64,000 nt of DNA. Source: a virus. Positions 1-64,000 of the stretch are shown here, piece after piece (within the stretch, counting starts at the first letter, position 1; the number at the start of each line of letters is the position of its first letter). The stretch lies in IMG/VR virus record IMGVR_UViG_3300021478_000022, positions 1-64,000 of that record. One strand, given 5' to 3'. A model generated the notes under the pieces. That model saw only the letters and a list, made by a program, of their open reading frames with translations, made no database searches and was not told the origin of the DNA. Position numbers and translations under genes: made by a program.

Positions 1-24
1 GAGGTTGGGCAGCGTCAGGGCCAT
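1..24 (-). CDS. Partial CDS downstream of the capsid gene
   Basis: Only the first eight codons (MALTLPNL) are visible before the left edge. The ATG lies 10 bases after the capsid stop and has AGAGGT about 7 bases upstream, so it is probably the next gene of the head operon. This position often holds a head-completion or connector protein, but nothing visible identifies it. Confidence 0.5.
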
Positions 25-34
25 GTCCCACCTC

Positions 35-1240
35 TTACGGGAAGACCACGGTCCCCGGAGCCAAGACCTTGGGTATGAAAAGCAGCGGGACACAGTTGAG
101 GAGCGAGATCAAGTCAATCGCCCCCGGCTGTGTCACATATTCCTTCCAGAAGTAGTAGCCCCTCCTGAGCACACCCGGCATACCGGGGTTCTCGACCACG
201 TGTTCGCCGCCGTGGTACATGCGCGCCCAGAGCGGATCGGGCTCGGTGCAGAAGAAGGCCAGCTTGTCCGGCACCATCTTGACGATGGTCGCCCCGGCCG
301 GCGCCGTGCCGTAGCTGGGGTCGATGTCCGAGTTCGTCACCAGCACCTGATCGTTGATGTGGAACTTGATCGACGGGTCGGCCTTCAGCACCCCGTAGTA
401 ACCCCCCGTGGGGTGGCCGTCTGCGCCCTTGTCGGGGAGCTTGTCGAACTCCGCGAAGGGGGTCGCCGCCGTGCCGGCCAAGTTCCGGATTTCGGTGTTC
501 GTGATGATGTTGTACCACACCCCGCTGTTGACCCAGATGTCCGTCAAAGCGTAGCCCGAGAGCTGCGCGTAGGCCATCTTGATCTGGGTGATGTGGTTGT
601 AAATCTGGGCCCCGACGTTGTTCCACGAGACGTTGATGATGTTGCCCGTCCCGAGCATGTTGAGCTGGCCCTTGTTGCCGCTCGGCACGTTGAACGAAAG
701 CTGGAAGGCCACACCCGTCGCCGGGGCACCTAGGACGGGGAGCCAGTTGTCGCCGGACTGGAGGAAGTAGAGGTTGTCCTGCATCATGCCCGAGGACATC
801 AGCTCAACGACGTTGTTGTTCTGCGTCGCCAGGAACCTGGCCTGCCGCATGATGTAGTCCTGACCGCCCGGATCGATGTTCGAGTTCGGCCCGATGATCG
901 GAGAGAGGTTCCCCAACTCCTCGTAGTTCAGCGGGATCTTGTTGTGGAAGCGTGCACAGGACACCCGCACGTCCGCGAGTGGGTTCTGGGCCACCGTCGC
1001 CGGTCCGGTCCCCGGAGCACGTCCCTTGGCCACCACACGGGTGTAGTCGAAGTACCGGAACGTCGCGTAGCGCGTGTCCCCGGCAACCGTGTTGGGGCCT
1101 TCGAGGGACACGCTGGTCGGATTATACTTGGTGGGCTGAAACCCAAGCCACCTGCCCAAGAACCCTTGGCGCTCTCGGATACGCGAGACAACACTTAACA
1201 CAACCTGGGGAAGGAGTAACTCGTGCAGGTTAGCAGCCAT
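35..1240 (-). CDS. Major capsid protein, lambda gpE-like
   Basis: The 401-residue protein forms the procapsid shell. It resembles the gpE-type HK97-fold capsid family in length and layout: an N-terminal arm, a stretch around residues 80-100 with NPLADVRVS, and a beta-rich C-terminal half. I chose the ATG at 1240, which has AAAGG about 9 bases upstream; an in-frame TTG three codons earlier has no better signal. The decoration gene lies upstream, as in lambda-like heads, but an HNH endonuclease gene separates the two. The protease/scaffold lies just before them. The family call rests on protein pattern and context. Confidence 0.82.
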   Translation of the reverse strand: MAANLHELLLPQVVLSVVSRIRERQGFLGRWLGFQPTKYNPTSVSLEGPNTVAGDTRYATFRYFDYTRVVAKGRAPGTGPATVAQNPLADVRVSCARFHNKIPLNYEELGNLSPIIGPNSNIDPGGQDYIMRQARFLATQNNNVVELMSSGMMQDNLYFLQSGDNWLPVLGAPATGVAFQLSFNVPSGNKGQLNMLGTGNIINVSWNNVGAQIYNHITQIKMAYAQLSGYALTDIWVNSGVWYNIITNTEIRNLAGTAATPFAEFDKLPDKGADGHPTGGYYGVLKADPSIKFHINDQVLVTNSDIDPSYGTAPAGATIVKMVPDKLAFFCTEPDPLWARMYHGGEHVVENPGMPGVLRRGYYFWKEYVTQPGAIDLISLLNCVPLLFIPKVLAPGTVVFP

Positions 1241-1254
1241 GTTTCTCAACCTTT

Positions 1255-2076
1255 CTAACCAGTTGAAACTACTTCGCTTGCGAACTCAGAAGAAAGTCTC
1301 TTCTGGTTAAGGGCGATTACCTGAATCAATGCGAGAAACTCCGCCTCGGTCAGTTGCCGTTTCGCCAAGTTCACTTCCAACGTGCAGGGCACGATGTTGT
1401 CGTGGTCGCGCCTTTTCTCCGGGAAGCGACTGATCGGGTCCAAGTGATCGAATGACAAGTTCTTGCCAAGGATCAACTCCTGCCCTGTGTAATGGCATCG
1501 CCACTTAGAAGCCTCCAGCTTCTCCAGCAACACCACCCAAAACTTTCCGAGTCCGAACACCGTCCGAGACATCACTTTCAAAAAGCAGTCGCGGCAGTAT
1601 TTAGATGTCCGCAAACCTCCAGGTGTATGCCGTTTCGTCATCACCTGATCTATCACTGCTTCCCCACCACAATCCCTGCACCGCCCCTGCTCAATAAGTT
1701 TGCGACGGCTTTCATTTGTGGCCGCATTGCATTTTGTCTTGCACTTTTCGCATCTTGACTCGCCACATGGTATGCCGCACGAATAGCATCGCCCGGCAGC
1801 TCTCTTTCTTTCTCGCTCGCTTTTTCCCCACACCAAATGCTTTGCAAGACATCCAGCACAATGAACTCTTCCTTCTACAGTGACTTCTCCGCATTTGCGG
1901 CAGCGGCCCTCCTCAGCAAACTTTCCCTGCCTCGCCTTTTGATCCTTCAGTCCTTTGGCTAAACATTCAAGGCATCTCGCCTTGCCAGCGTCCTTAGGGC
2001 CACCGCATTGGATACAAAGCCCTGCCGCCCGCCGCTGATCCCTTCGCTGCTTCTGGTAAGCCTTCGCGTCGAACAT
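1255..2076 (-). CDS. HNH homing endonuclease with zinc-binding repeats
   Basis: This 273-residue protein begins with four or five short zinc-binding repeats of CxxC pairs (about residues 21-38, 59-76, 97-116, 133-164). A C-terminal HNH nuclease module follows at about residues 194-240 (CHYTGQE, then FDHLDPIS, then N and N-LAK). The ATG at 2076 follows AGGAGA. It sits alone between the decoration and capsid genes, 80 bases after the former, with no start/stop overlap. That is typical of a free-standing homing endonuclease that invaded a conserved head-gene junction. The target site cannot be read from this sequence. Confidence 0.85.
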   Translation of the reverse strand: MFDAKAYQKQRRDQRRAAGLCIQCGGPKDAGKARCLECLAKGLKDQKARQGKFAEEGRCRKCGEVTVEGRVHCAGCLAKHLVWGKSERERKRAAGRCYSCGIPCGESRCEKCKTKCNAATNESRRKLIEQGRCRDCGGEAVIDQVMTKRHTPGGLRTSKYCRDCFLKVMSRTVFGLGKFWVVLLEKLEASKWRCHYTGQELILGKNLSFDHLDPISRFPEKRRDHDNIVPCTLEVNLAKRQLTEAEFLALIQVIALNQKRLSSEFASEVVSTG

Positions 2077-2155
2077 GCTTGCTTCTCCTGAGAGTGGATG
2101 TTGATAACTTACTCTAGTTATAACATCCAACAGATCAGTTTGCAAGCATTTAGTA

Positions 2156-2950
2156 TTAACTCGTCGTGACCGTATTGGCGCCCGCCGAGCGGTTCTCGAC
2201 GATCCACTTGGTCGAGCCGGGGTTGTTGTAGATCGCGAAGAACCCACCCGCGATGGCACCGCCGGACTGGAACGCCACCGTGTTCGCCGTGATGTTGTTG
2301 AACCCGATGATGTTGCCGCCCTCGGCACTGGTCACCAGAAGGTTCTGGGCCAGCACCTCGGAACTGAACCCGAAGTAGTAGGCGTTACCGCTCGCGATGG
2401 CCGGCAGCGTGAACGTCACCGGGACCACGGCTCCGAAGTTGTTGAACAGCGTGAAGTTGTCGGTGGCCAGGATCTGGTAGTTGGCCGTCTTCGTGACGAT
2501 TTGCCTCCACGGGAACCAGTGGTTGCCCGAGAAGTTGTCGTCGAACATGAACGAGTCGGCCATCTGCTGCCTAGCAACCATGTCCAGGCCCAGCAGCTTC
2601 GATGCCTGCACCGGGCCCCCAACCAGCATCGCGTAGAACCGCTGCAAAGCGACGCCTGTCAAGAGGTCGGTGGTTCTCAGCCCGACCGGGAGGATGCCCT
2701 GCGCCACACCGGAGCCATCGGTGGCGGTCGCGGCGTAGTTCGTCCACTGGCCGGTGGCCGTGATGATGCCCATGACCAGGCCCACCCGGAGTTCCGAGGT
2801 CGGTGTGTTGGTTGGGTCGACGGCAGCCGCCGCGATGAGCGCGCCCGTCAGGACGCCCATCGTGTCGTTGCCCCAGCGCAGAGCGGACTCGTAGGTCTCG
2901 GTGGCCGTGGTGAGACCCGGAATCGCCCCGTATTGCGAACTGTAAAGCAT
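2156..2950 (-). CDS. Head decoration protein, lambda gpD-like with C-terminal extension
   Basis: The 264-residue protein probably stabilises the expanded capsid from outside. Residues about 30-115 resemble the gpD fold family, with the LRVGLVMG and GVAQGILPVG stretches. Residues about 165-264 form an extra beta-rich domain not present in gpD (about 110 residues), perhaps exposed on the virion. The ATG at 2950 has GAGGG about 7 bases upstream. The protease/scaffold gene ends 12 bases before its start. The gpD assignment is by pattern and position; the role of the C-terminal domain is unknown. Confidence 0.75.
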   Translation of the reverse strand: MLYSSQYGAIPGLTTATETYESALRWGNDTMGVLTGALIAAAAVDPTNTPTSELRVGLVMGIITATGQWTNYAATATDGSGVAQGILPVGLRTTDLLTGVALQRFYAMLVGGPVQASKLLGLDMVARQQMADSFMFDDNFSGNHWFPWRQIVTKTANYQILATDNFTLFNNFGAVVPVTFTLPAIASGNAYYFGFSSEVLAQNLLVTSAEGGNIIGFNNITANTVAFQSGGAIAGGFFAIYNNPGSTKWIVENRSAGANTVTTS

Positions 2951-2962
2951 GGCTGTCCCTCA

Positions 2963-4456
2963 CTAGGCGGCGCCTGCCGCAGCGTCGGGTTTCACATGAG
3001 CCGCCTTCATTGCCTCTGCGGTGATCTCGGCGAGCCGTTCCGGTGTCACTTCGTCCGCCGCCTGCTCCTTGGGGTGCGGCTCGACCGTGAACTTGCCGTT
3101 GGGCGCCTGGAGCAGCATCGGTACATCCACAATCGCCTTTTCGAGGATGTCCAGCATCGGCGCCATGGGGTCAATGACGGCGCCGTCGTCGCCCAGCGCG
3201 AACTTGATGCCGGGATTGGCCAACTGGAGTTTGAGCGCGTCCGCTGCCTCCTTGGGCATGCGCTTCAGGATGCGGTTCACACGCTCCTGCCGCTTGTCCT
3301 GGGCATTCTTGAAGAGGTTGTTCCTTAGCGCGATCATCGACAGCGCCACAGAGCGAGTGGCGGGGTCGGGCAGCTTCTGCGCTTCCTCCAGCGACATGTT
3401 CGCGGACATCATGAGCGGCGGCTGCTCCTGGATGATGGGATTGGTCTGACCGGGAGCCTTCGGCGTCTCGGGTGGTTTGGGTTCGGCCATAGGGTCTCCC
3501 ATCGTGCTTTTCTGTTTGATGTGGTTCATCAGCGCGTTGTAGACGCGCTCGTGGAAATTGGACTCATCACCCGACTCGATCATGATGGGCGGTTCCAGCG
3601 CCTCGAACAAATCGCAGATCACGTCGTAGACCGAGATGTCCCCGTCCCCGTCCACCAGCGACTCCGGGACCAGCCCCGTCATGTCGTCCGCCGGTTCCAT
3701 CGGGGTCCCCGACTGCTCCTCGTGCTCCGCTCCGTGCGGCTTCTCGCCCGGCTTGGACGGCGGCGCCTTGTCGTCGCGCTTGGCTTCCGGCTTCTCTTTG
3801 GACTTGTCCTTCTTGGGCGGCATCTCGTCCTCGGCGAGGCGGATGCCCGTCCACAGGGAGAAGGCCATCGGGTAGAGCGGCTTGTTGTCCTGCACCAGTC
3901 CTGCGCGCGACAGGGCCAATCCCTTGGGGAAGGTCGTCTGCGGCTTCAGGTGGGGCAAGAGTGACAGCGCCGCCGCCATGCTGGTGAAGGGCTGCTGCTT
4001 CGTGATGCGCGGGCGCGTGGTCAGAGCCAGATGCGTGATGACGCCGTTCCAGTTCTTGCCGTTGCCGTCCGTGAAAGACTTGATCCAAGGGGAAGTCCAC
4101 TTGATGGTGCCGGGAGCCTTCTTCGCAATCTCCGGGTCTTGAATGTCGACTTGCCCGAACAGCACGTCCTTGACTGTCTCTCCCTTTTCAACGATGTCCC
4201 TGACTTCGTAGCCTGTCACCCAGCCAGCGTTGTCGCGCAGCATCTGCGCTGCCCGCTGGGCTTTGGTCATAGGCAGAGCTTCGAGTTGGTGTTCGAGAGG
4301 AACCGGGATGCTTAGCCCATCGGCCAGCATCGCCTTGCCGTCGTTGAAAAGACGGTGGACTTCCGCAGGAGTGGCTTCGTACTTGGCAGGTAACCCGGTA
4401 TCCTCGTCGATGTACGAGTAGGTTCCGGGTCGAATGATCTCTTTGGAGACGAGCAA
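2963..4456 (-). CDS. Prohead protease/scaffold protein, Mu gpI-like
   Basis: The 497-residue protein has an N-terminal protease-like domain (about residues 1-165). It includes LEHQ, GWVTGYEVRD, VLFGQVD and an LTTRPRI segment that matches the layout of Mu gpI-type phage proteases. A charged, proline- and lysine-rich middle part and a helical C-terminus fit a scaffold. It precedes the decoration and capsid genes, as expected. No ATG exists near the N-terminus: the frame opens after a stop at 4490-4492 and the first start codon is the TTG at 4456, with only a weak ribosome site. The start is therefore uncertain; the family call is reasonably firm. Confidence 0.72.
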   Translation of the reverse strand: MLVSKEIIRPGTYSYIDEDTGLPAKYEATPAEVHRLFNDGKAMLADGLSIPVPLEHQLEALPMTKAQRAAQMLRDNAGWVTGYEVRDIVEKGETVKDVLFGQVDIQDPEIAKKAPGTIKWTSPWIKSFTDGNGKNWNGVITHLALTTRPRITKQQPFTSMAAALSLLPHLKPQTTFPKGLALSRAGLVQDNKPLYPMAFSLWTGIRLAEDEMPPKKDKSKEKPEAKRDDKAPPSKPGEKPHGAEHEEQSGTPMEPADDMTGLVPESLVDGDGDISVYDVICDLFEALEPPIMIESGDESNFHERVYNALMNHIKQKSTMGDPMAEPKPPETPKAPGQTNPIIQEQPPLMMSANMSLEEAQKLPDPATRSVALSMIALRNNLFKNAQDKRQERVNRILKRMPKEAADALKLQLANPGIKFALGDDGAVIDPMAPMLDILEKAIVDVPMLLQAPNGKFTVEPHPKEQAADEVTPERLAEITAEAMKAAHVKPDAAAGAA

Positions 4457-4491
4457 CGGTGCCGTCCGGCAAAGGCCCCACAGGCAGAATC

Positions 4492-4520
4492 ATCTTGAAC
4501 AGGTGATGGGGAAAGGTCAA
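4492..4520 (-). promoter_or_regulatory. Putative leftward promoter of the capsid operon
   Basis: TTGACC (4515-4520) and CAAGAT (4492-4497) are 17 bases apart on the minus strand. They lie just downstream of a terminator and 36 bases before the TTG start of the protease gene. The -35 box is good and the -10 box weak. The placement between a terminator and the head genes supports the call. Confidence 0.45.
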
Positions 4521-4524
4521 GCGC

Positions 4525-4566
4525 AAAAGAAAAACACCGCTCGGGAGTGTAAGTCCTGAGCGGTGC
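4525..4566 (-). terminator. Rho-independent terminator before the head operon
   Basis: Eight-base arms CACCGCTC and GAGCGGTG (4535-4542 and 4558-4565) form a hairpin that is followed on the minus strand by TTTTTCTTTT. It ends transcripts from the small-gene run upstream. Confidence 0.85.
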
Positions 4567-4640
4567 GCCCTTGAGCCCGATCCGCGATTGCTCGCTGAAA
4601 GGAGCCGTCGCCAATCCTACCAGAAACGGCGGTTCTGCGT

Positions 4641-5039
4641 CTAGCCCATCTTCGGGAAACGCGGCGGCATCGGGCCGTTGGGCAAGACGATCTGCTTCTC
4701 GGCTTTCTTGGCCGCTTCCTGTGCCTGCGCCATCGCAGCCTGCATCATCGACTGCTGGATGATCTGCGCCTTGAGCATCTCCATGTGCCCCAAGAGGAGG
4801 TTGATGGGGTAGGCGCCTTGAATCGTCGTGGCGAAGGTGCCGTCCGGCTGGAGCACCAGCGTCACGAAGGGCTTGCCTTCGGACTTGGCCTTGGCTTCCG
4901 CTTGTTCTTGGCTCACTTGCATCCTGAAATCTCCCTTGGGCGCATGGCAATGCTTGAACTTCTTGCCGCTGCCGCAGAAGCACGGCTGGTTGCGGCCGAT
5001 CCCACCCTTGAAGCGAACGGGTTGATTATGTGTACTCAC
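4641..5039 (-). CDS. SEC-C zinc-motif protein
   Basis: The 132-residue protein carries a SEC-C zinc motif near its N-terminus ([18 protein letters not shown]), the same short metal-binding module found at the C-terminus of SecA. A helical region rich in Gln, Ala and Met follows. I chose the GTG at 5039, which overlaps the previous stop by 14 bases; a TTG at 5084 would overlap more. The terminator at 4525-4566 follows it, so it is the last gene of its transcript. The function is unknown; SEC-C motifs usually help bind proteins or nucleic acids. Confidence 0.75.
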
Positions 5040-5334
5040 AGTTGCACCCGCACACGGGACATCCGGCTTGCTCCCATGCTTCAAGTCTCAATTCCATGTT
5101 GGTTGATGGGAACGCTTCATCCAGTGCGTCGGTGCATGAATCGTGTCTCACATACCTGCCGTGTCCGCAAGTCGGCCAAACCCAATCGCGATGGTGAAAC
5201 ATCGGCTGCGGCGAACCAGCCGGTCGCTGACACAGTACGCACAGTGGCTCGTCCTTCTGTGGAGGCGGTTCGGGCGGAATCGGCTCGACTGGCACCATCA
5301 AGCCGTTGCGCATCTCGAATACAATCTCAGGCAC
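5026..5334 (-). CDS. Small zinc-binding protein of unknown function
   Basis: The 102-residue protein has a proline-rich N-terminus, a CVLC pair and a [10 protein letters not shown] stretch. It ends with CPVCGCNC, so one or two zinc sites are likely. The GTG at 5334 has GGAGG five bases upstream and overlaps the previous stop by 8 bases; the ATG at 5358 is less well placed. I do not recognise the family. Confidence 0.7.
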
Positions 5335-5521
5335 CAGAGCCTCCTGAGGCGGCAGCATGAGCAGCCTTGGCTATGTCGTCGCGCCGCGCGATCTTCAAGG
5401 CTTCTTTGGCTGCCCAGACGCGGCCACGCATGTCGCATTCGTTGCAGATCCAATCCGTGGGTGTCGTGAAGTTGTAATCGACATCCTCTTTGCCGCACAC
5501 CACACATTTCCTTTCCCCCAT
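5327..5521 (-). CDS. Small zinc-ribbon protein
   Basis: The 64-residue protein has the pattern CVVC-x(17)-CNEC near its N-terminus, a likely single zinc site, and an alanine-rich helical tail. Its ATG overlaps the stop of the preceding gene by one base (TGATG), which indicates coupled translation. The function is unknown. Confidence 0.75.
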   Translation of the reverse strand: MGERKCVVCGKEDVDYNFTTPTDWICNECDMRGRVWAAKEALKIARRDDIAKAAHAAASGGSGA

Positions 5522-5907
5522 CACGCCACCGCCTTTTTCTTCAGGCACTCCACGTGCGCCGGGATACGCGCCCCGCCCACAGGGGCCATGTAGTCCACCT
5601 TTGCCCCCACCTCGATTGCTTTGTTGCACAGCGGACACTCGGTCGCCTTCTCCACCGGGTTGGGAATCTGGGACCATTTCTTGAACCACGTCAGGAGTCG
5701 CATCCCCTGCGGCGTCAGCACCGCGCCCGTGCCCCGGCATTCCTCGCATGGCACGCGCTTGCCGAACTCCCCCTGCACGAAGGCGCCATTGCACTTGGGA
5801 CAGGAATACTCAAGGGGAATGCGGAACTCGCCCGCGTCGTTCTCCAGTATGATCTGGACGGTCGGCTGGCGGACGGTCATCTTGTCGAGTTGTACGGACT
5901 GCATCAT
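5521..5907 (-). CDS. Zinc-finger protein with DnaJ-like CxxCxG motifs
   Basis: The 128-residue protein has a CPKCNGAF...CEECRGTG segment that resembles half of a DnaJ zinc centre. A second site, CPLC...HVEC, lies near the end. AGGAGA lies about 7 bases before the ATG at 5907. A longer reading frame upstream overlaps the neighbour and lacks a ribosome site. It may bind nucleic acid or protein; its role is unknown. Confidence 0.75.
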   Translation of the reverse strand: MMQSVQLDKMTVRQPTVQIILENDAGEFRIPLEYSCPKCNGAFVQGEFGKRVPCEECRGTGAVLTPQGMRLLTWFKKWSQIPNPVEKATECPLCNKAIEVGAKVDYMAPVGGARIPAHVECLKKKAVA

Positions 5908-5950
5908 ATGTTTTCTCCTGACATATGTTAGAACGTAAGCTTTTGTTTGT

Positions 5951-6349
5951 TTAAGACGCATCTCCCGGAGACTGTCCGACCGAGCCGCCAATATAACCAT
6001 GCCACTTGCAATGCTCATCTTCTTCTTGAATCGAAGGCTGCAAACACAAATCATCAAGGCCGGTCCCGCTCGTTATTCTCCATCGAACTGTTTGCCCGGC
6101 TTTGTTCTTGCCTATATGAGGCGGAACTGGCGAACCCTCAAACCAAATCATAGTGTGGTGGTCATTATCAGCCGCTTTACTCTTAGGGCAGATAAAAGTT
6201 ATGCCATGTGCCTCAGCCAACGTCGCTACGGGTTGAAAGGCATCCTGCATATAATCGGCTGGCCACTTAGGATTCAAAGCGCGCGCTTCGTCATCAGGCG
6301 CTCGGCTAACATGCCTTAAAAAGGTAGCTTCCAAATCCCTGAGTCTCAT
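5951..6349 (-). CDS. DUF6527-like protein
   Basis: The 132-residue protein shows a pattern I associate with the DUF6527 family: ITFICPKC-like spacing, PVPPHIGKN, WRITSGTGLDDLCLQPSI and a C-terminal CKWHGYIGGSVG. The ATG overlaps the stop of the structural gene by four bases (ATGA), with GAGG upstream. Its biochemical role is unknown. A second family member occurs at 33865-34191. Confidence 0.72.
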   Translation of the reverse strand: MRLRDLEATFLRHVSRAPDDEARALNPKWPADYMQDAFQPVATLAEAHGITFICPKSKAADNDHHTMIWFEGSPVPPHIGKNKAGQTVRWRITSGTGLDDLCLQPSIQEEDEHCKWHGYIGGSVGQSPGDAS

Positions 6350-7641
6350 GTAATCCTCAAACTCCGTCCCGTCCCAAGGATGATGGGGCCGGAGGCCAAG
6401 TTGTTGTTCAGCGTCACCTGTCCCGTCCAGGTGATGGTATTGTACGGGTCGTTGATCGTGCACGTATCCGCGTCCATCGTCACCGCGCCTAACTGCATCG
6501 GACGCAGGTCTTGCGACTTGTCGAGGTTCGAGGAGGTTTGCAGGATCAGGGAGTTGATGTTCGAGCCTGAGAGCCAGGTGATCGTACTCCCCGTCTTGGC
6601 GGTGACGGAGGGGTAGTTGAGGATGGGGGACGAGGCCACCGTACCTTGGATGACGGTGCCGCCGTTGGTGATCGTGACCGAGGCCGGGGCGCAGTTGAGC
6701 ACCACGGTCCCACCGGGGACACTCAGGGCGCCCACGAAGGTCACGGCCGGTCCTAGCGCCAGCGTGCCGCCGGAGTCGACCTGCGCCGAACCGACGATGG
6801 CGGATTCGTTGGGCAGCATGGCGATGCCCACGGAGGTGTTGATGATGCTCCAGGCGCTGGCCGTGTTGTTGTTGAGGATGCGGATGGCGTAATCGTCGGC
6901 GGCGCTCCCGGAGTTGAGGATGGCACCCTGCACCTGCGTTCCTTGGAAGTCGTATCGCTCGCGGGATGGACCGCTCCCCGTCTGGCCCACGCCCAGCATG
7001 ACCTGCGTGTACGTGCCAGGACCAGAGGAGCCGCTAGAGGACGACCCGGAGCCTCCCAGGAGCTTCAGGTAAGTGGGACGGTACTCGTAGTAGCCGCCCG
7101 GGTTGTTCTCCGGGAGCCCCACCGTCGCCGTGAAGGACTGCCAGCGCGTGAAGGAGTTCAGGGGGATATTGGCCAGCGCCAGGAGGTCCCAGAGGATCGG
7201 GACGGCGGAATCCGCGAGCACGAAGTCGTCGCCCGGCTGAGGTAGAGATGGCACTCCCAGACGCAAGTAGTTCGCGGCGTTGGCAGCGCTGGACTGCGAG
7301 ACGTTGGCCTGCGTCGTGGCTTGGGTCAGGGTGGCCCCACCGGATCCGCTGGAGGTCATGGTGAAGGGCTGACCCGGTGTCTGAGCGGTGGCGGTGATGG
7401 TGTTGGTCGATGCGGCCCAGTTTTGCTCATTAAATTCCGGGGGCGCGGTCGAGGAGTTGCCCAGGAGTGCAGCCAGGGCCGCGGCGGCGGTTGTGGTGGT
7501 GTCGGTGACCAGACAGGTGTAGGAGATCACCTTGCCGTTCATCGTCACGGACAAAACGCCACCCGTGGCAACCCCGGTGATCGTGAGTACGACGACCTGC
7601 GAAATTTGTTGCCCGTTGCCGGTCCACGCGACTATGGCCAT
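6346..7641 (-). CDS. Beta-rich virion structural protein
   Basis: The 431-residue protein is rich in Ser, Thr, Gly, Asn and Val. It has a short Ser/Gly linker near residues 196-210 and repeated strand-like segments after it (VPGGTVVLN, TVIQGTVAS), which fit a beta-helix or stacked sandwich. This composition is typical of phage tail-fibre, baseplate or head-fibre proteins. No enzyme motif is visible. The ATG at 7641 has AAGGA upstream. The structural role is inferred. Confidence 0.6.
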   Translation of the reverse strand: MAIVAWTGNGQQISQVVVLTITGVATGGVLSVTMNGKVISYTCLVTDTTTTAAAALAALLGNSSTAPPEFNEQNWAASTNTITATAQTPGQPFTMTSSGSGGATLTQATTQANVSQSSAANAANYLRLGVPSLPQPGDDFVLADSAVPILWDLLALANIPLNSFTRWQSFTATVGLPENNPGGYYEYRPTYLKLLGGSGSSSSGSSGPGTYTQVMLGVGQTGSGPSRERYDFQGTQVQGAILNSGSAADDYAIRILNNNTASAWSIINTSVGIAMLPNESAIVGSAQVDSGGTLALGPAVTFVGALSVPGGTVVLNCAPASVTITNGGTVIQGTVASSPILNYPSVTAKTGSTITWLSGSNINSLILQTSSNLDKSQDLRPMQLGAVTMDADTCTINDPYNTITWTGQVTLNNNLASGPIILGTGRSLRIT

Positions 7642-7644
7642 GAG

Positions 7645-7875
7645 TTAGTCCTTTGCGGCGCGCCGACTGAGGATTTCGCTTTGAGCGGCAATACGGTCGC
7701 AAGCAGCTAACAGGTCTACCTTCAAGGCTTCGATCTGCTCCAGAGCATCCCGGAATCCGCAGCACACCGCAGTGCGCTCCTTGGGAAGAAAGTTGTGGCC
7801 GCAGCGCTCACTCCGCCAATCATATCCGGGCGGCGCTGGAGGTGGGCGCCGTTCGTCCGTCATGGGCCAACTCAC
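7645..7875 (-). CDS. Small protein of unknown function
   Basis: The 76-residue protein has a CGHNFLP and CCGF stretch and a helical C-terminal half (about residues 40-70). The GTG at 7875 overlaps the previous stop as GTGA, so translation is probably coupled; an ATG lies four codons later. I do not recognise the family. Confidence 0.65.
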   Translation of the reverse strand: MSWPMTDERRPPPAPPGYDWRSERCGHNFLPKERTAVCCGFRDALEQIEALKVDLLAACDRIAAQSEILSRRAAKD

Positions 7876-8162
7876 TTCTTCAACTCCTCTAGTCTCAGGT
7901 CAGGTTCCAGCAAATCTCCCGCATCCATCGGTTCATGATACTTGCCGTTTACAACGCGGTCTCGGATGCGGTAGCGGCGCATCTCTCCTTTGTGGAACAA
8001 CTCGACCAGCATCCCTTTCGGTCCAGCAGGCGACAACGTAGGATTGGGGCTTACTTCAAGGACTGTGTAATCGCCAAAGGCATCCGTTGGCTGCGCGCGG
8101 TTGACGTTCGGTCCCGTGACGATGCGATACCACTGCACGCTGTTGATTTCAGGGACACTCAC
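7872..8162 (-). CDS. Small protein of unknown function
   Basis: The 96-residue protein has a mixed alpha/beta composition (WYRIVTGPNVNR, DYTVLEVSP, RYRIRDRVVNGKY). It starts at a GTG with AAGGGG about 6 bases upstream and overlaps the next gene by four bases. No known motif is visible. Confidence 0.68.
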   Translation of the reverse strand: MSVPEINSVQWYRIVTGPNVNRAQPTDAFGDYTVLEVSPNPTLSPAGPKGMLVELFHKGEMRRYRIRDRVVNGKYHEPMDAGDLLEPDLRLEELKK

Positions 8163-8171
8163 TTCTTCCCC

Positions 8172-8372
8172 TTAGATTCGGTCCTGCCGCTCTAGCCACT
8201 GCTCCACCATGCGGCAAATCAATTCGCCTGCCCTGGTTGGAACGACGCCTCTTTCGCTGCACAAGTAGCACTTCCGGCCATTGCCCTTACACTCTGGGCA
8301 GACATCCAACATCTGCACCCATCCTTTGCCGCCAGACGACAGCATAACATCAATGCCCATGTCGCCATTCAC
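8172..8372 (-). CDS. Small zinc-binding protein
   Basis: The 66-residue protein has CPECKGNGRKCYLC at about residues 25-38, a compact zinc site, and a basic helical tail. The GTG start overlaps the previous stop as GTGA. The function is unknown. Confidence 0.7.
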   Translation of the reverse strand: MNGDMGIDVMLSSGGKGWVQMLDVCPECKGNGRKCYLCSERGVVPTRAGELICRMVEQWLERQDRI

Positions 8373-8569
8373 TTCTTCCTCCCCTTCTCCAGTTCCTCGA
8401 TCCGCTTCTGCTGCGCCTCACAGATCCGCAGGAGCGCCTCCACATGTTCGAACGGCTGACAGCCGGCGTGCAGGCGCAGGGGCACGGTCGTGGTATCGGT
8501 CCAGCCTTGGACGGTGAAGTCGTACTCCAAGGTGCGCTCGTCCACGCGGCGGAAGGGCAACTCGGTCAT
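8369..8569 (-). CDS. Small protein with C-terminal coiled coil
   Basis: The 66-residue protein has a strand-rich N-terminal half (TLEYDFTVQG, TTTVPLRLH) and a charged helix at the end (EAQQKRIEELEKG). Start and stop overlap its neighbours by four bases on both sides. The function is unknown. Confidence 0.68.
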   Translation of the reverse strand: MTELPFRRVDERTLEYDFTVQGWTDTTTVPLRLHAGCQPFEHVEALLRICEAQQKRIEELEKGRKK

Positions 8570-8904
8570 CCGTATCCCCTCCTTGGAATGGCACCCGAAT
8601 CATCGCCTGGCATTTCTGGTTCCTCGACTACTACGGGGGTGTCGGTGTCGTCGTCAGGCTCCAGCAGCAACGCGATGTCGCCGGGGCGGTGTTCACCCAA
8701 GCCGACGCGGAAGGCGGCATTCATTTTGGCACTGGCAAGCGAACCTTCTTGGCGGGGCTGCTGGAACTCCAAGGAGTATCGCACTCGCGTCAGGCCATGG
8801 CCAACGTGCAGCACTTCGCGGTGCATCTTCACAAGCGTATGCGTGGCCGCTTCGGGCGCTTGCATGGCAAAGGTGAACTGAGGGCCGATTGCTAAATTGC
8901 TCAT
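8566..8904 (-). CDS. Small acidic-tailed protein of unknown function
   Basis: The 112-residue protein begins MSNLAIGPQF at an ATG that overlaps the previous stop as ATGA. Its last third is acidic (LEPDDDTDTP, VVVEEPEMPGDD). The upstream part of the longer open frame overlaps the neighbour and is not needed. No family is recognised. Confidence 0.65.
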   Translation of the reverse strand: MSNLAIGPQFTFAMQAPEAATHTLVKMHREVLHVGHGLTRVRYSLEFQQPRQEGSLASAKMNAAFRVGLGEHRPGDIALLLEPDDDTDTPVVVEEPEMPGDDSGAIPRRGYG

Positions 8905-9230
8905 TTCATCCTCTCCTTGCACACGGGGCACGTCACGAGGTCTTTGTCCAAGGTGCCCCCATCCACGAGACGCGGGGGACGGCCGCAGAGGGACTCGCCC
9001 ACGTTCATCGAGCACGCCGGGTTGTTGATCGGCCGTGCCTTGATGAAGCACGTCCTCGGAGGTCCCGCCTGCGCCACTGCTTCCTCCGCACGCCGCTGGA
9101 TGTCCGCCATCAGCGCCGCGCCCGTCAGGGGCTCCGCTGGGCCGACGTAGATGGCCTGCGGGGGTGGGTCCTCATCAACAGAGGACGGCCACTCGCGCGG
9201 ACGGAACAATCTCCGCAGTAACCCCAGCAT
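8901..9230 (-). CDS. Small zinc-binding protein
   Basis: The 109-residue protein ends with CPVCKERMK and has further cysteines (TCFIKARP, CSMNVG, CGRPPR), so a zinc site is likely. GGAGGTGA lies about 6 bases before the ATG at 9230, one of the best ribosome sites in this run. The function is unknown. Confidence 0.7.
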   Translation of the reverse strand: MLGLLRRLFRPREWPSSVDEDPPPQAIYVGPAEPLTGAALMADIQRRAEEAVAQAGPPRTCFIKARPINNPACSMNVGESLCGRPPRLVDGGTLDKDLVTCPVCKERMK

Positions 9231-9278
9231 GTCTCACCTCCGCCCCACTGTACGCCGCTCATCCCGGTGGAACAAGCG

Positions 9279-9674
9279 CTAATCCGACACGCAAGGAATC
9301 GTCCTGAACAGCGTCGGCCGCTGCCGCGAGTGCACCTTGAAGCATAGCGGCCTTCTGGGCGCATGACTGCCTTGTGGAGGAATGATGCCGCAGTGCAGTT
9401 CCAAGAAACAGTCGTGGCAAATCGCTCCGGCAAGGCCAGATGGATCAAGAGCGGTAGCAGGGTCGCCGCAATGCTTGCAAACGCTCCATATCCAAGAACG
9501 ATGCTTCCAGAATATGGGATTGGCCCAACTGCCATCACCGCGAGAACAGGTTCCGATCCTGCCGTACCACTCGCCATGGTGCCGTCGCAAGATCATGGTT
9601 TCACTGTTCCAAGCAGTCTTCGTTTCCACAGGCACATCTTCGGGAGGCATTTCTTCGCAGCACCTTATCCACAC
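9279..9674 (-). CDS. Small cysteine/histidine-rich protein
   Basis: The 131-residue protein has CKHCG followed by CHDCF, which looks like a treble-clef or ribbon zinc site. The GTG at 9674 has GGAGG about 7 bases upstream, within the end of the preceding gene. The function is unknown; such small zinc proteins are numerous in this genome. Confidence 0.62.
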   Translation of the reverse strand: MWIRCCEEMPPEDVPVETKTAWNSETMILRRHHGEWYGRIGTCSRGDGSWANPIFWKHRSWIWSVCKHCGDPATALDPSGLAGAICHDCFLELHCGIIPPQGSHAPRRPLCFKVHSRQRPTLFRTIPCVSD

Positions 9675-9676
9675 CG

Positions 9677-9823
9677 CTAATCCTCCCGCTCGCACTCATA
9701 CGACGGCCACACCCAGGCGTGACCGTCCGTGCACAGCACCACCAGATGGTTCTCGCCCTCGCAGAGCAGTTCCCCGCGCTTCTTGAGACGGACGTTGCGG
9801 ACGTAGATGCGCAGGTCGTTCAT
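9677..9823 (-). CDS. Very small protein after the cytosine methyltransferase
   Basis: The 48-residue protein begins at an ATG that overlaps the methyltransferase stop by four bases. It is mostly strand-like (LRIYVRNVRLK, ELLCEGENHLVVLCTDGHAWVWP). The coupling to the upstream gene supports it as real. The function is unknown. Confidence 0.62.
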   Translation of the reverse strand: MNDLRIYVRNVRLKKRGELLCEGENHLVVLCTDGHAWVWPSYECERED

Positions 9824-10605
9824 GGGGACTCCTTCACGGCTTCCATAATCCTTTCGCCCAGCCACTCGGCCACTTGCGGCACTACGGCGTTGCCGAGCCC
9901 TCTATTTCGGTCCACCCCAAAGGGAAGCCCATCAACCACTCGGTCCACACCGGGCTCAACGTTCCAGGAACCGTCTGCCCCATAGCCTTGAACTCCATCA
10001 AGCGGACCCACTGCGTAAGGGTGAGTCCAAAGCCGTTGCCATTGCCATGCTTCTGCTTGAATTGCTTGCGTCGGTCGAGCAATAGGGGCACGTCTCGACA
10101 GCCGAAGCCGCTGGCTGACGGTGTAGGCAAGAATGAACACCCGATCCCGGATATGGGGGGCACCAACGGCGGCAGCCGGAAGGCAATGCCACTCTGCATC
10201 CATCCCGAGCGAGGCCAAGTCTCCGAGAATTCGTCCCATTCCGCGAACAAGTAACTTGGCAACGTTTTCCACGAGGACGAAGCCCGGTCGTAATCGGCGA
10301 ATGATACGAATGTATTCGGCCCACAATCCCGAGCGCTCGCCACTGATGCCGTGTCGTTCACCTTGGACGTGGCCGGCCTTGCTGATGTCTTGGCAAGGGA
10401 AGCCGCCGCAGATGAGGTCGCATGACCAGTCGCCTTCGGGCGGGAAGGTCCGCACGTCATCATGGCGGGGCACGCTGGGCCAGTGCTTTTCAAGAACTCG
10501 CCTCGCGTAGGGGTCGATTTCAACTTGCCATGCACACTGCATTCCTGCTCTTTCAAGTCCAAGGTCCATCCCTCCTATGCCAGCGAACAGACTGCCGAAC
10601 CTCAT
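9820..10605 (-). CDS. DNA (cytosine-5) methyltransferase
   Basis: The 261-residue enzyme transfers a methyl group from SAM to cytosine C5 in DNA. Motif I is FGSLFAGIGGMDLG (residues 3-16). The catalytic motif IV is GGFPCQDIS with Cys71, motif VI is ENV at 113-115, the QxR-type motif VIII is IRDRVF near 152, and motif X is GLGNAVVP near the end. It is short, with a small target-recognition region. It lies right after the large terminase (ATGA overlap) and may protect phage DNA from host restriction. Another open frame overlaps most of it on the same strand. Confidence 0.92.
   Translation of the reverse strand: MRFGSLFAGIGGMDLGLERAGMQCAWQVEIDPYARRVLEKHWPSVPRHDDVRTFPPEGDWSCDLICGGFPCQDISKAGHVQGERHGISGERSGLWAEYIRIIRRLRPGFVLVENVAKLLVRGMGRILGDLASLGMDAEWHCLPAAAVGAPHIRDRVFILAYTVSQRLRLSRRAPIARPTQAIQAEAWQWQRLWTHPYAVGPLDGVQGYGADGSWNVEPGVDRVVDGLPFGVDRNRGLGNAVVPQVAEWLGERIMEAVKESP
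9882..10562 (-). CDS. Same-strand overlapping frame within the methyltransferase gene
   Basis: A 226-codon frame, shifted by +1 relative to the methyltransferase, stays open across most of that gene. Its C-terminal half contains SETWPRSGWMQSGIAFRLPP, FLPTPSASGF and SPVWTEWLMGFPLGWTEI. I recognise this combination from proteins annotated beside or across phage and bacterial cytosine methyltransferases. It may be a real dual-coded protein, or a by-product of conserved methyltransferase codons. The apparent first codon is a TTG without a clear ribosome site, so the true start is unknown. Confidence 0.4.
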   Translation of the reverse strand: MDLKEQECSVHGKLKSTPTRGEFLKSTGPACPAMMTCGPSRPKATGHATSSAAASLAKTSARPATSKVNDTASVASARDCGPNTFVSFADYDRASSSWKTLPSYLFAEWDEFSETWPRSGWMQSGIAFRLPPLVPPISGIGCSFLPTPSASGFGCRDVPLLLDRRKQFKQKHGNGNGFGLTLTQWVRLMEFKAMGQTVPGTLSPVWTEWLMGFPLGWTEIEGSATP

Positions 10606-12062
10606 ATCTGCCCCCTCCCCTCATAGAGCAAGATTGGTCCCTCACCCTCACCTTCCTTGCGGGTCGGTCTCAGGTCCTGCGCCATGAGGCACAGGTAGGC
10701 CAGCATGTCCACCATGTCGTCCTCCTCGCTACGCTCCAGCCCCGTGAAAGCCGCGAGCTGCGTCTTGAAAGGTTCCACCCATGGCGCGAAATCATTCGGA
10801 AGGAAGATGCGCTTGTTCTGACCCATGAGGACGGCAGGCTGAGCGCGGATACGCTTTGCGTGTTTGACGCTCCCAGGCTTGAGGCGCCGCACCTCTGGTA
10901 TCTCTCGGTGTCTCCGGCACTCGTTCGCTAGCGACGCCTGAAACCCGGACGCCTCGCATCCCACGAGGTTCGGTTTCCACTTCCTGCAAAATTCAGCCAG
11001 GTGAGGTACGACATGCTCCAGATCGATGCGCACGTTCAAAACATCCATGAGCAGGATCGTGTTGTCGGGCGTCAAGGCCCCGCAGCCCATCGCTGTGCAA
11101 TCCGCCTTGCCGTTCTCGCTCGTCGCCCAGTCCACAGCGATGATGAAAACCAATTCATCCTGCCGAAAGACCTTGCGCTGGTCCCCAATCGGAACGGCCC
11201 AAGCCTGCGCTCTCAGATCCCAAAAGAACGGCCACGTATCAGGCGTGAAACAGTCGCCCTTGAAATCCGACCAATCTCCCTCGTGCTGCCGGCGCTCTTG
11301 ATCCGGCATCTCTCCCAAGCTCTCTTCATATTCCTCCTTGTCCGTCGTCGGGTTGTCCTCCAGCTTGGCCGGTATCCATCGCCGCTTGCCACCCACCGGA
11401 GGCCCGCCCGTCGCTATCTCGAATCGCCTCTTGGTCCACGCATGCCCTCGACCGCCAGGCGTTGTGCTGCTCCGCATCCGCAGTGGTATCTCGGCTTTCT
11501 GTCCTTCCGCCGGCTTCCGCAAGCACCGATACAAGTACCTGTACTCGCGCTCGTCGAAGTCAGTCAATTCGTCGAAGCCTATAAACTGGTAGGCGGCGCC
11601 TCTGTACTTCTGAGGACCGTCCTCCATCGTGCCGAATGACAGCGTGGCCCCCGCTGGGAACCGCCATTTATGCGAAGTCCCATCCCAGCGCGCCTCCGTC
11701 GCATCGAGCCACCCATGCGCGCGCTCGATCAACCCTTCCGACTCCATTAGCTGGGTGAACGTCCGCCTGAAGAGGATGGCCGCATACTCCGGCACGTCCA
11801 CGAACTGGAGCGCCGCCATGAGGAGCGCGTCAGACTTGCCCCCTGCGGCTGCACCTCCATACATGACCTCCTTGACGTCTGCCAAAGACAGGAACTCAGC
11901 CTGCCGTGGATGGGGCTTGTGCTTGATCCACTGGTTCTCAAGGACTGTCCTGCGAAAGAGCGCCATGCGCCAAACCACCTTCTTGCAGTTGGCACACGAT
12001 GCCGTTCCCGATTTACGGCAAACTGCGCATAGCGATGATAAGACTAGCTCATTCCAGTCCAT
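10602..12062 (-). CDS. terL: Terminase large subunit
   Basis: The 486-residue packaging motor has an N-terminal ATPase with Walker A GAAAGGKS (about residues 70-77) and Walker B FIGFDE (about 160-165). The C-terminal RNase H-like nuclease starts at IIAVDWATSEN (Asp about 311) and ends with the acidic EEDDMVDML segment. The ATG at 12062 overlaps the stop of a small membrane-protein gene. It adds a cysteine pair (CAVC...CANC) before the usual start of the ATPase. A later ATG, before ALFRRTVLEN, is the alternative. The cytosine methyltransferase follows with an ATGA overlap. Confidence 0.93.
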   Translation of the reverse strand: MDWNELVLSSLCAVCRKSGTASCANCKKVVWRMALFRRTVLENQWIKHKPHPRQAEFLSLADVKEVMYGGAAAGGKSDALLMAALQFVDVPEYAAILFRRTFTQLMESEGLIERAHGWLDATEARWDGTSHKWRFPAGATLSFGTMEDGPQKYRGAAYQFIGFDELTDFDEREYRYLYRCLRKPAEGQKAEIPLRMRSSTTPGGRGHAWTKRRFEIATGGPPVGGKRRWIPAKLEDNPTTDKEEYEESLGEMPDQERRQHEGDWSDFKGDCFTPDTWPFFWDLRAQAWAVPIGDQRKVFRQDELVFIIAVDWATSENGKADCTAMGCGALTPDNTILLMDVLNVRIDLEHVVPHLAEFCRKWKPNLVGCEASGFQASLANECRRHREIPEVRRLKPGSVKHAKRIRAQPAVLMGQNKRIFLPNDFAPWVEPFKTQLAAFTGLERSEEDDMVDMLAYLCLMAQDLRPTRKEGEGEGPILLYEGRGQI

Positions 12063-12169
12063 CACTGACCCCCCACCCATACCCCCACCGCCACCCCCAT
12101 CACAAACGACCCCAGAAACACCAGGAGGATACCCAGCCACGAGGTCGAACACCAAGAGCTGTGTTTCAT
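12062..12169 (-). CDS. Small single-span membrane protein
   Basis: The 35-residue protein has one predicted transmembrane helix (WLGILLVFLGSFVMGVAVGV). Its ATG has AAGGAC about 8 bases upstream, and its TGA overlaps the terminase ATG as TGATG. The tight coupling supports it despite its size. The role is unknown; a holin-like function is possible but unusual next to a terminase. Confidence 0.6.
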   Translation of the reverse strand: MKHSSWCSTSWLGILLVFLGSFVMGVAVGVWVGGQ

Positions 12170-12194
12170 GTCGTCTGTCCTTGCAGGGTGGCAG

Positions 12195-12389
12195 TCACGG
12201 CGTTCCCATGCGCCGGCGCCGCGCCAGCTCTTGTCGCGCCCAAGCGCCGGCATCCATTGCCGCCTTAAAAGCCTTCTTGCGTTGGGCGCCGTCAAGCCCT
12301 TGAATCATGGCTTCGCCGCCGGCCTCAATCATGTTGGCCATGTCGGAAATGGCACTGAGCATCAAAGCGGTTAGCCTAATACGCTTCAT
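12195..12389 (-). CDS. Small helical protein
   Basis: The 64-residue protein is mostly alpha-helical and basic at both ends (MKRIRLTALM, RQELARRRRM). Its ATG overlaps the previous stop as ATGA. It is one of several short genes directly before the large terminase. The function is unknown. Confidence 0.65.
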   Translation of the reverse strand: MKRIRLTALMLSAISDMANMIEAGGEAMIQGLDGAQRKKAFKAAMDAGAWARQELARRRRMGTP

Positions 12390-12505
12390 CGCTTGCCTTT
12401 CCTGGGACGCCGCTGTTTGGCCCAACTCGGCACGAAGTTGAGCGCCTTTGCAAGAGCCTTTTGTCGGACTGCCGATTGCTTCTTGGCTCGCTTTTTGGTC
12501 GCCAT
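12386..12505 (-). CDS. Very small basic protein
   Basis: The 39-residue protein is strongly basic (MATKKRAKKQSAV...KQRRPRKGKR) and could bind nucleic acid. AGGT lies 6 bases before the ATG at 12505, and the stop overlaps the next start. The longer open frame upstream has no ribosome site. Confidence 0.6.
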   Translation of the reverse strand: MATKKRAKKQSAVRQKALAKALNFVPSWAKQRRPRKGKR

Positions 12506-12530
12506 GTTACCTACCGTCACCGCAAGGCAT

Positions 12531-13019
12531 TCATTTCCGATGACACCGACAAGGGCACGTCGGCGAAGTGCAGATCGGGTAGTGCTTCCCCTGCGAACAT
12601 GCCACCGACGCCACCGTGGACTTCCCACCTACCCGACCCGCACTCTCGGATGGCATCAAAGCCTCCCGTATAGCCGCCTTCCTCGCGGCTTGTGACTTTG
12701 CTTGCTCGGGAGTCATGCCAGGAAGCACCGATGGTACGTGTGCGGCACCCCTTTCAGGCACCGTGTAGACCTTCTCTCCAGTCGGCGCCGCCACCCGCCT
12801 CTCCGCAGGCTGGGGAGGCTTGCGGCCAGAAACAGCAGCCTTGACCTGATCCTCCACTTCGGGTGGCGTATCTGAGATCTCGCCGACTGTGACCACATTC
12901 CCGGACATCGGTCCACACCGAGCACGAATCCACGCCGACAGCGAAAGCCCACTCGCCTCCGCCGCCTTCCGCCACTTCGCCAACTCCTCATCCTCTACAC
13001 GGAAATTGATCTGTCCCAT
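12531..13019 (-). CDS. Ribbon-helix-helix DNA-binding protein with C-terminal cysteine cluster
   Basis: The 162-residue protein starts with a ribbon-helix-helix pattern (INFRVEDEELAKWRKAAEAS, then LSLSAWIRARC). This fold binds DNA as dimers through the N-terminal strand. A Pro/Ala-rich middle leads to a terminal cysteine/histidine cluster (CTSPTCPCRCH). GGGAGGG precedes the ATG at 13019. Three TGCTA-type repeats lie upstream, so it may regulate itself. Its place before the large terminase also makes a small-terminase-like or packaging-regulator role possible. Confidence 0.72.
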   Translation of the reverse strand: MGQINFRVEDEELAKWRKAAEASGLSLSAWIRARCGPMSGNVVTVGEISDTPPEVEDQVKAAVSGRKPPQPAERRVAAPTGEKVYTVPERGAAHVPSVLPGMTPEQAKSQAARKAAIREALMPSESAGRVGGKSTVASVACSQGKHYPICTSPTCPCRCHRK

Positions 13020-13034
13020 AACACCCTCCCACGT

Positions 13035-13081
13035 TGCTATACATGACGGTGCTAGACTAGCATGCGAGGTAGTGCTATACA
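13035..13081. promoter_or_regulatory. Operator candidate: TGCTA palindrome flanked by two TGCTATACA repeats
   Basis: TGCTATACA occurs at 13035-13043 and again at 13073-13081. Between them is the perfect palindrome TGCTAGACTAGCA (13050-13062). The cluster lies 16-62 bases before the start of the ribbon-helix-helix gene, and proteins of that class usually bind short repeated palindromic sites. Binding is inferred. Confidence 0.5.
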
Positions 13082-13184
13082 AGACCGATTTGTGCAAAAA
13101 TTTCGGGAGAGAGTGCCACTGCTCGACACTAGACCTACGTTCACATTGGAATGGTTTTCGTCAAAAATTTGGTGTGAGGACGCC

Positions 13185-13250
13185 CGACCCCTCCCCCCAC
13201 TGGGGCCCCCCTTCTGCGCGCCCACCCCTCCCCCGTGGGGGGGTATGGGC
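13185..13250. other. C-rich non-coding stretch upstream of the terminase genes
   Basis: Runs of five to seven C and G residues with short self-complementary parts (CCCCACTGGGG and CTCCCCCGTGGGGGGG) fill this part of the 263-base gap between two genes. I see no gene here. A packaging (cos or pac) site is one possibility because of the position before the terminase genes, but nothing proves it. Confidence 0.3.
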
Positions 13251-13282
13251 CACATGGCCGCGGCGTAAGTAGGGCATTTTTA

Positions 13283-13756
13283 CTAGGGTTGTGGCGGAAC
13301 CGGTGTGGACTGGTCGGGCTGGGCCGGCGACACGTCCAGGCTAGGCTTGGCCGGCGCAACTATGGCATTTTCATTGGGGTTAGGTGCGGACTCGCCGAAT
13401 ACACCAGCGTAGGCGCTGACGTCTCCGAAGATGTTGATCTGCGTGGCTGGCGTCGCCTCGCGGACGGCATTGGCCTCGCGCTTCACGTTCAGGCTATCGG
13501 CCAGGGCCAGGAGTCGGCCGGCTGCTATGATCTGGCCTACTGACGCATCCCCATAGGCCAGCACTTGATGCGCTCGCCTTACCACGTCCTCGCGTATCTC
13601 TTGGGTGATGGGCCAGCGATCCCGCAGCGCTCGCTCTGCCAGGCGTAGCTCAGTCGTCTGCGGCAGCCCGTCCTCTGTCCGTGGTAGTTGTCGACCGTGG
13701 GGAGTCGCCACCCGATTCCCCCCACCCCGAGAAACCATGTCGGTCGTGTCGGCCAT
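13283..13756 (-). CDS. Putative terminase small subunit or DNA-binding protein
   Basis: The 157-residue protein has a helical core (LRLAERALRDRWPITQEIRED, then VGQIIAAGRLLALADSLNVKRE). This resembles short proteins I have seen near terminases in phages of Gram-negative hosts. The C-terminus is Pro/Ala-rich. The start at 13756 has no clear Shine-Dalgarno site; an ATG six codons later is possible. Three ATTGGGC repeats lie upstream. The small-terminase role rests on position and helical pattern only. Confidence 0.5.
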   Translation of the reverse strand: MADTTDMVSRGGGNRVATPHGRQLPRTEDGLPQTTELRLAERALRDRWPITQEIREDVVRRAHQVLAYGDASVGQIIAAGRLLALADSLNVKREANAVREATPATQINIFGDVSAYAGVFGESAPNPNENAIVAPAKPSLDVSPAQPDQSTPVPPQP

Positions 13757-13768
13757 GGGATTTGTACT

Positions 13769-13814
13769 ATTGGGCGATTGCTGGGCTTGTATTGGGCCTT
13801 GCAGTCGATTGGGC
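13769..13814. repeat. Three ATTGGGC repeats
   Basis: ATTGGGC starts at 13769, 13791 and 13808, with related GGGC words between and after. They lie just upstream of the 157-residue gene and may be protein-binding iterons. The first overlaps a partial copy of the ATCGCCCAA leader motif found at 16797 and 18745. Confidence 0.35.
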
Positions 13815-13904
13815 TAGCGCTGGACATCGTAGCACCGTTTGGGCATCGGCGCTTGTCTGTGGGCATTGTGGACGTGTTAGCGGGGATTGTCTAGGGGAAA
13901 AGGG

Positions 13905-13941
13905 AAAGGGCCAGCACGTTTTTGATTGGTGCTGGCCCTTT
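13905..13941. terminator. Strong hairpin, probable terminator
   Basis: A perfect 13-base inverted repeat (AAAGGGCCAGCAC, 13905-13917, with 13929-13941) encloses an 11-base loop. On the minus strand it is followed by CCCTTTTCCC, so it may end the transcript of the small genes upstream. No long T-run is present, so efficiency is uncertain. Confidence 0.6.
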
Positions 13942-13975
13942 GTCTAGTTGGGTTTGCTGTCTCTGATTAGCCCTT

Positions 13976-14245
13976 CTATCCGCTGGTTGGATCGACCAGG
14001 CTTTTGACGTTCACCCAGTCAGGGCAGTAGTAGCAATTGTGAGCAAAGACCGCTGCGGGCTTGTAATAGTGCGGCAAGCTGGGATGCCTGCTCTCTAGCG
14101 TGATAGGGAAACGGCATTGCTCTCCCCTGCTCTCGCCGACGAATAGCCAGCGTCGCGGGATTGCTGGCACGTGCCCGTTGTCCAGCGCGAAAGGCAATTC
14201 TGTCCAGATGTTGGCGTCGCGCGTCCCTCGCTCAGTCACGATCAT
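13976..14245 (-). CDS. Small protein of unknown function
   Basis: The 89-residue protein has a mixed composition and a CYYCPDW cysteine pair near the C-terminus. AAAGGG lies about 7 bases before the ATG at 14245, and the start overlaps the stop of the preceding 52-residue gene as ATGA. It is the last gene before the hairpin at 13905. The function is unknown. Confidence 0.62.
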   Translation of the reverse strand: MIVTERGTRDANIWTELPFALDNGHVPAIPRRWLFVGESRGEQCRFPITLESRHPSLPHYYKPAAVFAHNCYYCPDWVNVKSLVDPTSG

Positions 14246-14400
14246 ATCTTGCCCTTTCCGTGACACCATTCGCAGCCGATTTTGGTGAGCTGCGCTTGTG
14301 TCCCGACGTAGAAAAACCCATCGAACACACAAAACCCGTAGTACAAGCCGCGCTCTTTGGCGATGGCTGCGGCATCAGCCTCGCTTCTGCACTTGCTCAT
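14242..14400 (-). CDS. Very small protein with CxxCHG motif
   Basis: The 52-residue protein (starting MSKCRSEADAAAIAKERGLY) ends with CEWCHGKGKI, a likely half zinc site. Its ATG follows GAGACCTGGCG, a leader word shared with other genes nearby, and its stop overlaps the next start. The function is unknown. Confidence 0.62.
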   Translation of the reverse strand: MSKCRSEADAAAIAKERGLYYGFCVFDGFFYVGTQAQLTKIGCEWCHGKGKI

Positions 14401-14420
14401 CGCCAGGTCTCCTCTTGGGG

Positions 14421-14699
14421 TTAGAACTCAAAATCGCCGCCGCTGTCTAGCTTTGCAGGGCAAATCGGCGGCGCGTGATAGACCTCGCTGCCTTTCACTC
14501 GCTCTCTCTCACCACACCTTGGACAGACTACCCAATCGTTCACTTGGATCGTGCGGTTTGCCAGGACGTCTTGCGCTCGCTCTAAAGCAGCTATTGCCCT
14601 TGCGATGCGCTCATTGTCGCCATGTCTGCACCCTGCGATGCATCGCACTTGGCCTAGCGCGTAGGTGACGTCGGTTAGGATGCTGTCGAGCTGGTTCAC
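14421..14699 (-). CDS. Small protein with CxxC motif
   Basis: The 92-residue protein has two cysteine pairs (CIAGC; CPRCGERERV) and helical segments. The GTG at 14699 has GGAGGG just upstream and overlaps the previous stop as GTGA. The function is unknown. Confidence 0.65.
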   Translation of the reverse strand: MNQLDSILTDVTYALGQVRCIAGCRHGDNERIARAIAALERAQDVLANRTIQVNDWVVCPRCGERERVKGSEVYHAPPICPAKLDSGGDFEF

Positions 14700-14926
14700 T
14701 TCACCCTCCGAATAAGGTACATTTTGACAACTTGGCACGTTACTGGATCAATAAGCAACATCTGGGTTTGCGTAAACCTCTTTCCATTTCGGCGGTTAAC
14801 TGTATCGGTAGCCCTCGACGTCGCTGCTGATGCGTGCTTCGGGTAAGCAAAAGGTCCGAGCAATGCCGCTTGGCCAATCGCAAGATCTTTCAAAGGATAG
14901 GCTTTCAAGCCTAGTGAATTTCTCAA
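14696..14926 (-). CDS. Small conserved-type phage protein
   Basis: The 76-residue protein has the pattern YPLKDLAIGQ...ASAATSRATDTVNRRNGKRF followed by a strand-like end. I recognise this layout from short phage proteins of unknown function, possibly nucleic-acid binding. It starts at a TTG with GGAGG four bases upstream; the TTGA overlaps the stop of the previous gene. Confidence 0.62.
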   Translation of the reverse strand: MRNSLGLKAYPLKDLAIGQAALLGPFAYPKHASAATSRATDTVNRRNGKRFTQTQMLLIDPVTCQVVKMYLIRRVK

Positions 14927-15105
14927 GCTCCCTCCAGTCGTTCGCGGATCATGTCCGCGTTAGTAGTGGTTTCGGACTCACAACAACTGCTGCCCTCACC
15001 CCAGCTATCCCGGTGCTGCTCATGGTCTTGCCTTGTGACCGGACCATAGCAGACCGGGACCACGGAGCAGGGGCGCAGGCAGTTGAGGCAGTAGGTTTGC
15101 TTCAC
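14923..15105 (-). CDS. Small cysteine-rich protein
   Basis: The 60-residue protein has CLNCLRPCSVVPVC near its N-terminus and CC near the middle. The GTG start overlaps the stop of the second cytosine methyltransferase as GTGA. A metal-binding role is likely; nothing more can be said. Confidence 0.62.
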   Translation of the reverse strand: MKQTYCLNCLRPCSVVPVCYGPVTRQDHEQHRDSWGEGSSCCESETTTNADMIRERLEGA

Positions 15106-15743
15106 GATAATAGCTCCATCAAGCGTCGGCCGATCAGTTCCGTATAGGCTGGTGGAATCGCCTGCGCCAGCTCGTCGCAGCTCATCCAGTCAATCCCCAT
15201 CGCCTCGCGCCACTCAGCCAGGCTATGCCGTCTCAAGTGCGGGTTGCGCCGCTCTGATCCGCCAGTGTGCCCGTAAACCCCTACCATGCGGCGCGAACGG
15301 CAGCCCAGGCAGTAAGGCGCTCCCAGGGCGTCAAATAGCGGCTCATTACACTCGAAAAACCGATGGCGCTTCACTCCCAAACCAAACATCGAACCGCACA
15401 GCATCACCGCATCCCGCAGCGGAGCCATTCGCACGTTCTCTATCACCCAGGGTGCCGCATAACCCGCCAGCATGTCCCGCGTCCTCTCCACCAGCTCGGG
15501 ATGCCTGCGCGATCGCCAGCGGCTTTTCAGGGCAGTGTGCGCTTGGCAAGGCGGCGATGCGTGGATCGCGTCATACTCCCGACCATGAGCAGCCAGGTAG
15601 GACAGCGCGTCACCCAGGACAAAGGCGAAGGGATAGCGTGGCTGCGGGCGCCTGTCAACGCCCACAACGTCAAACCCGGCGCGGGCGTACCCCACGGAGC
15701 AACCGCCCGCGCCGCAGAACAGGTCAAGTAGCTTTGGCGCCAT
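15102..15743 (-). CDS. Compact DNA (cytosine-5) methyltransferase
   Basis: The 213-residue enzyme has motif I LLDLFCGAGGCSVGY, the catalytic motif IV ASPPCQA with Cys66, and ENV at 102-104. KRHRFFE fills the motif VIII position and IPPAYTELIG the place of motif X. It belongs to the short phage methylase type with almost no target-recognition domain. It differs clearly from the other cytosine methyltransferase at 9820-10605. The ATG at 15743 is preferred over the TTG two codons earlier. It may methylate phage DNA against restriction. Confidence 0.88.
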   Translation of the reverse strand: MAPKLLDLFCGAGGCSVGYARAGFDVVGVDRRPQPRYPFAFVLGDALSYLAAHGREYDAIHASPPCQAHTALKSRWRSRRHPELVERTRDMLAGYAAPWVIENVRMAPLRDAVMLCGSMFGLGVKRHRFFECNEPLFDALGAPYCLGCRSRRMVGVYGHTGGSERRNPHLRRHSLAEWREAMGIDWMSCDELAQAIPPAYTELIGRRLMELLS

Positions 15744-15948
15744 CTTCAATCATCGCCTTGAATTGCTGGGCCAGTGCCAGAGTGTCATACACGAACGTCT
15801 GACCGTTGCGATTGTCGACCACTGCCCACTGCCCAGGCTCCTCTGCCGTCGCTGGCCGCAGCTCTGCCACGCAATCGCAGGAATCCGTGGTCTTGTCGCA
15901 CTGGTCGCATATCCAATCGCTGCGGGCATTGTCGTAATGGCTGCTCAT
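15724..15948 (-). CDS. Small zinc-binding protein
   Basis: The 74-residue protein has CDQCDKTTDSCDC near its N-terminus and a strand-helix C-terminal half (GQTFVYDTLALAQQFKAMI). The ATG at 15948 overlaps the previous stop as ATGA. It overlaps the methyltransferase start by 20 bases. The function is unknown. Confidence 0.65.
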   Translation of the reverse strand: MSSHYDNARSDWICDQCDKTTDSCDCVAELRPATAEEPGQWAVVDNRNGQTFVYDTLALAQQFKAMIEDGAKAT

Positions 15949-16127
15949 TTGTGCGGCCCTTTCATCTTCCAGGCTATCCACCGTACACGATAAGGCGATT
16001 CACCATCACACCACGTTTCGAGACTCAGCAGCGGTCCCGGTGCCCCAGTGGGATTGAGCCAAGCGCAGAGGGACGGTAAGAGACCGTCTATCACTCCGGG
16101 GAGGATCCAGGTCAGGATGTTACGCAT
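15945..16127 (-). CDS. Small Trp-rich protein of unknown function
   Basis: The 60-residue protein begins with a hydrophobic stretch (ILTWILPGVIDGLLPSLCAW) that could associate with a membrane. AAGGA lies about 7 bases before its ATG, four bases after the clamp-like gene. The function is unknown. Confidence 0.6.
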   Translation of the reverse strand: MRNILTWILPGVIDGLLPSLCAWLNPTGAPGPLLSLETWCDGESPYRVRWIAWKMKGPHK

Positions 16128-16130
16128 GGG

Positions 16131-16781
16131 TCAATCCTTGCTCAGCGGCACGATCAAGCCGCTGAACGTCTGGCCGTTGCCCGCATCCTTCGCGTCGAGG
16201 CGAATCGGCTTCATGCCATTCGCATCGTAAAAAGACAACGTGACGGGCGCGTGGTCTTTGTCCTCGCTAAACCCCGCCGCGATGCCCAGCAGTTCCGCCA
16301 GCATCTTGGCATTGATCCGAACCGTCATGGTCGGCGAACCCTTGGGGAACACTTCGTCAGTCGACGGCCAGCGCCCTTCCAAGTTCAAGATCGGTCCCAC
16401 GACGCTGGCGCTTTCCAGGTTCGTCGATCCCATCGCGGATTCCTTGTCGCTGAGCTGGACGGCCACGCTTTTCAGGATCGGCCGCGCGTGCGCCTTGATC
16501 TTCTTGGCCGCTGCTTGCGCCTCACAGAAAGCCTTGACCGGAAGGATAGCGGCTTTCGCGCTGTTGGGCGCCGCTTCAATGGCGGGAATGCTGGGATAGT
16601 CGTCCGCGCTCCCAGGGCAAACCCCGTCGACGCGAGCGAGGACTCGCCCGTTAGTTGCTTCCACGCGATACGATCCCCCTTCCAACTCGCTCACGCGGAT
16701 ACCCGCCGTTCCCCCGAAGCGTGCATTTTCCTCGTTGACCACTTTCGTAACCGCCGCCAGATTGCTGTGGATCAGAAACAT
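16131..16781 (-). CDS. Sliding-clamp-like protein
   Basis: The 216-residue protein resembles part of a DNA polymerase III beta clamp. ATNGRVLARVDG recalls the ATDG-RLA strand, EGRWPSTDEVFP recalls the EG-FPDY loop, and the C-terminus PIRLDAKD...SGLIVPL recalls the terminal GLIMP strand. It is much shorter than a true clamp (about 370 residues), so it may have two domains instead of three. It could serve as a phage processivity factor or bind the host polymerase. The call rests on pattern only. Confidence 0.5.
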   Translation of the reverse strand: MFLIHSNLAAVTKVVNEENARFGGTAGIRVSELEGGSYRVEATNGRVLARVDGVCPGSADDYPSIPAIEAAPNSAKAAILPVKAFCEAQAAAKKIKAHARPILKSVAVQLSDKESAMGSTNLESASVVGPILNLEGRWPSTDEVFPKGSPTMTVRINAKMLAELLGIAAGFSEDKDHAPVTLSFYDANGMKPIRLDAKDAGNGQTFSGLIVPLSKD

Positions 16782-16813
16782 GCCAGGTCCCTTTCATTGG
16801 GCGATGCCAGGTC
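16780..16813 (-). repeat. Leader repeat before the clamp-like gene
   Basis: On the minus strand GACCTGGCATCGCCCAA (16797-16813) is followed by AAGGGACCTGGCA directly before the ATG at 16781. The first 17 bases recur exactly at 18745-18761, and GAAAGGGACCTGGCA recurs before the gene starting at 17055. Besides the Shine-Dalgarno word AAGGGA, the conserved ACCTGGCA may be a regulatory site. Confidence 0.5.
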
Positions 16814-16875
16814 AGAGCGGTAAGTCCGCTCTCAACTCCACCGAATATCGCATCGGTAGCACCGCGCCGCGACGG

Positions 16876-17055
16876 TCATGCACCATGAGGCCGATAATCG
16901 CGCTGGTAGTCAGCGGCGTTGTACTCGCAGGCGGCGCATTCGACGTTCAGCCCATTCGCGGTCGCGTGACAGTGGTACTGGCAAAAGCGCTCACCGCACG
17001 TTTTGCACGTCCACAATTCGCCTTCGCATTCGTCAGTATCGAAGTAGCATCCCAT
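16876..17055 (-). CDS. Small zinc-finger protein
   Basis: The 59-residue protein has nine cysteines and two histidines (CYFDTDEC, CKTCGERFCQYHCH, CAAC), enough for two zinc sites. The ATG at 17055 follows GAAAGGGACCTGGCA, the repeated leader. A longer frame to 17289 overlaps the gene upstream and has no ribosome site. It may bind nucleic acid. Confidence 0.65.
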   Translation of the reverse strand: MGCYFDTDECEGELWTCKTCGERFCQYHCHATANGLNVECAACEYNAADYQRDYRPHGA

Positions 17056-17070
17056 TGCCAGGTCCCTTTC
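17056..17070 (-). repeat. Copy of the GAAAGGGACCTGGCA leader
   Basis: This is an exact copy of the leader word found before the clamp-like gene (16780-16794). It is placed one base before the ATG at 17055. Confidence 0.5.
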
Positions 17071-17072
17071 GC

Positions 17073-17300
17073 TCACAGTGAAGGAAAAACACATGTCACG
17101 ACGTACAGCACCGCGATTGCTCCACCCAGGATAACCGGAGAGGCAATCTGCCAAGCTAATTGGCCCCAAGAAAGCCTCGCAGGCGCCACAATGGCTATTG
17201 AGTCGCTGATAGGCGTCCAAAGCGGCTGGCGCCCCATGCCAGTCAATCTGTGGGCAGGTCTCAGCGTATCTTGGGGTAGGTTTCGCCATTCAGTGTTCAT
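17073..17300 (-). CDS. Small membrane protein
   Basis: The 75-residue protein has one likely transmembrane helix near its C-terminus (ASPVILGGAIAVLYVVTCVF). GGAG lies about 8 bases before the ATG at 17300. A competing frame from an ATG at 17289 (starting MAKPTPRYAE) covers the same DNA and runs into the zinc-finger gene. I prefer this frame because of its ribosome site and hydrophobic helix. The function is unknown. Confidence 0.5.
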   Translation of the reverse strand: MNTEWRNLPQDTLRPAHRLTGMGRQPLWTPISDSIAIVAPARLSWGQLAWQIASPVILGGAIAVLYVVTCVFPSL

Positions 17301-17317
17301 AGGTATTACTCCGTTTG

Positions 17318-17347
17318 AACAAAAACCGCGCTGCTGGGCCAGCGCGG
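17318..17347 (-). terminator. Rho-independent terminator after the DUF932 gene
   Basis: CCGCGCTG and CAGCGCGG (17326-17333, 17340-17347) form an 8-base stem. On the minus strand it is followed by TTTTTG. Confidence 0.85.
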
Positions 17348-17358
17348 CTTGCGACGTG

Positions 17359-18450
17359 TCAAGACACCATGTCCATCAACTTGCCTGCCTTCGTTTCCAG
17401 GGCAATGCGATCATCGGTGTGCGGAACGGAGCGGGCATAAGCGGTAATGCCGTTGACGATATCCCACACTGACCGCGCCTGCCCTTCCTCCGCCGTCGCC
17501 GTCTGTACGCTGGCCACTGCCTGCGCCTTCGTAAAGCCGCGCGACTGTAGCCAACCCTCCACGGTGTCGCCCTTGCCGACGTTCAAGGGGATTTCAGCAT
17601 TCTTGGCCGCAGTGATCTGCGCGGCCACTTTCGCCGTTCCTTCGTCGCCATACTGGCGCAAGTACTTCTCGCCCTCATAAGCGAACCGCTCGGGGGCTCC
17701 GCCAGTGTGCCGGATACGCAATTCCTTGATATCCGTCGCGCCCCACACAATGCGGTTGTCGCAAATGTAGCGGTACAGGAACGTGGTAAGCCCAAACACC
17801 GCTGATCCGACTTCGCTATTCCAGGTATAGAACCCTCGGAAGAGCTGCTCGCCAGCGACTTCAATCGGGTTCTTGGGGTCGACCAGGAAGATAAACACGT
17901 CCCGGTCGGAAGCGTACAGCGTCGTGGCGCGCTTGGGGTTAGTCGTTGTGTAGCTCGCCGCCGGAATCTGCCAGCGGCCGTCGCCGTTGACCTTCTCCAC
18001 CGCTTCCACTACCTGATGATCCCAGATGCGCCCGTAGCTGGTCGACGTCATGGCACGCAATTCATTGCTGCCATTGGAGCGCGCCAGCACCAGCGCATCC
18101 TCGCGCTGGGCATTCTTTTCCAGGCCCCATTGCAGATTGATCGCCGCCAGTTCGGCAGGCAGCTTGCGCAGATAGCTTGCCGGTGCGCCAGCGTATCCCG
18201 CAAGCTGGGAGAATGACCAGTTCGACGGGGTGAGACTGCGCCGCTCGCCGTGGGACGGATCGTAAACCTCAACCGCCAGGTCATTGTCGCCTTGCGGCAG
18301 AACGCGCATATCGGCCGCAAGCGGCGTCGCCGTCCATGACTCATGTTTGCGCTGTAGCACGTTTGCCTTGAGATCGGCCAGCGTCAGAAAGCGCTGATCA
18401 TCAGGCCGACTTGCCCACTGCCGCGACGCAACCACAAGATTCTCAGACAT
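17359..18450 (-). CDS. DUF932 family protein
   Basis: The 363-residue protein shows the DUF932 signature around residues 210-245: LFRGFYTWNSEVGSAVFGL, then TFLYRYICDNRIVWGA. The family is common on phages and plasmids and has no established activity. The ATG at 18450 is preferred over the longer frame upstream, though its ribosome site (GAAAG) is weak. A terminator follows it and a hairpin precedes it, so it may be transcribed alone. Confidence 0.88.
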   Translation of the reverse strand: MSENLVVASRQWASRPDDQRFLTLADLKANVLQRKHESWTATPLAADMRVLPQGDNDLAVEVYDPSHGERRSLTPSNWSFSQLAGYAGAPASYLRKLPAELAAINLQWGLEKNAQREDALVLARSNGSNELRAMTSTSYGRIWDHQVVEAVEKVNGDGRWQIPAASYTTTNPKRATTLYASDRDVFIFLVDPKNPIEVAGEQLFRGFYTWNSEVGSAVFGLTTFLYRYICDNRIVWGATDIKELRIRHTGGAPERFAYEGEKYLRQYGDEGTAKVAAQITAAKNAEIPLNVGKGDTVEGWLQSRGFTKAQAVASVQTATAEEGQARSVWDIVNGITAYARSVPHTDDRIALETKAGKLMDMVS

Positions 18451-18518
18451 GGTAGACTTTCTGCCCGCGTACAAAGCCCTCGGGCCGGCATAGGTAAATG
18501 GCGAAGTTAACTCCCAAG

Positions 18519-18547
18519 TTAAACCCGGCGCGCTGGGCCGCGCCGGG
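18519..18547 (-). terminator. Hairpin, possible weak terminator
   Basis: CCCGGCGCG (18524-18532) pairs with 18539-18547. On the minus strand TTTAACTT follows. It separates the 57-residue gene from the DUF932 gene. Confidence 0.5.
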
Positions 18548-18556
18548 CACCACAGG

Positions 18557-18730
18557 TCACACGATCCGGTTGCTACCAGCCTTCTTGCAGGTGTCAATAC
18601 GACGCATCCCCTGCGCGTCGAAAGCGCGGTCGAGCGCTTCCTCGCGCGAGTTGGCCGCAACGTAGGTTGTCACCTTGCGTTCGGTCCCATCGTTCCGCAG
18701 CATGATGCCAGTTGCCTTGTAACGGTACAT
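18557..18730 (-). CDS. Small protein of unknown function
   Basis: The 57-residue protein (starting MYRYKATGIMLRNDGTERKV) has a strand-helix-strand look. GGGAG lies about 8 bases before its ATG, and the 17-base leader repeat is directly upstream. It is followed by a hairpin. No family is recognised. Confidence 0.65.
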   Translation of the reverse strand: MYRYKATGIMLRNDGTERKVTTYVAANSREEALDRAFDAQGMRRIDTCKKAGSNRIV

Positions 18731-18744
18731 CGTTCATTCTCCCT

Positions 18745-18761
18745 TTGGGCGATGCCAGGTC
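18745..18761 (-). repeat. Second copy of the GACCTGGCATCGCCCAA leader
   Basis: This is an exact 17-base match to 16797-16813, in the same orientation. It lies 15 bases before the start of the 57-residue gene. Confidence 0.5.
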
Positions 18762-18777
18762 TCAACACGGCGGGGAG

Positions 18778-18822
18778 ATAATGCAACCCCTATGCCATAA
18801 TGCACGCTGAGTCGCATTATGG
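18778..18822. promoter_or_regulatory. Operator candidate: CCATAATGC inverted repeat plus half-site
   Basis: CCATAATGC (18795-18803) and GCATTATGG (18814-18822) form a perfect 9-base inverted repeat with a 10-base spacer. An extra ATAATGC half-site lies at 18778-18784, 19 bases from the first arm. The cluster sits between the excisionase-like gene and the 57-residue gene. A related GCATTATA is in the divergent promoter region at 19356. The excisionase-like protein next door is a candidate binder. Confidence 0.55.
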
Positions 18823-18927
18823 TCAGAAGTTACAAGGTGATATAGACTTGAGATTAAACCGTTGTCTTGTGCTGGTGTGCCAAGCTAGGTGAACTGGTAG
18901 AAAACTTGCCCAGCGCTGGCAGAAAAG

Positions 18928-19140
18928 TTACCCGGCTGGCAAGTTTTCTGCCACACTCACGCGCGTATACTTCCCCCGTCGTGGACGCAAGGCGATGCAA
19001 TCCAGGTCGGCCGCGCGTACGATCCTCCGTCCGCCGATCATGGTGTAGGGGAGCAGCTCATTCTCACAGAGGCGCCATACCTGTGACCGCGACAGACCAC
19101 AGCGCGCCGCTACCTGCCCCGTCGTGAGCAGCTCATCCAC
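18928..19140 (-). CDS. Excisionase/MerR-type helix-turn-helix protein
   Basis: The 70-residue protein has a winged helix-turn-helix of the excisionase (HTH_17) type: LLTTGQVAARCGLSRSQVWRLCEN, with the wing at LPYTMIGGRRIVRAADL. Such proteins bend DNA during excision or act as repressors. The GTG start has GGAG 8 bases upstream. It lies beside the ATAATGC operator cluster and a divergent promoter region, so a regulatory-switch role is plausible. No integrase is visible in the window. Confidence 0.85.
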   Translation of the reverse strand: MDELLTTGQVAARCGLSRSQVWRLCENELLPYTMIGGRRIVRAADLDCIALRPRRGKYTRVSVAENLPAG

Positions 19141-19306
19141 CTTGCGACTCCTTCTTAGCCTTCGCCTCTCCCCCTTTGCGTGCGATGTCGCTACGCTGGC
19201 CCTTCGTCAGCGCGCGGGCGCGAGCCGGCCCGCCCTTCTTGCCACCCTTTGCCCCCAGCAGCTTCGCCGCTGCCGCCAGGGCTCCCTCTTTGCTTCGCTT
19301 CGGCAT
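19133..19306 (-). CDS. Small basic protein with GGxKGGPARA module
   Basis: The 57-residue protein is rich in Lys, Ala and Gly. Residues 20-52 (GGKKGGPARARALTKGQRSD, then IARKGGEAKAKK) match the C-terminal part of the plus-strand T5orf172 protein that starts 160 bases away. AAGGAG lies about 6 bases before the ATG. It ends inside the start of the excisionase gene. It may be a DNA-binding module; the function is unknown. Confidence 0.65.
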   Translation of the reverse strand: MPKRSKEGALAAAAKLLGAKGGKKGGPARARALTKGQRSDIARKGGEAKAKKESQGG

Positions 19307-19355
19307 GGTGTCTCCTTATAGCGTGGTTCTGCTTGAGCGCTCTTACGATGCCCTC

Positions 19356-19406
19356 GCATTATAGACTGGGGAGATTGCTTGACCGTTCAAAAAACTCCCC
19401 TAAAAT
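19356..19406. promoter_or_regulatory. Divergent promoter region with GCATTATA half-operator
   Basis: On the plus strand TTGACC (19379-19384) and TAAAAT (19401-19406) lie 16 bases apart and drive the T5orf172 gene. On the minus strand a perfect TATAAT (19358-19363) is set for the small basic gene, though its -35 box is poor. The GCATTAT word at 19356-19362 overlaps that -10 box and matches the operator half-sites at 18778-18822. Confidence 0.55.
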
Positions 19407-19467
19407 AAAAATGCCCTGAACGGGTTGCGTCCGCTCAGAGCACACACCACAACGGGAGATATCCGTC

Positions 19468-19986
19468 ATGGCTACGGGCAATTCTATCGAAGGGTTTGTC
19501 TACTTCGTTCTTTCTGACGCTGGTTATTACAAAATCGGCAAGGCTCGCAATTGTCAGCAGAGGTTCATGAACCTTCAAGCAAGCACCACTATGGCACTGC
19601 GTATTGTCCACCAAATCGCCAGCAACGACGCGCTTTGGCTCGAAGCAAAATTCCACAGGTTCTTCGCATCCAAAAGACTCAAAGGTGAATGGTTCGACCT
19701 CAGCAGCGAGGACTTGGCGGCAGTGAAGACAATGAGGCACCATGACCGATTGCTGACTCACTCCAGAGACTTCGATGAAACAGAGTGGGGCGACACAGAG
19801 CCGATAGGCAACCATGCGGCCGCGCTGGGCAAGCGTGGCGGACTGAAAGGTGGCCCCGCCCGTGCTGCCATGCTGACTCCTGAGCAACGGTCGGAAATAG
19901 CTCGCAAGGGCGGACTGGCGCGAGCCAAGAAGTTGAGCACTTCTTTCCCTCCGCCTAGCTCGGACTTGATGCCACCACGAACGTGA
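19468..19986 (+). CDS. T5orf172 / GIY-YIG-superfamily protein with basic tail module
   Basis: This 172-residue protein is one of two genes on the plus strand. Residues about 9-90 (GFVYFVLSDAGYYKIGKA, then EAKFHRFF and GEWFDL) match the T5orf172 branch of the GIY-YIG nuclease superfamily. The C-terminal part (GGLKGGPARAAMLTPEQRSE, then IARKGGLARAKK) repeats the small basic protein encoded divergently. GGGAG lies 9 bases before the ATG. Its end overlaps a minus-strand gene by 32 bases. It could be a mobile nuclease or a regulatory DNA-binding protein. Confidence 0.85.
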   Translation: MATGNSIEGFVYFVLSDAGYYKIGKARNCQQRFMNLQASTTMALRIVHQIASNDALWLEAKFHRFFASKRLKGEWFDLSSEDLAAVKTMRHHDRLLTHSRDFDETEWGDTEPIGNHAAALGKRGGLKGGPARAAMLTPEQRSEIARKGGLARAKKLSTSFPPPSSDLMPPRT

Positions 19987-20269
19987 TGGGTTTGCTGACT
20001 TGCGTGAGTCCGGTCGAGTCGGTCGCCTTCCAGGCCCTGACCCATTGGCCAGCCGGCGCCGCCACCGTCCACGCCACCCGTGCCACCCCGTCCGCACCGA
20101 TGGTCGCAGGGTAGGTATAGCTGTTCCCCTGCGAGTCGGTCATCAGCAGGCTGGCCAAGCCGCCCGCGAGGTTCCACGCTAGACCGTTCAGGTAGCCCAG
20201 GTGCACGAAGGTCTCGACACTGCCGATAGTGAGCGGCGCCAGTCCAGTAGTGACCAGGCCGACTTGCAT
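19955..20269 (-). CDS. Ig-like-domain protein
   Basis: The 104-residue protein is beta-rich and resembles a small Ig-like domain (SYTYPATIGADGVARVAWTV, QWVRAWKATDSTG, ITFVV). Such domains often decorate virions. Its ATG overlaps the stop of the preceding 30-residue gene as TGATG. Its last 32 bases overlap the end of the plus-strand gene. The virion role is inferred. Confidence 0.6.
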   Translation of the reverse strand: MQVGLVTTGLAPLTIGSVETFVHLGYLNGLAWNLAGGLASLLMTDSQGNSYTYPATIGADGVARVAWTVAAPAGQWVRAWKATDSTGLTQVSKPITFVVASSPS

Positions 20270-20361
20270 CAGGGATACCTCACCACGTCCACGACCTGAC
20301 TCAGGTAGTACACCGTGTCCACGATGGGATTGCCCACACTGGCCGATGAGGATGATGCCAT
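20269..20361 (-). CDS. Very small protein
   Basis: The 30-residue frame (starting MASSSSASVGNPIVDTVYYL) is linked by TGATG overlaps to genes on both sides, which is the main reason to accept it. It may be a short structural peptide or a coupling device. The function is unknown. Confidence 0.45.
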   Translation of the reverse strand: MASSSSASVGNPIVDTVYYLSQVVDVVRYP

Positions 20362-20573
20362 CAGTCTTTCACCTCTTGGCACACCACCGTGACGTAGTTG
20401 CCCGCCGCTTCGAGGGTGTGCTTCAGGGCCAGGATTTCCTTCTCAAGGAGCACGTCTAAGACCTCCAAGCCGGTTACCGTGTTCCTCCCCGTCTGCGGCT
20501 CGTGCACGAAGATGCTCGTCTTGCCGCTGGGCAGCTTCCTGGCGATGATCCGTGTCTCGGGCTTCTGTTTCAC
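20361..20573 (-). CDS. Small protein of unknown function
   Basis: The 70-residue protein has a strand-rich N-terminus (TRIIARKLPSGKTSIFVHEP) and a helical C-terminus. It starts at a GTG with AGGAG about 7 bases upstream. No family is recognised. Confidence 0.65.
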   Translation of the reverse strand: MKQKPETRIIARKLPSGKTSIFVHEPQTGRNTVTGLEVLDVLLEKEILALKHTLEAAGNYVTVVCQEVKD

Positions 20574-20691
20574 GTTGGCTCCTGCACTGACTGCGGCACT
20601 GGATGACCTTGCCGCGAATGTAGAACATCTGGGTCATTTGCACCGCTGTCATGCCTTCGTCGGTGCGTCCGCAGAGGTCGCAGTGAATCAT
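20443..20691 (-). CDS. Small zinc-binding protein, overlapping frame
   Basis: The 82-residue frame starts MIHCDLCGRTDE at an ATG that overlaps the previous stop as ATGA. It has CDLC and CRSQC pairs for a zinc site. Its last 43 codons overlap the next gene in another frame and are charged and low in complexity. The N-terminal part looks real; the tail may reflect a lost stop codon. Confidence 0.5.
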   Translation of the reverse strand: MIHCDLCGRTDEGMTAVQMTQMFYIRGKVIQCRSQCRSQRETEARDTDHRQEAAQRQDEHLRARAADGEEHGNRLGGLRRAP

Positions 20692-20948
20692 CGCAGTTTA
20701 ACCTTGGGCCTTCGGTGGCACACTGGTGCAGTTTCTGGTTCTTCCTCAGCTTCGTCTAGGTGCCCTTCCTCAGCAGCGCAACACTCGCAAATGATGAGTG
20801 GCCGATTGTCGCCGTATTCATCCGACGTCCTCTTGTACGAGTTGAGTCCTTCCATCAATTCGATCACCGCGCCGCATCCGTTCTCGCAGTAGATGGGCGC
20901 GAAGAACTCTGGGTGAGCGTACATCAATTCGTGCATTCGCCTGCTCAT
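20688..20948 (-). CDS. Small cysteine-containing protein
   Basis: The 86-residue protein has CENGCG and ICECCA, a probable zinc site, followed by an acidic stretch and a basic end. GGAGGGG precedes the ATG at 20948, which overlaps the previous stop as ATGA. The function is unknown. Confidence 0.65.
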   Translation of the reverse strand: MSRRMHELMYAHPEFFAPIYCENGCGAVIELMEGLNSYKRTSDEYGDNRPLIICECCAAEEGHLDEAEEEPETAPVCHRRPKVKLR

Positions 20949-21094
20949 CGTCCCCTCCACCAGCGCCACAGCCGGCGCCACCAGCGACTATGGGCCTTGT
21001 GCTGGGCCAGCATCCGCTTCGTGTCCTCGTTGAGCAACAGGACAGTGCCCTTGCCTATCTGCACTGTCTTGGGGGGCTGGCGCTTGAAGAACAT
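20945..21094 (-). CDS. Small protein with Trp/Arg-rich tail
   Basis: The 49-residue protein starts MFFKRQPPKTVQIGKGTVLL and ends with SRWWRRLWRWWRGR. The tail resembles membrane-active tryptophan/arginine peptides. Its start overlaps the HldE-like stop as TGATG, and its stop overlaps the next start as ATGA. The function is unknown; a membrane role is only a guess from composition. Confidence 0.6.
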   Translation of the reverse strand: MFFKRQPPKTVQIGKGTVLLLNEDTKRMLAQHKAHSRWWRRLWRWWRGR

Positions 21095-22461
21095 CACTTG
21101 TTCTCGTTGTCGACAATCGTGTCCACGATGGACAGTTCCAGGTCGCTACAGTGGGCCGGGAACGGGCTCTCCGGTGAAAACCGCACGTCCTTCACCAGAT
21201 CGTCACCAGGCACCCGCTGGCCCGCATATTCCGGCCCCTTCGTCAGCACGTCCGGCTGCAACATGCGGATGGCCTCGATGGGTTCTTGAGCGCTGAACGT
21301 GACCACCCAGTCCACCGCTTCCATGCTCTCCAGTATCTGCACCCGCTCTCCCTCCGACAACACAAAATCCGCAGGGCGCAGTGACCGTGCCGATTCGTCT
21401 GAGTTCACCCCCACCACCAGCACGTCCCCCTGCTGCTTCGCCCAGCGCATCAGCCACGCATGTCCCGCATGGGCGCCCAGCCTGAACACCCCATTGGTGA
21501 ACACGATGCGCTTACCCGGTAGGGACTCGCGCAGGTGGCGCAGGTCGGTGAAGTCGATGCGCTTGCTGCCGGTCATGTCCTTGCGGACCTCGAATGGGTA
21601 TGGCGGTCGATTGTGCTGGTGCTGCACGTAACAACGTCCTGCTGCGTGGGCCACCTGTGCGGCTTCTCCAAGTCCCAACCCGTGCGCTAGCCCAAGGACC
21701 AAATGCGCTGCGAAGCAATCGCCTGCCCCCACGTGGTTCCTGCAATGCACCGGCCCCGTCACAACAGGCTCAACAGTCCAGACGGAATCGTCAGGCCAAT
21801 GAATCGTCGGCACAAGTCCACCATGCGTCACGACACGTCGAATACCAAGCGTCTCCTTGTGGCAATCGTATTCACCATTGCACTTCAAGAGTGCCCCGTC
21901 GTATGTGATCGGCTTCTGCTTTGCGTCCGCCACCACAGGCATGCGCTGCACTGTGCATTCAGCGATGATGCGCTTTATCGTGTCGCGGTCCAAGAACCCC
22001 TTGTCGTAGTCCGAGATCAGCACCGCATCGAACCCCATCGTCCGCACGGCCTTCACGGTCAGGTCACGGATTTCGGTGAGTTCGGCAGTGGCCAATCCGT
22101 AGTTGGCTGACTCGTGGTCCCTCCGGAACACGATGCGGCCTGTTGCATCGTCGATGTAGCGGGTCTTGCGAATGTAATCGCGCGTGTGGTGGCAAAGACT
22201 GGCATCGAAAGCGGCGGGGTGCGAGCCGCGATGCCAAGACGCAATCAGGAAGGCATCCGCATTCCAGTGTGCCAACTGATGAGCAGCATTCGCGGCACCA
22301 CCCGGACAAACCGCCGACCGAGAAGCGATAAACTTCTGGCAGCCATCCTGAGATGGCTCAAGGCGACCGTGATAATACTCATCAACCATCGCGTCGCCGA
22401 TGACAGCGATCTTGAGCCGCTTCGCCCGGTCCCTCTCGGTCAGCTTCTGCACTGCGTCCAT
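21094..22461 (-). CDS. hldE: Bifunctional HldE-like heptose kinase / nucleotidyltransferase
   Basis: The 455-residue protein joins a PfkB-type sugar kinase (about residues 15-290) to a cytidylyltransferase-fold domain (about 315-450). The kinase has GGAANAA at 54-60 and the catalytic loop NHVGAGD at 242-248. The second domain has FTNGVFRLGAHAGH with the HxGH motif at 331-334. In bacteria HldE phosphorylates heptose 7-phosphate and then adds AMP on the way to ADP-heptose, an LPS-core precursor. GGGAGG precedes the ATG. Family-9 glycosyltransferases that could use ADP-heptose are encoded elsewhere in the window. Another sugar substrate is possible. Confidence 0.85.
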   Translation of the reverse strand: MDAVQKLTERDRAKRLKIAVIGDAMVDEYYHGRLEPSQDGCQKFIASRSAVCPGGAANAAHQLAHWNADAFLIASWHRGSHPAAFDASLCHHTRDYIRKTRYIDDATGRIVFRRDHESANYGLATAELTEIRDLTVKAVRTMGFDAVLISDYDKGFLDRDTIKRIIAECTVQRMPVVADAKQKPITYDGALLKCNGEYDCHKETLGIRRVVTHGGLVPTIHWPDDSVWTVEPVVTGPVHCRNHVGAGDCFAAHLVLGLAHGLGLGEAAQVAHAAGRCYVQHQHNRPPYPFEVRKDMTGSKRIDFTDLRHLRESLPGKRIVFTNGVFRLGAHAGHAWLMRWAKQQGDVLVVGVNSDESARSLRPADFVLSEGERVQILESMEAVDWVVTFSAQEPIEAIRMLQPDVLTKGPEYAGQRVPGDDLVKDVRFSPESPFPAHCSDLELSIVDTIVDNENK

Positions 22462-22631
22462 TCTTCCTCCCTCTCGGCTCGCTCACGACACTCACTGTGC
22501 TCCCCCTGCTGCACGCGCAGCCGGGGCAATGGTACATCAGGGGGCCAGTCCATCTGCTGCTCGGACAGGCCGATCACACGCTTGCAGTAGCGGCAGACGA
22601 TCTTAACCCGCAGTGTTGCCGTTGGGCCCAT
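22440..22631 (-). CDS. Small zinc-type protein
   Basis: The 63-residue protein has CRYCKRVIG near its N-terminus and HSEC further on, then a charged tail. GGAGG lies about 6 bases before the ATG at 22631. It overlaps both neighbours by 20-30 bases. The function is unknown. Confidence 0.62.
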   Translation of the reverse strand: MGPTATLRVKIVCRYCKRVIGLSEQQMDWPPDVPLPRLRVQQGEHSECRERAEREEEWTQCRS

Positions 22632-22800
22632 ACTTGTCCTCCGGGATGTCTGCCGTCATTTCCAGTTTCCACCGCTTCACCACCCGCCTGCCGTCCACGT
22701 ACAGCACCGGGAAAGACAGGCCGTCCTTGCCGATGCAGAACATCAGCGAGTAGTGGTGCATCTCACGCTGGAGGATCGGATGGCCGTCAACGGTTAGCAT
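22603..22800 (-). CDS. Small protein of unknown function
   Basis: The 65-residue protein is strand-rich (MFCIGKDGLSFPVLYVDGRR, VVKRWKLEM). Its ATG overlaps the stop of the nuclease gene. No family is recognised. Confidence 0.62.
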   Translation of the reverse strand: MLTVDGHPILQREMHHYSLMFCIGKDGLSFPVLYVDGRRVVKRWKLEMTADIPEDKYGPNGNTAG

Positions 22801-23147
22801 AGCGCCCTCTTCAAGAGTTCAAACACGGCACCACTCTCGATGTCCTGTGGAGTGCATCGCAGCACCAGCCACCCTGCGAGCTGCGCCTCGTTCATCTTCT
22901 CCATGTCGCTGATGAAACCCTTACCGCGCACGTGCCTCCCGCTCGTCCACACCCCACCATCGACCTCCAACGCAACCCGTCTAAACGCTTCGTGGTAGTG
23001 CTGCCCCCAAGCAAAGTCGAACCGCCACTGCCTGACCTCGTGGAATCTTACCTCACGATCAGGCTTCTTTATCCCATGCGCCAAGCACATCGCCTCGAAC
23101 ATGGGGTACGGTTTGCCGAAGGTCGTTTTCGCTCGTGCTGGCATCAT
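22794..23147 (-). CDS. PD-(D/E)xK-type endonuclease
   Basis: The 117-residue protein has the phage restriction-like nuclease pattern WRFDFAW...VALEVDGGVWTSGRH followed by RGKGF, D-EK-N and GWLVLRCTP. The acidic residues in FDFAW and LEVDGG fit a metal site. It resembles small VRR-Nuc or DUF559-type nucleases found beside helicases in phages, some of which act in recombination. Its ATG overlaps the HNH gene stop as ATGA. Confidence 0.78.
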   Translation of the reverse strand: MMPARAKTTFGKPYPMFEAMCLAHGIKKPDREVRFHEVRQWRFDFAWGQHYHEAFRRVALEVDGGVWTSGRHVRGKGFISDMEKMNEAQLAGWLVLRCTPQDIESGAVFELLKRALC

Positions 23148-23476
23148 CCATCCCTCCGCACTTCCAACCCCCTGCGCGTCCGCAGCAGACGGTAGATTTC
23201 CAGTTCCACCTGCTCCGGTGTGCGCCCCTCACGTCCCGCCACAATCTCCAGCAACTTTGCCTTGGGCAGGGTCCCCGCCTCTGCCTTGATGTGGCAAGCG
23301 CAATCGAAGGCCGACCCCAGAGCGATGAGGTTGATGGGGATGTCTAGACGACTGCCACCGCCCAGCCCGCGCTTCTTGATGTGGTGCGGCTCACGACGAC
23401 GGCAGGGCTTGCCGCAACCTTCGCATCGGCCGGGGCCTCGAAAGAGGTCGAGCATGGGTTCGTCTATGACGATCAT
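23144..23476 (-). CDS. HNH-type nuclease
   Basis: The 110-residue protein has a compact HNH-like core: CEGCGKPCRRREPHHIKKRG, then N-LIALGSAFDCACHIKAE. The CxxC, HHI and CxCH pattern is like that of phage HNH proteins and RecA-associated Ref-type nucleases. I chose the ATG at 23476, which forms TGATG with the previous stop; ATGs at 23485 and 23500 are possible. It lies among recombination and helicase genes. Confidence 0.72.
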   Translation of the reverse strand: MIVIDEPMLDLFRGPGRCEGCGKPCRRREPHHIKKRGLGGGSRLDIPINLIALGSAFDCACHIKAEAGTLPKAKLLEIVAGREGRTPEQVELEIYRLLRTRRGLEVRRDG

Positions 23477-23655
23477 CAGGCCCATCCTGTTCCGCCGCAT
23501 TCGGGGCAGTCAAAACAAATACGACCGTTGCCTTCCCACGCACACGTCGTTTGCCCGGTGCCATCACAGAAGTCGCATTCGATCAGCATTTCGTATTCTT
23601 CTGGTTGGTCGGGCGGGTCATCGTATTCCGGTGGACGCTCCCATGCCTCGTTCAT
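23476..23655 (-). CDS. Small DnaJ-like zinc-motif protein
   Basis: The 59-residue protein has an acidic N-terminus and the cysteine pattern CDFCDGTGQTTC...CFDCPECGGTG, similar to a DnaJ zinc centre. GGAGG lies before the ATG at 23655, which overlaps the previous stop as ATGA. The function is unknown. Confidence 0.68.
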   Translation of the reverse strand: MNEAWERPPEYDDPPDQPEEYEMLIECDFCDGTGQTTCAWEGNGRICFDCPECGGTGWA

Positions 23656-23897
23656 TTCTTCCTCCAAGCCGCTTGCTTCTCAGGGCACCAGTTCTCGGGC
23701 GCATGGTTTTTCTTGCAGTAGTAGCACCTTTTGTTGTTCCGATGCCGTGCCGCGACCTTCTCTTTAATGTGCTCGATGGCGTGGTGCAAATCGGCCCAGT
23801 CCTCTTCCGTCCAGTCGTTGGCATCGCGCGGCAGCCCCTCGACGGTCATTCGCTTCTGGTTCTCACGCCGCGCAGCCTTTTCCTTCATGCCGTTCAT
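23652..23897 (-). CDS. Small protein with GLPRDAxDWxEEDW motif and zinc knuckle
   Basis: The 81-residue protein has EGLPRDANDWTEEDWADLHH and a basic helix, then CYYCKKNHAPENWC, a likely zinc knuckle. A shorter paralogue without the knuckle is encoded at 38653-38832. AAGGA lies before the ATG. The function is unknown. Confidence 0.68.
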   Translation of the reverse strand: MNGMKEKAARRENQKRMTVEGLPRDANDWTEEDWADLHHAIEHIKEKVAARHRNNKRCYYCKKNHAPENWCPEKQAAWRKK

Positions 23898-23900
23898 TGG

Positions 23901-24086
23901 TCAATCCTTCAGGATTTTCAGGCTGAATTGCAGGCCCAGCGTCTTGAGCAACTGCCGTTTCAGGTTAGGCGAATCGAACTGCTCCTGCGTGACATCGTAC
24001 ATGGCTTTGATTAGCTGATCCACCGTCGCCCTTTGCGCGAAGACGTGCAGCTTCAAGACCAGTTCTTCCGGGGTCGGTGCGTTCAT
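23901..24086 (-). CDS. Small helical protein
   Basis: The 61-residue protein is predicted to be almost all helix (PEELVLKLHVFAQRATVDQL, then QLLKTLGLQFSLKILKD). Its ATG overlaps the previous stop as ATGA. The function is unknown. Confidence 0.65.
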   Translation of the reverse strand: MNAPTPEELVLKLHVFAQRATVDQLIKAMYDVTQEQFDSPNLKRQLLKTLGLQFSLKILKD

Positions 24087-24415
24087 CCCGCAATCCTCTT
24101 GGCCAGTCGGTCCTGCATCTCCGCCAGCCCATCCATGCGCTTCTCCAGCACGTCCAGATCCTTGTGCACCTGATCCACCAGCGACCGCACTTCCGCTGCC
24201 GTCTCGCGTGCCTGCGCCTGGACGCTGCTCAGCACAACCATGATCCTTGAGGTGCAGTCCTCCACGGCGGACAAGTCGAAGACCTTGCCCAGGGCCTCGC
24301 GTAGCTGCTCCGGGTGCAGTTCCGCAGCGATGCCGATGACCACGGTCAGCACCTCGGATAGCTGGCGCTGGTTGGCCTTGCAGGCTGCCAAGAGGAGGTC
24401 GTCTTGAGCGGTCAT
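24083..24415 (-). CDS. Coiled-coil protein
   Basis: The 110-residue protein is helical, with a coiled-coil C-terminal half (ETAAEVRSLVDQVHKDLDVL, then EKRMDGLAEMQDRLAKR). The ATG at 24415 overlaps the helicase stop as ATGA. It may assist the helicase, but that is inferred from position only. Confidence 0.65.
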   Translation of the reverse strand: MTAQDDLLLAACKANQRQLSEVLTVVIGIAAELHPEQLREALGKVFDLSAVEDCTSRIMVVLSSVQAQARETAAEVRSLVDQVHKDLDVLEKRMDGLAEMQDRLAKRIAG

Positions 24416-26022
24416 GCGCGCTTTCGCCTCACGTACTGCGGGAACAACTCTGCCACAGGCGTTTTCCATTGTCCGCGTGCTGGCACGTTCGGCAGGTTCC
24501 GTACTTCCCACGGCATGACGCCAAACTCCTTCTTGAACATCTGCGCCGCCATGCCAGGAGTCCGCCCCATGTTCGCAGAAATGGCCATGCACCTGTGCCA
24601 TTCTCGCACCATAGCCTCATGCACCACCATTTCGTTCTCGCCGCCGCTGACCTCAACAAGCTGTCCGTTCTGCACGGCCTCCCTCTTGGCTTGCCTTGTT
24701 TGCTCGGACAGCTTGTGGCCGCAAGCCGGGCAAACCAGCCCGGAGAAGATGGCGTGGCACTTAGGGCAATGCACGAGACCTGCCCTGCCGTCCTTGGGCT
24801 TCACCCTGTCCTGTATCTTCTCCCCTTCCTTCAGTTGCCAGTCAATGTCAGCATCGGGAAGCCCGTGGACGTAGACATTCCCGGAATGGTCAATCAGGAT
24901 CGCATCGGTCTTGCCATCCGCTGGGCGTTGGATTCGTCCAGCACGCTGGCGGAACTTGACGTAGCTCTTGGTCGGACCAGCGTCGATGCAGCACGAGGCG
25001 ATGGGACAATCGTAGCCCAAGGTGAGCACGTTGCAGTTCACCAGGATCATCGTGTCGCCCATGCTGAACCGCTCCAAGATGGCGTCCCGTTCTTCGTCAG
25101 GCGTCTTGCCGTCGAGGTGCTCCGCTTTGATCCCGGCTGCGAGAAACTGGTCGCGAATGTGCAGGCTGTGCTCGATGCCGCTGGCAAACGCTATCGTCTT
25201 GCGACCTGCCGCCAGTCGCTTCCAATGCTCCACGATGTCGCCCACCAACTTGGGCTGATCCATCCGCTTCTCTAGAGGTCGTGGCGCGTAGTCTCCAGTC
25301 GCCTTGGAGGTCGGCACGCCCTTTAAGTCCGGCCTGTAGGGGGCAAAGACCTTCGTCGGCACAAGGTAGCCGTCTGCAATCAGCTTGGACGTCGGCACGG
25401 CCTGCACCATCCCCTTGTAGGCCATGCCCAGCGGCTTACCGTCCCCGCGCGCCGGCGTGGCGGTCAAACCGATCACCACGGCATTGGGGAAATGCTTGAG
25501 GAGGAAGAACCACGTCTTACTCAGGCTCAGGTGGCATTCGTCCGCGATGATGAGGTCGAACGCTGGCAGCGGGATGGCTAGTTGCTCCAACCGCTGGATC
25601 TGCTCTCTGGCCTTTTCGGTGAAGTGCATCTCCAGATCGGTCGCCCCTTCAATCGCCTTCTCTATGGCTTTGATCCGGCCGGGCAGCCGGAAGGCACGCG
25701 AGATGAGCGTGTCCTTGCTGGCCACCTGCACCAGCTTGTCGAGATTGTAACCGTGGCCAGCCATGATGATGCCGTGCTCGACGTCGAACCGGCTGAGCTT
25801 GTCCGAGCACTGGTGAATGAGTTCGCGGGACGGAGCCAGGAACAGGCAGCGCTTGCCCTTGTCGGCGCACCCCTTGATGAGCATAGCTGCCATCACCGTC
25901 TTGCCGGCCCCTGTCGCTGCTTGCAAGATGACCCACTTCTCCAGGCGCCGCTGGATCAAGTCGGCCAGAACCCGCCGCACCCGCTCGACGGTATCGACCT
26001 GATAAAAGCGTGGGACGATCAC
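24412..26022 (-). CDS. SF2 DEAD/DEAH-box helicase
   Basis: The 536-residue protein is a superfamily-2 helicase of the UvsW/RAD25-like type. Motif I is ATGAGKT (about residues 36-42), motif II DECH (161-164), motif III TATP (about 187-190), and motif VI FRQRAGRIQR (about 360). A C-terminal zinc ribbon follows (CPKC...CPACG). It probably unwinds DNA during phage recombination or replication. The GTG at 26022 overlaps the ParB-like stop and has GGAGG upstream. Confidence 0.9.
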   Translation of the reverse strand: MIVPRFYQVDTVERVRRVLADLIQRRLEKWVILQAATGAGKTVMAAMLIKGCADKGKRCLFLAPSRELIHQCSDKLSRFDVEHGIIMAGHGYNLDKLVQVASKDTLISRAFRLPGRIKAIEKAIEGATDLEMHFTEKAREQIQRLEQLAIPLPAFDLIIADECHLSLSKTWFFLLKHFPNAVVIGLTATPARGDGKPLGMAYKGMVQAVPTSKLIADGYLVPTKVFAPYRPDLKGVPTSKATGDYAPRPLEKRMDQPKLVGDIVEHWKRLAAGRKTIAFASGIEHSLHIRDQFLAAGIKAEHLDGKTPDEERDAILERFSMGDTMILVNCNVLTLGYDCPIASCCIDAGPTKSYVKFRQRAGRIQRPADGKTDAILIDHSGNVYVHGLPDADIDWQLKEGEKIQDRVKPKDGRAGLVHCPKCHAIFSGLVCPACGHKLSEQTRQAKREAVQNGQLVEVSGGENEMVVHEAMVREWHRCMAISANMGRTPGMAAQMFKKEFGVMPWEVRNLPNVPARGQWKTPVAELFPQYVRRKRA

Positions 26023-26894
26023 GGCATGGCCTCCAGTTCCACGTCTCTCCACTGCGGGACAAATCCGCAGTTCCTGCACTCCCCACACCCTTTCCCTTCA
26101 CACTTGCGATGCACGCAAAATGGCTTGCACAGACCAAGATGCCGTGCCGCCGTCTCTAGTGCCGGGACGATCTCGCTCAGGAGCGCCCACGGGTACAGTG
26201 TCTGATTGTTCTTGAGGTGCTTGACCCATGACTCCAGGCGATCAACGCAATCGCTCAGGAAGGGGTCGCCAAACGTGTCGCGGAGCTTCTTGGGCAAAGT
26301 GTAGCCCTTGGCGTCTCGCGCCTCCTCAGCGGCCTTCTGGGCGGTTTCCTCGGCCTCTGTAGGAGGTTCCCAGGATTCACCCGCATCGGGAGGAACGTGT
26401 ACCTTTTTGGGTGCCTTTTTCGCCTTTTGGTGCACTCCGTTGGTGCCCACTACGGTGCCGTTTTTAGGCGCAGGTGCGCACCCCCCCTGCGCACCCACAA
26501 GTTGAAGATCATTACGTACTTGCGACTCGCTGATTTTTTCGGCTTTGGCGATAACCCGCAAGCTTTCGCCATTCCGTCGCCGCGCGGCTACTCGCTCAAC
26601 CCGCGCCTGTTTTTCAGCGTCCGTTTGGTGCCTCCGGTCATCGTTCAGGCTTTCAGCCATCGCTATGGCTTCCGTCTCGGTGCCGACAAAGTGAACCGTT
26701 GGGAATGTCTGACCCAATTCCCCACACAACTCGACACGATGCTTGCCGTCGATGCACCAGACTGAACCATCATTGGGGTTCTTCCACAATACCACCGGCA
26801 TACGGCACTGAAGTTTTTTGATGGAAGCCTTGAGCTTGGCTCGCTGCTGGGGAAGAAGTGGGTCAAACGTCGCGCAGATGGGGTGAAACTGCAT
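26019..26894 (-). CDS. ParB/Srx-like domain protein with zinc cluster
   Basis: The 291-residue protein has a ParB-type nuclease-like domain (residues about 15-65: VVLWKNPNDGSVWCIDGKHR) followed by helix-turn-helix-like helices (LRVIAKAEKISESQVRNDL). The C-terminus is cysteine-rich (CKPFCVHRKCEGKGCGECRN). It may bind specific DNA or regulate the operon. GAGGG precedes the ATG at 26894. It is followed by the helicase with a GTGA overlap and preceded by a hairpin. Confidence 0.8.
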   Translation of the reverse strand: MQFHPICATFDPLLPQQRAKLKASIKKLQCRMPVVLWKNPNDGSVWCIDGKHRVELCGELGQTFPTVHFVGTETEAIAMAESLNDDRRHQTDAEKQARVERVAARRRNGESLRVIAKAEKISESQVRNDLQLVGAQGGCAPAPKNGTVVGTNGVHQKAKKAPKKVHVPPDAGESWEPPTEAEETAQKAAEEARDAKGYTLPKKLRDTFGDPFLSDCVDRLESWVKHLKNNQTLYPWALLSEIVPALETAARHLGLCKPFCVHRKCEGKGCGECRNCGFVPQWRDVELEAMP

Positions 26895-26904
26895 CGCATT
26901 CCCT

Positions 26905-26974
26905 CGCAAGAAAGAGACGCGCGCCCCTGGTTCAATCCGACCTGGCAGGGAAAGATGTGCCAGCGGGCGCGCGT
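26905..26974 (-). terminator. Long-armed hairpin, possible terminator or attenuator
   Basis: ACGCGCGCCC (26917-26926) pairs with GGGCGCGCGT (26965-26974), and smaller CTGG/CCAG arms lie inside. On the minus strand CTCTTTCTT follows. It sits directly before the ParB-like gene, so it could tune the helicase operon. Confidence 0.5.
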
Positions 26975-27034
26975 GTTTCGTGTTGTTTCGACCTGCCAAG
27001 TGAAAGAGGAGTATCACCGCAGGCATCACCCATG

Positions 27035-27145
27035 TCAAACAGAATCTTCATCATCCTCGGGCCACGGCAGACCCAGCCCGGCGACCTTGTAGATCGCCCA
27101 CACGATGAAGGCCGCGATCAATGCAAGGCCCATGATGCAGTCCAT
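27035..27145 (-). CDS. Small single-span membrane protein
   Basis: The 36-residue protein has one hydrophobic helix (MDCIMGLALIAAFIVWAIYK) and an acidic tail (WPEDDEDSV). GGAGG lies about 8 bases before its ATG, in a GGTCTGGCA context like the leader repeats. The function is unknown. Confidence 0.62.
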   Translation of the reverse strand: MDCIMGLALIAAFIVWAIYKVAGLGLPWPEDDEDSV

Positions 27146-27158
27146 TGCCAGACCTCCG

Positions 27159-28241
27159 CTAAGCCACCGCGCTGAACACCTTCAGGTTCTGGTCGAACGT
27201 CAGTCCCTGCTCGGACGCCAGCGACTCGAATGCGCCCCACACCGCCTTGGCCAGCACCGGCTGGTAGTCTCCGGGGACAGTCTTGGCCAGCGCATTGAGC
27301 GCGTCCAAATCCTGGCAGGTGGTCAGCGCCTTGTTCCACTTGGCCATCACTTCGCCCGCATCGTACTTGACCGGCTTGGCCTCTTCCTTGGGGAGGAGCC
27401 CCCGGACGTGCAGGATGCACTTGCCTAGTGCTTCGGCCGGGAACTCCATCCACGATTCGGCCTTAGCCTTGGCCTTCCACCGCTCCAGCGTCTCCTCGGG
27501 GATCTTGACCACTTCGAGGAGGTCGGTGAGTTCCTTGACCTGCTCAGGGCTCGCCATGACGATCTCCTGGCGCACGCCCTCCAGAGGGTAGCCGTGGATC
27601 TTGACGAAGTTCTCCAAGGTGAACGGGAACCGCGCCGGGACCTTGCCCCGAGCGTCCTCCGGGTCCCTGCGCCACTTGAACACGCGGCATTCCTTCGGGA
27701 AGTGATCGAGGTTGCCGTCGTTGTAGACGTGCAGTACCTGCATGAAGTCCGCTTCGATCTTCTTCGCGGCGTCCGCTTGATCGCCGACCACCTTCTCATC
27801 TTCCCACTTGCCCTTGAGGTGTGCCGTGCAGATCAGATGGAAGTCGCCCCAGCGCACCAGCTCCCTGACCTTTCGCCATTCCTTGGCTGCTTTGTCTCCG
27901 GCAGCCCCGAAGTCTTTAATCATCTTCGGATTGTGCCGGATCACCGCCTCTTGATGCAGCGTGCTCAGGTGGTCGATGGCCACGGTGGTCATCTTAGCCA
28001 TCTGGCCCCGGCGCTTGCCCATCTCCTCGATCACGTCGATGTAGGACCCCACCTCGACCCGCACTGACCCGTTCCGTGCGATGCGGGCGTCAGCGTAGGC
28101 CAGTCCCCCTCCGATGTCGGTGTCGAAGATTAGCGCGTTCTTGAGGCAGGCGACGTTGAAGGACTTGCCACTGCCCGATTCGCCGGCCCAGAGGGCAATG
28201 ACACGCTCGGGCTTCACCACAGGTTCTTGCTTTTTCGTCAT
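27159..28241 (-). CDS. RecA/AAA-type ATPase, Sak4-like
   Basis: The 360-residue protein has Walker A GESGSGKS (about residues 20-27), a FDTDIGG segment and Walker B TTVAIDHLST. It resembles phage RecA-like ATPases (Sak4 or AAA_24 type) that support single-strand annealing and recombination. The C-terminal 130 residues are helical and unlike RecA. Its ATG overlaps the previous stop as ATGA. It is near the start of the leftward early operon, followed by the helicase. Confidence 0.82.
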   Translation of the reverse strand: MTKKQEPVVKPERVIALWAGESGSGKSFNVACLKNALIFDTDIGGGLAYADARIARNGSVRVEVGSYIDVIEEMGKRRGQMAKMTTVAIDHLSTLHQEAVIRHNPKMIKDFGAAGDKAAKEWRKVRELVRWGDFHLICTAHLKGKWEDEKVVGDQADAAKKIEADFMQVLHVYNDGNLDHFPKECRVFKWRRDPEDARGKVPARFPFTLENFVKIHGYPLEGVRQEIVMASPEQVKELTDLLEVVKIPEETLERWKAKAKAESWMEFPAEALGKCILHVRGLLPKEEAKPVKYDAGEVMAKWNKALTTCQDLDALNALAKTVPGDYQPVLAKAVWGAFESLASEQGLTFDQNLKVFSAVA

Positions 28242-28420
28242 GGCTGTTTCACCCCGCCGGCGTACCGGCTCCACAGGTAGCACACACACCTCGACCTTGC
28301 TCCATCGTCCATCCCGTCCAAGGCGCGGATGATCTGGCCGAGCTGGCGCAGTTCCGGGTCCAGTCGGCGGTTGCCGCCTTCGGGTTCTTCGGTCTCGGGT
28401 TCTTGCACGTCGTTGCTCAT
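28238..28420 (-). CDS. Small acidic protein
   Basis: The 60-residue protein has an acidic N-terminus (PETEEPEGGNRR) and a helical C-terminus with RCVCYLWSRY. Both ends overlap neighbours by four bases. The function is unknown. Confidence 0.65.
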   Translation of the reverse strand: MSNDVQEPETEEPEGGNRRLDPELRQLGQIIRALDGMDDGARSRCVCYLWSRYAGGVKQP

Positions 28421-28656
28421 TGCTTGACCGCCTCGTAGTGTCTCTCCCTGCCGAACTGCCGACTGCGTGCCAGCCCGAACCGTTCGAGCGCCGCCAGCCG
28501 GTTGAGAACCGCCGTGGGGTTCGCGTTCATCTCTTTGGCCAACGCCGTACCTGTCACTTCACCCCGCTTACGCAGAGCCTTCAAGGTGACGGCGTAAACC
28601 CCAGTCAGTTCAATCTCGCCACGACCGCCGCAGCGAGAGCATTTGATCTTGGCCAT
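28417..28656 (-). CDS. Zinc ribbon plus winged-helix regulator
   Basis: The 79-residue protein begins with KCSRCGGRGE, half a zinc site. A winged helix-turn-helix follows (TLKALRKRGEVTGTALAKEM, NANPTAVLNRLAALERFGL) with a basic wing. It is the first gene of the early leftward operon. The ATG at 28656 has no Shine-Dalgarno site and lies six bases after a -10 box, which suggests a leaderless mRNA. It probably regulates phage transcription. Confidence 0.8.
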   Translation of the reverse strand: MAKIKCSRCGGRGEIELTGVYAVTLKALRKRGEVTGTALAKEMNANPTAVLNRLAALERFGLARSRQFGRERHYEAVKQ

Positions 28657-28662
28657 GCGGGT

Positions 28663-28690
28663 ATTATTTCATGTCTCTCACAAAAGTCAA
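28663..28690 (-). promoter_or_regulatory. Leftward early promoter, probably leaderless
   Basis: TTGACT (28685-28690) and AATAAT (28663-28668) are 16 bases apart on the minus strand. Each matches the consensus at five of six bases. The -10 box ends six bases before the ATG of the winged-helix gene, so the start site would be at or next to the A of the start codon. Confidence 0.65.
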
Positions 28691-28755
28691 TGAGATAGCC
28701 GAAAAAACATTCCCGGCTTGACCTATGGGGCTACCCTGATTAGTCTTGTGGGTGG

Positions 28756-28811
28756 AAAAAGAAAAACACCGCCGATCTGAGTTCAGCTTCTACTGAACAG
28801 GATCGACGGTG
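28756..28811 (-). terminator. Rho-independent terminator upstream of the early operon
   Basis: An 11-base stem (28767-28777 with 28801-28811, one wobble pair) encloses a second hairpin (GTTCAG/CTGAAC). On the minus strand TTTTTCTTTTT follows. It should stop readthrough from the sedolisin side. Confidence 0.85.
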
Positions 28812-29138
28812 GAAGAATCAACCACAGGCATTGTACGTAAAGCCACGAGGCAGTGCAATGCTTGCTACAATTCTTCACTTTCTCTTCCCGTAGCTGCAAG
28901 ACGTGGATACCGGCAAAACTCCGGCAGCGTGAAAAACTCGCGCGGAGAGGCCCACGGACTACGTACCTGCTGACAGGCCAAAAGCGTCGCGCCTCCAACC
29001 CGGCCACATGAGACGACAGCGGGGAGGGCGATGTCCTCTACCGATGGCCCCAGCCTCGGCACGGCTGCCTGCGGCACACATTAGGGGATTCTCTGCGCGC
29101 TTCCCCGAAGGGTCCGTGCGAAGCGAAGCGGTAGCACG
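28812..29138. other. Non-coding control region
   Basis: I see no convincing gene in this stretch. Short open frames on the minus strand here are Arg/Ser-rich and lack ribosome sites. The sequence has several short inverted repeats. It could hold a regulatory RNA, a replication origin or a remnant gene; none can be shown. Confidence 0.4.
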
Positions 29139-29168
29139 TTGACCACTAGCGCGCCGCGCGTCAGTAAT
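29139..29168 (+). promoter_or_regulatory. Possible rightward promoter
   Basis: TTGACC (29139-29144) and AGTAAT (29163-29168) are 18 bases apart and lie 31 bases before the plus-strand gene at 29200. The -10 box matches at four positions only. Confidence 0.35.
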
Positions 29169-29199
29169 CAAAAACCGCCCCGAAAGAGAGAAGTGTTTC

Positions 29200-29439
29200 A
29201 TGTCTCGGAAGAAACGCCGCTGTGCCACGATTGACCGAGAAGAACTGCTGGACATGCACCAAGAGGCAATGGTCTATCGCACGCTGGGACTTCCCGAAGC
29301 GAACTCGCTGGTCTGTTCGGTAGGAGCCTGTCTAGGGAATTGGCCGCGTGTCCGGCGAGTGAAGGTAGCGGAGTTGAGGCGTCGAATCGGTGACTTCAGG
29401 CGGCTGTACGAAAAGCATCGGGTTGGGGTCCGGGTCTAG
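29200..29439 (+). CDS. Small plus-strand protein of unknown function
   Basis: The 79-residue protein (starting MSRKKRRCATIDREELLDMH) is basic and helical, with normal amino-acid variety. A purine-rich GAAAGAGAG precedes the ATG. It is transcribed against the rest of the genome from the control region, like many phage regulators. A 9-base inverted repeat overlaps its end (29425-29433 with 29470-29478) and may act as a terminator. No family is recognised. Confidence 0.5.
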   Translation: MSRKKRRCATIDREELLDMHQEAMVYRTLGLPEANSLVCSVGACLGNWPRVRRVKVAELRRRIGDFRRLYEKHRVGVRV

Positions 29440-29478
29440 GGCCTCCTCATCAGAAACCCCAGGTCCCATCCGGACCCC
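29425..29478. terminator. Inverted repeat between convergent genes
   Basis: GGGGTCCGG (29425-29433) and CCGGACCCC (29470-29478) could form a hairpin between the plus-strand gene and the sedolisin gene. There is no T-run, so termination is uncertain. Confidence 0.35.
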
Positions 29479-29544
29479 GGCGCCCCTTCCCGCAACAAGC
29501 GGGTGCCAGCGCTGGACACTCGGCAGGGCGCGCTACCCGAAGAC

Positions 29545-30819
29545 TCACTCGACTTCGTGGGCTTCGACCGCAGCCGTCTGCTCTGGCACCACGTCGTCCT
29601 TCCCGACCGGGATATTGACGGGCGCCGTGAACTGCACCTTCCGGCCGGCTGGGACCGCGCGGGTGAAGTTCAGGGTAAACAGCTTGGCAGACGGCGGTGT
29701 GCCACCACCTCCACCAGGGGGTCCGCCACCCGGAGGGGTGCTGCCGCTAACCAGAGCCGATACGAGCGTTCCCAAGGGCCTTCCCAGCCCGGTGCACGGA
29801 TCTGGGCCTACAGTGGCGTTAAAGCCGCTGTTGTTGCCGCTGGTGATGTCCAGGAACGATCCTGTGTTGCTCCAGAGCAGGGGGTTCATCTGGGCTATCA
29901 TCGGCATCCCGATTTTGACTCTGGCCCCGTTGATGACACAGAAGAGCCCAGCGATCAGCGGTGCCACGGCAGAAGTCCCACCGATGGGTTCCCACTGACC
30001 ATTAATCAGCACCATCCACCCCGTCGCTGGGTCAGCATTGGCGGCGAGGTCGGGGTCCATCAGCATGGTTCCCTGACTGTTCGGAAGCTGGTAGCTTGGT
30101 CGCGGGTAGAACTTGGAGAATCCCCCGCCCGTACCTTCACCGGGACCGTCGTTCCATACCGTCTCAGGACCTCCCAGCGGCTTGGAGGTGCCACCGCAGC
30201 CGGTGATGTAGGGGCTGCACGACGGGAAGTCGGTCGTTGGGCTGCCCTCGCCATCGTTGGCCAGGTTGTCGCCGGAAGCAGCCGTGATGGGGAACGGGCA
30301 AGACTGGGCCGAGCTGTCGACGGCAGTGCGGTCGCTGGCGTTCCACTGGTCCTCCGGGCTGCCCCAACTCCACGAGAAGGCGCCGACCTTGAGACCGAGT
30401 GTCTGCGAGGCATAGTCTTGGCAGTCCGCGAACGCTTGCCCGCTGTTGGGACCATAGACGATGAGAATGTTGGCTGGCGTCCCGGTCATGTAGGACCAGA
30501 CCGCTGCCGCCAACTGCCAATCGAGGGCCACCTCGCCATCAGCATCAGACGAAGAATCGTCGGCACCGGGCAACAGATGGGTCTTGACGGTCGGTGCCGC
30601 GAACCCCGTCTTGGCGGACCACTCAGCAAGGTCGGCTGGGTAGAACTTGCCGCCCAGTTCCCCGATCACGATGGTCAATGGCGTGACTGCCGTCCCGGTA
30701 GGCCAGTTGTATGCCTTGAGCAGATCGGCGGGGTAGTAGGGCTGCGAGGCGGCATGCGGTCGCCTGATCTGGGTATTGGCGAACCGGCGGATATGGGACT
30801 TGGCGAATGGCGTGCTCAA
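29545..30819 (-). CDS. Sedolisin (S53) serine-carboxyl peptidase
   Basis: The 424-residue protein has the S53 signature: Glu96 and Asp100 in GEVALD, the oxyanion Asp184 in ASGDN, and the nucleophile Ser283 in GGTSAVAP. There is no propeptide and no signal peptide; the catalytic domain starts almost at once (YYPADLLKAYNWPTG). A Gly/Pro-rich linker and a small beta domain follow. The TTG at 30819 has AAGGAG 6 bases upstream. Such proteases act at acid pH. It may be virion-bound or help lyse a protein-walled host. It is the last gene of its transcript. Confidence 0.88.
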   Translation of the reverse strand: MSTPFAKSHIRRFANTQIRRPHAASQPYYPADLLKAYNWPTGTAVTPLTIVIGELGGKFYPADLAEWSAKTGFAAPTVKTHLLPGADDSSSDADGEVALDWQLAAAVWSYMTGTPANILIVYGPNSGQAFADCQDYASQTLGLKVGAFSWSWGSPEDQWNASDRTAVDSSAQSCPFPITAASGDNLANDGEGSPTTDFPSCSPYITGCGGTSKPLGGPETVWNDGPGEGTGGGFSKFYPRPSYQLPNSQGTMLMDPDLAANADPATGWMVLINGQWEPIGGTSAVAPLIAGLFCVINGARVKIGMPMIAQMNPLLWSNTGSFLDITSGNNSGFNATVGPDPCTGLGRPLGTLVSALVSGSTPPGGGPPGGGGGTPPSAKLFTLNFTRAVPAGRKVQFTAPVNIPVGKDDVVPEQTAAVEAHEVE

Positions 30820-30832
30820 TTCAGGCTCCTTG

Positions 30833-31021
30833 TTAGGCAAACACCTTCATAATGTCGGCGAAGATTGTGGCCCCTTCCGAAAGATCCTTGCTGCGCAAAG
30901 CTGTCACAGCAAGAGACACCGCTTGGAGTTTCAGTTCAGCATAGACAACGGACGACGTGTCTTGATGTTTCATTTGCTGCTGGATAATTCCCATCTGCTT
31001 GGCAAATTCTACTGGGTCCAC
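30833..31021 (-). CDS. Small helical protein
   Basis: The 62-residue protein is helical (MDPVEFAKQMGIIQQQMKHQ, then ELKLQAVSLAVTALR). The GTG start has GGAG about 8 bases upstream. The function is unknown. Confidence 0.65.
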   Translation of the reverse strand: MDPVEFAKQMGIIQQQMKHQDTSSVVYAELKLQAVSLAVTALRSKDLSEGATIFADIMKVFA

Positions 31022-31024
31022 GTC

Positions 31025-31183
31025 TCAGTCTCCTTCAGGAGTTATCAGCTCCTTGGTGTAGGTTTTTTCTATTGCTGCCTTATACTCACCGGCAGTAATT
31101 ACACCTTTTTCTATGAGCAGCGACACCAGAGCATCAAACCTGATATTAGCGTAGTCTGGGGCTCCATCATCGAGAGAGGGCAT
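31025..31183 (-). CDS. Small protein of unknown function
   Basis: The 52-residue protein (starting MPSLDDGAPDYANIRFDALV) has a helical C-terminal part with an EKGVITAGEYKAAI pattern. GGGAG lies about 9 bases before the ATG. Short proteins with this pattern are common beside phage lysis genes; the role is unknown. Confidence 0.62.
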   Translation of the reverse strand: MPSLDDGAPDYANIRFDALVSLLIEKGVITAGEYKAAIEKTYTKELITPEGD

Positions 31184-31196
31184 TGGATCAGTCTCC

Positions 31197-31301
31197 CTAT
31201 CGGTCGTACCTCGTGAACGGTTCGGTGACGAGCCCCCACAGAATAGCGGGGACAATGATCCACGGGCTCGATTCGATCAGCTCCCACATCGCGCGGATCA
31301 T
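31197..31301 (-). CDS. Small hydrophobic protein
   Basis: The 34-residue protein has one hydrophobic segment (PWIIVPAILWGLV). Its ATG overlaps the previous stop as ATGA, which supports it. It may be a small membrane protein. Confidence 0.55.
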   Translation of the reverse strand: MIRAMWELIESSPWIIVPAILWGLVTEPFTRYDR

Positions 31302-31480
31302 GCGTCGCTCTCTTGAACTTCAATCGTGACGCGGACAACCTGTCCTACCTTCAACTGACACCCTGCAATGTGCTCGCCGGAAAGGTTCAACTGCTCGCCC
31401 TTGAACTTGGGTGCGGTGCCAACTTGGCAAAGCTGCACCTCGTCACCGGCAGCGTAGATTACCTCATAATCGCGCGTCAC
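31298..31480 (-). CDS. Small strand-rich protein
   Basis: The 60-residue protein is strand-rich (RDYEVIYAAGDEVQLCQVGT, LKVGQVVRVTIEVQES). It starts at a GTG with GAGGTG about 6 bases upstream, right after a terminator hairpin. The function is unknown. Confidence 0.65.
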   Translation of the reverse strand: MTRDYEVIYAAGDEVQLCQVGTAPKFKGEQLNLSGEHIAGCQLKVGQVVRVTIEVQESDA

Positions 31481-31490
31481 GGTTCACCTC

Positions 31491-31531
31491 AAAAAGCCGG
31501 CCGGGGCCTTACCATCCGTATCCCGGCCGGC
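31491..31531 (-). terminator. Rho-independent terminator
   Basis: GCCGGCCGGG and CCCGGCCGGC (31496-31505, 31522-31531) form a 10-base stem. On the minus strand TTTTT follows. Confidence 0.8.
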
Positions 31532-31550
31532 ATCCTCGACAACGTGTCGA

Positions 31551-31775
31551 TTACGAGCCTGTACCGCCCACACCGGGCAGAGTCGGGCTAGTGCCACCAC
31601 CGCCAAAGATGCCGCCAAGGCCACCGAGGACTGGACCCAGGAGACCGATCAATGTCTGGATCAGCGCCAGCCACTGCGCCAGCGTCAGGTTGGGATTGGC
31701 CGCTGCGGTATCCATTGCATCAACGTGGGCCTTGAGGGCACTTACGGCGTTCTTTGTTGCTGCATGAGCGTTCAT
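31551..31775 (-). CDS. Small protein with hydrophobic Gly-rich C-terminus
   Basis: The 74-residue protein has a helical N-terminus and a hydrophobic stretch (WLALIQTLIGLLGPVLGGLG) ending in a glycine run. AAAGG lies about 7 bases before the ATG. It could insert in a membrane; a holin-like role is possible but unproven. Confidence 0.6.
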   Translation of the reverse strand: MNAHAATKNAVSALKAHVDAMDTAAANPNLTLAQWLALIQTLIGLLGPVLGGLGGIFGGGGTSPTLPGVGGTGS

Positions 31776-31801
31776 AGTCTGCCTTTCAAAGTGGAAGAGG
31801 A

Positions 31802-31843
31802 GGAGCCGGTCCCAGATTCTCGCAAAGGTGGGAGACCGGCTCC
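31802..31843 (-). terminator. Hairpin between small genes
   Basis: GGAGCCGGTC (31802-31811) pairs with GACCGGCTCC (31834-31843). The minus strand continues TCCTCTTCC, without a full T-run, so termination may be partial. Confidence 0.5.
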
Positions 31844-31854
31844 CGTGGGAAGGG

Positions 31855-32235
31855 TTAGAACCGACGAACTGTGTGGATAAATCCACCACGCGGACCGACA
31901 ATCAGCGATTCACGAGAGAATCGCTGACCTCCGACAAAGAACGGGCTGACGCCGTAACCACCAAAGCCACCGTAAACGCCGAAGGGGCTGAACCGGCTGC
32001 GGAACGCCGAACCGAAGTAGCCGCCATATCCCGCGCGGAAGGCGAAGTTGGCCCCGACCCCGCATCCGGTGTATCCCGTAGCGAAGTAGGTCGGCGGTGT
32101 CACGTCCACCACGACCGGCGGCGCGGTCTGCACCTGCTGCTGGGTGGTCGTGGTCTGGGAGAAGAACGAACTGGTTTGCGCGTCGGCGATGCCGGGCAGG
32201 CACGCCAGGAGGGCAATAGCGAGTAGCTTACGCAT
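31855..32235 (-). CDS. Exported Gly/Phe/Tyr-rich protein
   Basis: The 126-residue protein starts with a signal peptide (MRKLLAIALLACLPGIADAQ, likely cut after ADA). It then has a Gln/Thr-rich part and a Gly/Phe/Tyr-rich region (GYGGYFGS, VYGGFGGYG). AAGGAG precedes the ATG. It is one of three exported proteins encoded together. It may coat or modify the cell envelope; the function is unknown. Confidence 0.7.
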   Translation of the reverse strand: MRKLLAIALLACLPGIADAQTSSFFSQTTTTQQQVQTAPPVVVDVTPPTYFATGYTGCGVGANFAFRAGYGGYFGSAFRSRFSPFGVYGGFGGYGVSPFFVGGQRFSRESLIVGPRGGFIHTVRRF

Positions 32236-32419
32236 GTGAAGTCTCCTTAACAAATTGTTCGACGAACCACTGTCGCTTTATGTTCAAACTCTCGTGTCCG
32301 GTATCGTCGACAAACTGCATCAGGCCCCCCGACATGGTCGCGGTTACTGTAACCAGGCGACCGGTTTTGCGGTGGCGCCAGACTTGGTCAATACCGAGTA
32401 GCAACGGTTGCTCGTTCAT
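32228..32419 (-). CDS. Small protein of unknown function
   Basis: The 63-residue protein is strand-rich (GIDQVWRHRKTGRLVTVTAT), with an SH3-like look. It overlaps the next gene by 8 bases. No family is recognised. Confidence 0.62.
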   Translation of the reverse strand: MNEQPLLLGIDQVWRHRKTGRLVTVTATMSGGLMQFVDDTGHESLNIKRQWFVEQFVKETSHA

Positions 32420-32437
32420 TTCTTCACCCGTAGGTTG

Positions 32438-32758
32438 TCACTTCTTCTTCGCCGGCGTCGCTGGCGGCGTCAGGGTAGCCGTCACCTCGGCTTGCGTGTC
32501 GGTGATGGTTTTGTCGAGCGCGTCGATCTGCGCCTGAGTCACCTGTCCGGTTTGCAGGGCCGCGACCTGAGCCTGAAGCGCGGTGAAGCCGGCAATAAGT
32601 TGCTCGACCGCCGTCTTGAGGGTCGCCTCGTCCGCCGTGATCTTGCTGATGTCAACCGCCATTGCTTTCTCCTGTGTTGAGAGTTGCCGGACGGTCGCCT
32701 CCAGTTCGTGGACGCGCCGTTCGATGTTTTCCATCCAGAATGGGTCACTGATGGGCAT
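32438..32758 (-). CDS. Coiled-coil protein
   Basis: The 106-residue protein is almost all heptad-like helix (ERRVHELEATVRQLSTQEKA, then TALQAQVAALQTGQV) with a Pro/Ala/Lys end. Similar short coiled-coil proteins occur in many phage structural or lysis regions. The ATG lies 3 bases after the cytochrome-like gene. The function is unknown. Confidence 0.65.
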   Translation of the reverse strand: MPISDPFWMENIERRVHELEATVRQLSTQEKAMAVDISKITADEATLKTAVEQLIAGFTALQAQVAALQTGQVTQAQIDALDKTITDTQAEVTATLTPPATPAKKK

Positions 32759-32761
32759 GGG

Positions 32762-33850
32762 TCACTTCGTTTCCACTGCCGGTGCTCTGAGTGATTCCGC
32801 AGGGACCGAGACGATTTGCCACAGGGACAAATTCTGTGGGCTCATCGGCGTGCCCGGTACACCCTTCACGTCGTTGGCGTCCACCTTGCCATCAGCTGTC
32901 AGGCGCTGCTTGCGCGGCATACGGAAGTTGTCAGCCGCACTTGGATCAATTCGCGGATATACGCGGCGTTCTCGCTCCGCTTGGCTCATAGCCGGGTAAT
33001 CGTCCAAGTCGAATCCGCCAGCCACGGTAGCCCCTGCCGGTAAAGCTGCCCGCAGATGACATGCCGTGCATCCATCCGCTCGCGCCGCCGCCACCCACGC
33101 CTTGAGGATATCCTGCTTCGTTGCTGTGGTCGCGCCGCTAGTGTTGATCTGCGGGTACTGGCCGATAGAGCCACTGTAGGTGATTCCCGTAGTCGTGACT
33201 ACACCGGGGTTGTTGAGCGCGTTCAGGAACGCCACCGCCGCCTGTCCCTTGGCCTGAATCTTTGCCACCTCCACCGCACCCGATGTGGCGAGGGTGATGT
33301 TGCTGCTGAACAGGCTGTGGCGCTTGCTGGCGAAGTTATCCGCCCGCTCCACCGACTGCGCCTCCAGCAGCCCCAGCTCGCGGAGGTTGAAGGCATCCCC
33401 GAAGATGCTCGCTTGAGCGTTCACCGTGGAGGCCGACACCGGGGTCACGGTGCGGTAGTAGTTGGCGCTGTAGGGACCGTAGGGGCCGACCTGCCCCATC
33501 GGTGAGTACGCGAATAGTTCTTCCTTGGTCAGCGTCAGACCCGCCGCCCTCAGGAGAGTGGCCTTGCCCTCGTAAGTCGCTTTGATCTTGAGAGCGGCCC
33601 CGATGTTGTCCTCAAGGCTTGGTGCAGCCGGCGCTACGTATGCCGTCGGTGCGTAATAGGGAACGTAATCGTAGTAGCCCGGATAGTAAATCCCACACGA
33701 CCAGTACCCGGCATGGTACGACCCCAGCGTGTACGGCTGAGCGTTGTAGGCATACGAGTTATAGTAGTAGCCGTCGCTGTGACGGTACCAAGCCGACGCT
33801 GCGGTTGCGAACGCCAGCACGAGCACGATTGCCGCAAAGAGTCGGGTCAT
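32762..33850 (-). CDS. Exported protein with a c-type haem motif (CTACH)
   Basis: The 362-residue protein starts with a signal peptide (MTRLFAAIVLVLAFATAASA). A Tyr/Gly-rich stretch follows (about residues 20-75), then a helical middle. CTACH at about 261-265 is a CxxCH motif that covalently binds haem in c-type cytochromes. A FRMPR segment about 55 residues later could supply the distal Met ligand. GGGAG precedes the ATG at 33850. Export and haem attachment in the periplasm are inferred. I know of no described phage role for such a protein. Confidence 0.7.
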   Translation of the reverse strand: MTRLFAAIVLVLAFATAASAWYRHSDGYYYNSYAYNAQPYTLGSYHAGYWSCGIYYPGYYDYVPYYAPTAYVAPAAPSLEDNIGAALKIKATYEGKATLLRAAGLTLTKEELFAYSPMGQVGPYGPYSANYYRTVTPVSASTVNAQASIFGDAFNLRELGLLEAQSVERADNFASKRHSLFSSNITLATSGAVEVAKIQAKGQAAVAFLNALNNPGVVTTTGITYSGSIGQYPQINTSGATTATKQDILKAWVAAARADGCTACHLRAALPAGATVAGGFDLDDYPAMSQAERERRVYPRIDPSAADNFRMPRKQRLTADGKVDANDVKGVPGTPMSPQNLSLWQIVSVPAESLRAPAVETK

Positions 33851-33864
33851 TGAGCAGTCTCCCT

Positions 33865-34191
33865 TCATTTGTCTGCGTGCATTGTTACTTTACCGTCGTC
33901 GATGTTGAAATGGCTCCTGCAACCGCCAGTGCACTTCACAGACGGACTAAGCGTCGGCCCGTTTGGACCCTTGGAGTAGTTCCACAAGTGACGCTCCGGC
34001 GAACGCTTCCTAGTCTCCGTCTCAAAGTACGTCGGGTGTGGTGATCCACAGCCGCATGGGCACAGGTACTCGCACATCTCTGGAATGCCGTTCACAAATA
34101 GAACGTGCATAACCCCCGGCTCCAAGTGCGGAGGTTGCCAGCAGCCTTCTGCATCAGCGTCGAATCGGACTTCTCTGTACGTGTCGATCAT
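33865..34191 (-). CDS. DUF6527-like protein
   Basis: The 108-residue protein has the pattern CPCGCGSPH, then GPTLSPSVKC, CRSHFNIDDGKV, which I associate with DUF6527. A longer relative is encoded at 5951-6349. Its ATG overlaps the stop of the large exported protein as ATGA. The function is unknown. Confidence 0.7.
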   Translation of the reverse strand: MIDTYREVRFDADAEGCWQPPHLEPGVMHVLFVNGIPEMCEYLCPCGCGSPHPTYFETETRKRSPERHLWNYSKGPNGPTLSPSVKCTGGCRSHFNIDDGKVTMHADK

Positions 34192-36128
34192 CCGGCCTTC
34201 CTCTTGAGTGCCGCGAACCTTGTAGCCATGAACGAGTACCACAAATCATAGTCCGATCTCACCAGCGCCTTCCCCGACAACAGCAGACCGCCCCGAGCGT
34301 CCTCAATCCGCAGCGTCGGGTCGCCCTGCCTGAGCGGATACACCCAGATGGTCCCCGCCTGGACCGCGTGTTCGTCGAGCGCCAGCACCTCTCCCAGCTT
34401 CTTCCCCGCCGCCTTGGGGTCTTTGCCCTGCCACGCCACTCCGAGGTCGTGCAGGGCATCCACGGCGGTCAGGGTCGTGTAGAACTCCGACGCGAAGATA
34501 CCGGACACCTCACCCGACGCCAGCCGCACGATGTCGGTCTGGTCCTTCGAGCCCGGCCAAGGTCCGGTAGCCCGCAGGATGGCCCTGGCGTAGTCCTCGC
34601 GGGCACGGGGCAGGGCGGTGACTTCGGGGTCGCCCGCGTACAGTCCGACGATGCGGGTGATGGCCTCCTGCCGATTGTACTCCCGTCCGTGGTACTTTAC
34701 CGTATTTTTCCGAGCGCCGATGTCGTCGATGATGTCTAGTTGCTTGCGGAGGTCGGTGACGTCGTTGTGGACGATGCGCCATCCGGCTTCGTTGGCGTGA
34801 CACCGAATACACCCAATGGCAGGTTCGAGCACGGTTCCAAACGGGGACGGAATCGTAGTGTCTACAGCGACGTCGTCGGTCGCCTGATCGAGAAGTGCAC
34901 CGTCACCGTTCCAGAGAGCGAATTCGTTAAGCCCGTTAGTAAGTTCACGGATTGACTCCTTCGCGTCGAACCTGACCACGCTGGCCGGGTCGAGATTCAT
35001 CAGGGGGTGCGTGTCGATGTCGATGCTGTCCCGCTTGAGGTCTTGGGTGATGCTGAGGAAGCTGGTGTTGGTGTTGATGTGTCCTGAGAGAGTGCGGAGG
35101 AAATCAACACGCCGAGGACGACCAGTAATAGCAGACTGAGACAGAGCCACCCTAGCGTCAGACTGCTGTTGGTTAAACACATCTCTCGCACGCACTCCGC
35201 GATCAGCGTCACCAACACCAAGCAGTGAAAAATAGTTGTCTTCATCGGTTCCTTTCTTGAATCCCTTGCGGATGCCCCGGAACCTGTAGTACAGGCCCCC
35301 GTAGATGGTCCGGTACGCACCCTTGTCTTGCACCTGCCTGAGCGCACGGCCGACAAAGTAGGGCAACGACACCACCGGGGCTTGCGATTGTGTTCCGTCC
35401 ACCAGCGACTCGACCAGCCGGAAGTCCAAGTGCGGCGACACCTGACGAATGACGTCGGTATCGTCGAGGGCGTCGACTTCGACGGTCTCCTTGACTTCCT
35501 TCTTTTCCCATCGGCTGTAGTACGTCTTGCCATCGGTGTGGACCCATCCGTTTGGTACGGGAACCTTCACGTCCTCGAACCTTGACCGCGTGACCTTCTT
35601 CTTGGGGATCTGGATGCCCACGGCAAACTCGATTGTACCCTTGGTGAGCAGCAAGGAAAAGCGCGGGTCGTATTGTAACTCCTCCCACGTCTGCACCAGC
35701 TCCTCGAGATGTTGCTCGGTGTCGGCGAGCTGCTGGAGGTCCACCCGCAGGACCATCAGCGGTCCCTTGCCAAGCGGGACGGGTCGGTAGATGATCGGGG
35801 CTCGGCTGATGAGGTTCAGGGTGTAGGATGCGGCGCGGGCGTGGTTGACGGACCCTGACGGTATCCACAGGTAGCGGGTGTAGTAGGCGTCGTCGGGGGG
35901 AAGGGTGAGGAGATCGGCCGCAGAGAGGCGAAGGGCGTCATTCTCAGTTGCCTGAGCCGCTGCTTCTTGGGGAAGTGGCGGTTGCCGCCCTCCGCCCTCT
36001 CTGGGGCCTACGGGTTGGGCAGACAGCGGAGCCGGCTCCTGCTCGTACCCGAAGAAAGGCAGCGCCATCATGGGCATCAACAGTGCGATGCCGATGAGAT
36101 TGCGCAAGCCCACGAAACCACGACGCAT
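34188..36128 (-). CDS. Large exported protein with a c-type haem motif (CIRCH)
   Basis: The 646-residue protein starts with a hydrophobic signal or anchor (about residues 5-25) and a Pro-rich spacer. CIRCH lies at about 440-444 (PAIGCIRCHANEAGW). The N-terminal part (YYTRYLWIPSGS, LISRAPIIYRP) resembles proteins seen in planctomycete-like genomes, by memory only. GGGAG precedes the ATG at 36128. A longer start has no support. With the other CxxCH protein it may form an exported redox or haem-binding pair. The function is unknown. Confidence 0.68.
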   Translation of the reverse strand: MRRGFVGLRNLIGIALLMPMMALPFFGYEQEPAPLSAQPVGPREGGGRQPPLPQEAAAQATENDALRLSAADLLTLPPDDAYYTRYLWIPSGSVNHARAASYTLNLISRAPIIYRPVPLGKGPLMVLRVDLQQLADTEQHLEELVQTWEELQYDPRFSLLLTKGTIEFAVGIQIPKKKVTRSRFEDVKVPVPNGWVHTDGKTYYSRWEKKEVKETVEVDALDDTDVIRQVSPHLDFRLVESLVDGTQSQAPVVSLPYFVGRALRQVQDKGAYRTIYGGLYYRFRGIRKGFKKGTDEDNYFSLLGVGDADRGVRARDVFNQQQSDARVALSQSAITGRPRRVDFLRTLSGHINTNTSFLSITQDLKRDSIDIDTHPLMNLDPASVVRFDAKESIRELTNGLNEFALWNGDGALLDQATDDVAVDTTIPSPFGTVLEPAIGCIRCHANEAGWRIVHNDVTDLRKQLDIIDDIGARKNTVKYHGREYNRQEAITRIVGLYAGDPEVTALPRAREDYARAILRATGPWPGSKDQTDIVRLASGEVSGIFASEFYTTLTAVDALHDLGVAWQGKDPKAAGKKLGEVLALDEHAVQAGTIWVYPLRQGDPTLRIEDARGGLLLSGKALVRSDYDLWYSFMATRFAALKRKAG

Positions 36129-36190
36129 TTGCCACTCCCCCAAGAATCAGGGGGAGCGTACCACGAAATGGGGGCGAATGGAAGAGATTG

Positions 36191-36343
36191 CTACTTGGGC
36201 GGCAGACTGCGGCCCAGAGCGTTTGCCATCATGCCCACGATCAATTCGATGAGACCCCAGCCGATGCGGAGGCCCATGCCTGCGAAAATCCAGCAGACGA
36301 AGCAGATGAACAGACTTTCCAGCGATAGCGAAGTTGGAATCAT
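36191..36343 (-). CDS. Small membrane protein
   Basis: The 50-residue protein (starting MIPTSLSLESLFICFVCWIF) has one or two membrane helices and the tail SLPPK. AAGGGG lies about 8 bases before the ATG at 36343. It is the last gene of the membrane-protein run and may act in lysis. A competing frame on the same DNA has no hydrophobic pattern. Confidence 0.65.
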   Translation of the reverse strand: MIPTSLSLESLFICFVCWIFAGMGLRIGWGLIELIVGMMANALGRSLPPK

Positions 36344-36346
36344 GGG

Positions 36347-36862
36347 TCACCCCTTCTTGGTCGTGGTCGTAGTCGTGGTCGTCACACCACCACCGGCGTC
36401 TATTTCCGCCTGCTTGGCCTTGTGCTCGGCCAGTAGCTTCTCGGCCTTCTCGGCAGCCGCTTCGGCAGCGCCGGAGTCCATCCCCATCTTCTTTTTCAGG
36501 TCGGCGACCTCTCTCAGCGCCACCGCTTCCGCCCCAAGGTGAATCTCAAGCCCGGAGTTCACCAGCTTGTGGATGACGTCCAGCTTGGCATCGGCCCTAT
36601 CGGTAGTCTCCTCCAACTGGACCTTGACCATCTTCACTGCCCGAGCGGCTTCGTCGATGTCCTTCTTGGCCTGTGCCTCCGCCGCTGCCCGTTCGTCGGC
36701 AATCCTGTCAGCCCGCCTGCCGTTTTTCCAGCTGATGTAGGACGCAGCCAGTCCAGGGGAGGCGATGATGAGCGCCACCAGGATATTCGTGGTGGGAACC
36801 CCTGCCTGCTCGGGTTCGCCGAGTAGCAGCAGCAATGCGGGTAACAGGATAAACCACTTCAT
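36347..36862 (-). CDS. Membrane-anchored coiled-coil protein, possible lysis protein
   Basis: The 171-residue protein has an N-terminal hydrophobic segment (MKWFILLPALLLLL) and a second helix (ILVALIIASPGLAASYI). A long charged coiled coil follows (about residues 50-150), then a Thr run and KKG. This layout is like inner-membrane spanin or tail-assembly coiled-coil proteins. It lies in a row of membrane proteins, so a lysis role is the best guess. Confidence 0.65.
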   Translation of the reverse strand: MKWFILLPALLLLLGEPEQAGVPTTNILVALIIASPGLAASYISWKNGRRADRIADERAAAEAQAKKDIDEAARAVKMVKVQLEETTDRADAKLDVIHKLVNSGLEIHLGAEAVALREVADLKKKMGMDSGAAEAAAEKAEKLLAEHKAKQAEIDAGGGVTTTTTTTTKKG

Positions 36863-36882
36863 GACTCACGGTCCCACCTCGG

Positions 36883-37155
36883 TTACTGATTTCCACCACC
36901 TGCCTGCTGATAGCCCTGCCGTGCGTTCAGGAGGGCCTGCCACGCCGTCGTCAGGGCGGAATTGGCATTTGATGCGGCAAGCACGGCGTTCGCCAGGGCG
37001 GTGGCATTGGTATCGGTCGGGTTGGCCGCGTAGGTCATGAGCGCCAGTGCCTCGGCGTTGTTCGCTGCCGTGGCGACACCCAAGGCCAGCCCGTAGTTGA
37101 TGATGGCCTCGACGTAGGCGTCGTGAGCGCTCTGCTGGTCCTGCGGCTTTTTCAT
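36883..37155 (-). CDS. Small Ala/Asn-rich helical protein
   Basis: The 90-residue protein is a helical, Ala-rich chain (GLALGVATAANNAEALALMT, then LANAVLAASNANSALTTAW). The ATG overlaps the previous stop as ATGA. It may be a small structural protein. The function is unknown. Confidence 0.62.
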   Translation of the reverse strand: MKKPQDQQSAHDAYVEAIINYGLALGVATAANNAEALALMTYAANPTDTNATALANAVLAASNANSALTTAWQALLNARQGYQQAGGGNQ

Positions 37156-37400
37156 TCATCACCCTTGAGTTGGCGCTTGATCCTGCCGATCTCGACCGCG
37201 ATGTCGGCGAGGTCCCGCATTTCCTTGGCACGCATCGCCTCGACCGCCTGTCCCCGCTTGGCGTCCTGCTCGCGGGCCTGCATCAGTCTATCAGTAGAAT
37301 CCTGAATGGTGGGAATGGCAACGAAAAAGATGAGGCAGGCGGCAGTCACCTGAATCCCGGTGAGTGCCGCATCGACGATCAGCTTCCACCAGTCGCTCAT
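37152..37400 (-). CDS. Small membrane protein with coiled-coil tail
   Basis: The 82-residue protein has one membrane helix (ALTGIQVTAACLIFFVAIP) and a charged helical tail. Its ends overlap the neighbours by four bases. It fits a holin or spanin-like component of a lysis cassette. Confidence 0.68.
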   Translation of the reverse strand: MSDWWKLIVDAALTGIQVTAACLIFFVAIPTIQDSTDRLMQAREQDAKRGQAVEAMRAKEMRDLADIAVEIGRIKRQLKGDE

Positions 37401-37588
37401 GGGTGGGCCGGGATAGGGGGAGGAGCCTTGGTCGTCTCCTTGACCTCGCTGCTGGGGGGTTTGGGCTGAGGGGTTGGCTCGGCGGCTGCCTCGGCCTTGC
37501 GCAGTCGGCGGCGCAGATACCAGCCAAAGGTCACGACCAGGCCGATGGTGGCCAGCATCCCGGCGATCAGTATGGCCCAGGTGAACAT
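37397..37588 (-). CDS. Small single-span membrane protein
   Basis: The 63-residue protein has an N-terminal membrane helix (WAILIAGMLATIGLVVTFGW), a basic stretch (YLRRRLRK) and a Pro-rich tail. The ATG at 37588 makes TGATG with the previous stop; a GTG one codon upstream is also possible. It is probably part of the lysis cassette. Confidence 0.68.
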   Translation of the reverse strand: MFTWAILIAGMLATIGLVVTFGWYLRRRLRKAEAAAEPTPQPKPPSSEVKETTKAPPPIPAHP

Positions 37589-37848
37589 CACCGTTTCTCC
37601 TGCTCCTTCATGGCCTTAGCGATGGCGTGGGCTCCTGCGCTCACGAACCCCTTCATCTTCTCTTTGCTGAGCTTGTCTACTTGATCTTCGAGGTAGGCGT
37701 TCCTCTCTCTCTCCTGTGCGAGTTGCGTGCCATGAAATTCATCGACCTTTTGCAGATGGCGTATGAACATCTTGCAAATGGCGATCATGCCGCCCAGCGC
37801 GACAGCCACCAGCCCCATCGCCGCATGTTCCGTTTCGATGGCGAACAT
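37588..37848 (-). CDS. Small membrane protein with coiled coil
   Basis: The 86-residue protein has a membrane helix (AMGLVAVALGGMIAICKMF) and a coiled-coil region (HGTQLAQERERNAYLEDQVD). It is the first of the membrane-protein run. The ribosome site before the ATG is weak. A holin or spanin-like role is inferred from layout. Confidence 0.66.
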   Translation of the reverse strand: MFAIETEHAAMGLVAVALGGMIAICKMFIRHLQKVDEFHGTQLAQERERNAYLEDQVDKLSKEKMKGFVSAGAHAIAKAMKEQEKR

Positions 37849-37885
37849 GGTGTGAGTCTACCCTATACCACCTGTGGCGTCCCAT

Positions 37886-38494
37886 TTATTCCCGCTGCGT
37901 CCAGAACATCACCTCACGCATCAGACCGAGCCCATCCACCGTGGATTCCGCCTGAACCTCCCGGTCAACGATCCGGTGCCCCGCCGCTGCGACGGCGCGC
38001 TCCAGGTGATCCCCGGTGAGGTAGACGTGGTGGAACTCGGTGCCGTTGTCGTGGTCCCTCTCGGCGATCTGCATGTCGAAGCAGCCAAAGCGCCCGTGGG
38101 AGAGCAGCTTGGCAAGGATCTGGTCCCACTCGTGCAGCCCGAAGTTCTTGAGGAAAAAGAAGGCGCAGGAGAGGTCAGGTTCAAAGGCAAAGCAAGAGAT
38201 AAGGCGGATGTCATCGTGCCAGAACTGGTGGGCGCGTGTGTCGTTTCTCACCCTTGCCTTTCCCCAGAAATACTCGTTTTTCTCCACTCCCACATAGCGC
38301 ACGTGACATGGCATCCCCTTGGCCACCAGCCCCACCCCACACCCGAACTCCACGACACTCTCGACCTTCTCTCGCTCCATCCGGGGCAAGAGGAACCGCA
38401 GGTGCACCTTGGCGGACTGGTTGAGCAGCCACGTCACCTCCTCGGCCATGGCGCGCTCCTTCGTGTACCAACAGCTACTGTCCGGTAGAGGCAT
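37886..38494 (-). CDS. Class I SAM-dependent methyltransferase
   Basis: The 202-residue protein has a SAM-binding motif I VVEFGCGVGLV (about residues 45-55) and a Rossmann-like order of strands. It begins MPLPDSSCWYTKERAMAEEV at the ATG 38494; the longer upstream frame overlaps the next gene. It is the last enzyme of the sugar-modification cassette. The substrate is unknown. Confidence 0.8.
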   Translation of the reverse strand: MPLPDSSCWYTKERAMAEEVTWLLNQSAKVHLRFLLPRMEREKVESVVEFGCGVGLVAKGMPCHVRYVGVEKNEYFWGKARVRNDTRAHQFWHDDIRLISCFAFEPDLSCAFFFLKNFGLHEWDQILAKLLSHGRFGCFDMQIAERDHDNGTEFHHVYLTGDHLERAVAAAGHRIVDREVQAESTVDGLGLMREVMFWTQRE

Positions 38495-38669
38495 GTTGAA
38501 TCGTCCTCCAGCACAAATGAAGCGGCAGCATGGGAAGAAGGCAAACCCACACATCCCAGCGATGCCACCAGTTTTCGTCTGGCGAAAAGTGCGGTCTGCC
38601 CTCGATGGTCATTTTCCAGAAGACGCCGACCCAGCAATCTTGCGGCTTAAACTCAAGGCGAACCGTCAC
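38475..38669 (-). CDS. Small Trp-rich conserved-type protein
   Basis: The 64-residue protein has a strand and Trp-rich pattern (CWVGVFWK, then WDVWVCLLPMLPLHLCW) that I have seen in short phage proteins. The GTG at 38669 has AGGAGG upstream. It overlaps both neighbours by about 17-20 bases. The function is unknown. Confidence 0.65.
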   Translation of the reverse strand: MTVRLEFKPQDCWVGVFWKMTIEGRPHFSPDENWWHRWDVWVCLLPMLPLHLCWRTIQHASTGQ

Positions 38670-38832
38670 GGTGCCTCCTTGCCACTCGGCGTTTGACTTC
38701 TTCCATCGCCACATGCAAGTCTCGCCAGTCCTCTTCGGCCCAATCCTTGGCATCGCGTGGCAATCCCTCGTCCGTCCAGCGCTTGGCGTACTCACGCTTT
38801 GTTTTCTTTCGCTTCATTCCGTTCTCTGGCAT
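38653..38832 (-). CDS. Small protein with GLPRDAxDWxEEDW motif
   Basis: The 59-residue protein has DEGLPRDAKDWAEEDWRDLH and a basic helix. It is a paralogue of the 81-residue protein at 23652-23897 but lacks the C-terminal zinc knuckle. AGAGG lies about 5 bases before the ATG at 38832. The function is unknown. Confidence 0.65.
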   Translation of the reverse strand: MPENGMKRKKTKREYAKRWTDEGLPRDAKDWAEEDWRDLHVAMEEVKRRVARRHRDGSP

Positions 38833-38995
38833 GGGACCTCTCCTCGCAGGCTTCCACGTTCTCCACGGCCTCCCTGAGCAGGCACAGGCCACACCGCTCG
38901 TGAGGGGACCAGCACCAGCACCGCTGCTCAGCAAGGACGCGCTTGGCCGATTCGAGAAGCGCGGAGGCCATCAGGCGGTAGTTGGGACGGGACAT
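38792..38995 (-). CDS. Small cysteine-containing protein
   Basis: The 67-residue protein has a helical N-terminus (LMASALLESAKRVLAEQRC) and a CWCW...CGLC set. GGAGG precedes the ATG at 38995. It overlaps the deoxyribosyltransferase-like gene by 25 bases. The function is unknown. Confidence 0.62.
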   Translation of the reverse strand: MSRPNYRLMASALLESAKRVLAEQRCWCWSPHERCGLCLLREAVENVEACEERSHARERNEAKENKA

Positions 38996-39318
38996 GGTTG
39001 TTCCTCCAGCCACAGGATTTTCTTGCCTTTGTTCAGCGCGTGAGCTAGTTCGCTGCGTGTCGATTCGCCCACGTACCCGCCGACGTTCAGAATCAGCACT
39101 TCGTCGGCCAGGTCGATTTTGTCCTTGTGCAAGGCATCCAGAGCGATCTTTTGCTCAAGAGTGCAGCCGAATGCCTCGCCGTGGGTTTCTCCAGCAGCGT
39201 GCGGGTAAAAGCCAACGGACAGCACGATCTTGCCAGCCATCGTCTGGCGATAGTTCGCTTCTTGGAATGCCTTCCAGAAGCGAGTCGAGCCACAGAGACA
39301 GACAATCGTTCGTTTCAC
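38971..39318 (-). CDS. Nucleoside 2-deoxyribosyltransferase-like protein
   Basis: The 115-residue protein has the family start VCLCGSTRFW and the conserved KIDLADEVLILNVGGYVGES, followed by SELAHALNKGK. Such enzymes exchange or cleave the base of (deoxy)nucleosides. The GTG at 39318 overlaps the glycosyltransferase stop as GTGA. It could remodel nucleotides, or the fold may serve another sugar-nucleotide step. Confidence 0.78.
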   Translation of the reverse strand: MKRTIVCLCGSTRFWKAFQEANYRQTMAGKIVLSVGFYPHAAGETHGEAFGCTLEQKIALDALHKDKIDLADEVLILNVGGYVGESTRSELAHALNKGKKILWLEEQPCPVPTTA

Positions 39319-41141
39319 TTCAGCCACCTCTCAATCCAGGTAAATATTTCGCTCACATTCTCCCTGCCGTATACGCAGCCTTTGTAGCGGTCCTGATAGG
39401 CCGGATTCGTCCACGAGTCCTTCATCGCCTCGGAGAAGCTGACCAGCCGTTCCTTGTGGGCACTATTTCCAGCTGGCCTCCACCAGGTCACAACGGGGAC
39501 GCCCATGTAATGGGCCATGATTCCTAATCCGCATTGGTAACTCACCACCACCTTGGCCTTCTTCAGGAACGCCAGCGTCTCCCCTATCTCCATCTTTCCA
39601 ATCAAGTCCATCCAGACCATCCCCGCCTCCGCCACCCCCTGTTTGACCCACTTGTCCCAGAACGACCTGTCGTAAGGTGCCCCCACCACGGCGATGTTCA
39701 GCCCCCGCTCCGTGAGACGCTGGCCCAGCTCGACCCAGTGCTTGGGCTCCCACAGCCACCCCATGTTGTGCCCTTCCTCCGTGTGCCCCGACTCCGGGCC
39801 CAGGTAGAAGGCCGCGAACGGCGCCGCCGCATCCCCGACGTCCGAACCACGCTCGGTCCCGGTCCAGTCGAACTCGTCAATGACCGCCCAGTCGACGGGA
39901 TGCTCCGGCAACCACGTCTCCAGTCGCTCTCCACGCTCCAGGACCGTGTTAGGGATCAAGAAGTGATAGCCACCCCTCTCCCCGTCCGGGACGTAGCGGT
40001 AGCGGCCTTTCTCGTCGTTCTTCGGCCCCGTCTCCAGGATCGGCACGTCGAGCAGGTTAACGCTCTTGATGAACGGGAATCGGGACAGGAAGGGCACGCT
40101 CCTCCGGTCCACTTCCTTGTTGGCGTCCCCGTTGAGCAGGACGTTGATGGGTTTGTCCCCGGCGATGGACTTGATCTTCATGAGGGCCCACATGCAGTCA
40201 CCGATACCCTGCGGGAGAACGAAAGGAACCACGGAAGGACCCTCGGGGGGAGTGAAGTGCAAGACCTCGCACAGCCACCGTCTGACCTCACCCGGCAGCC
40301 CCCACTCCCCATCGTAGGTGCGGTACTGGTAGTGCCGGACGAAGTATTCCGCCACCCCACCATGATCGGCCGGGGAGAGGCTTCTCCAGTCCTTGGGGAT
40401 GAGATGGAGGGTGTTCTCGGCAGGGTCGTGAAACTGGATGGGGTGGTGCCCGACCCAGCAGATGAGGGAAGGGGTGTTGGTCGCCGACGCCACCTTGCCG
40501 GGGCCGGAGTCGATACCCACGAACGCCTCGGCGCAGTGGATGAGCGCCGCGATCATCTCCGCGTCCCCGGTCCCGAACCCGCCCCAGATGTCGTCACTGG
40601 CAGGTCGGGGGCAGAAGATGGTCTTCTGGTCGGGCAGGGGGGAGCGGTTGTCCCAGTCGAGGATGACGGGGATGCGACCGGAGGCGCGGATCAGGTCGGT
40701 TATTGATTGCATCTGGAAGTGGTGTAAGTTCTTACGCCAATTCGAGGTATTGCCCTCATAATGGCAAATCACGACGGCTGCCTTCTCTCCGTTGATCGAG
40801 GCGCCGATGGACTGGTAGTAGTCCATCGCCTTCTGACGCGCGACGGCACCAATGCGGATTTCGTAGCGCCCAAGGTCGAGGTCGTAGTTCAGGCCGAAGT
40901 TCTCCGCTAGGCAGTTGGTGATCTTGCTGTTGGGACGGTCGGTGTACTTGCAGTAGTTCTCGTAAAATCCGGCATGATGCACGGAGTCGTAATCCGACTC
41001 ATTTAGCTCCGGCTCCTGATCGTGCGAGACGCGATGGCACAGACCGATCAGCGCCGTGTGCTTGCCACGGCCGACCCTGATGGTGACTTGCCAGTCGGGA
41101 CGGTGACGGGCAAGGTGCTTGAGAACGACGCCCATTTGCAC
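39315..41141 (-). CDS. Large glycosyltransferase with family 9-like domains
   Basis: The 608-residue protein looks like two family-9-type (heptosyltransferase-like) halves. The first (residues 1-240) ends with a typical nucleotide-sugar site (AEAFVGIDSGPGKVASATNT). The second (about 310-608) has LPQGIGDCMWALMKI and a similar later site (KAKVVVSYQCGLGIMAHYMG). It may transfer heptose or a similar sugar. The usual N-terminus with the first GLGD motif is missing here. It lies just upstream in another frame (see 41142-41193), so this GTG start is probably not the original one. Confidence 0.75.
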   Translation of the reverse strand: MQMGVVLKHLARHRPDWQVTIRVGRGKHTALIGLCHRVSHDQEPELNESDYDSVHHAGFYENYCKYTDRPNSKITNCLAENFGLNYDLDLGRYEIRIGAVARQKAMDYYQSIGASINGEKAAVVICHYEGNTSNWRKNLHHFQMQSITDLIRASGRIPVILDWDNRSPLPDQKTIFCPRPASDDIWGGFGTGDAEMIAALIHCAEAFVGIDSGPGKVASATNTPSLICWVGHHPIQFHDPAENTLHLIPKDWRSLSPADHGGVAEYFVRHYQYRTYDGEWGLPGEVRRWLCEVLHFTPPEGPSVVPFVLPQGIGDCMWALMKIKSIAGDKPINVLLNGDANKEVDRRSVPFLSRFPFIKSVNLLDVPILETGPKNDEKGRYRYVPDGERGGYHFLIPNTVLERGERLETWLPEHPVDWAVIDEFDWTGTERGSDVGDAAAPFAAFYLGPESGHTEEGHNMGWLWEPKHWVELGQRLTERGLNIAVVGAPYDRSFWDKWVKQGVAEAGMVWMDLIGKMEIGETLAFLKKAKVVVSYQCGLGIMAHYMGVPVVTWWRPAGNSAHKERLVSFSEAMKDSWTNPAYQDRYKGCVYGRENVSEIFTWIERWLK

Positions 41142-41193
41142 AACGTCGCCTTCAGCCCAAGCCGTGGCTGAACCGGATTAGCAGTTTGACCAT
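41142..41193 (-). other. Out-of-frame N-terminus of the glycosyltransferase (frameshift)
   Basis: An ATG at 41193, after AAAGGAGGT, opens MVKLLIRFSHGLG and then meets TGA at 41152-41154. After one extra base the sequence continues EGDVVQMGVVLKHL in the frame of the large glycosyltransferase. Together these restore a normal family-9 N-terminus. Either a mutation, an assembly error or a +1 programmed frameshift at GGC-TGA explains it. Confidence 0.6.
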
Positions 41194-41201
41194 GACTTGG
41201 A

Positions 41202-41390
41202 TTAACCTCCTTTCGTCGCGTAATCGATGATTTCTTGCACCCTTGCCTCAGGCAACGGTGGCTGCTCAGGAATGGAGTCCCATGCACACTGCGCACAGAC
41301 GAAGATGCCGTTCCAGTCCGGTATCGGCTCTGGCGCCAAGATGGCGCTCACCACTGTATCCATTGCTCGTTGGCAGCGAGGGCAGTTCAT
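41202..41390 (-). CDS. Small zinc-binding protein
   Basis: The 62-residue protein has CPRCQR near its start and CAQC further on, a ribbon-type zinc site. Its ATG overlaps the previous stop as ATGA. Its last codons contain the ribosome site of the glycosyltransferase. The function is unknown. Confidence 0.68.
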   Translation of the reverse strand: MNCPRCQRAMDTVVSAILAPEPIPDWNGIFVCAQCAWDSIPEQPPLPEARVQEIIDYATKGG

Positions 41391-41539
41391 TCCTGCACCT
41401 CCTGCTTGAGCGCCTCGATCACCTGATCGAACGCCTCTTGGAGTGGTTCGGCCTGTTCGGCATCGTCAAGGTGGATGCCCAGTTCCAAGGCCAGTCCGAC
41501 CTTCTCGATCAGGTTCTCCATCGCTTCGCTTGTGGTCAT
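41387..41539 (-). CDS. Very small helical protein
   Basis: The 50-residue protein (starting MTTSEAMENLIEKVGLALEL) is acidic and helical. Both ends overlap the neighbouring genes by four bases (ATGA), which supports it. The function is unknown. Confidence 0.62.
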   Translation of the reverse strand: MTTSEAMENLIEKVGLALELGIHLDDAEQAEPLQEAFDQVIEALKQEVQE

Positions 41540-42696
41540 CGCTTCACCTCCTCCAGAATCGGCAGTGGAAACGTCAGCGTCCCGCCCCCGTCCAAGAACG
41601 CCTTCTCGCGCTGGATCAACTCATCGCGGAACGCCCACGGACCTACAAGGTACACGTCGGGCTTCGCTGCCCGCGAGGACTCCTCCGAGACAATCGGGAT
41701 GCGTGACCCCGGTGTCATGTGCATGATCTTCCGTGGGTCACGGTCGGATGCTGCCATGATGTGGTCTTGGTCGATTCCGCAATACTGGAGCACCGTGTTC
41801 ATCTTCGTGGAGGCGCCCAGAAGGTGCACGATCTTGTTCTTGTGCCAGCACTCGTCCAGATAGGCCACCAGCCGCTCCCGGCACGTCCTGACCACCTCCG
41901 GGAAGGCCAGAGGGTACGGGATGGGGTACGGCGTGGGCTGCAAAACCTTGGGCGGCTCCAGCCCAGCGTACAACCGGATCGACCCACCGTTGCACTGGTT
42001 GTAGCTGACCTTGTGCGTGTGCATCCCGGCCTTGCGTACCACGTAATCCAAGGTGTACGCCGAGAAGTAGGACAGGTGCTCATGGCAAACCGAGTCCCAC
42101 GCGCCGTTGTACAGGGCGCGCAGGTCGGCAACCTCGACGCACCACAGACCACCCGGCGCCAGGTTGTCGCTGACGGCCTTGGCAAAGCCCACGGGGTCGG
42201 GGGTGTCGTAGAAGCAGGCGATGGTGAAGATAAGGTCGAACTTCTCACGAGCAAGAAGATGAGTCGGGTAAAAGGCTTTGATGCGGACATGGGTCACCGG
42301 CAAAAGCACATCGCTAGGATCAACCCCTACTAAGTTCTGGTCGTAGGTCTGCGGTCCCCAGGAAAAGAAATTGAGCAGCGTGCCATCGTTGCAGCCGATG
42401 TCCAGGACTCGTTTCGGCCATTCTCCCAGAAGAGTCCTTGCTTCTCTTGCGATTCCTTCCAAGTGTTCTCGCATCGTCTGCGTCACCCCGCTCCTGTACC
42501 AGTAGTTCCGGTACATCAACTCCGGGTCCACCGCATCGCGGAGCTGCACCAGTCCGCACCCCAGATGGCACCGCGACAGCACCAGCGGGAACCGGGGTGG
42601 GTCGGGTTCGCCGATCTTGGGAAACTGACCGCCGAGGCACTGCTCCCCGAAGTCGAGGATGGTTTCCAGGGGTCCACCGCAGACGCGACAGGTCAT
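41536..42696 (-). CDS. Sugar C-methyltransferase
   Basis: The 386-residue enzyme matches the NDP-sugar C-methyltransferase family (TylC3/NovU type). An N-terminal zinc domain (CRVCG, CHLGCG) leads to a SAM domain with VLDIGCNDGTLL (about residues 97-108). CHEHLSYFS follows (about 204), and a C-terminal domain starts near 250 (HLLGASTKMNTV). These enzymes add a methyl group to a ring carbon of a deoxysugar. The gene lies among glycosyltransferases, so a branched-chain sugar is likely. Confidence 0.85.
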   Translation of the reverse strand: MTCRVCGGPLETILDFGEQCLGGQFPKIGEPDPPRFPLVLSRCHLGCGLVQLRDAVDPELMYRNYWYRSGVTQTMREHLEGIAREARTLLGEWPKRVLDIGCNDGTLLNFFSWGPQTYDQNLVGVDPSDVLLPVTHVRIKAFYPTHLLAREKFDLIFTIACFYDTPDPVGFAKAVSDNLAPGGLWCVEVADLRALYNGAWDSVCHEHLSYFSAYTLDYVVRKAGMHTHKVSYNQCNGGSIRLYAGLEPPKVLQPTPYPIPYPLAFPEVVRTCRERLVAYLDECWHKNKIVHLLGASTKMNTVLQYCGIDQDHIMAASDRDPRKIMHMTPGSRIPIVSEESSRAAKPDVYLVGPWAFRDELIQREKAFLDGGGTLTFPLPILEEVKR

Positions 42697-43616
42697 AGAT
42701 TCGCCCTCCAGTACCGCTCCGTCAGTTCCGTCAGAACTCCCACGTACTGCTCAGGCCCCCAGACCGTGACGGGGGGCAGCAAGTCATCGATCTTCGCAGG
42801 GATCGCGTCCAGCGAACTGTAGACGTGTATCCGGTCCTCACGCATGGTCCCCTCGTCGTCCACCACCATCACCGGCCTTGCGAACGCCGTGGCGAATCGT
42901 GGCGATGTCGGGGACCCACCCTTGCCGCCTTTCGAGGGAGGAAGGACGAACAGGAAGTGGCTGATGTCCTCGACCAAGGGTGCCAGCCCTTCGACCCAAG
43001 CCGACCAGGAGTGCATGACGACCTTGCCGCCCAGAGTTTCTATTTGCTTGACGTATTCTCGGTGCAGTTTAATCCGGTCGGGACACCACATGACTGATAC
43101 GTCAGGGCAGAAGGCCGTGAATGGCACATGTCTGAACAAAGCCCACTTCGCCATCTCCAGCGTGTACTTCTTCGGCTCGCAGTACCCGAACGTCCCGATG
43201 TGCATGGGCCGCTGCTTGGGAACCACGCAGAACGGCAGCACCGGCTGGCGCAGCAGGACTGGCCGGTAGGCATCCAGCTTCTCCTCGGCCTGCTGGGTCC
43301 AGACGAAGGAGGGATAGTCCCCCGGAGTCGGCACACCGGGGTTGTCGTTGTTGTGGACGACGCCGAACTTGATCCGCCGCTCTCGCAGAAAGGAGATGTC
43401 GGCGTCGATCCTGTCGCGCGGGTAGTTCTTGCCCTCGGTGATGAGGAACACATAGTCCGCCTCGGACTCCCCCTTCTCGCCAAGGAACACCTGTGGCCAA
43501 CGACTGAGGCTGACGCGCCAGGCTTTGCAGTGCCGGGCGATGGTGAGCGCCCAGTTGTCCAGGGCCTCGAAGGGGGAACTGCCGGGGAACAGGAAGTGGA
43601 CACGGTTGTGCTTCAT
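42693..43616 (-). CDS. Putative glycosyltransferase
   Basis: The 307-residue protein has a GT-B-like layout with a C-terminal segment (HFLFVLPPSKGGKGGSPTSP, then ATAFARPVMVVDDEG) like a nucleotide-sugar site. It starts at an ATG that overlaps the previous stop as ATGA. The longer frame upstream is a shadow. The family is not certain; context strongly suggests a sugar-handling enzyme. Confidence 0.6.
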   Translation of the reverse strand: MKHNRVHFLFPGSSPFEALDNWALTIARHCKAWRVSLSRWPQVFLGEKGESEADYVFLITEGKNYPRDRIDADISFLRERRIKFGVVHNNDNPGVPTPGDYPSFVWTQQAEEKLDAYRPVLLRQPVLPFCVVPKQRPMHIGTFGYCEPKKYTLEMAKWALFRHVPFTAFCPDVSVMWCPDRIKLHREYVKQIETLGGKVVMHSWSAWVEGLAPLVEDISHFLFVLPPSKGGKGGSPTSPRFATAFARPVMVVDDEGTMREDRIHVYSSLDAIPAKIDDLLPPVTVWGPEQYVGVLTELTERYWRANL

Positions 43617-44350
43617 CGGATGAACTCCTCCCACATCGGTCGCCACAGTTGCGGTTGCTCCAGCCACCCCCAGTACACCCCAGGCTTGGAGTCGATGCGT
43701 CCCGTCAGGGGAGGGTCGGACATCTCCTCCATCTTGCGGAAGAACGCAGGCCACTTGGGGTGACGGAGGCACTCATCTAGTGCAAATGTATGCGGATGCC
43801 GACCGAACTTCTTCTGAAGCACTACTAGGCAATCTGCGCGGTCGTAAGACTCATGCGCGTTCCGCTGATTGCACTCCCCGTAGACGTACTCACGGTCCTT
43901 GCCCCACTGCCCGAACTCCTCCGGGTGCTCATCCGTGAGAATGTCCTCGATGAAGTAGTAGCCCCCCACCTTCAGGTTCGGCCAGAGGATGTCCCGGCTG
44001 ATGCGCTGCCACTCCGCCCGGTGCCCGCAGTCGTCGATGATGACGTCGAAGTATTCGGGAGGGAACAGCAGCGCGATGCCGGGGTCCTGCTGGAAGCGCT
44101 GGTAGATGGTCAGGCGCGGATCAGTGACCTCGCGGCAGTCGTGCAGGTCGATGGCGTGGACTTCCCCCAGCGGGAACATCTTGAGCCAGAACTTCAGGGA
44201 GTTGCCGTGGTCGATGCCCAGCTCCAGAATCTTTGCCGGGAAGGCGGTCATGGGACCGAGGAATCGCTCGTATACGGGCATATAGGTATGTTGGCCCTTG
44301 TCTGTGCCACATTCCCTCGCAACTCTTTCCCATTCGCAAGAGAACGTCAT
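43613..44350 (-). CDS. SAM methyltransferase, macrocin O-methyltransferase-like
   Basis: The 245-residue enzyme has GTDKGQHTYMPVYERFL, then ILELGIDHGNSLKFWLKMFP and FDVIIDDCGH. This pattern is typical of MycE/TylF-like and rhamnosyl O-methyltransferases that methylate sugar hydroxyls. The start overlaps the HNH gene stop as ATGA. It probably methylates a glycan made by the neighbouring enzymes. Confidence 0.82.
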   Translation of the reverse strand: MTFSCEWERVARECGTDKGQHTYMPVYERFLGPMTAFPAKILELGIDHGNSLKFWLKMFPLGEVHAIDLHDCREVTDPRLTIYQRFQQDPGIALLFPPEYFDVIIDDCGHRAEWQRISRDILWPNLKVGGYYFIEDILTDEHPEEFGQWGKDREYVYGECNQRNAHESYDRADCLVVLQKKFGRHPHTFALDECLRHPKWPAFFRKMEEMSDPPLTGRIDSKPGVYWGWLEQPQLWRPMWEEFIR

Positions 44351-44922
44351 TGCACGCTCCTCCAGTTGTTCCCGTTCCTTATCTCTTTGATGGCACCATA
44401 AGTTACACCAAACTTGTCAGCGATGGCTTGCAAGGCACCCTTGGGCAATCGCTTTTGACGGCCAACCATTCCTTGAGCTATGACGCGACGTATTTCAACA
44501 ACAGCATCACGGCTTAGCTTTGCCATGCCATTGCGTTCTCCGGCATTGTCGGTGCCGTGGAACGCGCGGTCGTCCTTGTTTTGCTTGGACGTTCCCCATT
44601 GCAGATTGTCGAGTCGATTGTTCGCTGGATTCCGGTCGGGAAAGTGCCGACATTCCATGCCTTCGGGGCAAGGGCCGACGAAAGTTTCCAGAACTAGCCG
44701 ATGGATGTAAGTCGCGATACTTTTGCCCTTTTTGCAAAGGCTCACGAATACGTGGCCGTACTGCTTCAATGCTTGCAATTTCATTATCCGTTCTGGGATG
44801 CTGTAAGAATGCGTCCTGAAGCCACCTCGCGGAACGGAGCGGGCCAAAGATTTCACCCGTCCAAGATTCGACACTTGGTACAGCCCTTCGTAGCCCTTGA
44901 CGTCGCGCCATTCTTCGTTCAT
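44347..44922 (-). CDS. NUMOD4/HNH homing endonuclease
   Basis: The 191-residue protein has an N-terminal NUMOD4 motif (WRDVKGYEGLYQVSNLGRVK) and an HNH core (IHRLVLETFVG, then CRHFPDRNPANNRLDNLQWG). A C-terminal helix-turn-helix follows (LQAIADKFGVTYGAIKEIRN). It is a free-standing homing endonuclease set between a glycosyltransferase and a methyltransferase. Unusually, it has exact ATGA overlaps at both ends. Its insertion did not break either neighbour. Confidence 0.88.
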   Translation of the reverse strand: MNEEWRDVKGYEGLYQVSNLGRVKSLARSVPRGGFRTHSYSIPERIMKLQALKQYGHVFVSLCKKGKSIATYIHRLVLETFVGPCPEGMECRHFPDRNPANNRLDNLQWGTSKQNKDDRAFHGTDNAGERNGMAKLSRDAVVEIRRVIAQGMVGRQKRLPKGALQAIADKFGVTYGAIKEIRNGNNWRSVQ

Positions 44923-45968
44923 AGCATCCCCATCACTTTCAGGAGTTTCGTTGCCCTCGCCGCAGTGGTGTGATTCTTCCTCGCATACTCCAAGAGCGCC
45001 TGCCTGCGTGGAGTCTGATCGTTCGACAGAGCATGGTCGATACAGTCGGCCAGTCCGTCCAGGCCGCACTCGAAGCACGTCTCCGGTGGGAACCACGGCT
45101 CCCTCCGGTAGGCCGGGTAGCAGAGCAGGATCGGGATGGCACCAGCTGCCGCCGCCTCGTAGCACCTGAGCGATTCGCAGTCGTCCGCCCCCGGAGGGAC
45201 CAGGGCCAGCTTGGACTGCTTCATGATCTCCCAGTAGGGCTCCCAGCCTCCCAGCGTGCCCGTGCAGGCGATGGAGTGGTGCATGGTGTGCGTGGAGAAC
45301 AGTTCCCGGAGCATCCGCCAGCGTACGGGCCGGTCGGGATGGCACGACCGTGGATTGCCTGCGAAGAACACGTCGAACGGTCGGTCGCCTTCCCACCATT
45401 TGTCGTCTTTTGTGGGCCAATAATTTCCAAGTACGGCCTGTTCGACTATCTCGCGTGCTTGTTCTCGCGCCGATGGTTTCGGAGTTTCTTGCGGGAACAT
45501 CCGCTCGGGCATGGCGAACGACAGGTGATGCGGACGCATGGGGTAGGGGATGGCGTCGTTGATCTCCCGGCGGAAGTAGGCGTCCACGGGGATCTGCGGT
45601 GGCTCGTGGTGCCATGCCGCATCCCATCCCTCGACGTAGGCGACTTTGCCGTTGGGAGCGAGCAGTTCCTTGATGACCCATTTGGCCCAATCCCAGTCAT
45701 GTTCACGCACAAAGCAGGCGTTCACCACGATCAGATCGAACCACGGGCACCAGTCCTGAAGCACCTCTCCTTCCCTCGACCCACTGATGGCCCGCACCTC
45801 GGGATGCGGTCCCGTGCCGTACATCGCGTCCAGGCTGCTCTTGTGCAGCCAGGGCGAGTTCACGGCGTCCACGACATTGGGCTCGCCTAGAACCTCCTGT
45901 AGGCCGTCCCAGAGGCAGGCAGAGATGTAGTCGGGGTCGTTCTTGCATGTGACGAACAGGCACTTCAT
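44919..45968 (-). CDS. Glycosyltransferase, paralogue of 47505-48461
   Basis: The 349-residue protein has ACLWDGLQEVLG at its start and the C-terminal site PGADDCESLRCYEAAAAGAI, which resembles CgeB or exostosin-like glycosyltransferases. It shares both ends with the protein at 47505-48461, including the final TTAARAT-LLKVMGM, so one arose by duplication. The ATG overlaps the previous stop as ATGA. The acceptor is unknown. Confidence 0.75.
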   Translation of the reverse strand: MKCLFVTCKNDPDYISACLWDGLQEVLGEPNVVDAVNSPWLHKSSLDAMYGTGPHPEVRAISGSREGEVLQDWCPWFDLIVVNACFVREHDWDWAKWVIKELLAPNGKVAYVEGWDAAWHHEPPQIPVDAYFRREINDAIPYPMRPHHLSFAMPERMFPQETPKPSAREQAREIVEQAVLGNYWPTKDDKWWEGDRPFDVFFAGNPRSCHPDRPVRWRMLRELFSTHTMHHSIACTGTLGGWEPYWEIMKQSKLALVPPGADDCESLRCYEAAAAGAIPILLCYPAYRREPWFPPETCFECGLDGLADCIDHALSNDQTPRRQALLEYARKNHTTAARATKLLKVMGML

Positions 45969-46651
45969 GCTTTTCTCCGCAGGACCAGAGAAGCGAAATT
46001 GTAGAGCCCGAAGATAGGCGTGCCGTAGTCGCCATAGTCGGGGGAGCCGACCGGCTTGAAGTCAGACTTGGCCTGCTCGATGAGTTCCAGCATCTTGGCG
46101 GCACTATAGCATTGACAGTGCGCTGTCAATTTCGCTGTGCCGGTTGGATGGAAGTCGGTCGTGATGGCCAGCGTGCCACCTGGAACAACAGCCACCAGGA
46201 GCCCATCGAAGAACTTCCGATCCTCACCGACGTGCTCGATGACCGACACGCACGTCACCAGATCAAACTGGCCATCCGGGAAACTGCCGTCGAAGTAAGT
46301 GAGTGACCCACCCGGTGTCGCTCCATTGCCAGCTAGTGCCCGCCTGCCCATCTCTTCTTGCTGCGCCTGGTGGTCGCCTATGTCCGACGTGGTGACGTGC
46401 GCCCCGCTCCACGTCAACAACCCAGGCAGCACCGAGTAACTGCCTCCCACGTCCAGGCATTTCTTGCCCGCCAGGTCGCTCCTGGTGCCGGCGGCAGCAA
46501 GGCAGATCGAGTATTCCCACGCCCTGTGCTCGTGGTCGAAGTTGTGACAACCGACGAACAGGTTCCGCGCATGGCCGACGCGCGCCAGCTCGTCCCCCAG
46601 GTGGTGGTAGTCGTCAGGGTGAAACGCCTTGCAGAGAGAGTGGAGCATCAT
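45965..46651 (-). CDS. Class I SAM-dependent methyltransferase
   Basis: The 228-residue protein has the motif I KCLDVGGSYSVLPG, then FDLVTCVSVIEHVGE and a PGGTLAITTDF strand, as in Methyltransf_11/23 enzymes. The ATG at 46651 overlaps the family-9 gene stop. The longer frame upstream is a shadow. It probably acts on the same glycan as its neighbours. Confidence 0.8.
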   Translation of the reverse strand: MMLHSLCKAFHPDDYHHLGDELARVGHARNLFVGCHNFDHEHRAWEYSICLAAAGTRSDLAGKKCLDVGGSYSVLPGLLTWSGAHVTTSDIGDHQAQQEEMGRRALAGNGATPGGSLTYFDGSFPDGQFDLVTCVSVIEHVGEDRKFFDGLLVAVVPGGTLAITTDFHPTGTAKLTAHCQCYSAAKMLELIEQAKSDFKPVGSPDYGDYGTPIFGLYNFASLVLRRKA

Positions 46652-47508
46652 TTGGCCTCTTCGATGTAGTTCAGCAATTCCTGATATTCCGCAGCGCGTG
46701 GATAGAAGTTCTTCTCCGATTTCGTGCAATGGCGCAGATCGACGTCTCCCTGATAAACGCCGATGCGAATAACGTGCGGAAACGCATCTGCTACCACCAG
46801 AGGCGCCGAGATGTTCCCGATGTAATACTTGCACTTGGAGATGACTCCAGCCATCTCCAGAAACCCATCCCGCGCACGGTCGATGCTGCCAAGGTCGAGC
46901 GCGCACGTCCTCCCCGGAGGGCAGACCTCGACTACCGGGATGGGGCAATGCTTCACGAAGTCCCTGAACACGTCCCACCACCCCGTTCTCGTGGCCTCGG
47001 GCTTGTACTTGCCCTCCAGCGCCACAAAGGGGCCTTCAGGGACCGGCTCTTTAGGGCAGTCTGATGGCAGGTCGAAGTAATGGCTCTGGCGCCCGACGCC
47101 GGCCAGGTCGCAGAAGTAATCCAGGAGAGTACCGTTGAGTTCCTTCGTTTCGCTGAAGCCAAGATTGTAGACCATCTCGTAGCCGTGCTCTGGCCTGAAC
47201 GCATTGTGAATGATGTGCGACTTGCCGCGCAGCGTTCTGACCTGGACGCCATCGACGACCTCGACGGTCGAGCAGTCCCCATCCATGTACCATGACTTCT
47301 CCACTATGGCATGGCGAACGAACGATTGCGCTTCCAGCAAATCTGCGGCGTTGCCTCCCCGGTGCGAAATCCAGAAGTCCGCGCGGCAGCCATGTCGCGC
47401 CGCGAGAGCGCGAGCGGCAGGGACCGACCACAGCATGTCACCGTGGAGTTCAGGGCTACAGATGGCGATGATGCGTTCGCTCATTTTCAAACCCGGCCCG
47501 TTAATCAT
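46648..47508 (-). CDS. Glycosyltransferase family 9-like protein
   Basis: The 286-residue protein begins IIAICSPELHGDMLWSVPAA, where HGDML replaces the usual LGD motif. It ends with a site-like KYYIGNISAPLVVADAF. This resembles a shortened heptosyltransferase. The degenerate motifs may mean altered donor use or loss of activity. Both ends overlap neighbours by four bases. Confidence 0.62.
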   Translation of the reverse strand: MINGPGLKMSERIIAICSPELHGDMLWSVPAARALAARHGCRADFWISHRGGNAADLLEAQSFVRHAIVEKSWYMDGDCSTVEVVDGVQVRTLRGKSHIIHNAFRPEHGYEMVYNLGFSETKELNGTLLDYFCDLAGVGRQSHYFDLPSDCPKEPVPEGPFVALEGKYKPEATRTGWWDVFRDFVKHCPIPVVEVCPPGRTCALDLGSIDRARDGFLEMAGVISKCKYYIGNISAPLVVADAFPHVIRIGVYQGDVDLRHCTKSEKNFYPRAAEYQELLNYIEEAK

Positions 47509-48461
47509 GCTTCCATTCCCATGACCTTCAAAAGCTGCTTGGCCCTTGCCGCCGTCGTGTGATATTCCCGCGCATATTCCTGAAGGGCGCGACTCTTGGC
47601 GGTTGCGTCATGCGCCAAGGCTTCATCAATGTGCTCGGGCAGCGTATCCGCAGTGCAGTTGACAATCAGTTCCGCCGGGAACCAGGGATCGCGCACATGA
47701 TCGGGATAGCCCACGAAAATGGGAATGGTCCCGCACGCCGCCGCCTCGAAGGTGCGCAGCGAATCTGCCAAGTCTGCCGCTGAAGGACAGAGCGCGAACT
47801 TGGCACGCCGCAGCATAGCCAAATATTCGTCTTGGCCCAGTCCCAAGCCGCATGTGGCAATGACCGACCGATGCTTCTTCGCAGTCCGAAAGACATTCCT
47901 TAGCATCGGCCAGCGGACTTCGTGTCCCGGTAAACACGTCGCCGGATCGCCAACGAAGAACAAGTCGATGGGGCGAGACGACGATTCTGCAAACCACCGG
48001 GACGGCGCTGCGAAATTCAAATGGTGCGGCTTCATGGGATAGGTCACTTTGCCAGAAATCTCTTTGCGGAAATAGGCGTCGACGTGAATCTTGGGACGGG
48101 TGATCTGCCATGCCGCGTCCCAGCCTTCCACGAAAGCCACCTTGCCGCCCTTGCTCAAATTCCGCTGCCATTCCTTCGCCCACGTCCACGACCAGTCCAC
48201 GTTCTTTTTTCGATTGAAGCAAGCATTGAAGATTATGAGGTCATATTTGCCAGTCGGCCATCTTATACCATTCCTTGTGCCACTGATCGCCGCCACGGCC
48301 GCTTCTCGTACTCCATCGGGCTCTATATCGGACTTGTGCAGCCACGAGGCATTGATCGCATCAATGATGTTCTCCTCGCCTAGAACCTCCTGCAAACCAT
48401 CCCAAAGACAGGCGCTCAAATAATCGCACTCCCCTGACGAGGTTACGAAGGATACCCGCAT
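47505..48461 (-). CDS. Glycosyltransferase, paralogue of 44919-45968
   Basis: The 318-residue protein shares ACLWDGLQEVLGEENIIDAI with the start of the other paralogue, and LKVMGM with its end. Its C-terminal site reads ALCPSAADLADSLRTFEAAA. GAGGG lies before the ATG at 48461, inside a short copy of the end of the methyltransferase at 48997. The acceptor is unknown. Confidence 0.75.
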   Translation of the reverse strand: MRVSFVTSSGECDYLSACLWDGLQEVLGEENIIDAINASWLHKSDIEPDGVREAAVAAISGTRNGIRWPTGKYDLIIFNACFNRKKNVDWSWTWAKEWQRNLSKGGKVAFVEGWDAAWQITRPKIHVDAYFRKEISGKVTYPMKPHHLNFAAPSRWFAESSSRPIDLFFVGDPATCLPGHEVRWPMLRNVFRTAKKHRSVIATCGLGLGQDEYLAMLRRAKFALCPSAADLADSLRTFEAAACGTIPIFVGYPDHVRDPWFPAELIVNCTADTLPEHIDEALAHDATAKSRALQEYAREYHTTAARAKQLLKVMGMEA

Positions 48462-48462
48462 C

Positions 48463-48484
48463 AATCCCTCGGAAAGCAGTAGAT
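48463..48484. repeat. 22-base direct repeat, copy 1
   Basis: This segment matches 48999-49020 at 21 of 22 bases in the same orientation. The other copy encodes the last residues (IYCFPRD and stop) of the methyltransferase at 48997-49575. Copy 1 is a remnant of the same end, placed just before the glycosyltransferase gene. Confidence 0.75.
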
Positions 48485-48486
48485 AC

Positions 48487-48996
48487 TCATTTCCACACCG
48501 CCCAGCACATGTCCCTCAGCTTGAGGAGGTCCTTGCCCTTGGCAAATTCATCCACGGCATGGTTCACACCAAAACCAGGGTCGTCGCCGTAGTCATGCCC
48601 GCAGAGAAGACCGCCCGGCCTGATCTTGGGCCAGTAAAGGTCGATGTCCTTCTTGATGTAGGCGTAATCGTGGTTACCGTCGATCCAGACGAAATCTAGG
48701 TCGTTCGGCAGAAACCGAGGAGCCTCCGCACTGGGCATACGCAAGATCGCGAAGTGCCTGCCGTCATCGTAAGGATGGAGACGCCCACGGCAAATCCTGA
48801 GATTGTGCTCCTCGGCAGCAGCCTCATTTGCCCCGACTATCCCGTAGCCCTCGTAGGTGATCCACGGATCGACCAGAAAGAGGAAGCGCACTCCTTTTTC
48901 CAGAAGCGCCAGCGAGCTGATGCCCCACTGGACGCCGATCTCCACACCCACCCAGCCGGGCTTGATGAATGGCAAAAGGTTGTCAACGGATGCCAT
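48487..48996 (-). CDS. SAM-dependent methyltransferase (Methyltransf_24-like)
   Basis: The 169-residue protein has VGVEIGVQWGISSLALLE as motif I, then DLDFVWIDGNHDY and PGGLLCGHDYGDDPG. This pattern fits the Methyltransf_24 family, often linked to glycan or cell-surface modification. The gene lies exactly between two copies of a 22-base repeat, so it seems to have been inserted or duplicated into the cassette. Confidence 0.8.
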   Translation of the reverse strand: MASVDNLLPFIKPGWVGVEIGVQWGISSLALLEKGVRFLFLVDPWITYEGYGIVGANEAAAEEHNLRICRGRLHPYDDGRHFAILRMPSAEAPRFLPNDLDFVWIDGNHDYAYIKKDIDLYWPKIRPGGLLCGHDYGDDPGFGVNHAVDEFAKGKDLLKLRDMCWAVWK

Positions 48997-49575
48997 TTAA
49001 TCCCTCGGGAAGCAGTAGATGCACTGCTCCTTGATGAACAGGTCGTACTTGTTATCCACAGCCCCCACCACGTCGTAAATCTGCTGGAAGGTCGGGTTTT
49101 GCTTGCGGTCCATCCCCTGCCCGTGCGCCCCTCTGTCCCACCACACGTCGGAGCAGAACGTCGAGGCATCGTCGATCAGGATGAACGGCCGCGACTTCCA
49201 GGGTACGGCAAGGATGAGGCGCAGTTCCTCCAAGAGAACACACTGCCCGTGGCGTGGGTCGAAGGAGGTGGGCTTGGCCCCGTCGTAGTGGGCGTCGAGC
49301 CAGAAGACGGTTTTCTTGTGCGGCGTGAGGATTTCCGGCAGCACGTCGAGGCTGGAGCCGTGGTGGATGCTCAGGCGGGTGGTGTCGAACCGCTTGCAGG
49401 CTTTGTCCACCATCTCCGCATCTACCTCGATGCCGTGCAACTCCATGAATCGCGGCGCCGCGAACGCCAGCGCCACGGCCATCGACGTGCCTTCGGACAG
49501 GCCGGTCTCGATGTACACGTCCCCCCAGATATGGGGGAGGTAGGTGGCTCGGGGAGTCAGGGGTACGGTGCCCAT
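48997..49575 (-). CDS. SAM-dependent methyltransferase
   Basis: The 192-residue protein has GDVYIETGLSEGTSMAVALA as motif I, then FWLDAHYDGAKPT and a late FILIDDAS strand. It resembles O-methyltransferases of the Methyltransf_24 or FkbM-like group. The ATG at 49575 makes a TAATG overlap with the previous stop. Its 3' end is part of the 22-base repeat. Confidence 0.75.
   Translation of the reverse strand: MGTVPLTPRATYLPHIWGDVYIETGLSEGTSMAVALAFAAPRFMELHGIEVDAEMVDKACKRFDTTRLSIHHGSSLDVLPEILTPHKKTVFWLDAHYDGAKPTSFDPRHGQCVLLEELRLILAVPWKSRPFILIDDASTFCSDVWWDRGAHGQGMDRKQNPTFQQIYDVVGAVDNKYDLFIKEQCIYCFPRD
48999..49020. repeat. 22-base direct repeat, copy 2
   Basis: This copy covers the stop and last codons of the methyltransferase at 48997-49575. 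It differs from copy 1 at one base. The two copies are 536 bases apart. Confidence 0.75.
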
Positions 49576-49799
49576 TATTGAGATACCTCTTTGAGCAGAC
49601 GATCGCGCAACTGACAAGCCTTCTCAAAGGTCGCCGTCTCGTACCAGCGCCGGTCGCCACCGAGCAGGTGAACTATGACTCGTGGAGCTATTGAAGCCCG
49701 GCAGGACGCTATTTCACCATCTCTGCCTTCCGCCGCCTCGATGGCTAGGATGTAGTCGCTTCGGAATTGGTCGCCGCTGGGCATTGCAATGAATTTCAT
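49575..49799 (-). CDS. Small protein of unknown function
   Basis: The 74-residue protein has strand and helix segments (DYILAIEAAEGRDGEIASCR, then FEKACQLRDRLLKEV). Its ATG overlaps the radical SAM stop as ATGA. No family is recognised. Confidence 0.65.
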   Translation of the reverse strand: MKFIAMPSGDQFRSDYILAIEAAEGRDGEIASCRASIAPRVIVHLLGGDRRWYETATFEKACQLRDRLLKEVSQ

Positions 49800-50713
49800 G
49801 GGAAGTTGATGTCCTCCAATTTTCTGAGTCTGTCCACGAGATTATTGATTTCGTTCAACTTGCACGCCACCTGACAATTCTCGTGCACCGGCACTGACTG
49901 CGGAGCCCGGTCGAGGATATCCTTGAGGGAGTCCTTGTAGATGTTGCCCAGCACGAACTCCGGTCCATGCTTCCGCATGTACGCGCACACGTTCACGCTG
50001 CCGTCCTCGAAAATGAAGGGGACCATGTGGAACCCTTCGCACCGCGCGTACCCGTGCTTCTTCCGGGCCTCCTCGAACTTGTACCCCGTCACCTGCATCA
50101 GCGGGTGCGTGAAGTCCGGTGGCTTGATGTCCACCGTTTCCCCGTGGAACTTCAGAGCGGGCCTGCACTGGACGTAATCGGCCCCCACCTCCTCCGCGAG
50201 CCTGAGCGTCTCCAGCAGGTAGGCCCCATCTTCCTTGGCCCCCCGGTAGTTGAACGCGAACCCCAGCGTCTTGCAGGGCCGCAGGGCGCGGATGCACTCC
50301 GGTTTGTAGGGTCGGTCGGTCATGGTGACCCTGATCCACTGGAGCAGGGAGGGGTCGAAGCGTGGCATGGCCAAGGCGTTGGTGAACATGCCTTGATCGA
50401 GACCATGCACCTTCGCACTTTCGACCAGCGTTCCGATGTCGGGGTGAAGGGAAGGGTCGCCGCCTCCCGTCCACGTCACGGCTTTGACTCCCAAGGGTTC
50501 GCACTCTTCCAAGAGAACGCACGCCCGGAACGTCTCTAAAAACACCTTCCTAAATCCCCCAAGGTCTCCATTTGAATAAAAACATTGTGGGCAGTGCGCC
50601 TGGCAAACCCCGCTAGGGCTAATCTCTATCCCCACCGGGTAGACGCGCCGTCCCGCCATGTGCTCAGCGAGTTGGGGATGCAGCGCCAGTTTGTCTTGGG
50701 GGGAAAAACGCAT
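49796..50713 (-). CDS. Radical SAM protein with SPASM-like end
   Basis: The 305-residue enzyme binds a 4Fe-4S cluster through CQAHCPQC (Cys37, 41, 44) and SAM through AVTWTGGGDPSLH. Later cysteines (CEGF, VNVCAYMRKHG, NCQVACKL) suggest a second, SPASM-like cluster. Related enzymes carry out sugar rearrangement, methylation or peptide modification. AGGA lies about 8 bases before the ATG. Here it sits inside the glycan cassette, so a sugar or glycoprotein substrate is plausible. Confidence 0.85.
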   Translation of the reverse strand: MRFSPQDKLALHPQLAEHMAGRRVYPVGIEISPSGVCQAHCPQCFYSNGDLGGFRKVFLETFRACVLLEECEPLGVKAVTWTGGGDPSLHPDIGTLVESAKVHGLDQGMFTNALAMPRFDPSLLQWIRVTMTDRPYKPECIRALRPCKTLGFAFNYRGAKEDGAYLLETLRLAEEVGADYVQCRPALKFHGETVDIKPPDFTHPLMQVTGYKFEEARKKHGYARCEGFHMVPFIFEDGSVNVCAYMRKHGPEFVLGNIYKDSLKDILDRAPQSVPVHENCQVACKLNEINNLVDRLRKLEDINFP

Positions 50714-50741
50714 CAGGTAATCCTAATCGACAAGCTGGACG

Positions 50742-51059
50742 TCATCGGTCGTCATCATCGAAAACCTCGTCATCGCTGGTCCCCGTAGGTCCAGCCAACG
50801 CACGCGGCAAATCCCACGGGCTGATCGGCTGCACCTTCGCCGCCTTGGCAACGAGCCGCGCCGCTTCCTCGGTGACGGCCGTGATGCGGTAGACCGAGCC
50901 GCCGCCGAAAAACTGCGTGACGAAAGAGCCGTCCTCCTGCGGGATTTCGATGCGTCCCATCTTGGCGCCGAACCGCTCCTCTTCGCTGACGCGCCCCGCC
51001 ATCTTGACGTGGCCCATCAGTTCGACCACGGCCCACATTTCTTGCTTGGCTTCGCTCAC
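50742..51059 (-). CDS. Small conserved-type phage protein
   Basis: The 105-residue protein has MWAVVELMGHVKMAGRVSEE and QFFGGGSVYRITAVTEEAAR, a combination I recognise from short phage proteins of unknown function, and an acidic tail. It starts at a GTG with GGAG about 7 bases upstream. The function is unknown. Confidence 0.7.
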   Translation of the reverse strand: MSEAKQEMWAVVELMGHVKMAGRVSEEERFGAKMGRIEIPQEDGSFVTQFFGGGSVYRITAVTEEAARLVAKAAKVQPISPWDLPRALAGPTGTSDDEVFDDDDR

Positions 51060-51083
51060 TTTTTGGCTCCGTAAATCAACTGT

Positions 51084-51419
51084 TTAAGCCGGATCTTGGG
51101 TTTCCCGATACCAACGGTCGGCCTCGATCAGGGCTGTGAAAGGGTCGTCATCGACAAAACCACCACCTTGCTCAAGCCGGTTCACGTCGGGAATAACAAC
51201 GAGCCATTGCGTTCCGGGACCTTGGCTGATCGGCCACCATCCCCGCCGCATCATCACGTCGAAGGCGTTGCGGGCCAAGGCCGCGAATTGCAAATCGGCC
51301 ACGTTGTCCTCTTCCGACAACAGGATCGGGAAGCCAGTCTGTTTGACAACCGCAGGGAACTGGTCTGAGGCGGGCGCCGAAATAAGCCACGGCGCCGGCG
51401 TTAGCTTGTTCAGGTCCAA
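51084..51419 (-). CDS. Small protein of unknown function
   Basis: The 111-residue protein begins MDLNKLTPAPWLISAPASDQ, a start seen in short phage proteins, and has NAFDVMMRRGWWPI and an end helix (TALIEADRWYRETQ). It uses a TTG at 51419 with AAGGGG upstream. Its role is unknown. Confidence 0.68.
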   Translation of the reverse strand: MDLNKLTPAPWLISAPASDQFPAVVKQTGFPILLSEEDNVADLQFAALARNAFDVMMRRGWWPISQGPGTQWLVVIPDVNRLEQGGGFVDDDPFTALIEADRWYRETQDPA

Positions 51420-51472
51420 GGCTTTCCCCTTTACTGGATGTCACGATTGCCAATGTGGGCAGTAGGACGTTG

Positions 51473-51667
51473 CTACTTGAATGCCGCGATTCGCTCGCCG
51501 AGAACCCCGGATAGGGCGGTCATCAGGCTCCACTGTCTTTCGAGCCTGCCCTTCTCTTCCCCATCCAGCCCTGCAAACATGGCTGAGGTAAGAAAGGCGG
51601 TGAGTTTGCTCAGCTTGTCGTCAAGTTCCCTTTTCTCACTCACGACGTGCTCTCGATGCGGTTGCAT
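51473..51667 (-). CDS. crAss001_48-like small protein
   Basis: The 64-residue protein has MQPHREHVVSEKRELDDKLS, then KLTAFLTSAMFAGLDGEEKG, then Q-SLMTALSGVLGERIAAF. This is the pattern of the widespread crAss001_48-related phage family of unknown function. GGAGG precedes the ATG at 51667, which is better than the ATG four codons earlier. Confidence 0.75.
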   Translation of the reverse strand: MQPHREHVVSEKRELDDKLSKLTAFLTSAMFAGLDGEEKGRLERQWSLMTALSGVLGERIAAFK

Positions 51668-51691
51668 GTAATCCTCCATTGGAGTTGGGCG

Positions 51692-51889
51692 TCACTCGCT
51701 GCCCCACTCGGGGCCGTCGTCCTCGTAATCCCAATCGTCGCATGGATCGCACCCGCAATCTCCGTCTATGATTGGCTGCCGACAGCCGTGGCAGACCTCG
51801 ATCATTGGCTCCGTGCCGCGCGTGCGCATGCAGCCAGCCGCATGGCAAATGTCGTCACAGCACGGCTTGAAATCAATCGGGCATAGCAT
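51692..51889 (-). CDS. Small cysteine-rich protein
   Basis: The 65-residue protein has about ten cysteines (CPIDFKPCCDDICH, CHGCRQP, CGCDPC) and an acidic end. Two zinc sites are likely. Its function is unknown. Confidence 0.66.
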   Translation of the reverse strand: MLCPIDFKPCCDDICHAAGCMRTRGTEPMIEVCHGCRQPIIDGDCGCDPCDDWDYEDDGPEWGSE

Positions 51890-51913
51890 CGCAATCCCCG
51901 TAAAACAGCTTTG

Positions 51914-53056
51914 TCAGTTGCCTTGCGACCACCGATCCCACCCCGCGTCCGCGTACAACCGCACCGCGCTCAACTGCCGACCAATATCCTCCAACTCCCC
52001 TTCCCTGAAGCATCGCCTTGCCAGTGCAGCCATGTCCTTGTGATCCACCCCATTGCACCCGAAGTCCCTTTCGAGTATCCCGTCCGGTCCGTCCGGCGGT
52101 TCATGGTGCCGGGGCTGTTTCTGCGAGTCCTTGATCCTGAACGCCAACCCGCTCATGTGCAGCCAGGGCGGACATTCGCAGTTGATGCACAGGTAGCCGT
52201 TCTGCGCCATCCTGACCCCCAGGTGCCCCTCGTAGAACGTGCACCCGTCCCGCCAGCGCCCCACCGCACGCCACGCATCCATGTTGATGAGCGCCCACGC
52301 GGACGGACCCATTGCCCACGATGCGCCGCGCGTCCGGGGCCAGCCCCCCATGGCCTGCCAGCCCCATCCGAACTGCATCTCGGACCACACCATCGCCCCG
52401 ACCTCATGCCGCAGGATGGGGTCGCGCCATGTGCGGCGGATGATCTCGGGCCAGGTGTCCCCAAGGCCGGGTTCTTTGCACGTCTCCAGCGCCTTGTCGT
52501 GCATCCGCTGCCAACACCAGTAGCCGTCGTTCCAGTTGCCATCGTGATGCTCCGACCCGTAGAAACAGTCGCGCTGGGTGTCCCCGTTCTGGCCGAAGAA
52601 CCCCTCCAGCCCGAGTTCGCACGGCATCACCTTGGCGCAGGCCAGATGCCACGCCTCGAAACTGGTGGTCATGCCAATGGCCCCGACCTTGCGCCCTGAC
52701 CACGTGCGCTCACCGATCTGGTCGAGGGCATCCATCGCGGTTTCAAGCCACCCCATGCTGGGCCTGACGGCATCTTCAATGAGGAACGCCCATGGGGTCG
52801 TCACCAGACTCATCAGGTAGTTGAGGTTGTAGCTTATGCCGTAGGTCGGGCCGGGGTTATCAACCCATTCAACGTCATTGGGCTCGCAGACGCTAATCTG
52901 CCGCAGTTGGTCGTTGGGGTCGCTGCTGCCGTCGTCCGATACGATCTGCCGGTAGGGCAGCTTCGTGAACTTGCGGAGTTCCCGGAGGGAGACGCCAAGG
53001 TGCTTGTAGCTGTCGCCCAGCGTGGCGGTGACGACGGTGATGCGGTCGAGTGTCAT
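51914..53056 (-). CDS. Glycosyltransferase family 2-like protein
   Basis: The 380-residue protein starts with a GT-A nucleotide-sugar site (VVTATLGDSY, KLPYRQIVSDDGSSDPND) and has FLIEDAV in place of the DxD motif. The middle carries many Trp and Gly residues (QFGWGWQAMGGWPR). It probably adds a sugar within the cassette. The ATG is followed by a normal N-terminus; the ribosome site is weak. Confidence 0.75.
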   Translation of the reverse strand: MTLDRITVVTATLGDSYKHLGVSLRELRKFTKLPYRQIVSDDGSSDPNDQLRQISVCEPNDVEWVDNPGPTYGISYNLNYLMSLVTTPWAFLIEDAVRPSMGWLETAMDALDQIGERTWSGRKVGAIGMTTSFEAWHLACAKVMPCELGLEGFFGQNGDTQRDCFYGSEHHDGNWNDGYWCWQRMHDKALETCKEPGLGDTWPEIIRRTWRDPILRHEVGAMVWSEMQFGWGWQAMGGWPRTRGASWAMGPSAWALINMDAWRAVGRWRDGCTFYEGHLGVRMAQNGYLCINCECPPWLHMSGLAFRIKDSQKQPRHHEPPDGPDGILERDFGCNGVDHKDMAALARRCFREGELEDIGRQLSAVRLYADAGWDRWSQGN

Positions 53057-53071
53057 ATTTGGCCTAATCCT

Positions 53072-53437
53072 CTAATTCAAAGGCGATGTCATGGGACCGT
53101 ACCACTTGGTCTTTCCGTCAAGGTTCGCTTTGTCGACTGTTATCTCGTCGCCATTGCCAAAACGGACCACGCCGTTAGCAACGCAGACTATGGTGGAACA
53201 TGGGTCGAACGGGCGCTTTATCCAGTACCAGCCACTTGCGAACCGTTTCCCATCGGCGGACGCTTGTCCCTTTAGCTTCTCGACCTCTGCCTTCAGTTCG
53301 CTGTTCGTCCTGTAAAGCCTTGTCAACTCAAGCTGCGATACCGCATAATTTCGGCACATAATCTCAATCGACTTGGCCAGCGTAAGCGGCTCGATGGTTT
53401 CCGGTTCGTCCATTGCTTGTCGGTCGGGTTGCATCAT
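53072..53437 (-). CDS. Protein with coiled-coil N-terminus, unknown function
   Basis: The 121-residue protein has a helical part (QLELTRLYRTNSELKAEVEK) and a strand-rich C-terminal half (GYWI-like WYWIKRPFD, then IVCVANGVVRFGNGDEITVD). Its ATG overlaps the stop of the small zinc-ribbon gene as ATGA. The function is unknown. Confidence 0.65.
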   Translation of the reverse strand: MMQPDRQAMDEPETIEPLTLAKSIEIMCRNYAVSQLELTRLYRTNSELKAEVEKLKGQASADGKRFASGWYWIKRPFDPCSTIVCVANGVVRFGNGDEITVDKANLDGKTKWYGPMTSPLN

Positions 53438-53577
53438 ATCCCAGACTTCCTCTTCTTGTCCCAGTAGGGACTACGGCACTTGGCGCAACGTGTCGGTCTG
53501 CCATTTCTGCGAGGTGTCCACGAGCACCCGCAGCGCTGACATTTCACCTTCGGCAGCTTTACGCTTGTGGTGTCCAT
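53434..53577 (-). CDS. Small zinc-ribbon protein
   Basis: The 47-residue protein has CQRCGCSWTPRRNGRPTRCA and KCRSPYWDKKR, a complete four-cysteine ribbon of a type common in phages and archaea. The ATG at 53577 has no strong ribosome site, but the stop is coupled to the next start. It may bind DNA. Confidence 0.65.
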   Translation of the reverse strand: MDTTSVKLPKVKCQRCGCSWTPRRNGRPTRCAKCRSPYWDKKRKSGI

Positions 53578-53614
53578 ATCTGGATACCACTATACGCCAC
53601 GTCCTATCCCTTCG

Positions 53615-54880
53615 TCAAGCCTGATACCGCAAAATCGCTGACGCCACTTCTTCCGACGGGATCATGGCCATACATTTTGGCGCAGGCGGCTCGGTCAGCA
53701 CTGGGTTCATGCACAGGTCACCGTCCTTCTCCGACCCGTCGTTCAGCGGCACCGTGCGCGACTTCCAGCAGGCTGTGGTGCGGCAGCAGTCCAGCGCCCC
53801 CACGGTCGAGAACAGCGTCTGGAGCGGGTAGGTCGTCCAGTGCCGTGGTTCCCTTGCCCCTCCGATGGTCACGGCAGGTTTCTCCAGAGCTGCCGCGAGG
53901 TGCTGGAGCATCGTCACCCCCGACAAGACCCCCTGTGAGTGGTAAACGAGCCGCACGAGCTGTCTGAGGCTGGTCTTGCCCAAGAAGTCGATGACCCCGC
54001 GCAGAGGCTTGTGGATGTGCTCGTGCGACCCAACCTGCACGAACAGCACCTTCCCTTGCAAGCGATCCACCACCTCCTGATAGAAGGGGTACTGCTTGGC
54101 AGTGTAGTCGGACTTCACTCCGGCGTTGACGAGCCAGAATTTCTGGTCGCGCTTGGTCGCCTCGGTCACCTGATTCATCCACGACTTCTCCTCCGGCGAG
54201 AGCCACAGCATCGGCCGATTCGTGTGGCACTTCAGCGGCACCTGTAGCGCCTCCCCCAAGAACTCGGTGTACGCCTCAAGGAAGTGGATGGCGCGCTGGT
54301 TCGACTCGTGGATCGCCGGGTAGTGTACGACCACCTCCTCGGCGCCCATCGCCTTGGCCGTCTCCACCGTAACCACGTCGGGGTTGTGCTCCCAGAACTC
54401 CGGGGCGCTCGTCTCCACAGCCGTGATGAACCTTCCGGGGTGCTGCTTGTGGAGGCTGTAGACCCCGGCCGTCATGCACAAGACGTCGCCGGGTGAGAGC
54501 ATGTGACGGAGGAGGAGGACTCGTGGTGCTTGGGTCATGACTTTCGGCCTGTAAATGCACTGGGAACAGTCGGTCAGGGTCACATGGTCGTTGCGGTTGG
54601 GCTGGCGGCGCCCCGGACACTTGCACTCGAACAGGTCGAGGAACTTCGACCCGCCGCACTGGACGCACTCGCGCTTCTGGATCTCGCCCTTCTCATCGCG
54701 GACGCGCTTCCAGAGGTAGGGGCAGCGTTCCACCTTGACACCGTGGACGCCGCTGCCGCCCCAGAGGCGGTTGTAGTCGGGATTGGTGTGGTACAGGTAG
54801 CAAAGGCGGCAAAAATCCGTGCTGTACGGCTGGCCGTCTGGCGGTATCCGGTCGCAGGCGCAGGGTCTCACAGCGTCCAT
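53615..54880 (-). CDS. Glycosyltransferase family 9-like protein with cysteine-rich N-terminus
   Basis: The 421-residue protein has an unusual cysteine-rich N-terminal domain (about residues 5-115, with CQ-like pairs CVQCGG, CKCPGR, CSQC). A family-9-type glycosyltransferase follows (LLLRHMLSPGDVLCMTAGVY, then VYHSQGVLSGVTMLQHLAAA). The PGD motif replaces LGD. It is the first sugar enzyme after the virion genes. It probably transfers heptose or a related sugar; the N-terminal domain may bind zinc or the acceptor. Confidence 0.75.
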   Translation of the reverse strand: MDAVRPCACDRIPPDGQPYSTDFCRLCYLYHTNPDYNRLWGGSGVHGVKVERCPYLWKRVRDEKGEIQKRECVQCGGSKFLDLFECKCPGRRQPNRNDHVTLTDCSQCIYRPKVMTQAPRVLLLRHMLSPGDVLCMTAGVYSLHKQHPGRFITAVETSAPEFWEHNPDVVTVETAKAMGAEEVVVHYPAIHESNQRAIHFLEAYTEFLGEALQVPLKCHTNRPMLWLSPEEKSWMNQVTEATKRDQKFWLVNAGVKSDYTAKQYPFYQEVVDRLQGKVLFVQVGSHEHIHKPLRGVIDFLGKTSLRQLVRLVYHSQGVLSGVTMLQHLAAALEKPAVTIGGAREPRHWTTYPLQTLFSTVGALDCCRTTACWKSRTVPLNDGSEKDGDLCMNPVLTEPPAPKCMAMIPSEEVASAILRYQA

Positions 54881-55557
54881 GTCAGGGTCCCTGAAACGTT
54901 GCCGCAGAGGCACGGCGATTGGCCTAGTTCCTTCACCTGATCGAACCGAACCAGGAATGACTGTGGGGTGTCGCAGTTCGCCACCGCAGGCGGCTCAGCG
55001 ATGTACTGGATGTTGCTGAAGTCGACGGCGCAAGTGAAAGCCCTCCACTGACTCCCGGAGCACTGCAAGCCCACCCGACACTGGCTTATGAGCCCGCTGG
55101 TCTGGTTGGACACCCAGGCGTTCAGGGACGGCTGGAACGCTGCGGTGAGGGTCTGGTTGCAGTTGAAGGTGTTGCCGATGGTCACATGGATGGTTCCCGG
55201 CAGGCTGCAGTTGCACGACAGGCTCGACGCGCTGGGGAACGACCCCACCGAGGTCGCCGACGAACTACCCACCGAAGCACAGCAGAGTGAGTTGTTCAGG
55301 ATCTGGAACTGACACGTCGTCCCGGAGATCACCACGGGGGGCCAGAAGATGTTATCGCAGGTCGAGCGCGGATCGTCGTACACCAGCTGGTTCGTGCCGT
55401 CCGAGCCGATGATGGACAGGACGTACCCTCCCGGCACTCCGGTGGCGTTGGTGATCTGGATGACGTACAGGACACCGCCGACCAAGACGTAGCCGTTGTA
55501 GTTGCCGTCCGAGTCGACAATCATGCAAACCTGAAAGGGGACGCAGGGTAGCGCCAT
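54868..55557 (-). CDS. Virion-type beta-rich protein
   Basis: The 229-residue protein is rich in Ser, Thr, Asn, Gly and Cys. Its two domains resemble beta sandwiches (GYVLVGGVLYVIQI, IHVTIGNTFNCN). It follows the serine-rich protein and is probably a tail or fibre component. The ATG at 55557 is chosen; a GTG three codons earlier directly follows the previous stop. The role is inferred. Confidence 0.55.
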   Translation of the reverse strand: MALPCVPFQVCMIVDSDGNYNGYVLVGGVLYVIQITNATGVPGGYVLSIIGSDGTNQLVYDDPRSTCDNIFWPPVVISGTTCQFQILNNSLCCASVGSSSATSVGSFPSASSLSCNCSLPGTIHVTIGNTFNCNQTLTAAFQPSLNAWVSNQTSGLISQCRVGLQCSGSQWRAFTCAVDFSNIQYIAEPPAVANCDTPQSFLVRFDQVKELGQSPCLCGNVSGTLTWTL

Positions 55558-55566
55558 GGGGAACAC

Positions 55567-56607
55567 TCAGAAGGTTATTCTAACGTCGATACCAGCAATC
55601 GTTGGTATACAGTTGCAGGCCACCGGCAAACTGGTGGCCTCAAGAACGAACGGGCTACAGTTGGACACCAGTCCGGTAGACTCCTGTCCGTTGATAATCA
55701 GATGCCATATCCCACCACCACTGGTCGGTTGACACTTCACTGCAAAGGTGGGAGCGCTCGACGTTGGGCACAATCCCAGCACCGAGAAGTTTTCCCACTG
55801 GTTGGTCGTCGGGTTGTAGGTCAGGGTATAAGTCCCATTGCAGTTTGTCGTGCCCGTGACCGTGGCGAAGATCGTGTTCGGGACCGTCAATCCTGGACAG
55901 CACGTCTGGTTACCGCTGCTGGACGAGGACTGGCTGGGCAAGCTGCTCTGGAAGCTGCTGGACGAACTGAGCAGACTGCTTGGCTGACTACTGACACTCG
56001 AACTGGACGATGAACAGATCGGTGTCACCAGCAGGCAAAACTGGGTCCGCAGGTTGCAACTGCTCGCAGAAAACTGACTGGAAATCTTGCTGGTGACGCT
56101 CGACACGACGCTGGTCACCGAACTCGACGGCTGGCCGCTCGTGATGGACGTAGGGGACGAAGGCACCGACACGGCACTGCTGGGTTGGCTGGGCTGACTC
56201 ACCTGACTCGACGTCACACTGGAGACGTGCGACACGACCGAACTGACAGATGACAGAGCCGACGAGACGAACGATGACTTCTGCGAACTGGCACTCGACC
56301 CCGATATGGACGAGAACGACCCCCGTCCCACACAGCAGATCAGCGAGACGACGTAGAGCGGCAGTCCGTTGAAATTCCCCACCAGTCGCGCCCGGTAGGT
56401 GCCGCGCGGGACAGGTACGCCATTCGGCTCGAATACCCAGCCTGCCTCCCGGTCCCTGAGCGTTGGCACCCCACCAGCAGCCTGCTGGTTCTGGCATGGG
56501 TAGACGGAGCCTTGTGCCGGTCCCGTGACGCGGATGACGCTCGGGACGACCGGATAGACGGGCTGGCGCGGTCCGAAGAACGGGGGGACAAGGTTGGTTG
56601 ACAGCAT
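55567..56607 (-). CDS. Serine-rich virion-type protein
   Basis: The 346-residue protein has an N-terminal domain (residues about 1-95) related to that of the next gene (PPFFGPRQPVYPVVPSVIRV; FEPNGVPVPRGTYRARLVGN). A long Ser/Val/Thr-rich linker follows (about 96-235), then a beta-rich C-terminal domain. This is typical of an elongated fibre or spike. One base separates it from the neighbouring gene. No enzyme motif is visible. Confidence 0.6.
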   Translation of the reverse strand: MLSTNLVPPFFGPRQPVYPVVPSVIRVTGPAQGSVYPCQNQQAAGGVPTLRDREAGWVFEPNGVPVPRGTYRARLVGNFNGLPLYVVSLICCVGRGSFSSISGSSASSQKSSFVSSALSSVSSVVSHVSSVTSSQVSQPSQPSSAVSVPSSPTSITSGQPSSSVTSVVSSVTSKISSQFSASSCNLRTQFCLLVTPICSSSSSSVSSQPSSLLSSSSSFQSSLPSQSSSSSGNQTCCPGLTVPNTIFATVTGTTNCNGTYTLTYNPTTNQWENFSVLGLCPTSSAPTFAVKCQPTSGGGIWHLIINGQESTGLVSNCSPFVLEATSLPVACNCIPTIAGIDVRITF

Positions 56608-56608
56608 G

Positions 56609-57562
56609 TCATTTGAAGGTCGTCACGATTCCCGCCCACGATGCTTGGGTCAGTCCCGACAGGGAGGCACTTGGCGCCGTGGTGTTCGACAGGACGCGAT
56701 AACCCTCCGCCACCGCTATCGCTGTCCCGGTGATGGATTCGGTCACGTCTTCCCCACCGGGCGTGAACCCGCCGCCCCACGAGTACGCCCCAGAATACCC
56801 CATCAGGAGGAAGGATGCCTCCACATATTCGCTCGGAGTGGTCGTCGTGCCCGTGCCAGCGGTGGGAGTAGAGGTCATGCCGTTGCCGACGCCGTTCAGG
56901 TCCTTGACGCCAGTGATGCCTTTCACCTGAACCGCTTGGATCGTGATAGCCGCGGCGATGCCGCTGGCGGCGAATGCCTCTATATCCCCCGTCAGACCTC
57001 CCCCTATCGTCCAGCAGCCTATCAGCGATGTTTGCGATGGTGTGTTGACGGCGTTCTGCAAGGTCATCGGCAGACCGCCGTAGTAGAGCTGCAAGCCCTC
57101 GTTCTGTCCCACCAGCGTCGCTGTGACCAGCAGCATCGTCCCTGGCGCTGTGGTGATGCTCGGCAGCGTCAGTTGGGTCACAGCGACAGCCTGAGCCGTG
57201 CCAAGGTTGGTGCGAACGATGCCGGGGAGCGCCGCTGCGGAGGAAGTGCTGCTGGACGAGGAGCTGGCACTGCCGCCCAGCGGGCAGCAATTCGTGACGT
57301 AGAGGGGCAGCCCGGCGTAGTTGGTCACAAGGCGACCATCGTAGTAACCGGGTCCCAGCACGATGCCGTTGGGCTCCATGACGTACACAGGCACCCGGTC
57401 GCGCGGGGTCAGGCCGTTGAACTGCACAATGAAGGCCGGGTAGACGTTGGCCCCCAAGATGGCTGGAGCGTAGATGCGCAGGATCTCGTTCACCTGCGGG
57501 TAGATGGGCTGCTCTTGCCCCAAGAATGGCTGCGTCAGGTCGGTGGAGTCGGCGATCTGCAT
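56609..57562 (-). CDS. Virion-type protein with domain shared with the serine-rich gene
   Basis: The 317-residue protein has an N-terminal domain (LGQEQPIYPQVNEILRIYAP; YVMEPNGIVLGPGYYDGRLV) similar to the serine-rich protein. A short Ser run follows, then a long beta-rich part (about 120-317). The two genes probably arose by duplication of the attachment domain. The TAATG overlap links it to the gene upstream. A tail-fibre or spike role is inferred. Confidence 0.62.
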   Translation of the reverse strand: MQIADSTDLTQPFLGQEQPIYPQVNEILRIYAPAILGANVYPAFIVQFNGLTPRDRVPVYVMEPNGIVLGPGYYDGRLVTNYAGLPLYVTNCCPLGGSASSSSSSTSSAAALPGIVRTNLGTAQAVAVTQLTLPSITTAPGTMLLVTATLVGQNEGLQLYYGGLPMTLQNAVNTPSQTSLIGCWTIGGGLTGDIEAFAASGIAAAITIQAVQVKGITGVKDLNGVGNGMTSTPTAGTGTTTTPSEYVEASFLLMGYSGAYSWGGGFTPGGEDVTESITGTAIAVAEGYRVLSNTTAPSASLSGLTQASWAGIVTTFK

Positions 57563-58806
57563 TACACGAACCCTGTGAGCCCCTTGAGATTGATGGGGAA
57601 AAGAGCCTCATCGAATACGAATCCCCTGATTATCTGGGTCCGCCAACCAGCCCGCCGTTCGTCCTCAATGCCCAGCTTGTAGGTCTGGTAGTACCTGACC
57701 CCATCGACCTGACTTCCAGTCACGAACGGCAGCACCCCCGTGTACACTTGGCTCATGAACCCCGCCGTGGCGCGATAAATCCGGTTGTAGAAGTTCGACA
57801 CGTCCTGCGCCGCGATAGCCGCTGCCGTAGCCACATCCGCCGCCAGAGGCAGGCCGTTGACGTCGTACCGGACCGTGAAATACGACCACAGATACCCCGT
57901 CCCCGCTGCACTGGCGAACTGCGCCGGGGCCGGGACGTTGAGCGAGTAGAGCGGCGTCAGTTGCCACTGGAGCGAGTCACTCCGCACAGTTTCTTCGGTT
58001 CCGTACCATTGATTCCTGCGGTGGAAGTAGACCGTCACGGACGATGGGGCGCGTCCCGACCCCACGTCGATGTACTCCATGTCGTCTTCGAGGTCGCCGA
58101 AGAACTGCGTCTGCTTCGCCGTGAAGGCCCCATCCGGCGCGCCAGCAGCGACGATGGTGTAGGGGGCCGCTTTGGTCAGGTCCTCTGCGATGGTGAACCC
58201 GAGGTAGTCCATGATCTGGTTCAATGCTTCCCAGGCTGAAACCCCCGGAAAGATGAACCCTTCTGGGGTCCCGGTGACCGATTGGGGTAGGCCGGGGAAA
58301 GGCCCCAGGAACTGCACCATTTGCGCCCAGAGGTCAGCTATCATCGAAGCCCAGGTCCAGTTCACCCCTCCGTAGAACGTGCCCGGATAGGCCGGCGCCT
58401 GCACGTTGTACTGGCTCACCGTGGGGAACTGAAACCAGGGGTTGTAGAGCACCCCCTGCTGATCGGTGATCTGCACGAGGTAGAGCGCATCGGGGTCCGC
58501 CGCCTGCCCCCGGCTGACACAGCGCGACTGCACGATGGTCAGACCCGTGAAGATCAGCGGCGGGTTGTGCAAGTCGTCGAACTGGAGTTCGAGGTTCGTG
58601 AAGTAGGGGTTGATGGTGTTCAGGTCGGATCGCTTGAGAAGTATCCAGCCCACGGTGGGCCAGCGCCCGGAGGGGATGTAGAGGGAGTTGGCCTTGTCGA
58701 GGTCGGGTAGGGCATCGCGGTGGTAGTAGGACCGGGCTTCGCGCACGAGGCGCGGGTCCTGTAATTCCACCCCCTGCGTACCAGCGAACCCGAAAGTATT
58801 GGCCAC
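57562..58806 (-). CDS. Structural protein of unknown function
   Basis: The 414-residue protein has mixed composition with many aromatic residues (WTWASMIADLWAQMVQFLG). I see no known motif. The GTG at 58806, with GAGG upstream, starts about 8 bases after the FAD enzyme stop. Its place among virion-type genes suggests a tail or baseplate protein. Confidence 0.6.
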   Translation of the reverse strand: MANTFGFAGTQGVELQDPRLVREARSYYHRDALPDLDKANSLYIPSGRWPTVGWILLKRSDLNTINPYFTNLELQFDDLHNPPLIFTGLTIVQSRCVSRGQAADPDALYLVQITDQQGVLYNPWFQFPTVSQYNVQAPAYPGTFYGGVNWTWASMIADLWAQMVQFLGPFPGLPQSVTGTPEGFIFPGVSAWEALNQIMDYLGFTIAEDLTKAAPYTIVAAGAPDGAFTAKQTQFFGDLEDDMEYIDVGSGRAPSSVTVYFHRRNQWYGTEETVRSDSLQWQLTPLYSLNVPAPAQFASAAGTGYLWSYFTVRYDVNGLPLAADVATAAAIAAQDVSNFYNRIYRATAGFMSQVYTGVLPFVTGSQVDGVRYYQTYKLGIEDERRAGWRTQIIRGFVFDEALFPINLKGLTGFV

Positions 58807-58816
58807 ATGCCATTCC

Positions 58817-60748
58817 TCAGACTGTCGGCCCATCCGCCTCAAGCTGCGCCACCGCCGCCGTGACGGCACCGGACTTCACCTTGAAGTGTTCTACCAGAAG
58901 TTCGATGCCCGTGTTCGCCGACATGAGAGCGGCGTTCAAGGTCGAGTCAAAGAAGTAGTCCCCCACCAAAAAGATGCCGGGGTGCTCAACGGGTTCCGGG
59001 CTGTGTTCGCCCCGCAATTCCTCCGCTGGCCATGAACCCGGCTGCGCATTGATTGCCCCGACGTACCTATCAACCTGCGCCTCGACCAGTTGATCCTCCG
59101 CATCGTCGCGCATGAACGGTGGTAGGGATTCGAGGACGTGGTTCACGATGCACTCGTCGTCCTGATTCGCCGAGCACATGAGCAGCGCGTCCCCGCCCGC
59201 CAAGAGGAAGCTGAGGACGTGACCACCTTGCGCCGCACGCTGCCTCAGCACCTTCTCCTGCCTGTTGGCGCGCTCGTGGGCCTTGGCGTAGGAGGAGTCG
59301 TTTTCCGCCATGTCGCGGCGCTCGACGGCCTCGTGGTAGCAGATGTACTTCCAGTCCTCAAGGTCCAGCCGGTCGTCGATCCAGATGTGCATGGGCGGCA
59401 TGTAGTCCTCGCCGCGTGCGAGCAGTTCGAGGTCGTTGGCCCCTTCCACCATGTCCATGTCGTGCTCGATCTTCACCTTGTCGCCGTCCACGATCTGCAC
59501 GGTGATGCCTTCCAGTGCCCCGACCGTGTGCGGCAGGTTCTCCGGTTTCTCTCCGGGCATCATCGCCACGATCTCCTGCCACAGCTTCTCATCCACCTTC
59601 ACCTTCGTGGACTTCTGGTGCTTGGCCCAGCGCGTCGAGTCGTCGTAACAGCACAGGCCGTTCATCATGTCCATCATCCAGAACTCGCCCGGCAGCTTCA
59701 GCTTCTCCCACCACTTCGTCCGGAACAGCATCGACACCCGGAGGTAGTGCGCTGGGAGGTCGTAGTGGGCGCAGACCTCGTGAATCGCGTCCGCCAGTTT
59801 CCCTTCCCACTGGATGGTCCTGAGCCAGTGGTTCGGGAGAGCGACCACCACCGCGTCGAAGTCCTCGAAATGCTCCGCGATGTAGTCCTGACCCGACTCG
59901 CGAGTGAACACCCGGTAGTTCCCGTCGATCTTCGCTATCCGCGTGACCCGATGGCAGGTCTTGACCTCCGCGTCAATCTTCGCGGACAGCGCCTCCGGGA
60001 TGCGGCCGATGCCACCGACGACGTGGTAGAGCTGCATATAGTCGTCGTTGTCCATCAAGATGTTCTTGATCCCGTTCAGGCCGTTGCAGGTGTGACTCTC
60101 GGTGGCCAGGTCGGTATGCACCGCCGTCTCGATGAAGTCGCGGGCCACCTTGTCGTCCCCAACCTCCTCCATCAGGCACTCGCGGAAGGTCTTGGGCGCC
60201 CACGGATGCTCGTTGTCCGGCTGCCAGCGGTGGGCGTACTTTTCCAGGGGCATCAGTTCGACCATCTTCGCGTGGAACGCCTCGATCCGCTTCCGCGTGT
60301 CGTAGCCGTGTACCTTCTCCACCTCGTCCAGGTCCCTCAGCACCTCGCCCTTCAGGATCACCGCGCCACCGGCTATGTCTACCGTTTCCAGTCCCAAATC
60401 CTTCTCGATCAGGAGGCGCATGGGGTCCTTGCCACCGGGTCCCAGGTACTCGTACAGTTCCGCGACACCCGCCTCGAAGAGGGTGCCGTCCGAGAACTCG
60501 TCGGTCATGATCTTGCCGCCGACCTCCTCGTCCGCCTCGAAGATGGTCACGTTGGCGTCGGGCAGGCGCTGGTTGATGATGTAGGTCGCGAACAGCCCAC
60601 CCGGTCCCCCTCCGATGACGGCAACGCGGGGGCCGTCTTTCTGTTTGGGGGCGCGCTTCTTGCGCGGGGCGATGCGGGTCCAGCGGCCTGGGCCTGATGC
60701 GGTCCAGCCTGAGCCGGTGGGAGGTTCGGAGCCGTAGTGCTCATCCAA
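58817..60748 (-). CDS. FAD-dependent amine-oxidase-like oxidoreductase
   Basis: The 643-residue protein has a full FAD dinucleotide site, VAVIGGGPGGLFATYI (about residues 42-57) with Glu71 and VGGKI. The C-terminal FAD segment IFLVGDYFFDSTLNAALMSA lies near residue 600. It resembles amine oxidases, protoporphyrinogen oxidases and phytoene desaturases. The TTG start overlaps the gpF stop by 8 bases and has GGAG upstream. Such an enzyme is unusual inside a head/tail operon. It could modify a sugar, lipid or pigment, or be carried on the virion; the substrate is unknown. Confidence 0.85.
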   Translation of the reverse strand: MDEHYGSEPPTGSGWTASGPGRWTRIAPRKKRAPKQKDGPRVAVIGGGPGGLFATYIINQRLPDANVTIFEADEEVGGKIMTDEFSDGTLFEAGVAELYEYLGPGGKDPMRLLIEKDLGLETVDIAGGAVILKGEVLRDLDEVEKVHGYDTRKRIEAFHAKMVELMPLEKYAHRWQPDNEHPWAPKTFRECLMEEVGDDKVARDFIETAVHTDLATESHTCNGLNGIKNILMDNDDYMQLYHVVGGIGRIPEALSAKIDAEVKTCHRVTRIAKIDGNYRVFTRESGQDYIAEHFEDFDAVVVALPNHWLRTIQWEGKLADAIHEVCAHYDLPAHYLRVSMLFRTKWWEKLKLPGEFWMMDMMNGLCCYDDSTRWAKHQKSTKVKVDEKLWQEIVAMMPGEKPENLPHTVGALEGITVQIVDGDKVKIEHDMDMVEGANDLELLARGEDYMPPMHIWIDDRLDLEDWKYICYHEAVERRDMAENDSSYAKAHERANRQEKVLRQRAAQGGHVLSFLLAGGDALLMCSANQDDECIVNHVLESLPPFMRDDAEDQLVEAQVDRYVGAINAQPGSWPAEELRGEHSPEPVEHPGIFLVGDYFFDSTLNAALMSANTGIELLVEHFKVKSGAVTAAVAQLEADGPTV

Positions 60749-62972
60749 TGTCCACTCTCCACTTCCGCGCCGCGCGAGTCACCCGCTTGCGCCGTCCCCG
60801 TCTTCCCTTGGACTTGCCAGGCTTCTTCGTGTGCTTGCCCTCGACCGCAAAATCCCCCGGAGTTGCTGGGAGCCCACCACCCGACCCGGCCATGTCGATG
60901 GTCGCGGTGTCCTCGTGCAGTTCGGGACCAGTGGGAGCGGAAGGCAAAGTTGCCGCAAGACGGATAGACAAGGGCGCTGATTCCAAGGCCCTCTGGAAGC
61001 CCGGTGGCGGCTGGAAAGACGGCATAGGGACAAATGCCGGTGGGGACGGTTCCACGCCAGTCCTGAGCCATTCCTGCGCTTCTGTGATGCCCCTCTCGGC
61101 AGCTTGGCGGATGGTGATGGGTGTGTCGGCGCAGCGGTCGTTGTAATCCCACGGAACTCGGAACATCTGCCAGACTGGATCGCCAGCGCGGTAGATGTTG
61201 GTCCCCTGTATGCCTAGCTTTTCCAGCGCCAGATGGTTCTCGCGTACACGGTTGTCGTGGATGGCATCGCGTGCCCGATAGGGAAACCCACTGCGAACGA
61301 AGGGATGGGACAACACCGTCTCCTGCCCGTCCGAGAAGGCACGCTGGATGTTCGTCCGCGCCACGTTTTCCAGATGCCCTTCCGAGAGAAACGTCCCCGG
61401 CGCGACTTGCTCCAGCACCTTCTCGCGGAACGCCTCTACGTCCGCGCCCTCAGCGACGTTCTCCGCAAGCGCATCCCGGATCTTCGTCAGCGTCTCCTGT
61501 GCATCGACCCCGGCGACCGTGAACGCCTTCTGCCGCGCCGCATCGTCCAGCTTGTCAAAGACAGGCCGCGTCACCACGTTCTTCCGCGCCAGTTCCCGCG
61601 CCGCTTCCTCGATGATCGGGTAATGGACCCGCTCCCCTCCCGGTGGCGCTTGCGGAGTGAAGGGCCTTGTCGGCGGGATGCTCTCGCTGGAACCCAGCGA
61701 TTGCTGGACATAGTGCTGCTCCGCAGGTGGCAATTCGTAGATGGCCCGATCGCGCTCCCCTTGCGGCATGGCGCGGAGTCGGAACAGAAGGGATTGGGCT
61801 TCATCGGGAGGGAGGGTTGGAGGTGGCGGGGGCGCACTCCCCGCCTGTGGTAACGGTGGCAACCTCTCCGCCACCTCCGACGCTCCCGCCAGTAGTGCCG
61901 CCAGCTGGGTCGTCCCCAAGAGGTCGGCCAGTTGCAGACGGTACTTGTTCACGAACGTCACGACCTGATGCCCCATCTCGCTGGGGTCGGCTGATTGGAG
62001 CGCGTCCCTGAGTTCGCGCTTGGCCGTGGCGCTGAGCTGCTTGGCCACAGTCATGGTGCGGTTGAGGATGCCCTGCGCACGACGGTCGAAGATGTCGTGG
62101 GCGAAGTAGGCGGATAGGGACAACGGCGCTGCAAACAATCCTTTGTCCCTGTTCAGGATGGCGCGCGCCAGGGACGGTCTGTCTGTGGCTTTGTATTTCT
62201 CCTTGAGCTGAGTGAGATAGCCAGGATTTACACTGCCAAGCGCATTAGCCATCTTCTGGGCGACATCTTCATCCGGTTCGCCCTTGTGCATCTTGTATTT
62301 CACGAACTCGTGCAAATCCTCGAAGCGATCCGGCAATTGCCGCGATACGGCTGGCGCTGCTACCGCCTGTTGAATGATGGGCTGTGCTGCTACCGGAACT
62401 GTCGTCTGCGCAGCGATTGGAGTCGCCTTCGGTTGTGCAGGTGGCTGGGACGCTGATGCCGGTTCAGGTCTAGCTGACTCCAAGTCGATGGCTATCTTTG
62501 ACCCTGTACGAGCGCGAACGATTATCTTGTTGCCACTAATGTCAAGTATTGGCCCACGGAGCGGTGGCAATCTCGACCCGCCGCCCTCACCGTCATAATA
62601 GAGAATCTGCTGGCCGACTTTAGGAGGGTTGGCTGGTCCGAATTTAGGCAGCTTGAAGAAGTCATCGTCTGTCGGTGGAGACGGACGTGGTGCCGTTTGT
62701 TGTTGTGGTGTCGGCTGTTGAGGCGCCTGCTTCTGCCCACTCTGTCTCCATACCTTACCTCCTTGCGGTCCCACTCCGACCTGAACCCATCCCGGCCCCG
62801 GCGGCTGAGGACCGTGAAAGTTCCCCTGCGCATCGAGCGCCAGGGCAATGTCGTCCTGCATCGCCAGTTCGGCAACGGCCAGCGCCTCGTCAAGATCGCG
62901 CGTCTCCGGGTCTTCGATGGCGCGCAGAAGCAACTGGGCAAAGCGGGCGCCGCGTTCCTTGGTGATGCTCAC
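60741..62972 (-). CDS. Head morphogenesis protein, Mu gpF/SPP1 gp7-like
   Basis: The 743-residue protein has the family core near residues 530-640 (LENVARTNIQRAFSDGQETV, then DNRVRENHLALEKLG, GDPVW, WDYNDRC). It is much longer than usual. A Pro/Gln-rich N-terminal region and a C-terminal basic end (KPGKSKGRRGRRKR) flank the core. The protein joins the head interior near the portal. The GTG at 62972 overlaps the portal stop as GTGA and has GGAGG upstream. Confidence 0.85.
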   Translation of the reverse strand: MSITKERGARFAQLLLRAIEDPETRDLDEALAVAELAMQDDIALALDAQGNFHGPQPPGPGWVQVGVGPQGGKVWRQSGQKQAPQQPTPQQQTAPRPSPPTDDDFFKLPKFGPANPPKVGQQILYYDGEGGGSRLPPLRGPILDISGNKIIVRARTGSKIAIDLESARPEPASASQPPAQPKATPIAAQTTVPVAAQPIIQQAVAAPAVSRQLPDRFEDLHEFVKYKMHKGEPDEDVAQKMANALGSVNPGYLTQLKEKYKATDRPSLARAILNRDKGLFAAPLSLSAYFAHDIFDRRAQGILNRTMTVAKQLSATAKRELRDALQSADPSEMGHQVVTFVNKYRLQLADLLGTTQLAALLAGASEVAERLPPLPQAGSAPPPPPTLPPDEAQSLLFRLRAMPQGERDRAIYELPPAEQHYVQQSLGSSESIPPTRPFTPQAPPGGERVHYPIIEEAARELARKNVVTRPVFDKLDDAARQKAFTVAGVDAQETLTKIRDALAENVAEGADVEAFREKVLEQVAPGTFLSEGHLENVARTNIQRAFSDGQETVLSHPFVRSGFPYRARDAIHDNRVRENHLALEKLGIQGTNIYRAGDPVWQMFRVPWDYNDRCADTPITIRQAAERGITEAQEWLRTGVEPSPPAFVPMPSFQPPPGFQRALESAPLSIRLAATLPSAPTGPELHEDTATIDMAGSGGGLPATPGDFAVEGKHTKKPGKSKGRRGRRKRVTRAARKWRVDIG

Positions 62973-64000
62973 GCCGCCCTCCTGATGCGCCACGCAATCT
63001 CTTTGATCCGGTCAGGCAATGACCCCAGACTGAACCCTTGCGACTGCATCGGCAAGGGGCCAGTTGGCTGCGTGTCGGGAGCGGCGCCCGGCGCTATGGG
63101 CATCGGTTGCCCCGGTGCCTGATTCATGGCCTGCGCCGGGTCCTGACCCATCTGCGTCTGCCGCTTCGTCTGGAGCAGCGGCTTGACCTTGCACTCGAAC
63201 CGCACCTCCCCGTACCGCCACCGCACCAGCGGACGCAGGACTTGCTTCAGGAACAGCGTCAACATCGCATCCGCCAAGCGCTGCTGGAGCATCAGGAACC
63301 CTTCGAGCGGGATGGCGCGACCGCTATAGCCTGACCCCGATTCCGCCGCCTCGAACAACTCAGACGGCACCCCGATGCCCTCGCGGATTTGCTTGATGAG
63401 GTACTGGATGTACTCGATCAACCCAGCGACGTTCAGGGTGTTCTTGGGGATTTCGACCGACCACTTCTCCCCACCGCCCTGATCGGACGGGTAGGGCGTT
63501 GACGGCAGACCAATGCCGGCCCCAGCCTTGAACAACTCCGCCATCTGACGTGCCGAGTCGCGAGCGTACTTCCGTGGTCGCCCTTGCGAGTCCAGCGTGG
63601 TCGCCACCGACCCCAGTTGCCCCTGAATGTCCTCTTCCGGGTACTTCACCACCACCCCGGAGTAGGCGAACCGATAGATACCTCCGTCCACCACCGTTTC
63701 CGCTGCGTCCTTCCACGCCAGACGCCTCCACGGGCGCCAGGCGCCTAGTAGTTGGCTTTGCCCGTAGTAGAGGCTGTAGCGTGGATTGTGGGCGTACCAG
63801 ACACCCTTCGCGGGGATGTCCTCCGTCGCCATCCACAGGTCCCTCGTTCCACCGTGCTGCTGGTTGTCCGAGGCTGGGTTCTGGGGAGGTGGCGCTTCCC
63901 GTGGCGCCTCGTGGATTTGCCTGACCCTGACCCCAATCGGTTTGTTGCTTTGGGTGAGCAGGAACACGTCCCGTGGGGAGAACTGCACGAAGTCCTCCCA
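62969..64000 (-). CDS. Portal protein, partial
   Basis: The last 343 residues are visible; the start lies beyond the right edge. WYAHNPRYSLYYGQSQLLGA, WRRLAWKDAAE and the region IQYLIKQIREGIGVPSELFE match the pattern of phage portal proteins. The gpF-like gene follows directly with a GTGA overlap, as is usual. Portal rings form the DNA entry vertex and bind the terminase. The Gln/Pro-rich C-terminus may be exposed. Confidence 0.82.
   Translation of the reverse strand, partial: WEDFVQFSPRDVFLLTQSNKPIGVRVRQIHEAPREAPPPQNPASDNQQHGGTRDLWMATEDIPAKGVWYAHNPRYSLYYGQSQLLGAWRPWRRLAWKDAAETVVDGGIYRFAYSGVVVKYPEEDIQGQLGSVATTLDSQGRPRKYARDSARQMAELFKAGAGIGLPSTPYPSDQGGGEKWSVEIPKNTLNVAGLIEYIQYLIKQIREGIGVPSELFEAAESGSGYSGRAIPLEGFLMLQQRLADAMLTLFLKQVLRPLVRWRYGEVRFECKVKPLLQTKRQTQMGQDPAQAMNQAPGQPMPIAPGAAPDTQPTGPLPMQSQGFSLGSLPDRIKEIAWRIRRAA

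Follow-up and report, generated by a model that had tools for sequence, protein, structure and literature searches.

A second reading frame inside phage C5-cytosine methyltransferase genes is conserved as a protein and probably encodes the recognition part of the same enzyme

The C5-cytosine methyltransferase gene adjacent to the terminase gene in a virus from the IMG/VR collection contains an overlapping +1 frame that is conserved and selected as a protein. The window analyzed here consists of 64,000 nucleotides, namely positions 1 to 64,000 of the record IMGVR_UViG_3300021478_000022, which has 78,687 bases in total. The +1 frame very probably provides the DNA-recognition part that is missing from the methyltransferase frame, and we consider it likely that the locus encodes a nested C5-methyltransferase of two polypeptides, namely a catalytic subunit (hereafter alpha) and a recognition subunit (beta), although expression, binding and activity are inferred.

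The alpha gene occupies positions 9820..10605 on the minus strand (261 aa, ATG start), and its start overlaps by 4 bases the stop of the gene for the terminase large subunit (10602-12155, minus strand; PHROG 979). The alpha protein is readily recognized both in Pfam (PF00145, E=1.1e-43) and among the PHROGs (PHROG 363, E=1e-77). The beta ORF (9882..10562), also on the minus strand, encodes 226 aa when read from TTG 10562, with alternatives of 193 and 192 aa from the ATG codons at 10463 and 10460; it matches PHROG 1008 ('DNA methyltransferase', E=1.6e-21) and has no match in Pfam. The initial annotation, in which no strand was named, had reported a frame of 226 codons at 9882-10562 that overlaps the C5-methyltransferase gene in the +1 register and includes the segments WPRSGWMQSG, LPTPSAS and WTEWLMGFPLGW. 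The frame is present in the sequence and contains all three segments, and the accompanying suggestion that its product comes from a family found beside or across phage C5-methyltransferases agrees with the match of all 20 +1 proteins of alignment A2 to PHROG 1008.

The length of the frame turned out to be weak evidence in this GC-rich window and was rejected as such: the longest +1 run in the gene is 230 codons, whereas synonymous shuffles average 128 (p=0.034), and a long overlapping frame is unremarkable on its own because the window contains 79 ORFs of at least 180 aa. Unlike length, the comparative evidence is decisive. A family HMM built without the window scores the window beta at 179.7 bits (E=3e-54), above each of 1000 synonymous recodings of the window gene (1000/1000; 85.3 +/- 10.9 bits, maximum 122). 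Using beta as the query for a tblastn search, we obtained matches in 116 phage records; in the first ten loci inspected, the match was in the +1 frame of a C5-methyltransferase in 10 of 10 cases, including a Vibrio phage gene with a GC content of 47%. A search for IMG/VR relatives with the +1 protein alone produced none. Circularity was removed by using only the main-frame alignment to collect relatives, 80 of them viral and 80 genomic. Since these 160 loci were the top hits of an alignment of this methyltransferase class, proportions among them do not estimate how frequent a feature is among methyltransferases in general. The +1 profile detects the +1 protein in all 80 viral loci, and in every one of them (80/80) the +1 score is above that of each of the 60 synonymously recoded versions of the gene, with means of 155.8 bits for the real and 61.1 bits for the recoded genes. 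For the canonical Dcm/HhaI-type enzymes of the genomic set, real and recoded sequences do not differ (z about 0).

The distribution of stop codons delimits the selected region. Among 140 genes of this class, main-frame columns 60-180 contain 20 stops in the +1 frame compared to 494 expected from recoding, an approximately 25-fold depletion, and columns 100-180 contain 2 compared to 320 expected; no such depletion is detectable outside the overlap, in columns 0-40 and 220-240 of the same genes. This pattern indicates that the selected +1 frame spans main columns from about 57 to 219. In 48 independent pairs, the main-frame pS is 0.438 in the overlap versus 0.599 outside, with the lower value in the overlap in 39 of the 48, whereas non-synonymous divergence shows the opposite trend (0.197 in the overlap versus 0.117 outside), as expected because the third positions of the main frame are the second positions of the +1 frame. 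For the canonical pairs (n=4), the respective pS values are 0.658 and 0.668. The synonymous constraint on the main frame is strongest in columns 90-164, which correspond to the WPRSG module (pS 0.32-0.44), and in columns 195-209, which correspond to the motif IX segment, and is weaker in columns 165-194 than on either side. Thus, the proposal in the initial annotation that both frames may be under selection is supported by the recoding scores, the depletion of stops and the suppression of synonymous change in the overlap. Of the two outcomes that had been named there as refuting, stops in the +1 frame of relatives are about 25-fold depleted in columns 60-180, and neutral evolution of the alternative frame is not borne out, given the reduced synonymous change of the main frame within the overlap.

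The alpha protein meets the criteria of PF00145, i.e., it contains motifs I, IV (PCQ), VI (ENV), VIII and X and shows the fold of the catalytic lobe. The catalytic lobe, with motifs I-VIII (GGFPCQ, ENV, RDR), comprises residues 1-166 (10108..10605, minus strand) and is modeled by AF2 with pLDDT mostly 87-98, apart from residues 71-90, where it drops to about 60; the Foldseek alignments of alpha with M.HhaI and M.HaeIII span 167-175 columns (E about 1e-15). Residues 167-229 (9919..10107, minus strand) occupy the position of the target recognition domain and motif IX of canonical enzymes and have no recognizable fold in the AF2 model, with pLDDT of about 68 at residues 161-170 and then mostly 43-50 up to residue 230, and with a single low-confidence helix (residues 180-194) within the recognition region. 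The alignment of the alpha profile with canonical enzymes ends at motif VIII. The two motif X helices (GLGNAVVPQVAEWLGERI; 9829..9915, minus strand), at residues 231-239 and 243-259, are modeled with pLDDT of 81-95, and their canonical counterpart in alignment A4 is KQIGNSV. An in-frame target recognition domain and motif IX were not found in alpha by AF2 modeling, profile comparison or motif classing, and the corresponding region is predicted, on the strength of the model, to be disordered.

A motif IX-like segment, LSPVWTEWLMGFPLGW (9912..9959, minus strand), is located in the C-terminal part of beta. In a chromosomal enzyme, L121, the family profile of this segment finds the motif IX that lies in frame (RRLTPLEAERLQGFPDNWT; i-Evalue 0.0013), and in the Streptomyces enzymes it matches the in-frame stretch in which LPTP repeats are followed by motif IX and then by motif X (full-sequence E=6e-10 for L152). 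A motif IX pattern, which was written by hand after the alignments had been viewed, occurs in the +1 frame of 125 of 161 genes, compared to 6.7 expected on recoding. When loci are classed by the frame of motif IX, 129 have it in the +1 frame only, 25 in the main frame only and 3 in both; the window falls in the class without in-frame motif IX. Because motif IX is found in beta, this protein is most likely a second subunit of the same enzyme rather than an unrelated neighbor. A direct profile-profile comparison of beta with the canonical enzymes gave only a weak signal that covers 16 columns, exactly at motif IX (probability 1%, E=0.05). The remaining conserved part of beta is the module FxxYDxxxSSWKT ... 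WPRSGxMxxG ... LPTPSAS (10110..10325, minus strand; alignments A2 and A3), which overlaps the alpha motifs up to VIII; no known homologue of the WPRSG module was found, and a search of PDB with the +1 profile gave no match. For beta alone, AF2 yields no confident fold (pLDDT 61, pTM 0.28), and a Foldseek search of PDB with this low-confidence model gave no match, a comparison that is meaningless. PHROG 1008 (329 positions) is annotated as 'DNA methyltransferase', yet the +1 protein lacks the catalytic motifs.

Three gene layouts are found among the relatives. In the nested layout, represented in the window and nearly all viral loci, alpha contains motifs I-VIII and X, and beta contains motif IX. 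In the split layout, the main frame does not extend past motif VIII, and motifs IX and X are encoded by the continuing +1 frame (Gordonia phage Camerico, L005; Mycobacterium phage Ryadel, L007; Embleya, L015; Micromonospora, L116; a Bacillota MAG, L131). Finally, the Streptomyces and related enzymes (L152, L155, L169) have a single-frame layout, in which the main frame itself encodes motifs IX and X. Such a series is what would be expected if the +1 protein were the recognition half of the enzyme. In the canonical enzymes, motif IX is in frame and there is no +1 protein. In the three Streptomyces loci, the LPTP repeats, motif IX and motif X are all in the main frame, and a +1 ORF with the WPRSG module persists (recoding z of 3.7-4.8). 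The retention of this module in the +1 frame despite a main-frame motif IX in several Streptomyces goes beyond a simple two-subunit model and remains unexplained.

Several further features of individual loci were observed. In L018 (2001-3191) and L024 (2001-3077), the variable region is enlarged and contains repeated (W/L)PTPTASD units in the +1 frame and repeated ADA(D/N)G-like units in the main frame; possibly, these repeats are multiple recognition modules. Five loci from Enterobacteriaceae genomes (L199 and L202-L205) represent a divergent second methyltransferase subfamily (MTAYYNEIDPFAA...) with the same nested +1 ORF, which mostly ends in LNPAHSRWLMGFPPEWD or a close variant. In the E. 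coli PCP07014 prophage (L189, 3003-3764), the methyltransferase is annotated as a pseudogene with an internal stop, and the +1 frame has a stop at nearly the same bases, so that both halves appear to have been lost together. Two C5-methyltransferase genes are located close to each other in the E. coli PT62 prophage (L188; 44-1030 and 3002-3739) and in the Embleya plasmid (L015; 963-2181 and 2950-3489).

Shine-Dalgarno sequences of at least 5 nt precede +1 start codons (main columns 25-66) in 42 of 138 genes, compared to 8.2 +/- 2.7 expected, an approximately five-fold enrichment, and the same test for the +2 frame finds 0 genes; the exact significance is overstated because some of the loci are near-duplicates. 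In the window, a Shine-Dalgarno-like AGGAGG (10571..10576, minus strand), which also encodes part of the GIGG of alpha, is located 8 nt before TTG 10562, and no Shine-Dalgarno sequence was found upstream of the ATG codons at 10463 and 10460. TTG 10562 is thus the best candidate for the beta start, with a weak start signal, and which start is used remains open. In six loci (L188, L189, L004, L008, L011 and L012), the +1 ATG is in the same position, 4 nt past the alpha start; L188 and L189 have an in-frame stop immediately before this ATG, so their +1 product cannot stem from an upstream frameshift. A single conserved +1 start codon for the whole family was considered and rejected, given that the start position varies along the gene.

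Under the scheme that we propose, alpha would be translated from the main frame and would comprise the lobe for AdoMet binding and catalysis (motifs I-VIII) plus the motif X helix at the C-terminus, while lacking motif IX and a folded target recognition domain; the +1 frame, from a start inside the alpha coding sequence, would give a beta protein of about 190-226 aa. Beta, with its WPRSG/LPTP module and motif IX, would act in trans as the small, DNA-recognizing lobe, and DNA would be methylated by the alpha-beta complex. The production of beta in this phage, its start site, its binding to alpha and the activity of the complex are all inferences, without peptide, ribosome or activity data.

Several other explanations have to be considered. 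The +1 frame might be a mere by-product of the conserved methyltransferase sequence combined with GC-rich codon usage, and part of the +1 resemblance is indeed inherited from the main frame, as recodings alone average about 61 bits. Real genes nevertheless outscore recoded ones in all viral loci, stops are depleted, synonymous change is suppressed only in the overlap, and the canonical enzymes show none of these signals; this reading is already contradicted, and we give it practically no credence. Far less easily dismissed, even if still unlikely, is +1 ribosomal frameshifting out of alpha, which would fuse the catalytic lobe to the recognition segment without a separate beta. The order of the frames permits such a fusion of motifs I-VIII with the target recognition domain and motif IX, in the split relatives the +1 frame runs on into motif X, and frameshifting is among the options put forward for Corndog genes 6 and 7 (PMC4351075). 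However, selection on the +1 frame is apparent at main columns of about 57-160, upstream of any shift site that would be useful after motif VIII, a fusion at that point would lose motif X in the nested class, and the starts with Shine-Dalgarno sequences are enriched in exactly the +1 frame.

It is also conceivable, if marginally less plausible than frameshifting, that the +1 product is genuine and selected but serves the phage in some separate function, e.g., in regulation or anti-restriction, and is not a methyltransferase subunit. The lack of a known homologue of the WPRSG module would fit this possibility, as would the recoding signal in the three Streptomyces loci that already have motif IX in the main frame. 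Against it stand the motif IX content of beta and its near mutual exclusivity with an in-frame motif IX, the split and single-frame relatives that tie the +1 protein to the enzyme, and the invariable presence of a C5-methyltransferase together with the +1 protein in the loci inspected. We therefore favor the interpretation of beta as the recognition subunit of a nested enzyme.

C5-methyltransferases composed of two polypeptides are already known, and the nested arrangement in the window belongs to this kind. Among them are M.EcoHK31I from E. coli (YGGCCR) and M.AquI (CYCGRG). The alpha and beta polypeptides of M.EcoHK31I are reportedly 309 and 176 aa long (Lee et al., in 1995), with the beta ORF located inside alpha in another frame, and both polypeptides are said to be required in vitro. 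In M.EcoHK31I, the large subunit contains motifs I-VIII and X together with a predicted target recognition domain, and the small subunit contains only motif IX; in M.AquI, the split is located before motifs IX and X, both of which are in the small subunit (PMC3404938). In Cluster O mycobacteriophages, two adjacent genes encode the methyltransferase halves, and the coding potential of the overlap and an internal ribosome binding site have been noted already; the authors left undecided whether there are two products, a frameshift or splicing (PMC4351075, 2015).

The window resembles M.EcoHK31I in having motifs I-VIII and X in alpha and motif IX in beta and in the containment of the +1 ORF (9882-10562) within a gene in another frame (9820-10605). 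The window enzyme differs in being a phage enzyme encoded beside terminase, and in that the predicted target recognition domain of M.EcoHK31I is in the large subunit whereas the corresponding region of the window alpha looks disordered. The likeness is one of layout and motifs, and involves no sequence comparison; M.EcoHK31I itself was not identified among the Enterobacteriaceae genome loci inspected. Corndog gp6/gp7 and the Cluster O genes (Ryadel, Dylan) share with the window the encoding of one C5-methyltransferase in two overlapping frames, but their alpha stops after motif VIII and motif X is in the second frame, whereas the window alpha retains motif X and its beta is fully nested. M.AquI is likewise a C5-methyltransferase of two polypeptides, but with motifs IX and X in the small subunit, whereas motif X of the window is in alpha; this type of split is met by L005, L007, L015, L116 and L131 and not by the window. 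No description of the nested family as a whole was found in the literature searched. Judging from that literature, what appears to be new is the evidence that this large family is nested as a rule, with selection on both frames and with the missing motif in the second one.

The nested arrangement is usually annotated as a single gene. In Virus Rctr197k (L002, 2318-2998), Mycobacterium phage DosHalletts (L194, 1372-1917) and Microcystis phage Mwe-JY08 (L001, 392-652), annotation covers the +1 (beta) frame and leaves out the overlapping methyltransferase frame; most other records show the reverse, with the methyltransferase frame annotated and the beta frame not. Should the proposed scheme be correct, many phage methyltransferases are annotated with half of the enzyme missing, which would make single genes appear inactive when expressed. 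It would also explain the database proteins with the motifs WPRSGM...LPTP...EWLMGFP that are found in or beside methyltransferase genes, and would resolve the question left by the 2015 Cluster O paper.

More broadly, we lean, with only modest conviction, toward the view that most short phage and prophage C5-methyltransferases are obligate alpha-beta pairs, with the two halves encoded by the same bases in two frames and with a hitherto unrecognized recognition domain (the WPRSG/LPTP module), and that, of all conserved same-strand gene overlaps in prokaryotes and their viruses, theirs is one of the most widespread. Overlapping genes usually encode unrelated proteins. Here, if the proposal holds, each frame would encode one half of a single enzyme, and with the two halves on the same bases, catalysis and DNA recognition would evolve under joint constraint.

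Follow-up and report, generated by a model that had tools for sequence, protein, structure and literature searches.

A phage glycan cassette predicted to glycosylate Ser-rich structural-module proteins

The core of lipopolysaccharide (LPS) is classically built by GT9 enzymes, and chloroviruses use virus-encoded transferases and methyltransferases to make methylated capsid glycans. Among bacterial enzymes that act on proteins, TibC heptosylates Ser, not Thr (PMC4358343). Among phages, the capsid and tail-tube proteins of Che8, Corndog, and Myrna have been shown experimentally to be modified (Freeman et al. 2023, as described in PMC12363180 and PMC12619734). We analyzed a window of 64,000 bases (bases 1-64000 of a virus record of 78,687 bases) in which nearly all genes lie on the minus strand. 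An earlier note had read part of it as a cassette for a heptose-containing, methylated glycan supplied by an HldE-like enzyme, an interpretation that is partly supported by the results below. The cassette is real, with domain identities at the strengths given here and in Table 1.

Table 1. Features of the cassette and its surroundings (positions in the window)
Feature	Position	Strand	Evidence
HldE-like bifunctional PfkB kinase + nucleotidyltransferase	21094-22461	-	NCBIfam models, PDB, Foldseek
Small ORF accompanying HldE-like/methyltransferase genes in relatives	22603-22800	-	
SAM methyltransferase	37886-38494	-	PF13489 8e-4; PDB methyltransferases 3.5e-6 with family profile; 5/10 relatives
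Tandem GT9-GT9, heptosyltransferase-like, cassette core	39315-41135	-	PF01075 1.6e-14
Out-of-frame N-terminal piece of tandem GT9, MVKLLIRFSHGLG-stop	41152-41193	-	
Sugar C-methyltransferase	41536-42696	-	PF08421, PF13489, PF08484 1.6e-30
Protein without assigned family (earlier "GT-B")	42693-43616	-	Homolog in G004 only
Methyltransf_24-like methyltransferase, weaker	43613-44350	-	4e-4; PHROG methyltransferase 2.6e-21
NUMOD4-HNH homing endonuclease	44347-44922	-	PF07463 1e-15, PF13392 9e-12
GT-B/exostosin-like glycosyltransferase, paralog of 47505-48464	44919-45968	-	Glyco_trans_1_2 6e-6
Methyltransf_11-type methyltransferase	45965-46651	-	5e-6
GT9-like by motif alone (HGDMLWSVPAARAL)	46648-47484	-	GD-xL-xxP-like N-terminal motif, by eye
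GT-B-like glycosyltransferase, paralog of 44919-45968	47505-48464	-	Glyco_trans_1_2, PF13524 4e-10
Macrocin-type O-methyltransferase-like (Methyltransf_24)	48487-48996	-	1.3e-13
Protein without family match; methyltransferase-like by eye	48997-49575	-	
Radical SAM/SPASM enzyme	49796-50713	-	Nearest PDB: nucleotide-sugar rSAMs DesII, BlsE (weak)
GT2-like, weak	51914-53056	-	PF00535 0.0011, under cut-off; homologs in 3/10 relatives
GT9 "g88"	53615-54880	-	PF01075 4.9e-10; ADP-heptose-transferase fold (model); invariant PGD; C-terminal Cys4 motif
Ser/Cys-rich protein, directly upstream of g88	54868-55524	-	
Mucin-like Ser-rich protein, g93-type N-terminal domain, candidate acceptor	55567-56607	-	
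g93 structural-module protein, short poly-Ser linker	56609-57562	-	Kept in 9/10 relatives
Flavin amine-oxidase-like protein, structural block	58817-60748	-	PF01593 1.5e-23; 5/10 relatives

The domain calls in the earlier note held up in part. The sugar C-methyltransferase, the macrocin-type O-methyltransferase, and the two paralogous glycosyltransferases (both GT-B-like) were recovered by family models, and curated models identified the radical SAM protein as radical SAM/SPASM. Two of the three proposed family-9-like glycosyltransferases stood, as PF01075 scored 54.3 bits on the tandem GT9 and 39.6 bits on g88 against a cut-off of 22; the third (46648-47484) did not reach this cut-off and had no match in a PDB profile search. 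The other methyltransferases were recovered at 37886-38494, 45965-46651, and, more weakly, 43613-44350, and not at 48997-49575, where family scans gave no match. The "putative GT-B" call (42693-43616) found no match in Pfam, PHROG, NCBIfam, or PDB profile searches, and the "GT2-like" protein (51914-53056) fell below its family cut-off and drew nothing from a PDB profile search. Loss of catalytic residues in most of the enzymes was not seen, and motifs were mostly kept. The note had overlooked the homing endonuclease, which is probably a passenger in the cassette, the Ser-rich proteins (54868-57562), the amine-oxidase-like flavoprotein, and the disrupted start of the tandem GT9. A single-protein viral scan with an amine-oxidase-like gene of the structural block gave one record only.

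The second domain of the tandem GT9 keeps a GIGD motif. Upstream of the called gene, in a different frame, the window has the MVKLLIRFSHGLG-stop piece and ∼7 extra bases compared with its relatives; because these disrupt the frame of the start, the first GLGD loop is missing from the called protein. No match to the tandem GT9 was found among 50,697 annotated phage records. Relatives were retrieved with the tandem GT9 (G001-G003 and G005-G009), with another gene (G004), or with a capsid gene (G117 and G118). The tandem GT9 is therefore present by construction in the first group, for which it was the query, whereas the presence of HldE is independent of the query in all relatives. The core of the cassette was found in all relatives that reach this region. 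The phage family probably infects planctomycete bacteria; in the Gemmatales contigs G110 and G105, distant structural-gene relatives were present and no cassette match was found.

In 10 of 10 family records the tandem GT9 is accompanied by an HldE-like gene, with either both halves or a single one. In nine of these the two lie 0-4.5 kb apart on the same strand, the window phage being the outlier at 17 kb. In addition, a single protein of G009 and of G117 combines a GT9-like domain, an HldE nucleotidyltransferase (TIGR02199, 2e-45 and 3.5e-46), and a TylF-like methyltransferase, and a fusion protein of L029 combines g88, a GT9, and an FkbM methyltransferase. The counterpart of the small ORF at 22603-22800 is joined to a methyltransferase frame in G001 and lies close to HldE in G002. 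By this comparison of sequences, the distant HldE-like gene, which was the weakest link of the earlier note, is the link that is best supported. These data bear on the view that the locus is a loose island of unrelated cargo gathered by recombination, with no joint pathway and with Ser-rich tracts that are simple linkers. Several cassette methyltransferases are limited to 0-2 relatives, a homing endonuclease sits inside the cassette, and one GT9 (the tandem) is damaged, as such an island would predict, but the core (HldE-like, tandem GT9, often g88) is conserved, multi-domain fusions occur, and the adjacency of g88 to Ser-rich genes is found outside the family too, so we consider this view very improbable.

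The HldE-like protein has a PfkB kinase and a cytidylyltransferase-like domain in one chain, with intact kinase (GGAAN and GAGD) and nucleotidyltransferase (HAGH, that is, HxGH) motifs. Its scores with NF008454 (9e-38), TIGR02199 (3e-29), and TIGR02198 (5e-21) lie below every HldE equivalog cut-off (130 versus 521 bits), and we call it HldE-like, not HldE, for this reason. The closest solved structures by sequence are HldC (2.7e-37) and HldA (6e-20), and by fold, too, HldA and HldC are nearest (Foldseek, HldA 5.6e-14). In relatives G007 and G117 the HxGH motif is changed to LGxHH; this change and the scores below the cut-offs indicate that specificity may differ. Only the kinase half was detected in G004 and G006, and only the nucleotidyltransferase half in G118. 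One alternative is thus a system of the same type, with the same acceptors, that draws on some other ADP- or NDP-sugar; the HldE-like protein would then have diverged into a kinase/nucleotidyltransferase that handles a different sugar phosphate, as the carbamoyltransferase adjoining cyanophage HldE-like genes might also suggest. We regard this alternative as unlikely, since both halves have heptose enzymes as their nearest solved relatives and the partner transferase, g88, is modeled with an ADP-heptose-transferase fold. ADP-heptose is the donor that we favor. GmhA, GmhB, and HldD were not recognized among the phage genes, and HldE-NT is above its cut-off in 82 of 102 genomes of the likely host order.

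In its structural model (core pLDDT >90), g88 has the ADP-heptose-transferase fold of WaaF and TibC. The best 30 PDB matches were WaaF, TibC, WaaC, or one GT9, followed by a gap from 2e-8 to 7e-7. Foldseek values were 1.3e-11 for WaaF and 5e-11 for TibC (TMq ∼0.48), and the A5 profile matched WaaF at 1.5e-6. TibC was not among the profile's hits to E=10; given this lack of sequence homology to TibC/AAH, we propose that g88 works like TibC and do not place it in the BAHT family. The PGD motif and four Cys residues are invariant in 18 diverse g88 proteins, with a Cys spacing of C-x4-C-x18-C-x12-C, similar to the C-x2-C-x15-C-x11-C of the iron finger near the C-terminus of TibC (PMC4358343). g88 was undetected in G002, G006, G007, and G008, some of which are fragments.

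In three relatives, a Cys site of g88 is occupied by an in-frame TGA, accompanied by bSECIS-like hairpins, making this form of g88 a candidate phage selenoprotein. An Rfam search of one TGA locus returned nothing, and ARAGORN reported no tRNA-Sec in the relatives. General recoding of TGA in the relatives was rejected, as flank-matched in-frame stops outside g88 were isolated and mostly at gaps.

Low-complexity Ser-rich genes were located by six-frame scans. In 7 of 8 records, g88 has a mucin-like Ser-rich gene on its own strand within 4 kb upstream (placement P=9e-9); G009 is a record with g88 and no such neighbor. At other g88 loci, a Ser-rich neighbor was found in 5 of 11 cases versus 0 of 11 controls (p=0.018), and the adjacency recurs in an unrelated phage. 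The Ser-rich tracts contain 679 Ser and 56 Thr (∼12:1), compared with an S:T ratio of 0.93 in the proteome. These tracts could be plain linkers.

The earlier note had also allowed for a glycan on the host surface, perhaps as a block to superinfection; in this reading the cassette would remodel LPS or capsular polysaccharide. The classical role of GT9 enzymes in the LPS core and the HldE of the likely hosts are compatible with this proposal. It is not borne out by the locus itself, in which cassette proteins have no strong transmembrane segment, no gene for a polysaccharide exporter or polymerase was recognized, the cassette adjoins structural genes, and the consistent neighbor of g88 is a Ser-rich structural-block protein; we consider it improbable. 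Still less probable is hypermodification of phage DNA bases with sugars. DNA-modifying phage glycosyltransferases exist (PMC12619734) and a C5 cytosine methylase is present, but family scans, which small or diverged genes could escape, recovered neither a hydroxymethylase nor a base-J-type hydroxylase nor any other gene for hypermodification, and the recognized GT9 transferases resemble heptosyltransferases, not DNA glucosyltransferases. We give this explanation the least credence of all.

Taking together the observed gene and domain identities, co-conservation, domain fusions, g88/Ser-rich adjacency, and the predicted fold, we judge it somewhat more probable than its negation that the locus is a phage system for O-glycosylation of Ser-rich structural-module proteins, fed by the HldE-like enzyme, initiated by g88, and elaborated by methyltransferases, with heptose the most likely sugar. 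In this system, the HldE-like enzyme would draw on host heptose phosphate to supplement an ADP-sugar, which is most likely ADP-heptose; g88 would place the first sugar on serines of the mucin-like Ser-rich proteins (55567-57562); chain extension would fall to the tandem GT9 and the GT-B-like enzymes; and the C-, O-, and other methyltransferases, perhaps with the radical SAM enzyme, would modify the sugars. The locus thus suggests a phage that attaches methylated sugars to its own particle. We infer catalytic activity, heptose as the sugar, and Ser as the attachment site; the Ser-rich proteins would be in the virion, and the benefit may be coat shielding or altered adhesion. More tentatively, and with doubt prevailing, these proteins may be "phage mucins" that a TibC-like phage enzyme, fed by a phage ADP-heptose synthase, hyperglycosylates with methylated heptose. 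Enzyme and acceptor would then form a pair that passes between unrelated phages, and in some relatives the enzyme would have a selenocysteine form.

If the proposed O-glycosylation system is correct, the reach of virion glycosylation would extend beyond mycobacteriophages to a large family of uncultured phages that probably infect planctomycetes. The enzymes there would be of another class (ADP-heptose type), the donor would be made through a gene of the phage itself, and the acceptor would be recognizable. The g88/Ser-rich pair would be a simple genomic signature of protein glycosylation in other phages, and g88 with a Ser-rich protein is a directly testable two-protein reaction.

The window HldE-like protein shares domain order, kinase and nucleotidyltransferase catalytic motifs, and nearest solved structures with cellular HldE, HldA, and HldC of the LPS heptose pathway. 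It differs in scoring under the equivalog cut-offs and in lacking recognized partners from that pathway in the phage, and in some phage relatives one half alone is kept or the nucleotidyltransferase is fused to GT9-like and methyltransferase domains. HldE-like genes of cyanophages (S-SSM7, S-CAM1, and others) are likewise phage-borne kinase/nucleotidyltransferases of HldE type, but they are ∼26-33% identical, match as two pieces annotated as separate genes, and are not linked to a tandem GT9 of the window type. Chloroviruses, with their capsid glycan gene sets, are viruses of eukaryotic algae whose enzymes and acceptors are unrelated. In mycobacteriophages, as proposed here, phage glycosyltransferases are thought to act on structural proteins; there the modification is shown by experiment, whereas the window system is predicted, its enzymes being of GT9 type, its donor gene of ADP-heptose type, and its acceptors mucin-like. 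With TibC/AAH (BAHT; PMC4358343), g88 shares a predicted ADP-heptose-transferase GT-B fold, an extension N-terminal to the catalytic Asp, and a putative Ser-abundant partner protein with Ser favored over Thr; its C-terminal Cys4 motif may correspond to that of TibC. The partners of TibC/AAH are beta-helix autotransporters, whereas the neighbors of g88 are phage Ser/Pro-rich proteins; the N-terminal part of g88 is Cys-rich, and g88, unlike TibC/AAH, is linked to methyltransferase genes and to an HldE-like gene.

The earlier note paired a glycan cassette (37886-54880) with an HldE-like donor gene, and the related phages tie that gene to the cassette. In the relatives recovered by the scans, which have capsid and other structural genes in common at roughly 40-65% identity, HldE-like sequence was present in 10 of the 10 read, lying 0-4.5 kb from the tandem GT9 gene on the same strand in nine and 7.8 kb away in G004; the window phage is an outlier, with 17 kb between the two. 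A placement test gave 8 of 11 at ≤4.5 kb (P = 2.5e-4), a threshold picked after the data were seen and missed by G005 by 25 bases. In some relatives just one half was detected: the kinase in G004 and G006, the nucleotidyltransferase (NT) in G118; in G009 the kinase stands alone and the NT lies within another protein. Domain fusions are independent support for the HldE/GT9 link, both in G009 and G117 (table) and at locus L029, where g88 (the GT9 gene at the far end of the cassette), a GT9 and an FkbM methyltransferase are joined. The window HldE-like protein scores under the HldE equivalog cut-offs, its nearest solved relatives by both sequence and predicted fold are HldC and HldA, and the NT motif is altered in two relatives.

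Features of the window phage and its relatives
Feature	Location	Remarks
HldE-like gene	21094-22461 (-)	
Small protein	38971-39318	no Pfam match
Tandem GT9	39315-41135 (-)	two GT9 domains; second retains GIGD loop
Tandem GT9, N-terminal piece	41152-41193	other frame, ends ...GGC TGA
NUMOD4-HNH homing endonuclease	44347-44922	
g88	53615-54880 (-)	
Amine-oxidase-like protein	58817-60748	PF01593, 1.5e-23
Fusion, G009	L050:14802-16703	GT9-like (by eye), HldE NT (TIGR02199 2e-45), TylF-like methyltransferase (by eye)
Fusion, G117	L055:4815-6683	GT9-like (by eye), HldE NT (TIGR02199 3.5e-46), TylF-like methyltransferase (by eye)
TGA-bearing g88 homologs	L073:7986-9290; L075:7827-9110; L077:7989-9190	

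The cassette proved real, and family-model and PDB searches corrected several of its individual enzyme calls. The window (bases 1-64000 of a 78,687-base IMG/VR virus record, ~60% GC) has nearly every gene on its minus strand, with recognizable terminase, major head, decoration, portal, and Mu F-like head proteins. Because of ~7 extra bases compared with relatives, the first GLGD loop of its tandem GT9 lies in a different frame, which may reflect assembly error, decay, or recoding. The homing endonuclease is inserted within the cassette, and the small protein resembles, by eye, nucleoside deoxyribosyltransferase-like phage proteins. Within the structural block, the flavin amine-oxidase-like protein has an insertion (residues ∼377-508) that relatives lack and in which a stretch containing HE looks peptidase-like by eye.

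Upstream of g88 sit structural-block proteins in which a ∼95-residue N-terminal domain ending GLPLY..CC precedes Ser-rich tracts. These range in length from short linkers up to mucin-like stretches of 350 residues and total 679 Ser and 56 Thr (proteome Ser:Thr ratio, 0.93). By six-frame scan, 7 of 8 whole records had a Ser-rich ORF (≥50% Ser across 40 residues) ≤4 kb upstream on the same strand, and the pairing recurs in G003, an unrelated phage retrieved through GT9s only. The P values for this adjacency (9e-9 against random same-strand placement; 0.018 for 5 of 11 g88 loci counted as outside the family by lower identity alone versus none of the 11 controls taken around HldE-like genes) are only descriptive, since thresholds were chosen once the pattern was visible. 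Poly-Ser runs also occur in 1264- and 175-aa structural-module proteins (L002:8630-12424 and L002:12421-12948; record 72630-76948), the latter conserved with its poly-Ser in G001 and G002.

A GT9 profile scan of 84,980 bacterial and archaeal genomes matched only two, both Planctomycetota MAGs (Gemmataceae and Planctomycetia). An 18-kb contig carrying structural genes of this phage family is binned in the Gemmataceae MAG as well, and more distant relatives of these genes lie on 135- and 216-kb Gemmatales contigs. A planctomycete host is likely; MAG binning error is possible. On the 135-kb contig (G110:C57, ∼37.9-64.2 kb, L064-L065) the distant relatives are collinear, possibly a prophage without the cassette.

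The cassette probably works as follows. The HldE-like enzyme, together with a host pathway, would supply the donor sugar (of 102 genomes from the likely host order, 82 exceed the HldE-NT cut-off); g88 would initiate on the Ser-rich proteins; the tandem GT9 and GT-B-like pair, possibly with the GT2-like protein, would extend; and the C-methyltransferase, macrocin-type and further methyltransferases would tailor. For the radical SAM enzyme, grouped with this tailoring set, the best hits are weak ones to the nucleotide-sugar enzymes DesII (E = 0.002) and BlsE (E = 0.016). The methyltransferase set differs among relatives, as it should if selection is diversifying the glycan; our guess at its benefit is shielding or adhesion.

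In three relatives (G004/L073, G005/L075, and L077), g88 has an in-frame TGA at a site that is Cys in the window and others. A hairpin follows 20 nt past the TGA in L073 (ACUGGA-GGUCU-UCCAGU, z = -3.4) and 23 nt past it in L075 and L077 (CUGGA-CGUGU-UCCAG). All three satisfy published bSECIS limits (G within the first two loop positions, spacing 16-37 nt; PMC13188914), although the minimum-energy fold of L077 differs. Of 102 genomes from the likely host order, 85 exceed the selB cut-off, versus 2 of 14 controls. A tRNA scan of the phage loci reported no tRNA-Sec. These homologs, outside the window, are candidate phage-encoded selenoprotein glycosyltransferases. Another in-frame TGA lies near 58535 of G118 (L060), within a Walker-A-like stretch (AIFADCGL-stop-LGKT).

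Across 18 homologs of g88, PGD and four C-terminal Cys (365, 371, 390, and 403) are invariant and residue 366 nearly so. Its AlphaFold model (mean pLDDT 83, core >90) matched WaaF (1.3e-11), TibC (5e-11, many chains), a Veillonella GT9, and WaaC before the score dropped, with moderate TM-scores (∼0.5 by query). TibC was absent from the sequence search with g88, so we liken the two in working only, not in membership. On the predicted fold, we propose that g88 works like TibC, which modifies Ser and not Thr (PMC4358343). In TibC the base Asp-110 comes after an N-terminal domain, and Cys-339/342/358/370 bind iron (PMC4358343); the corresponding Asp of g88 is residue 132, following a Cys-rich N-terminal region, and the four invariant C-terminal Cys of g88 are a candidate counterpart of the iron-binding set.
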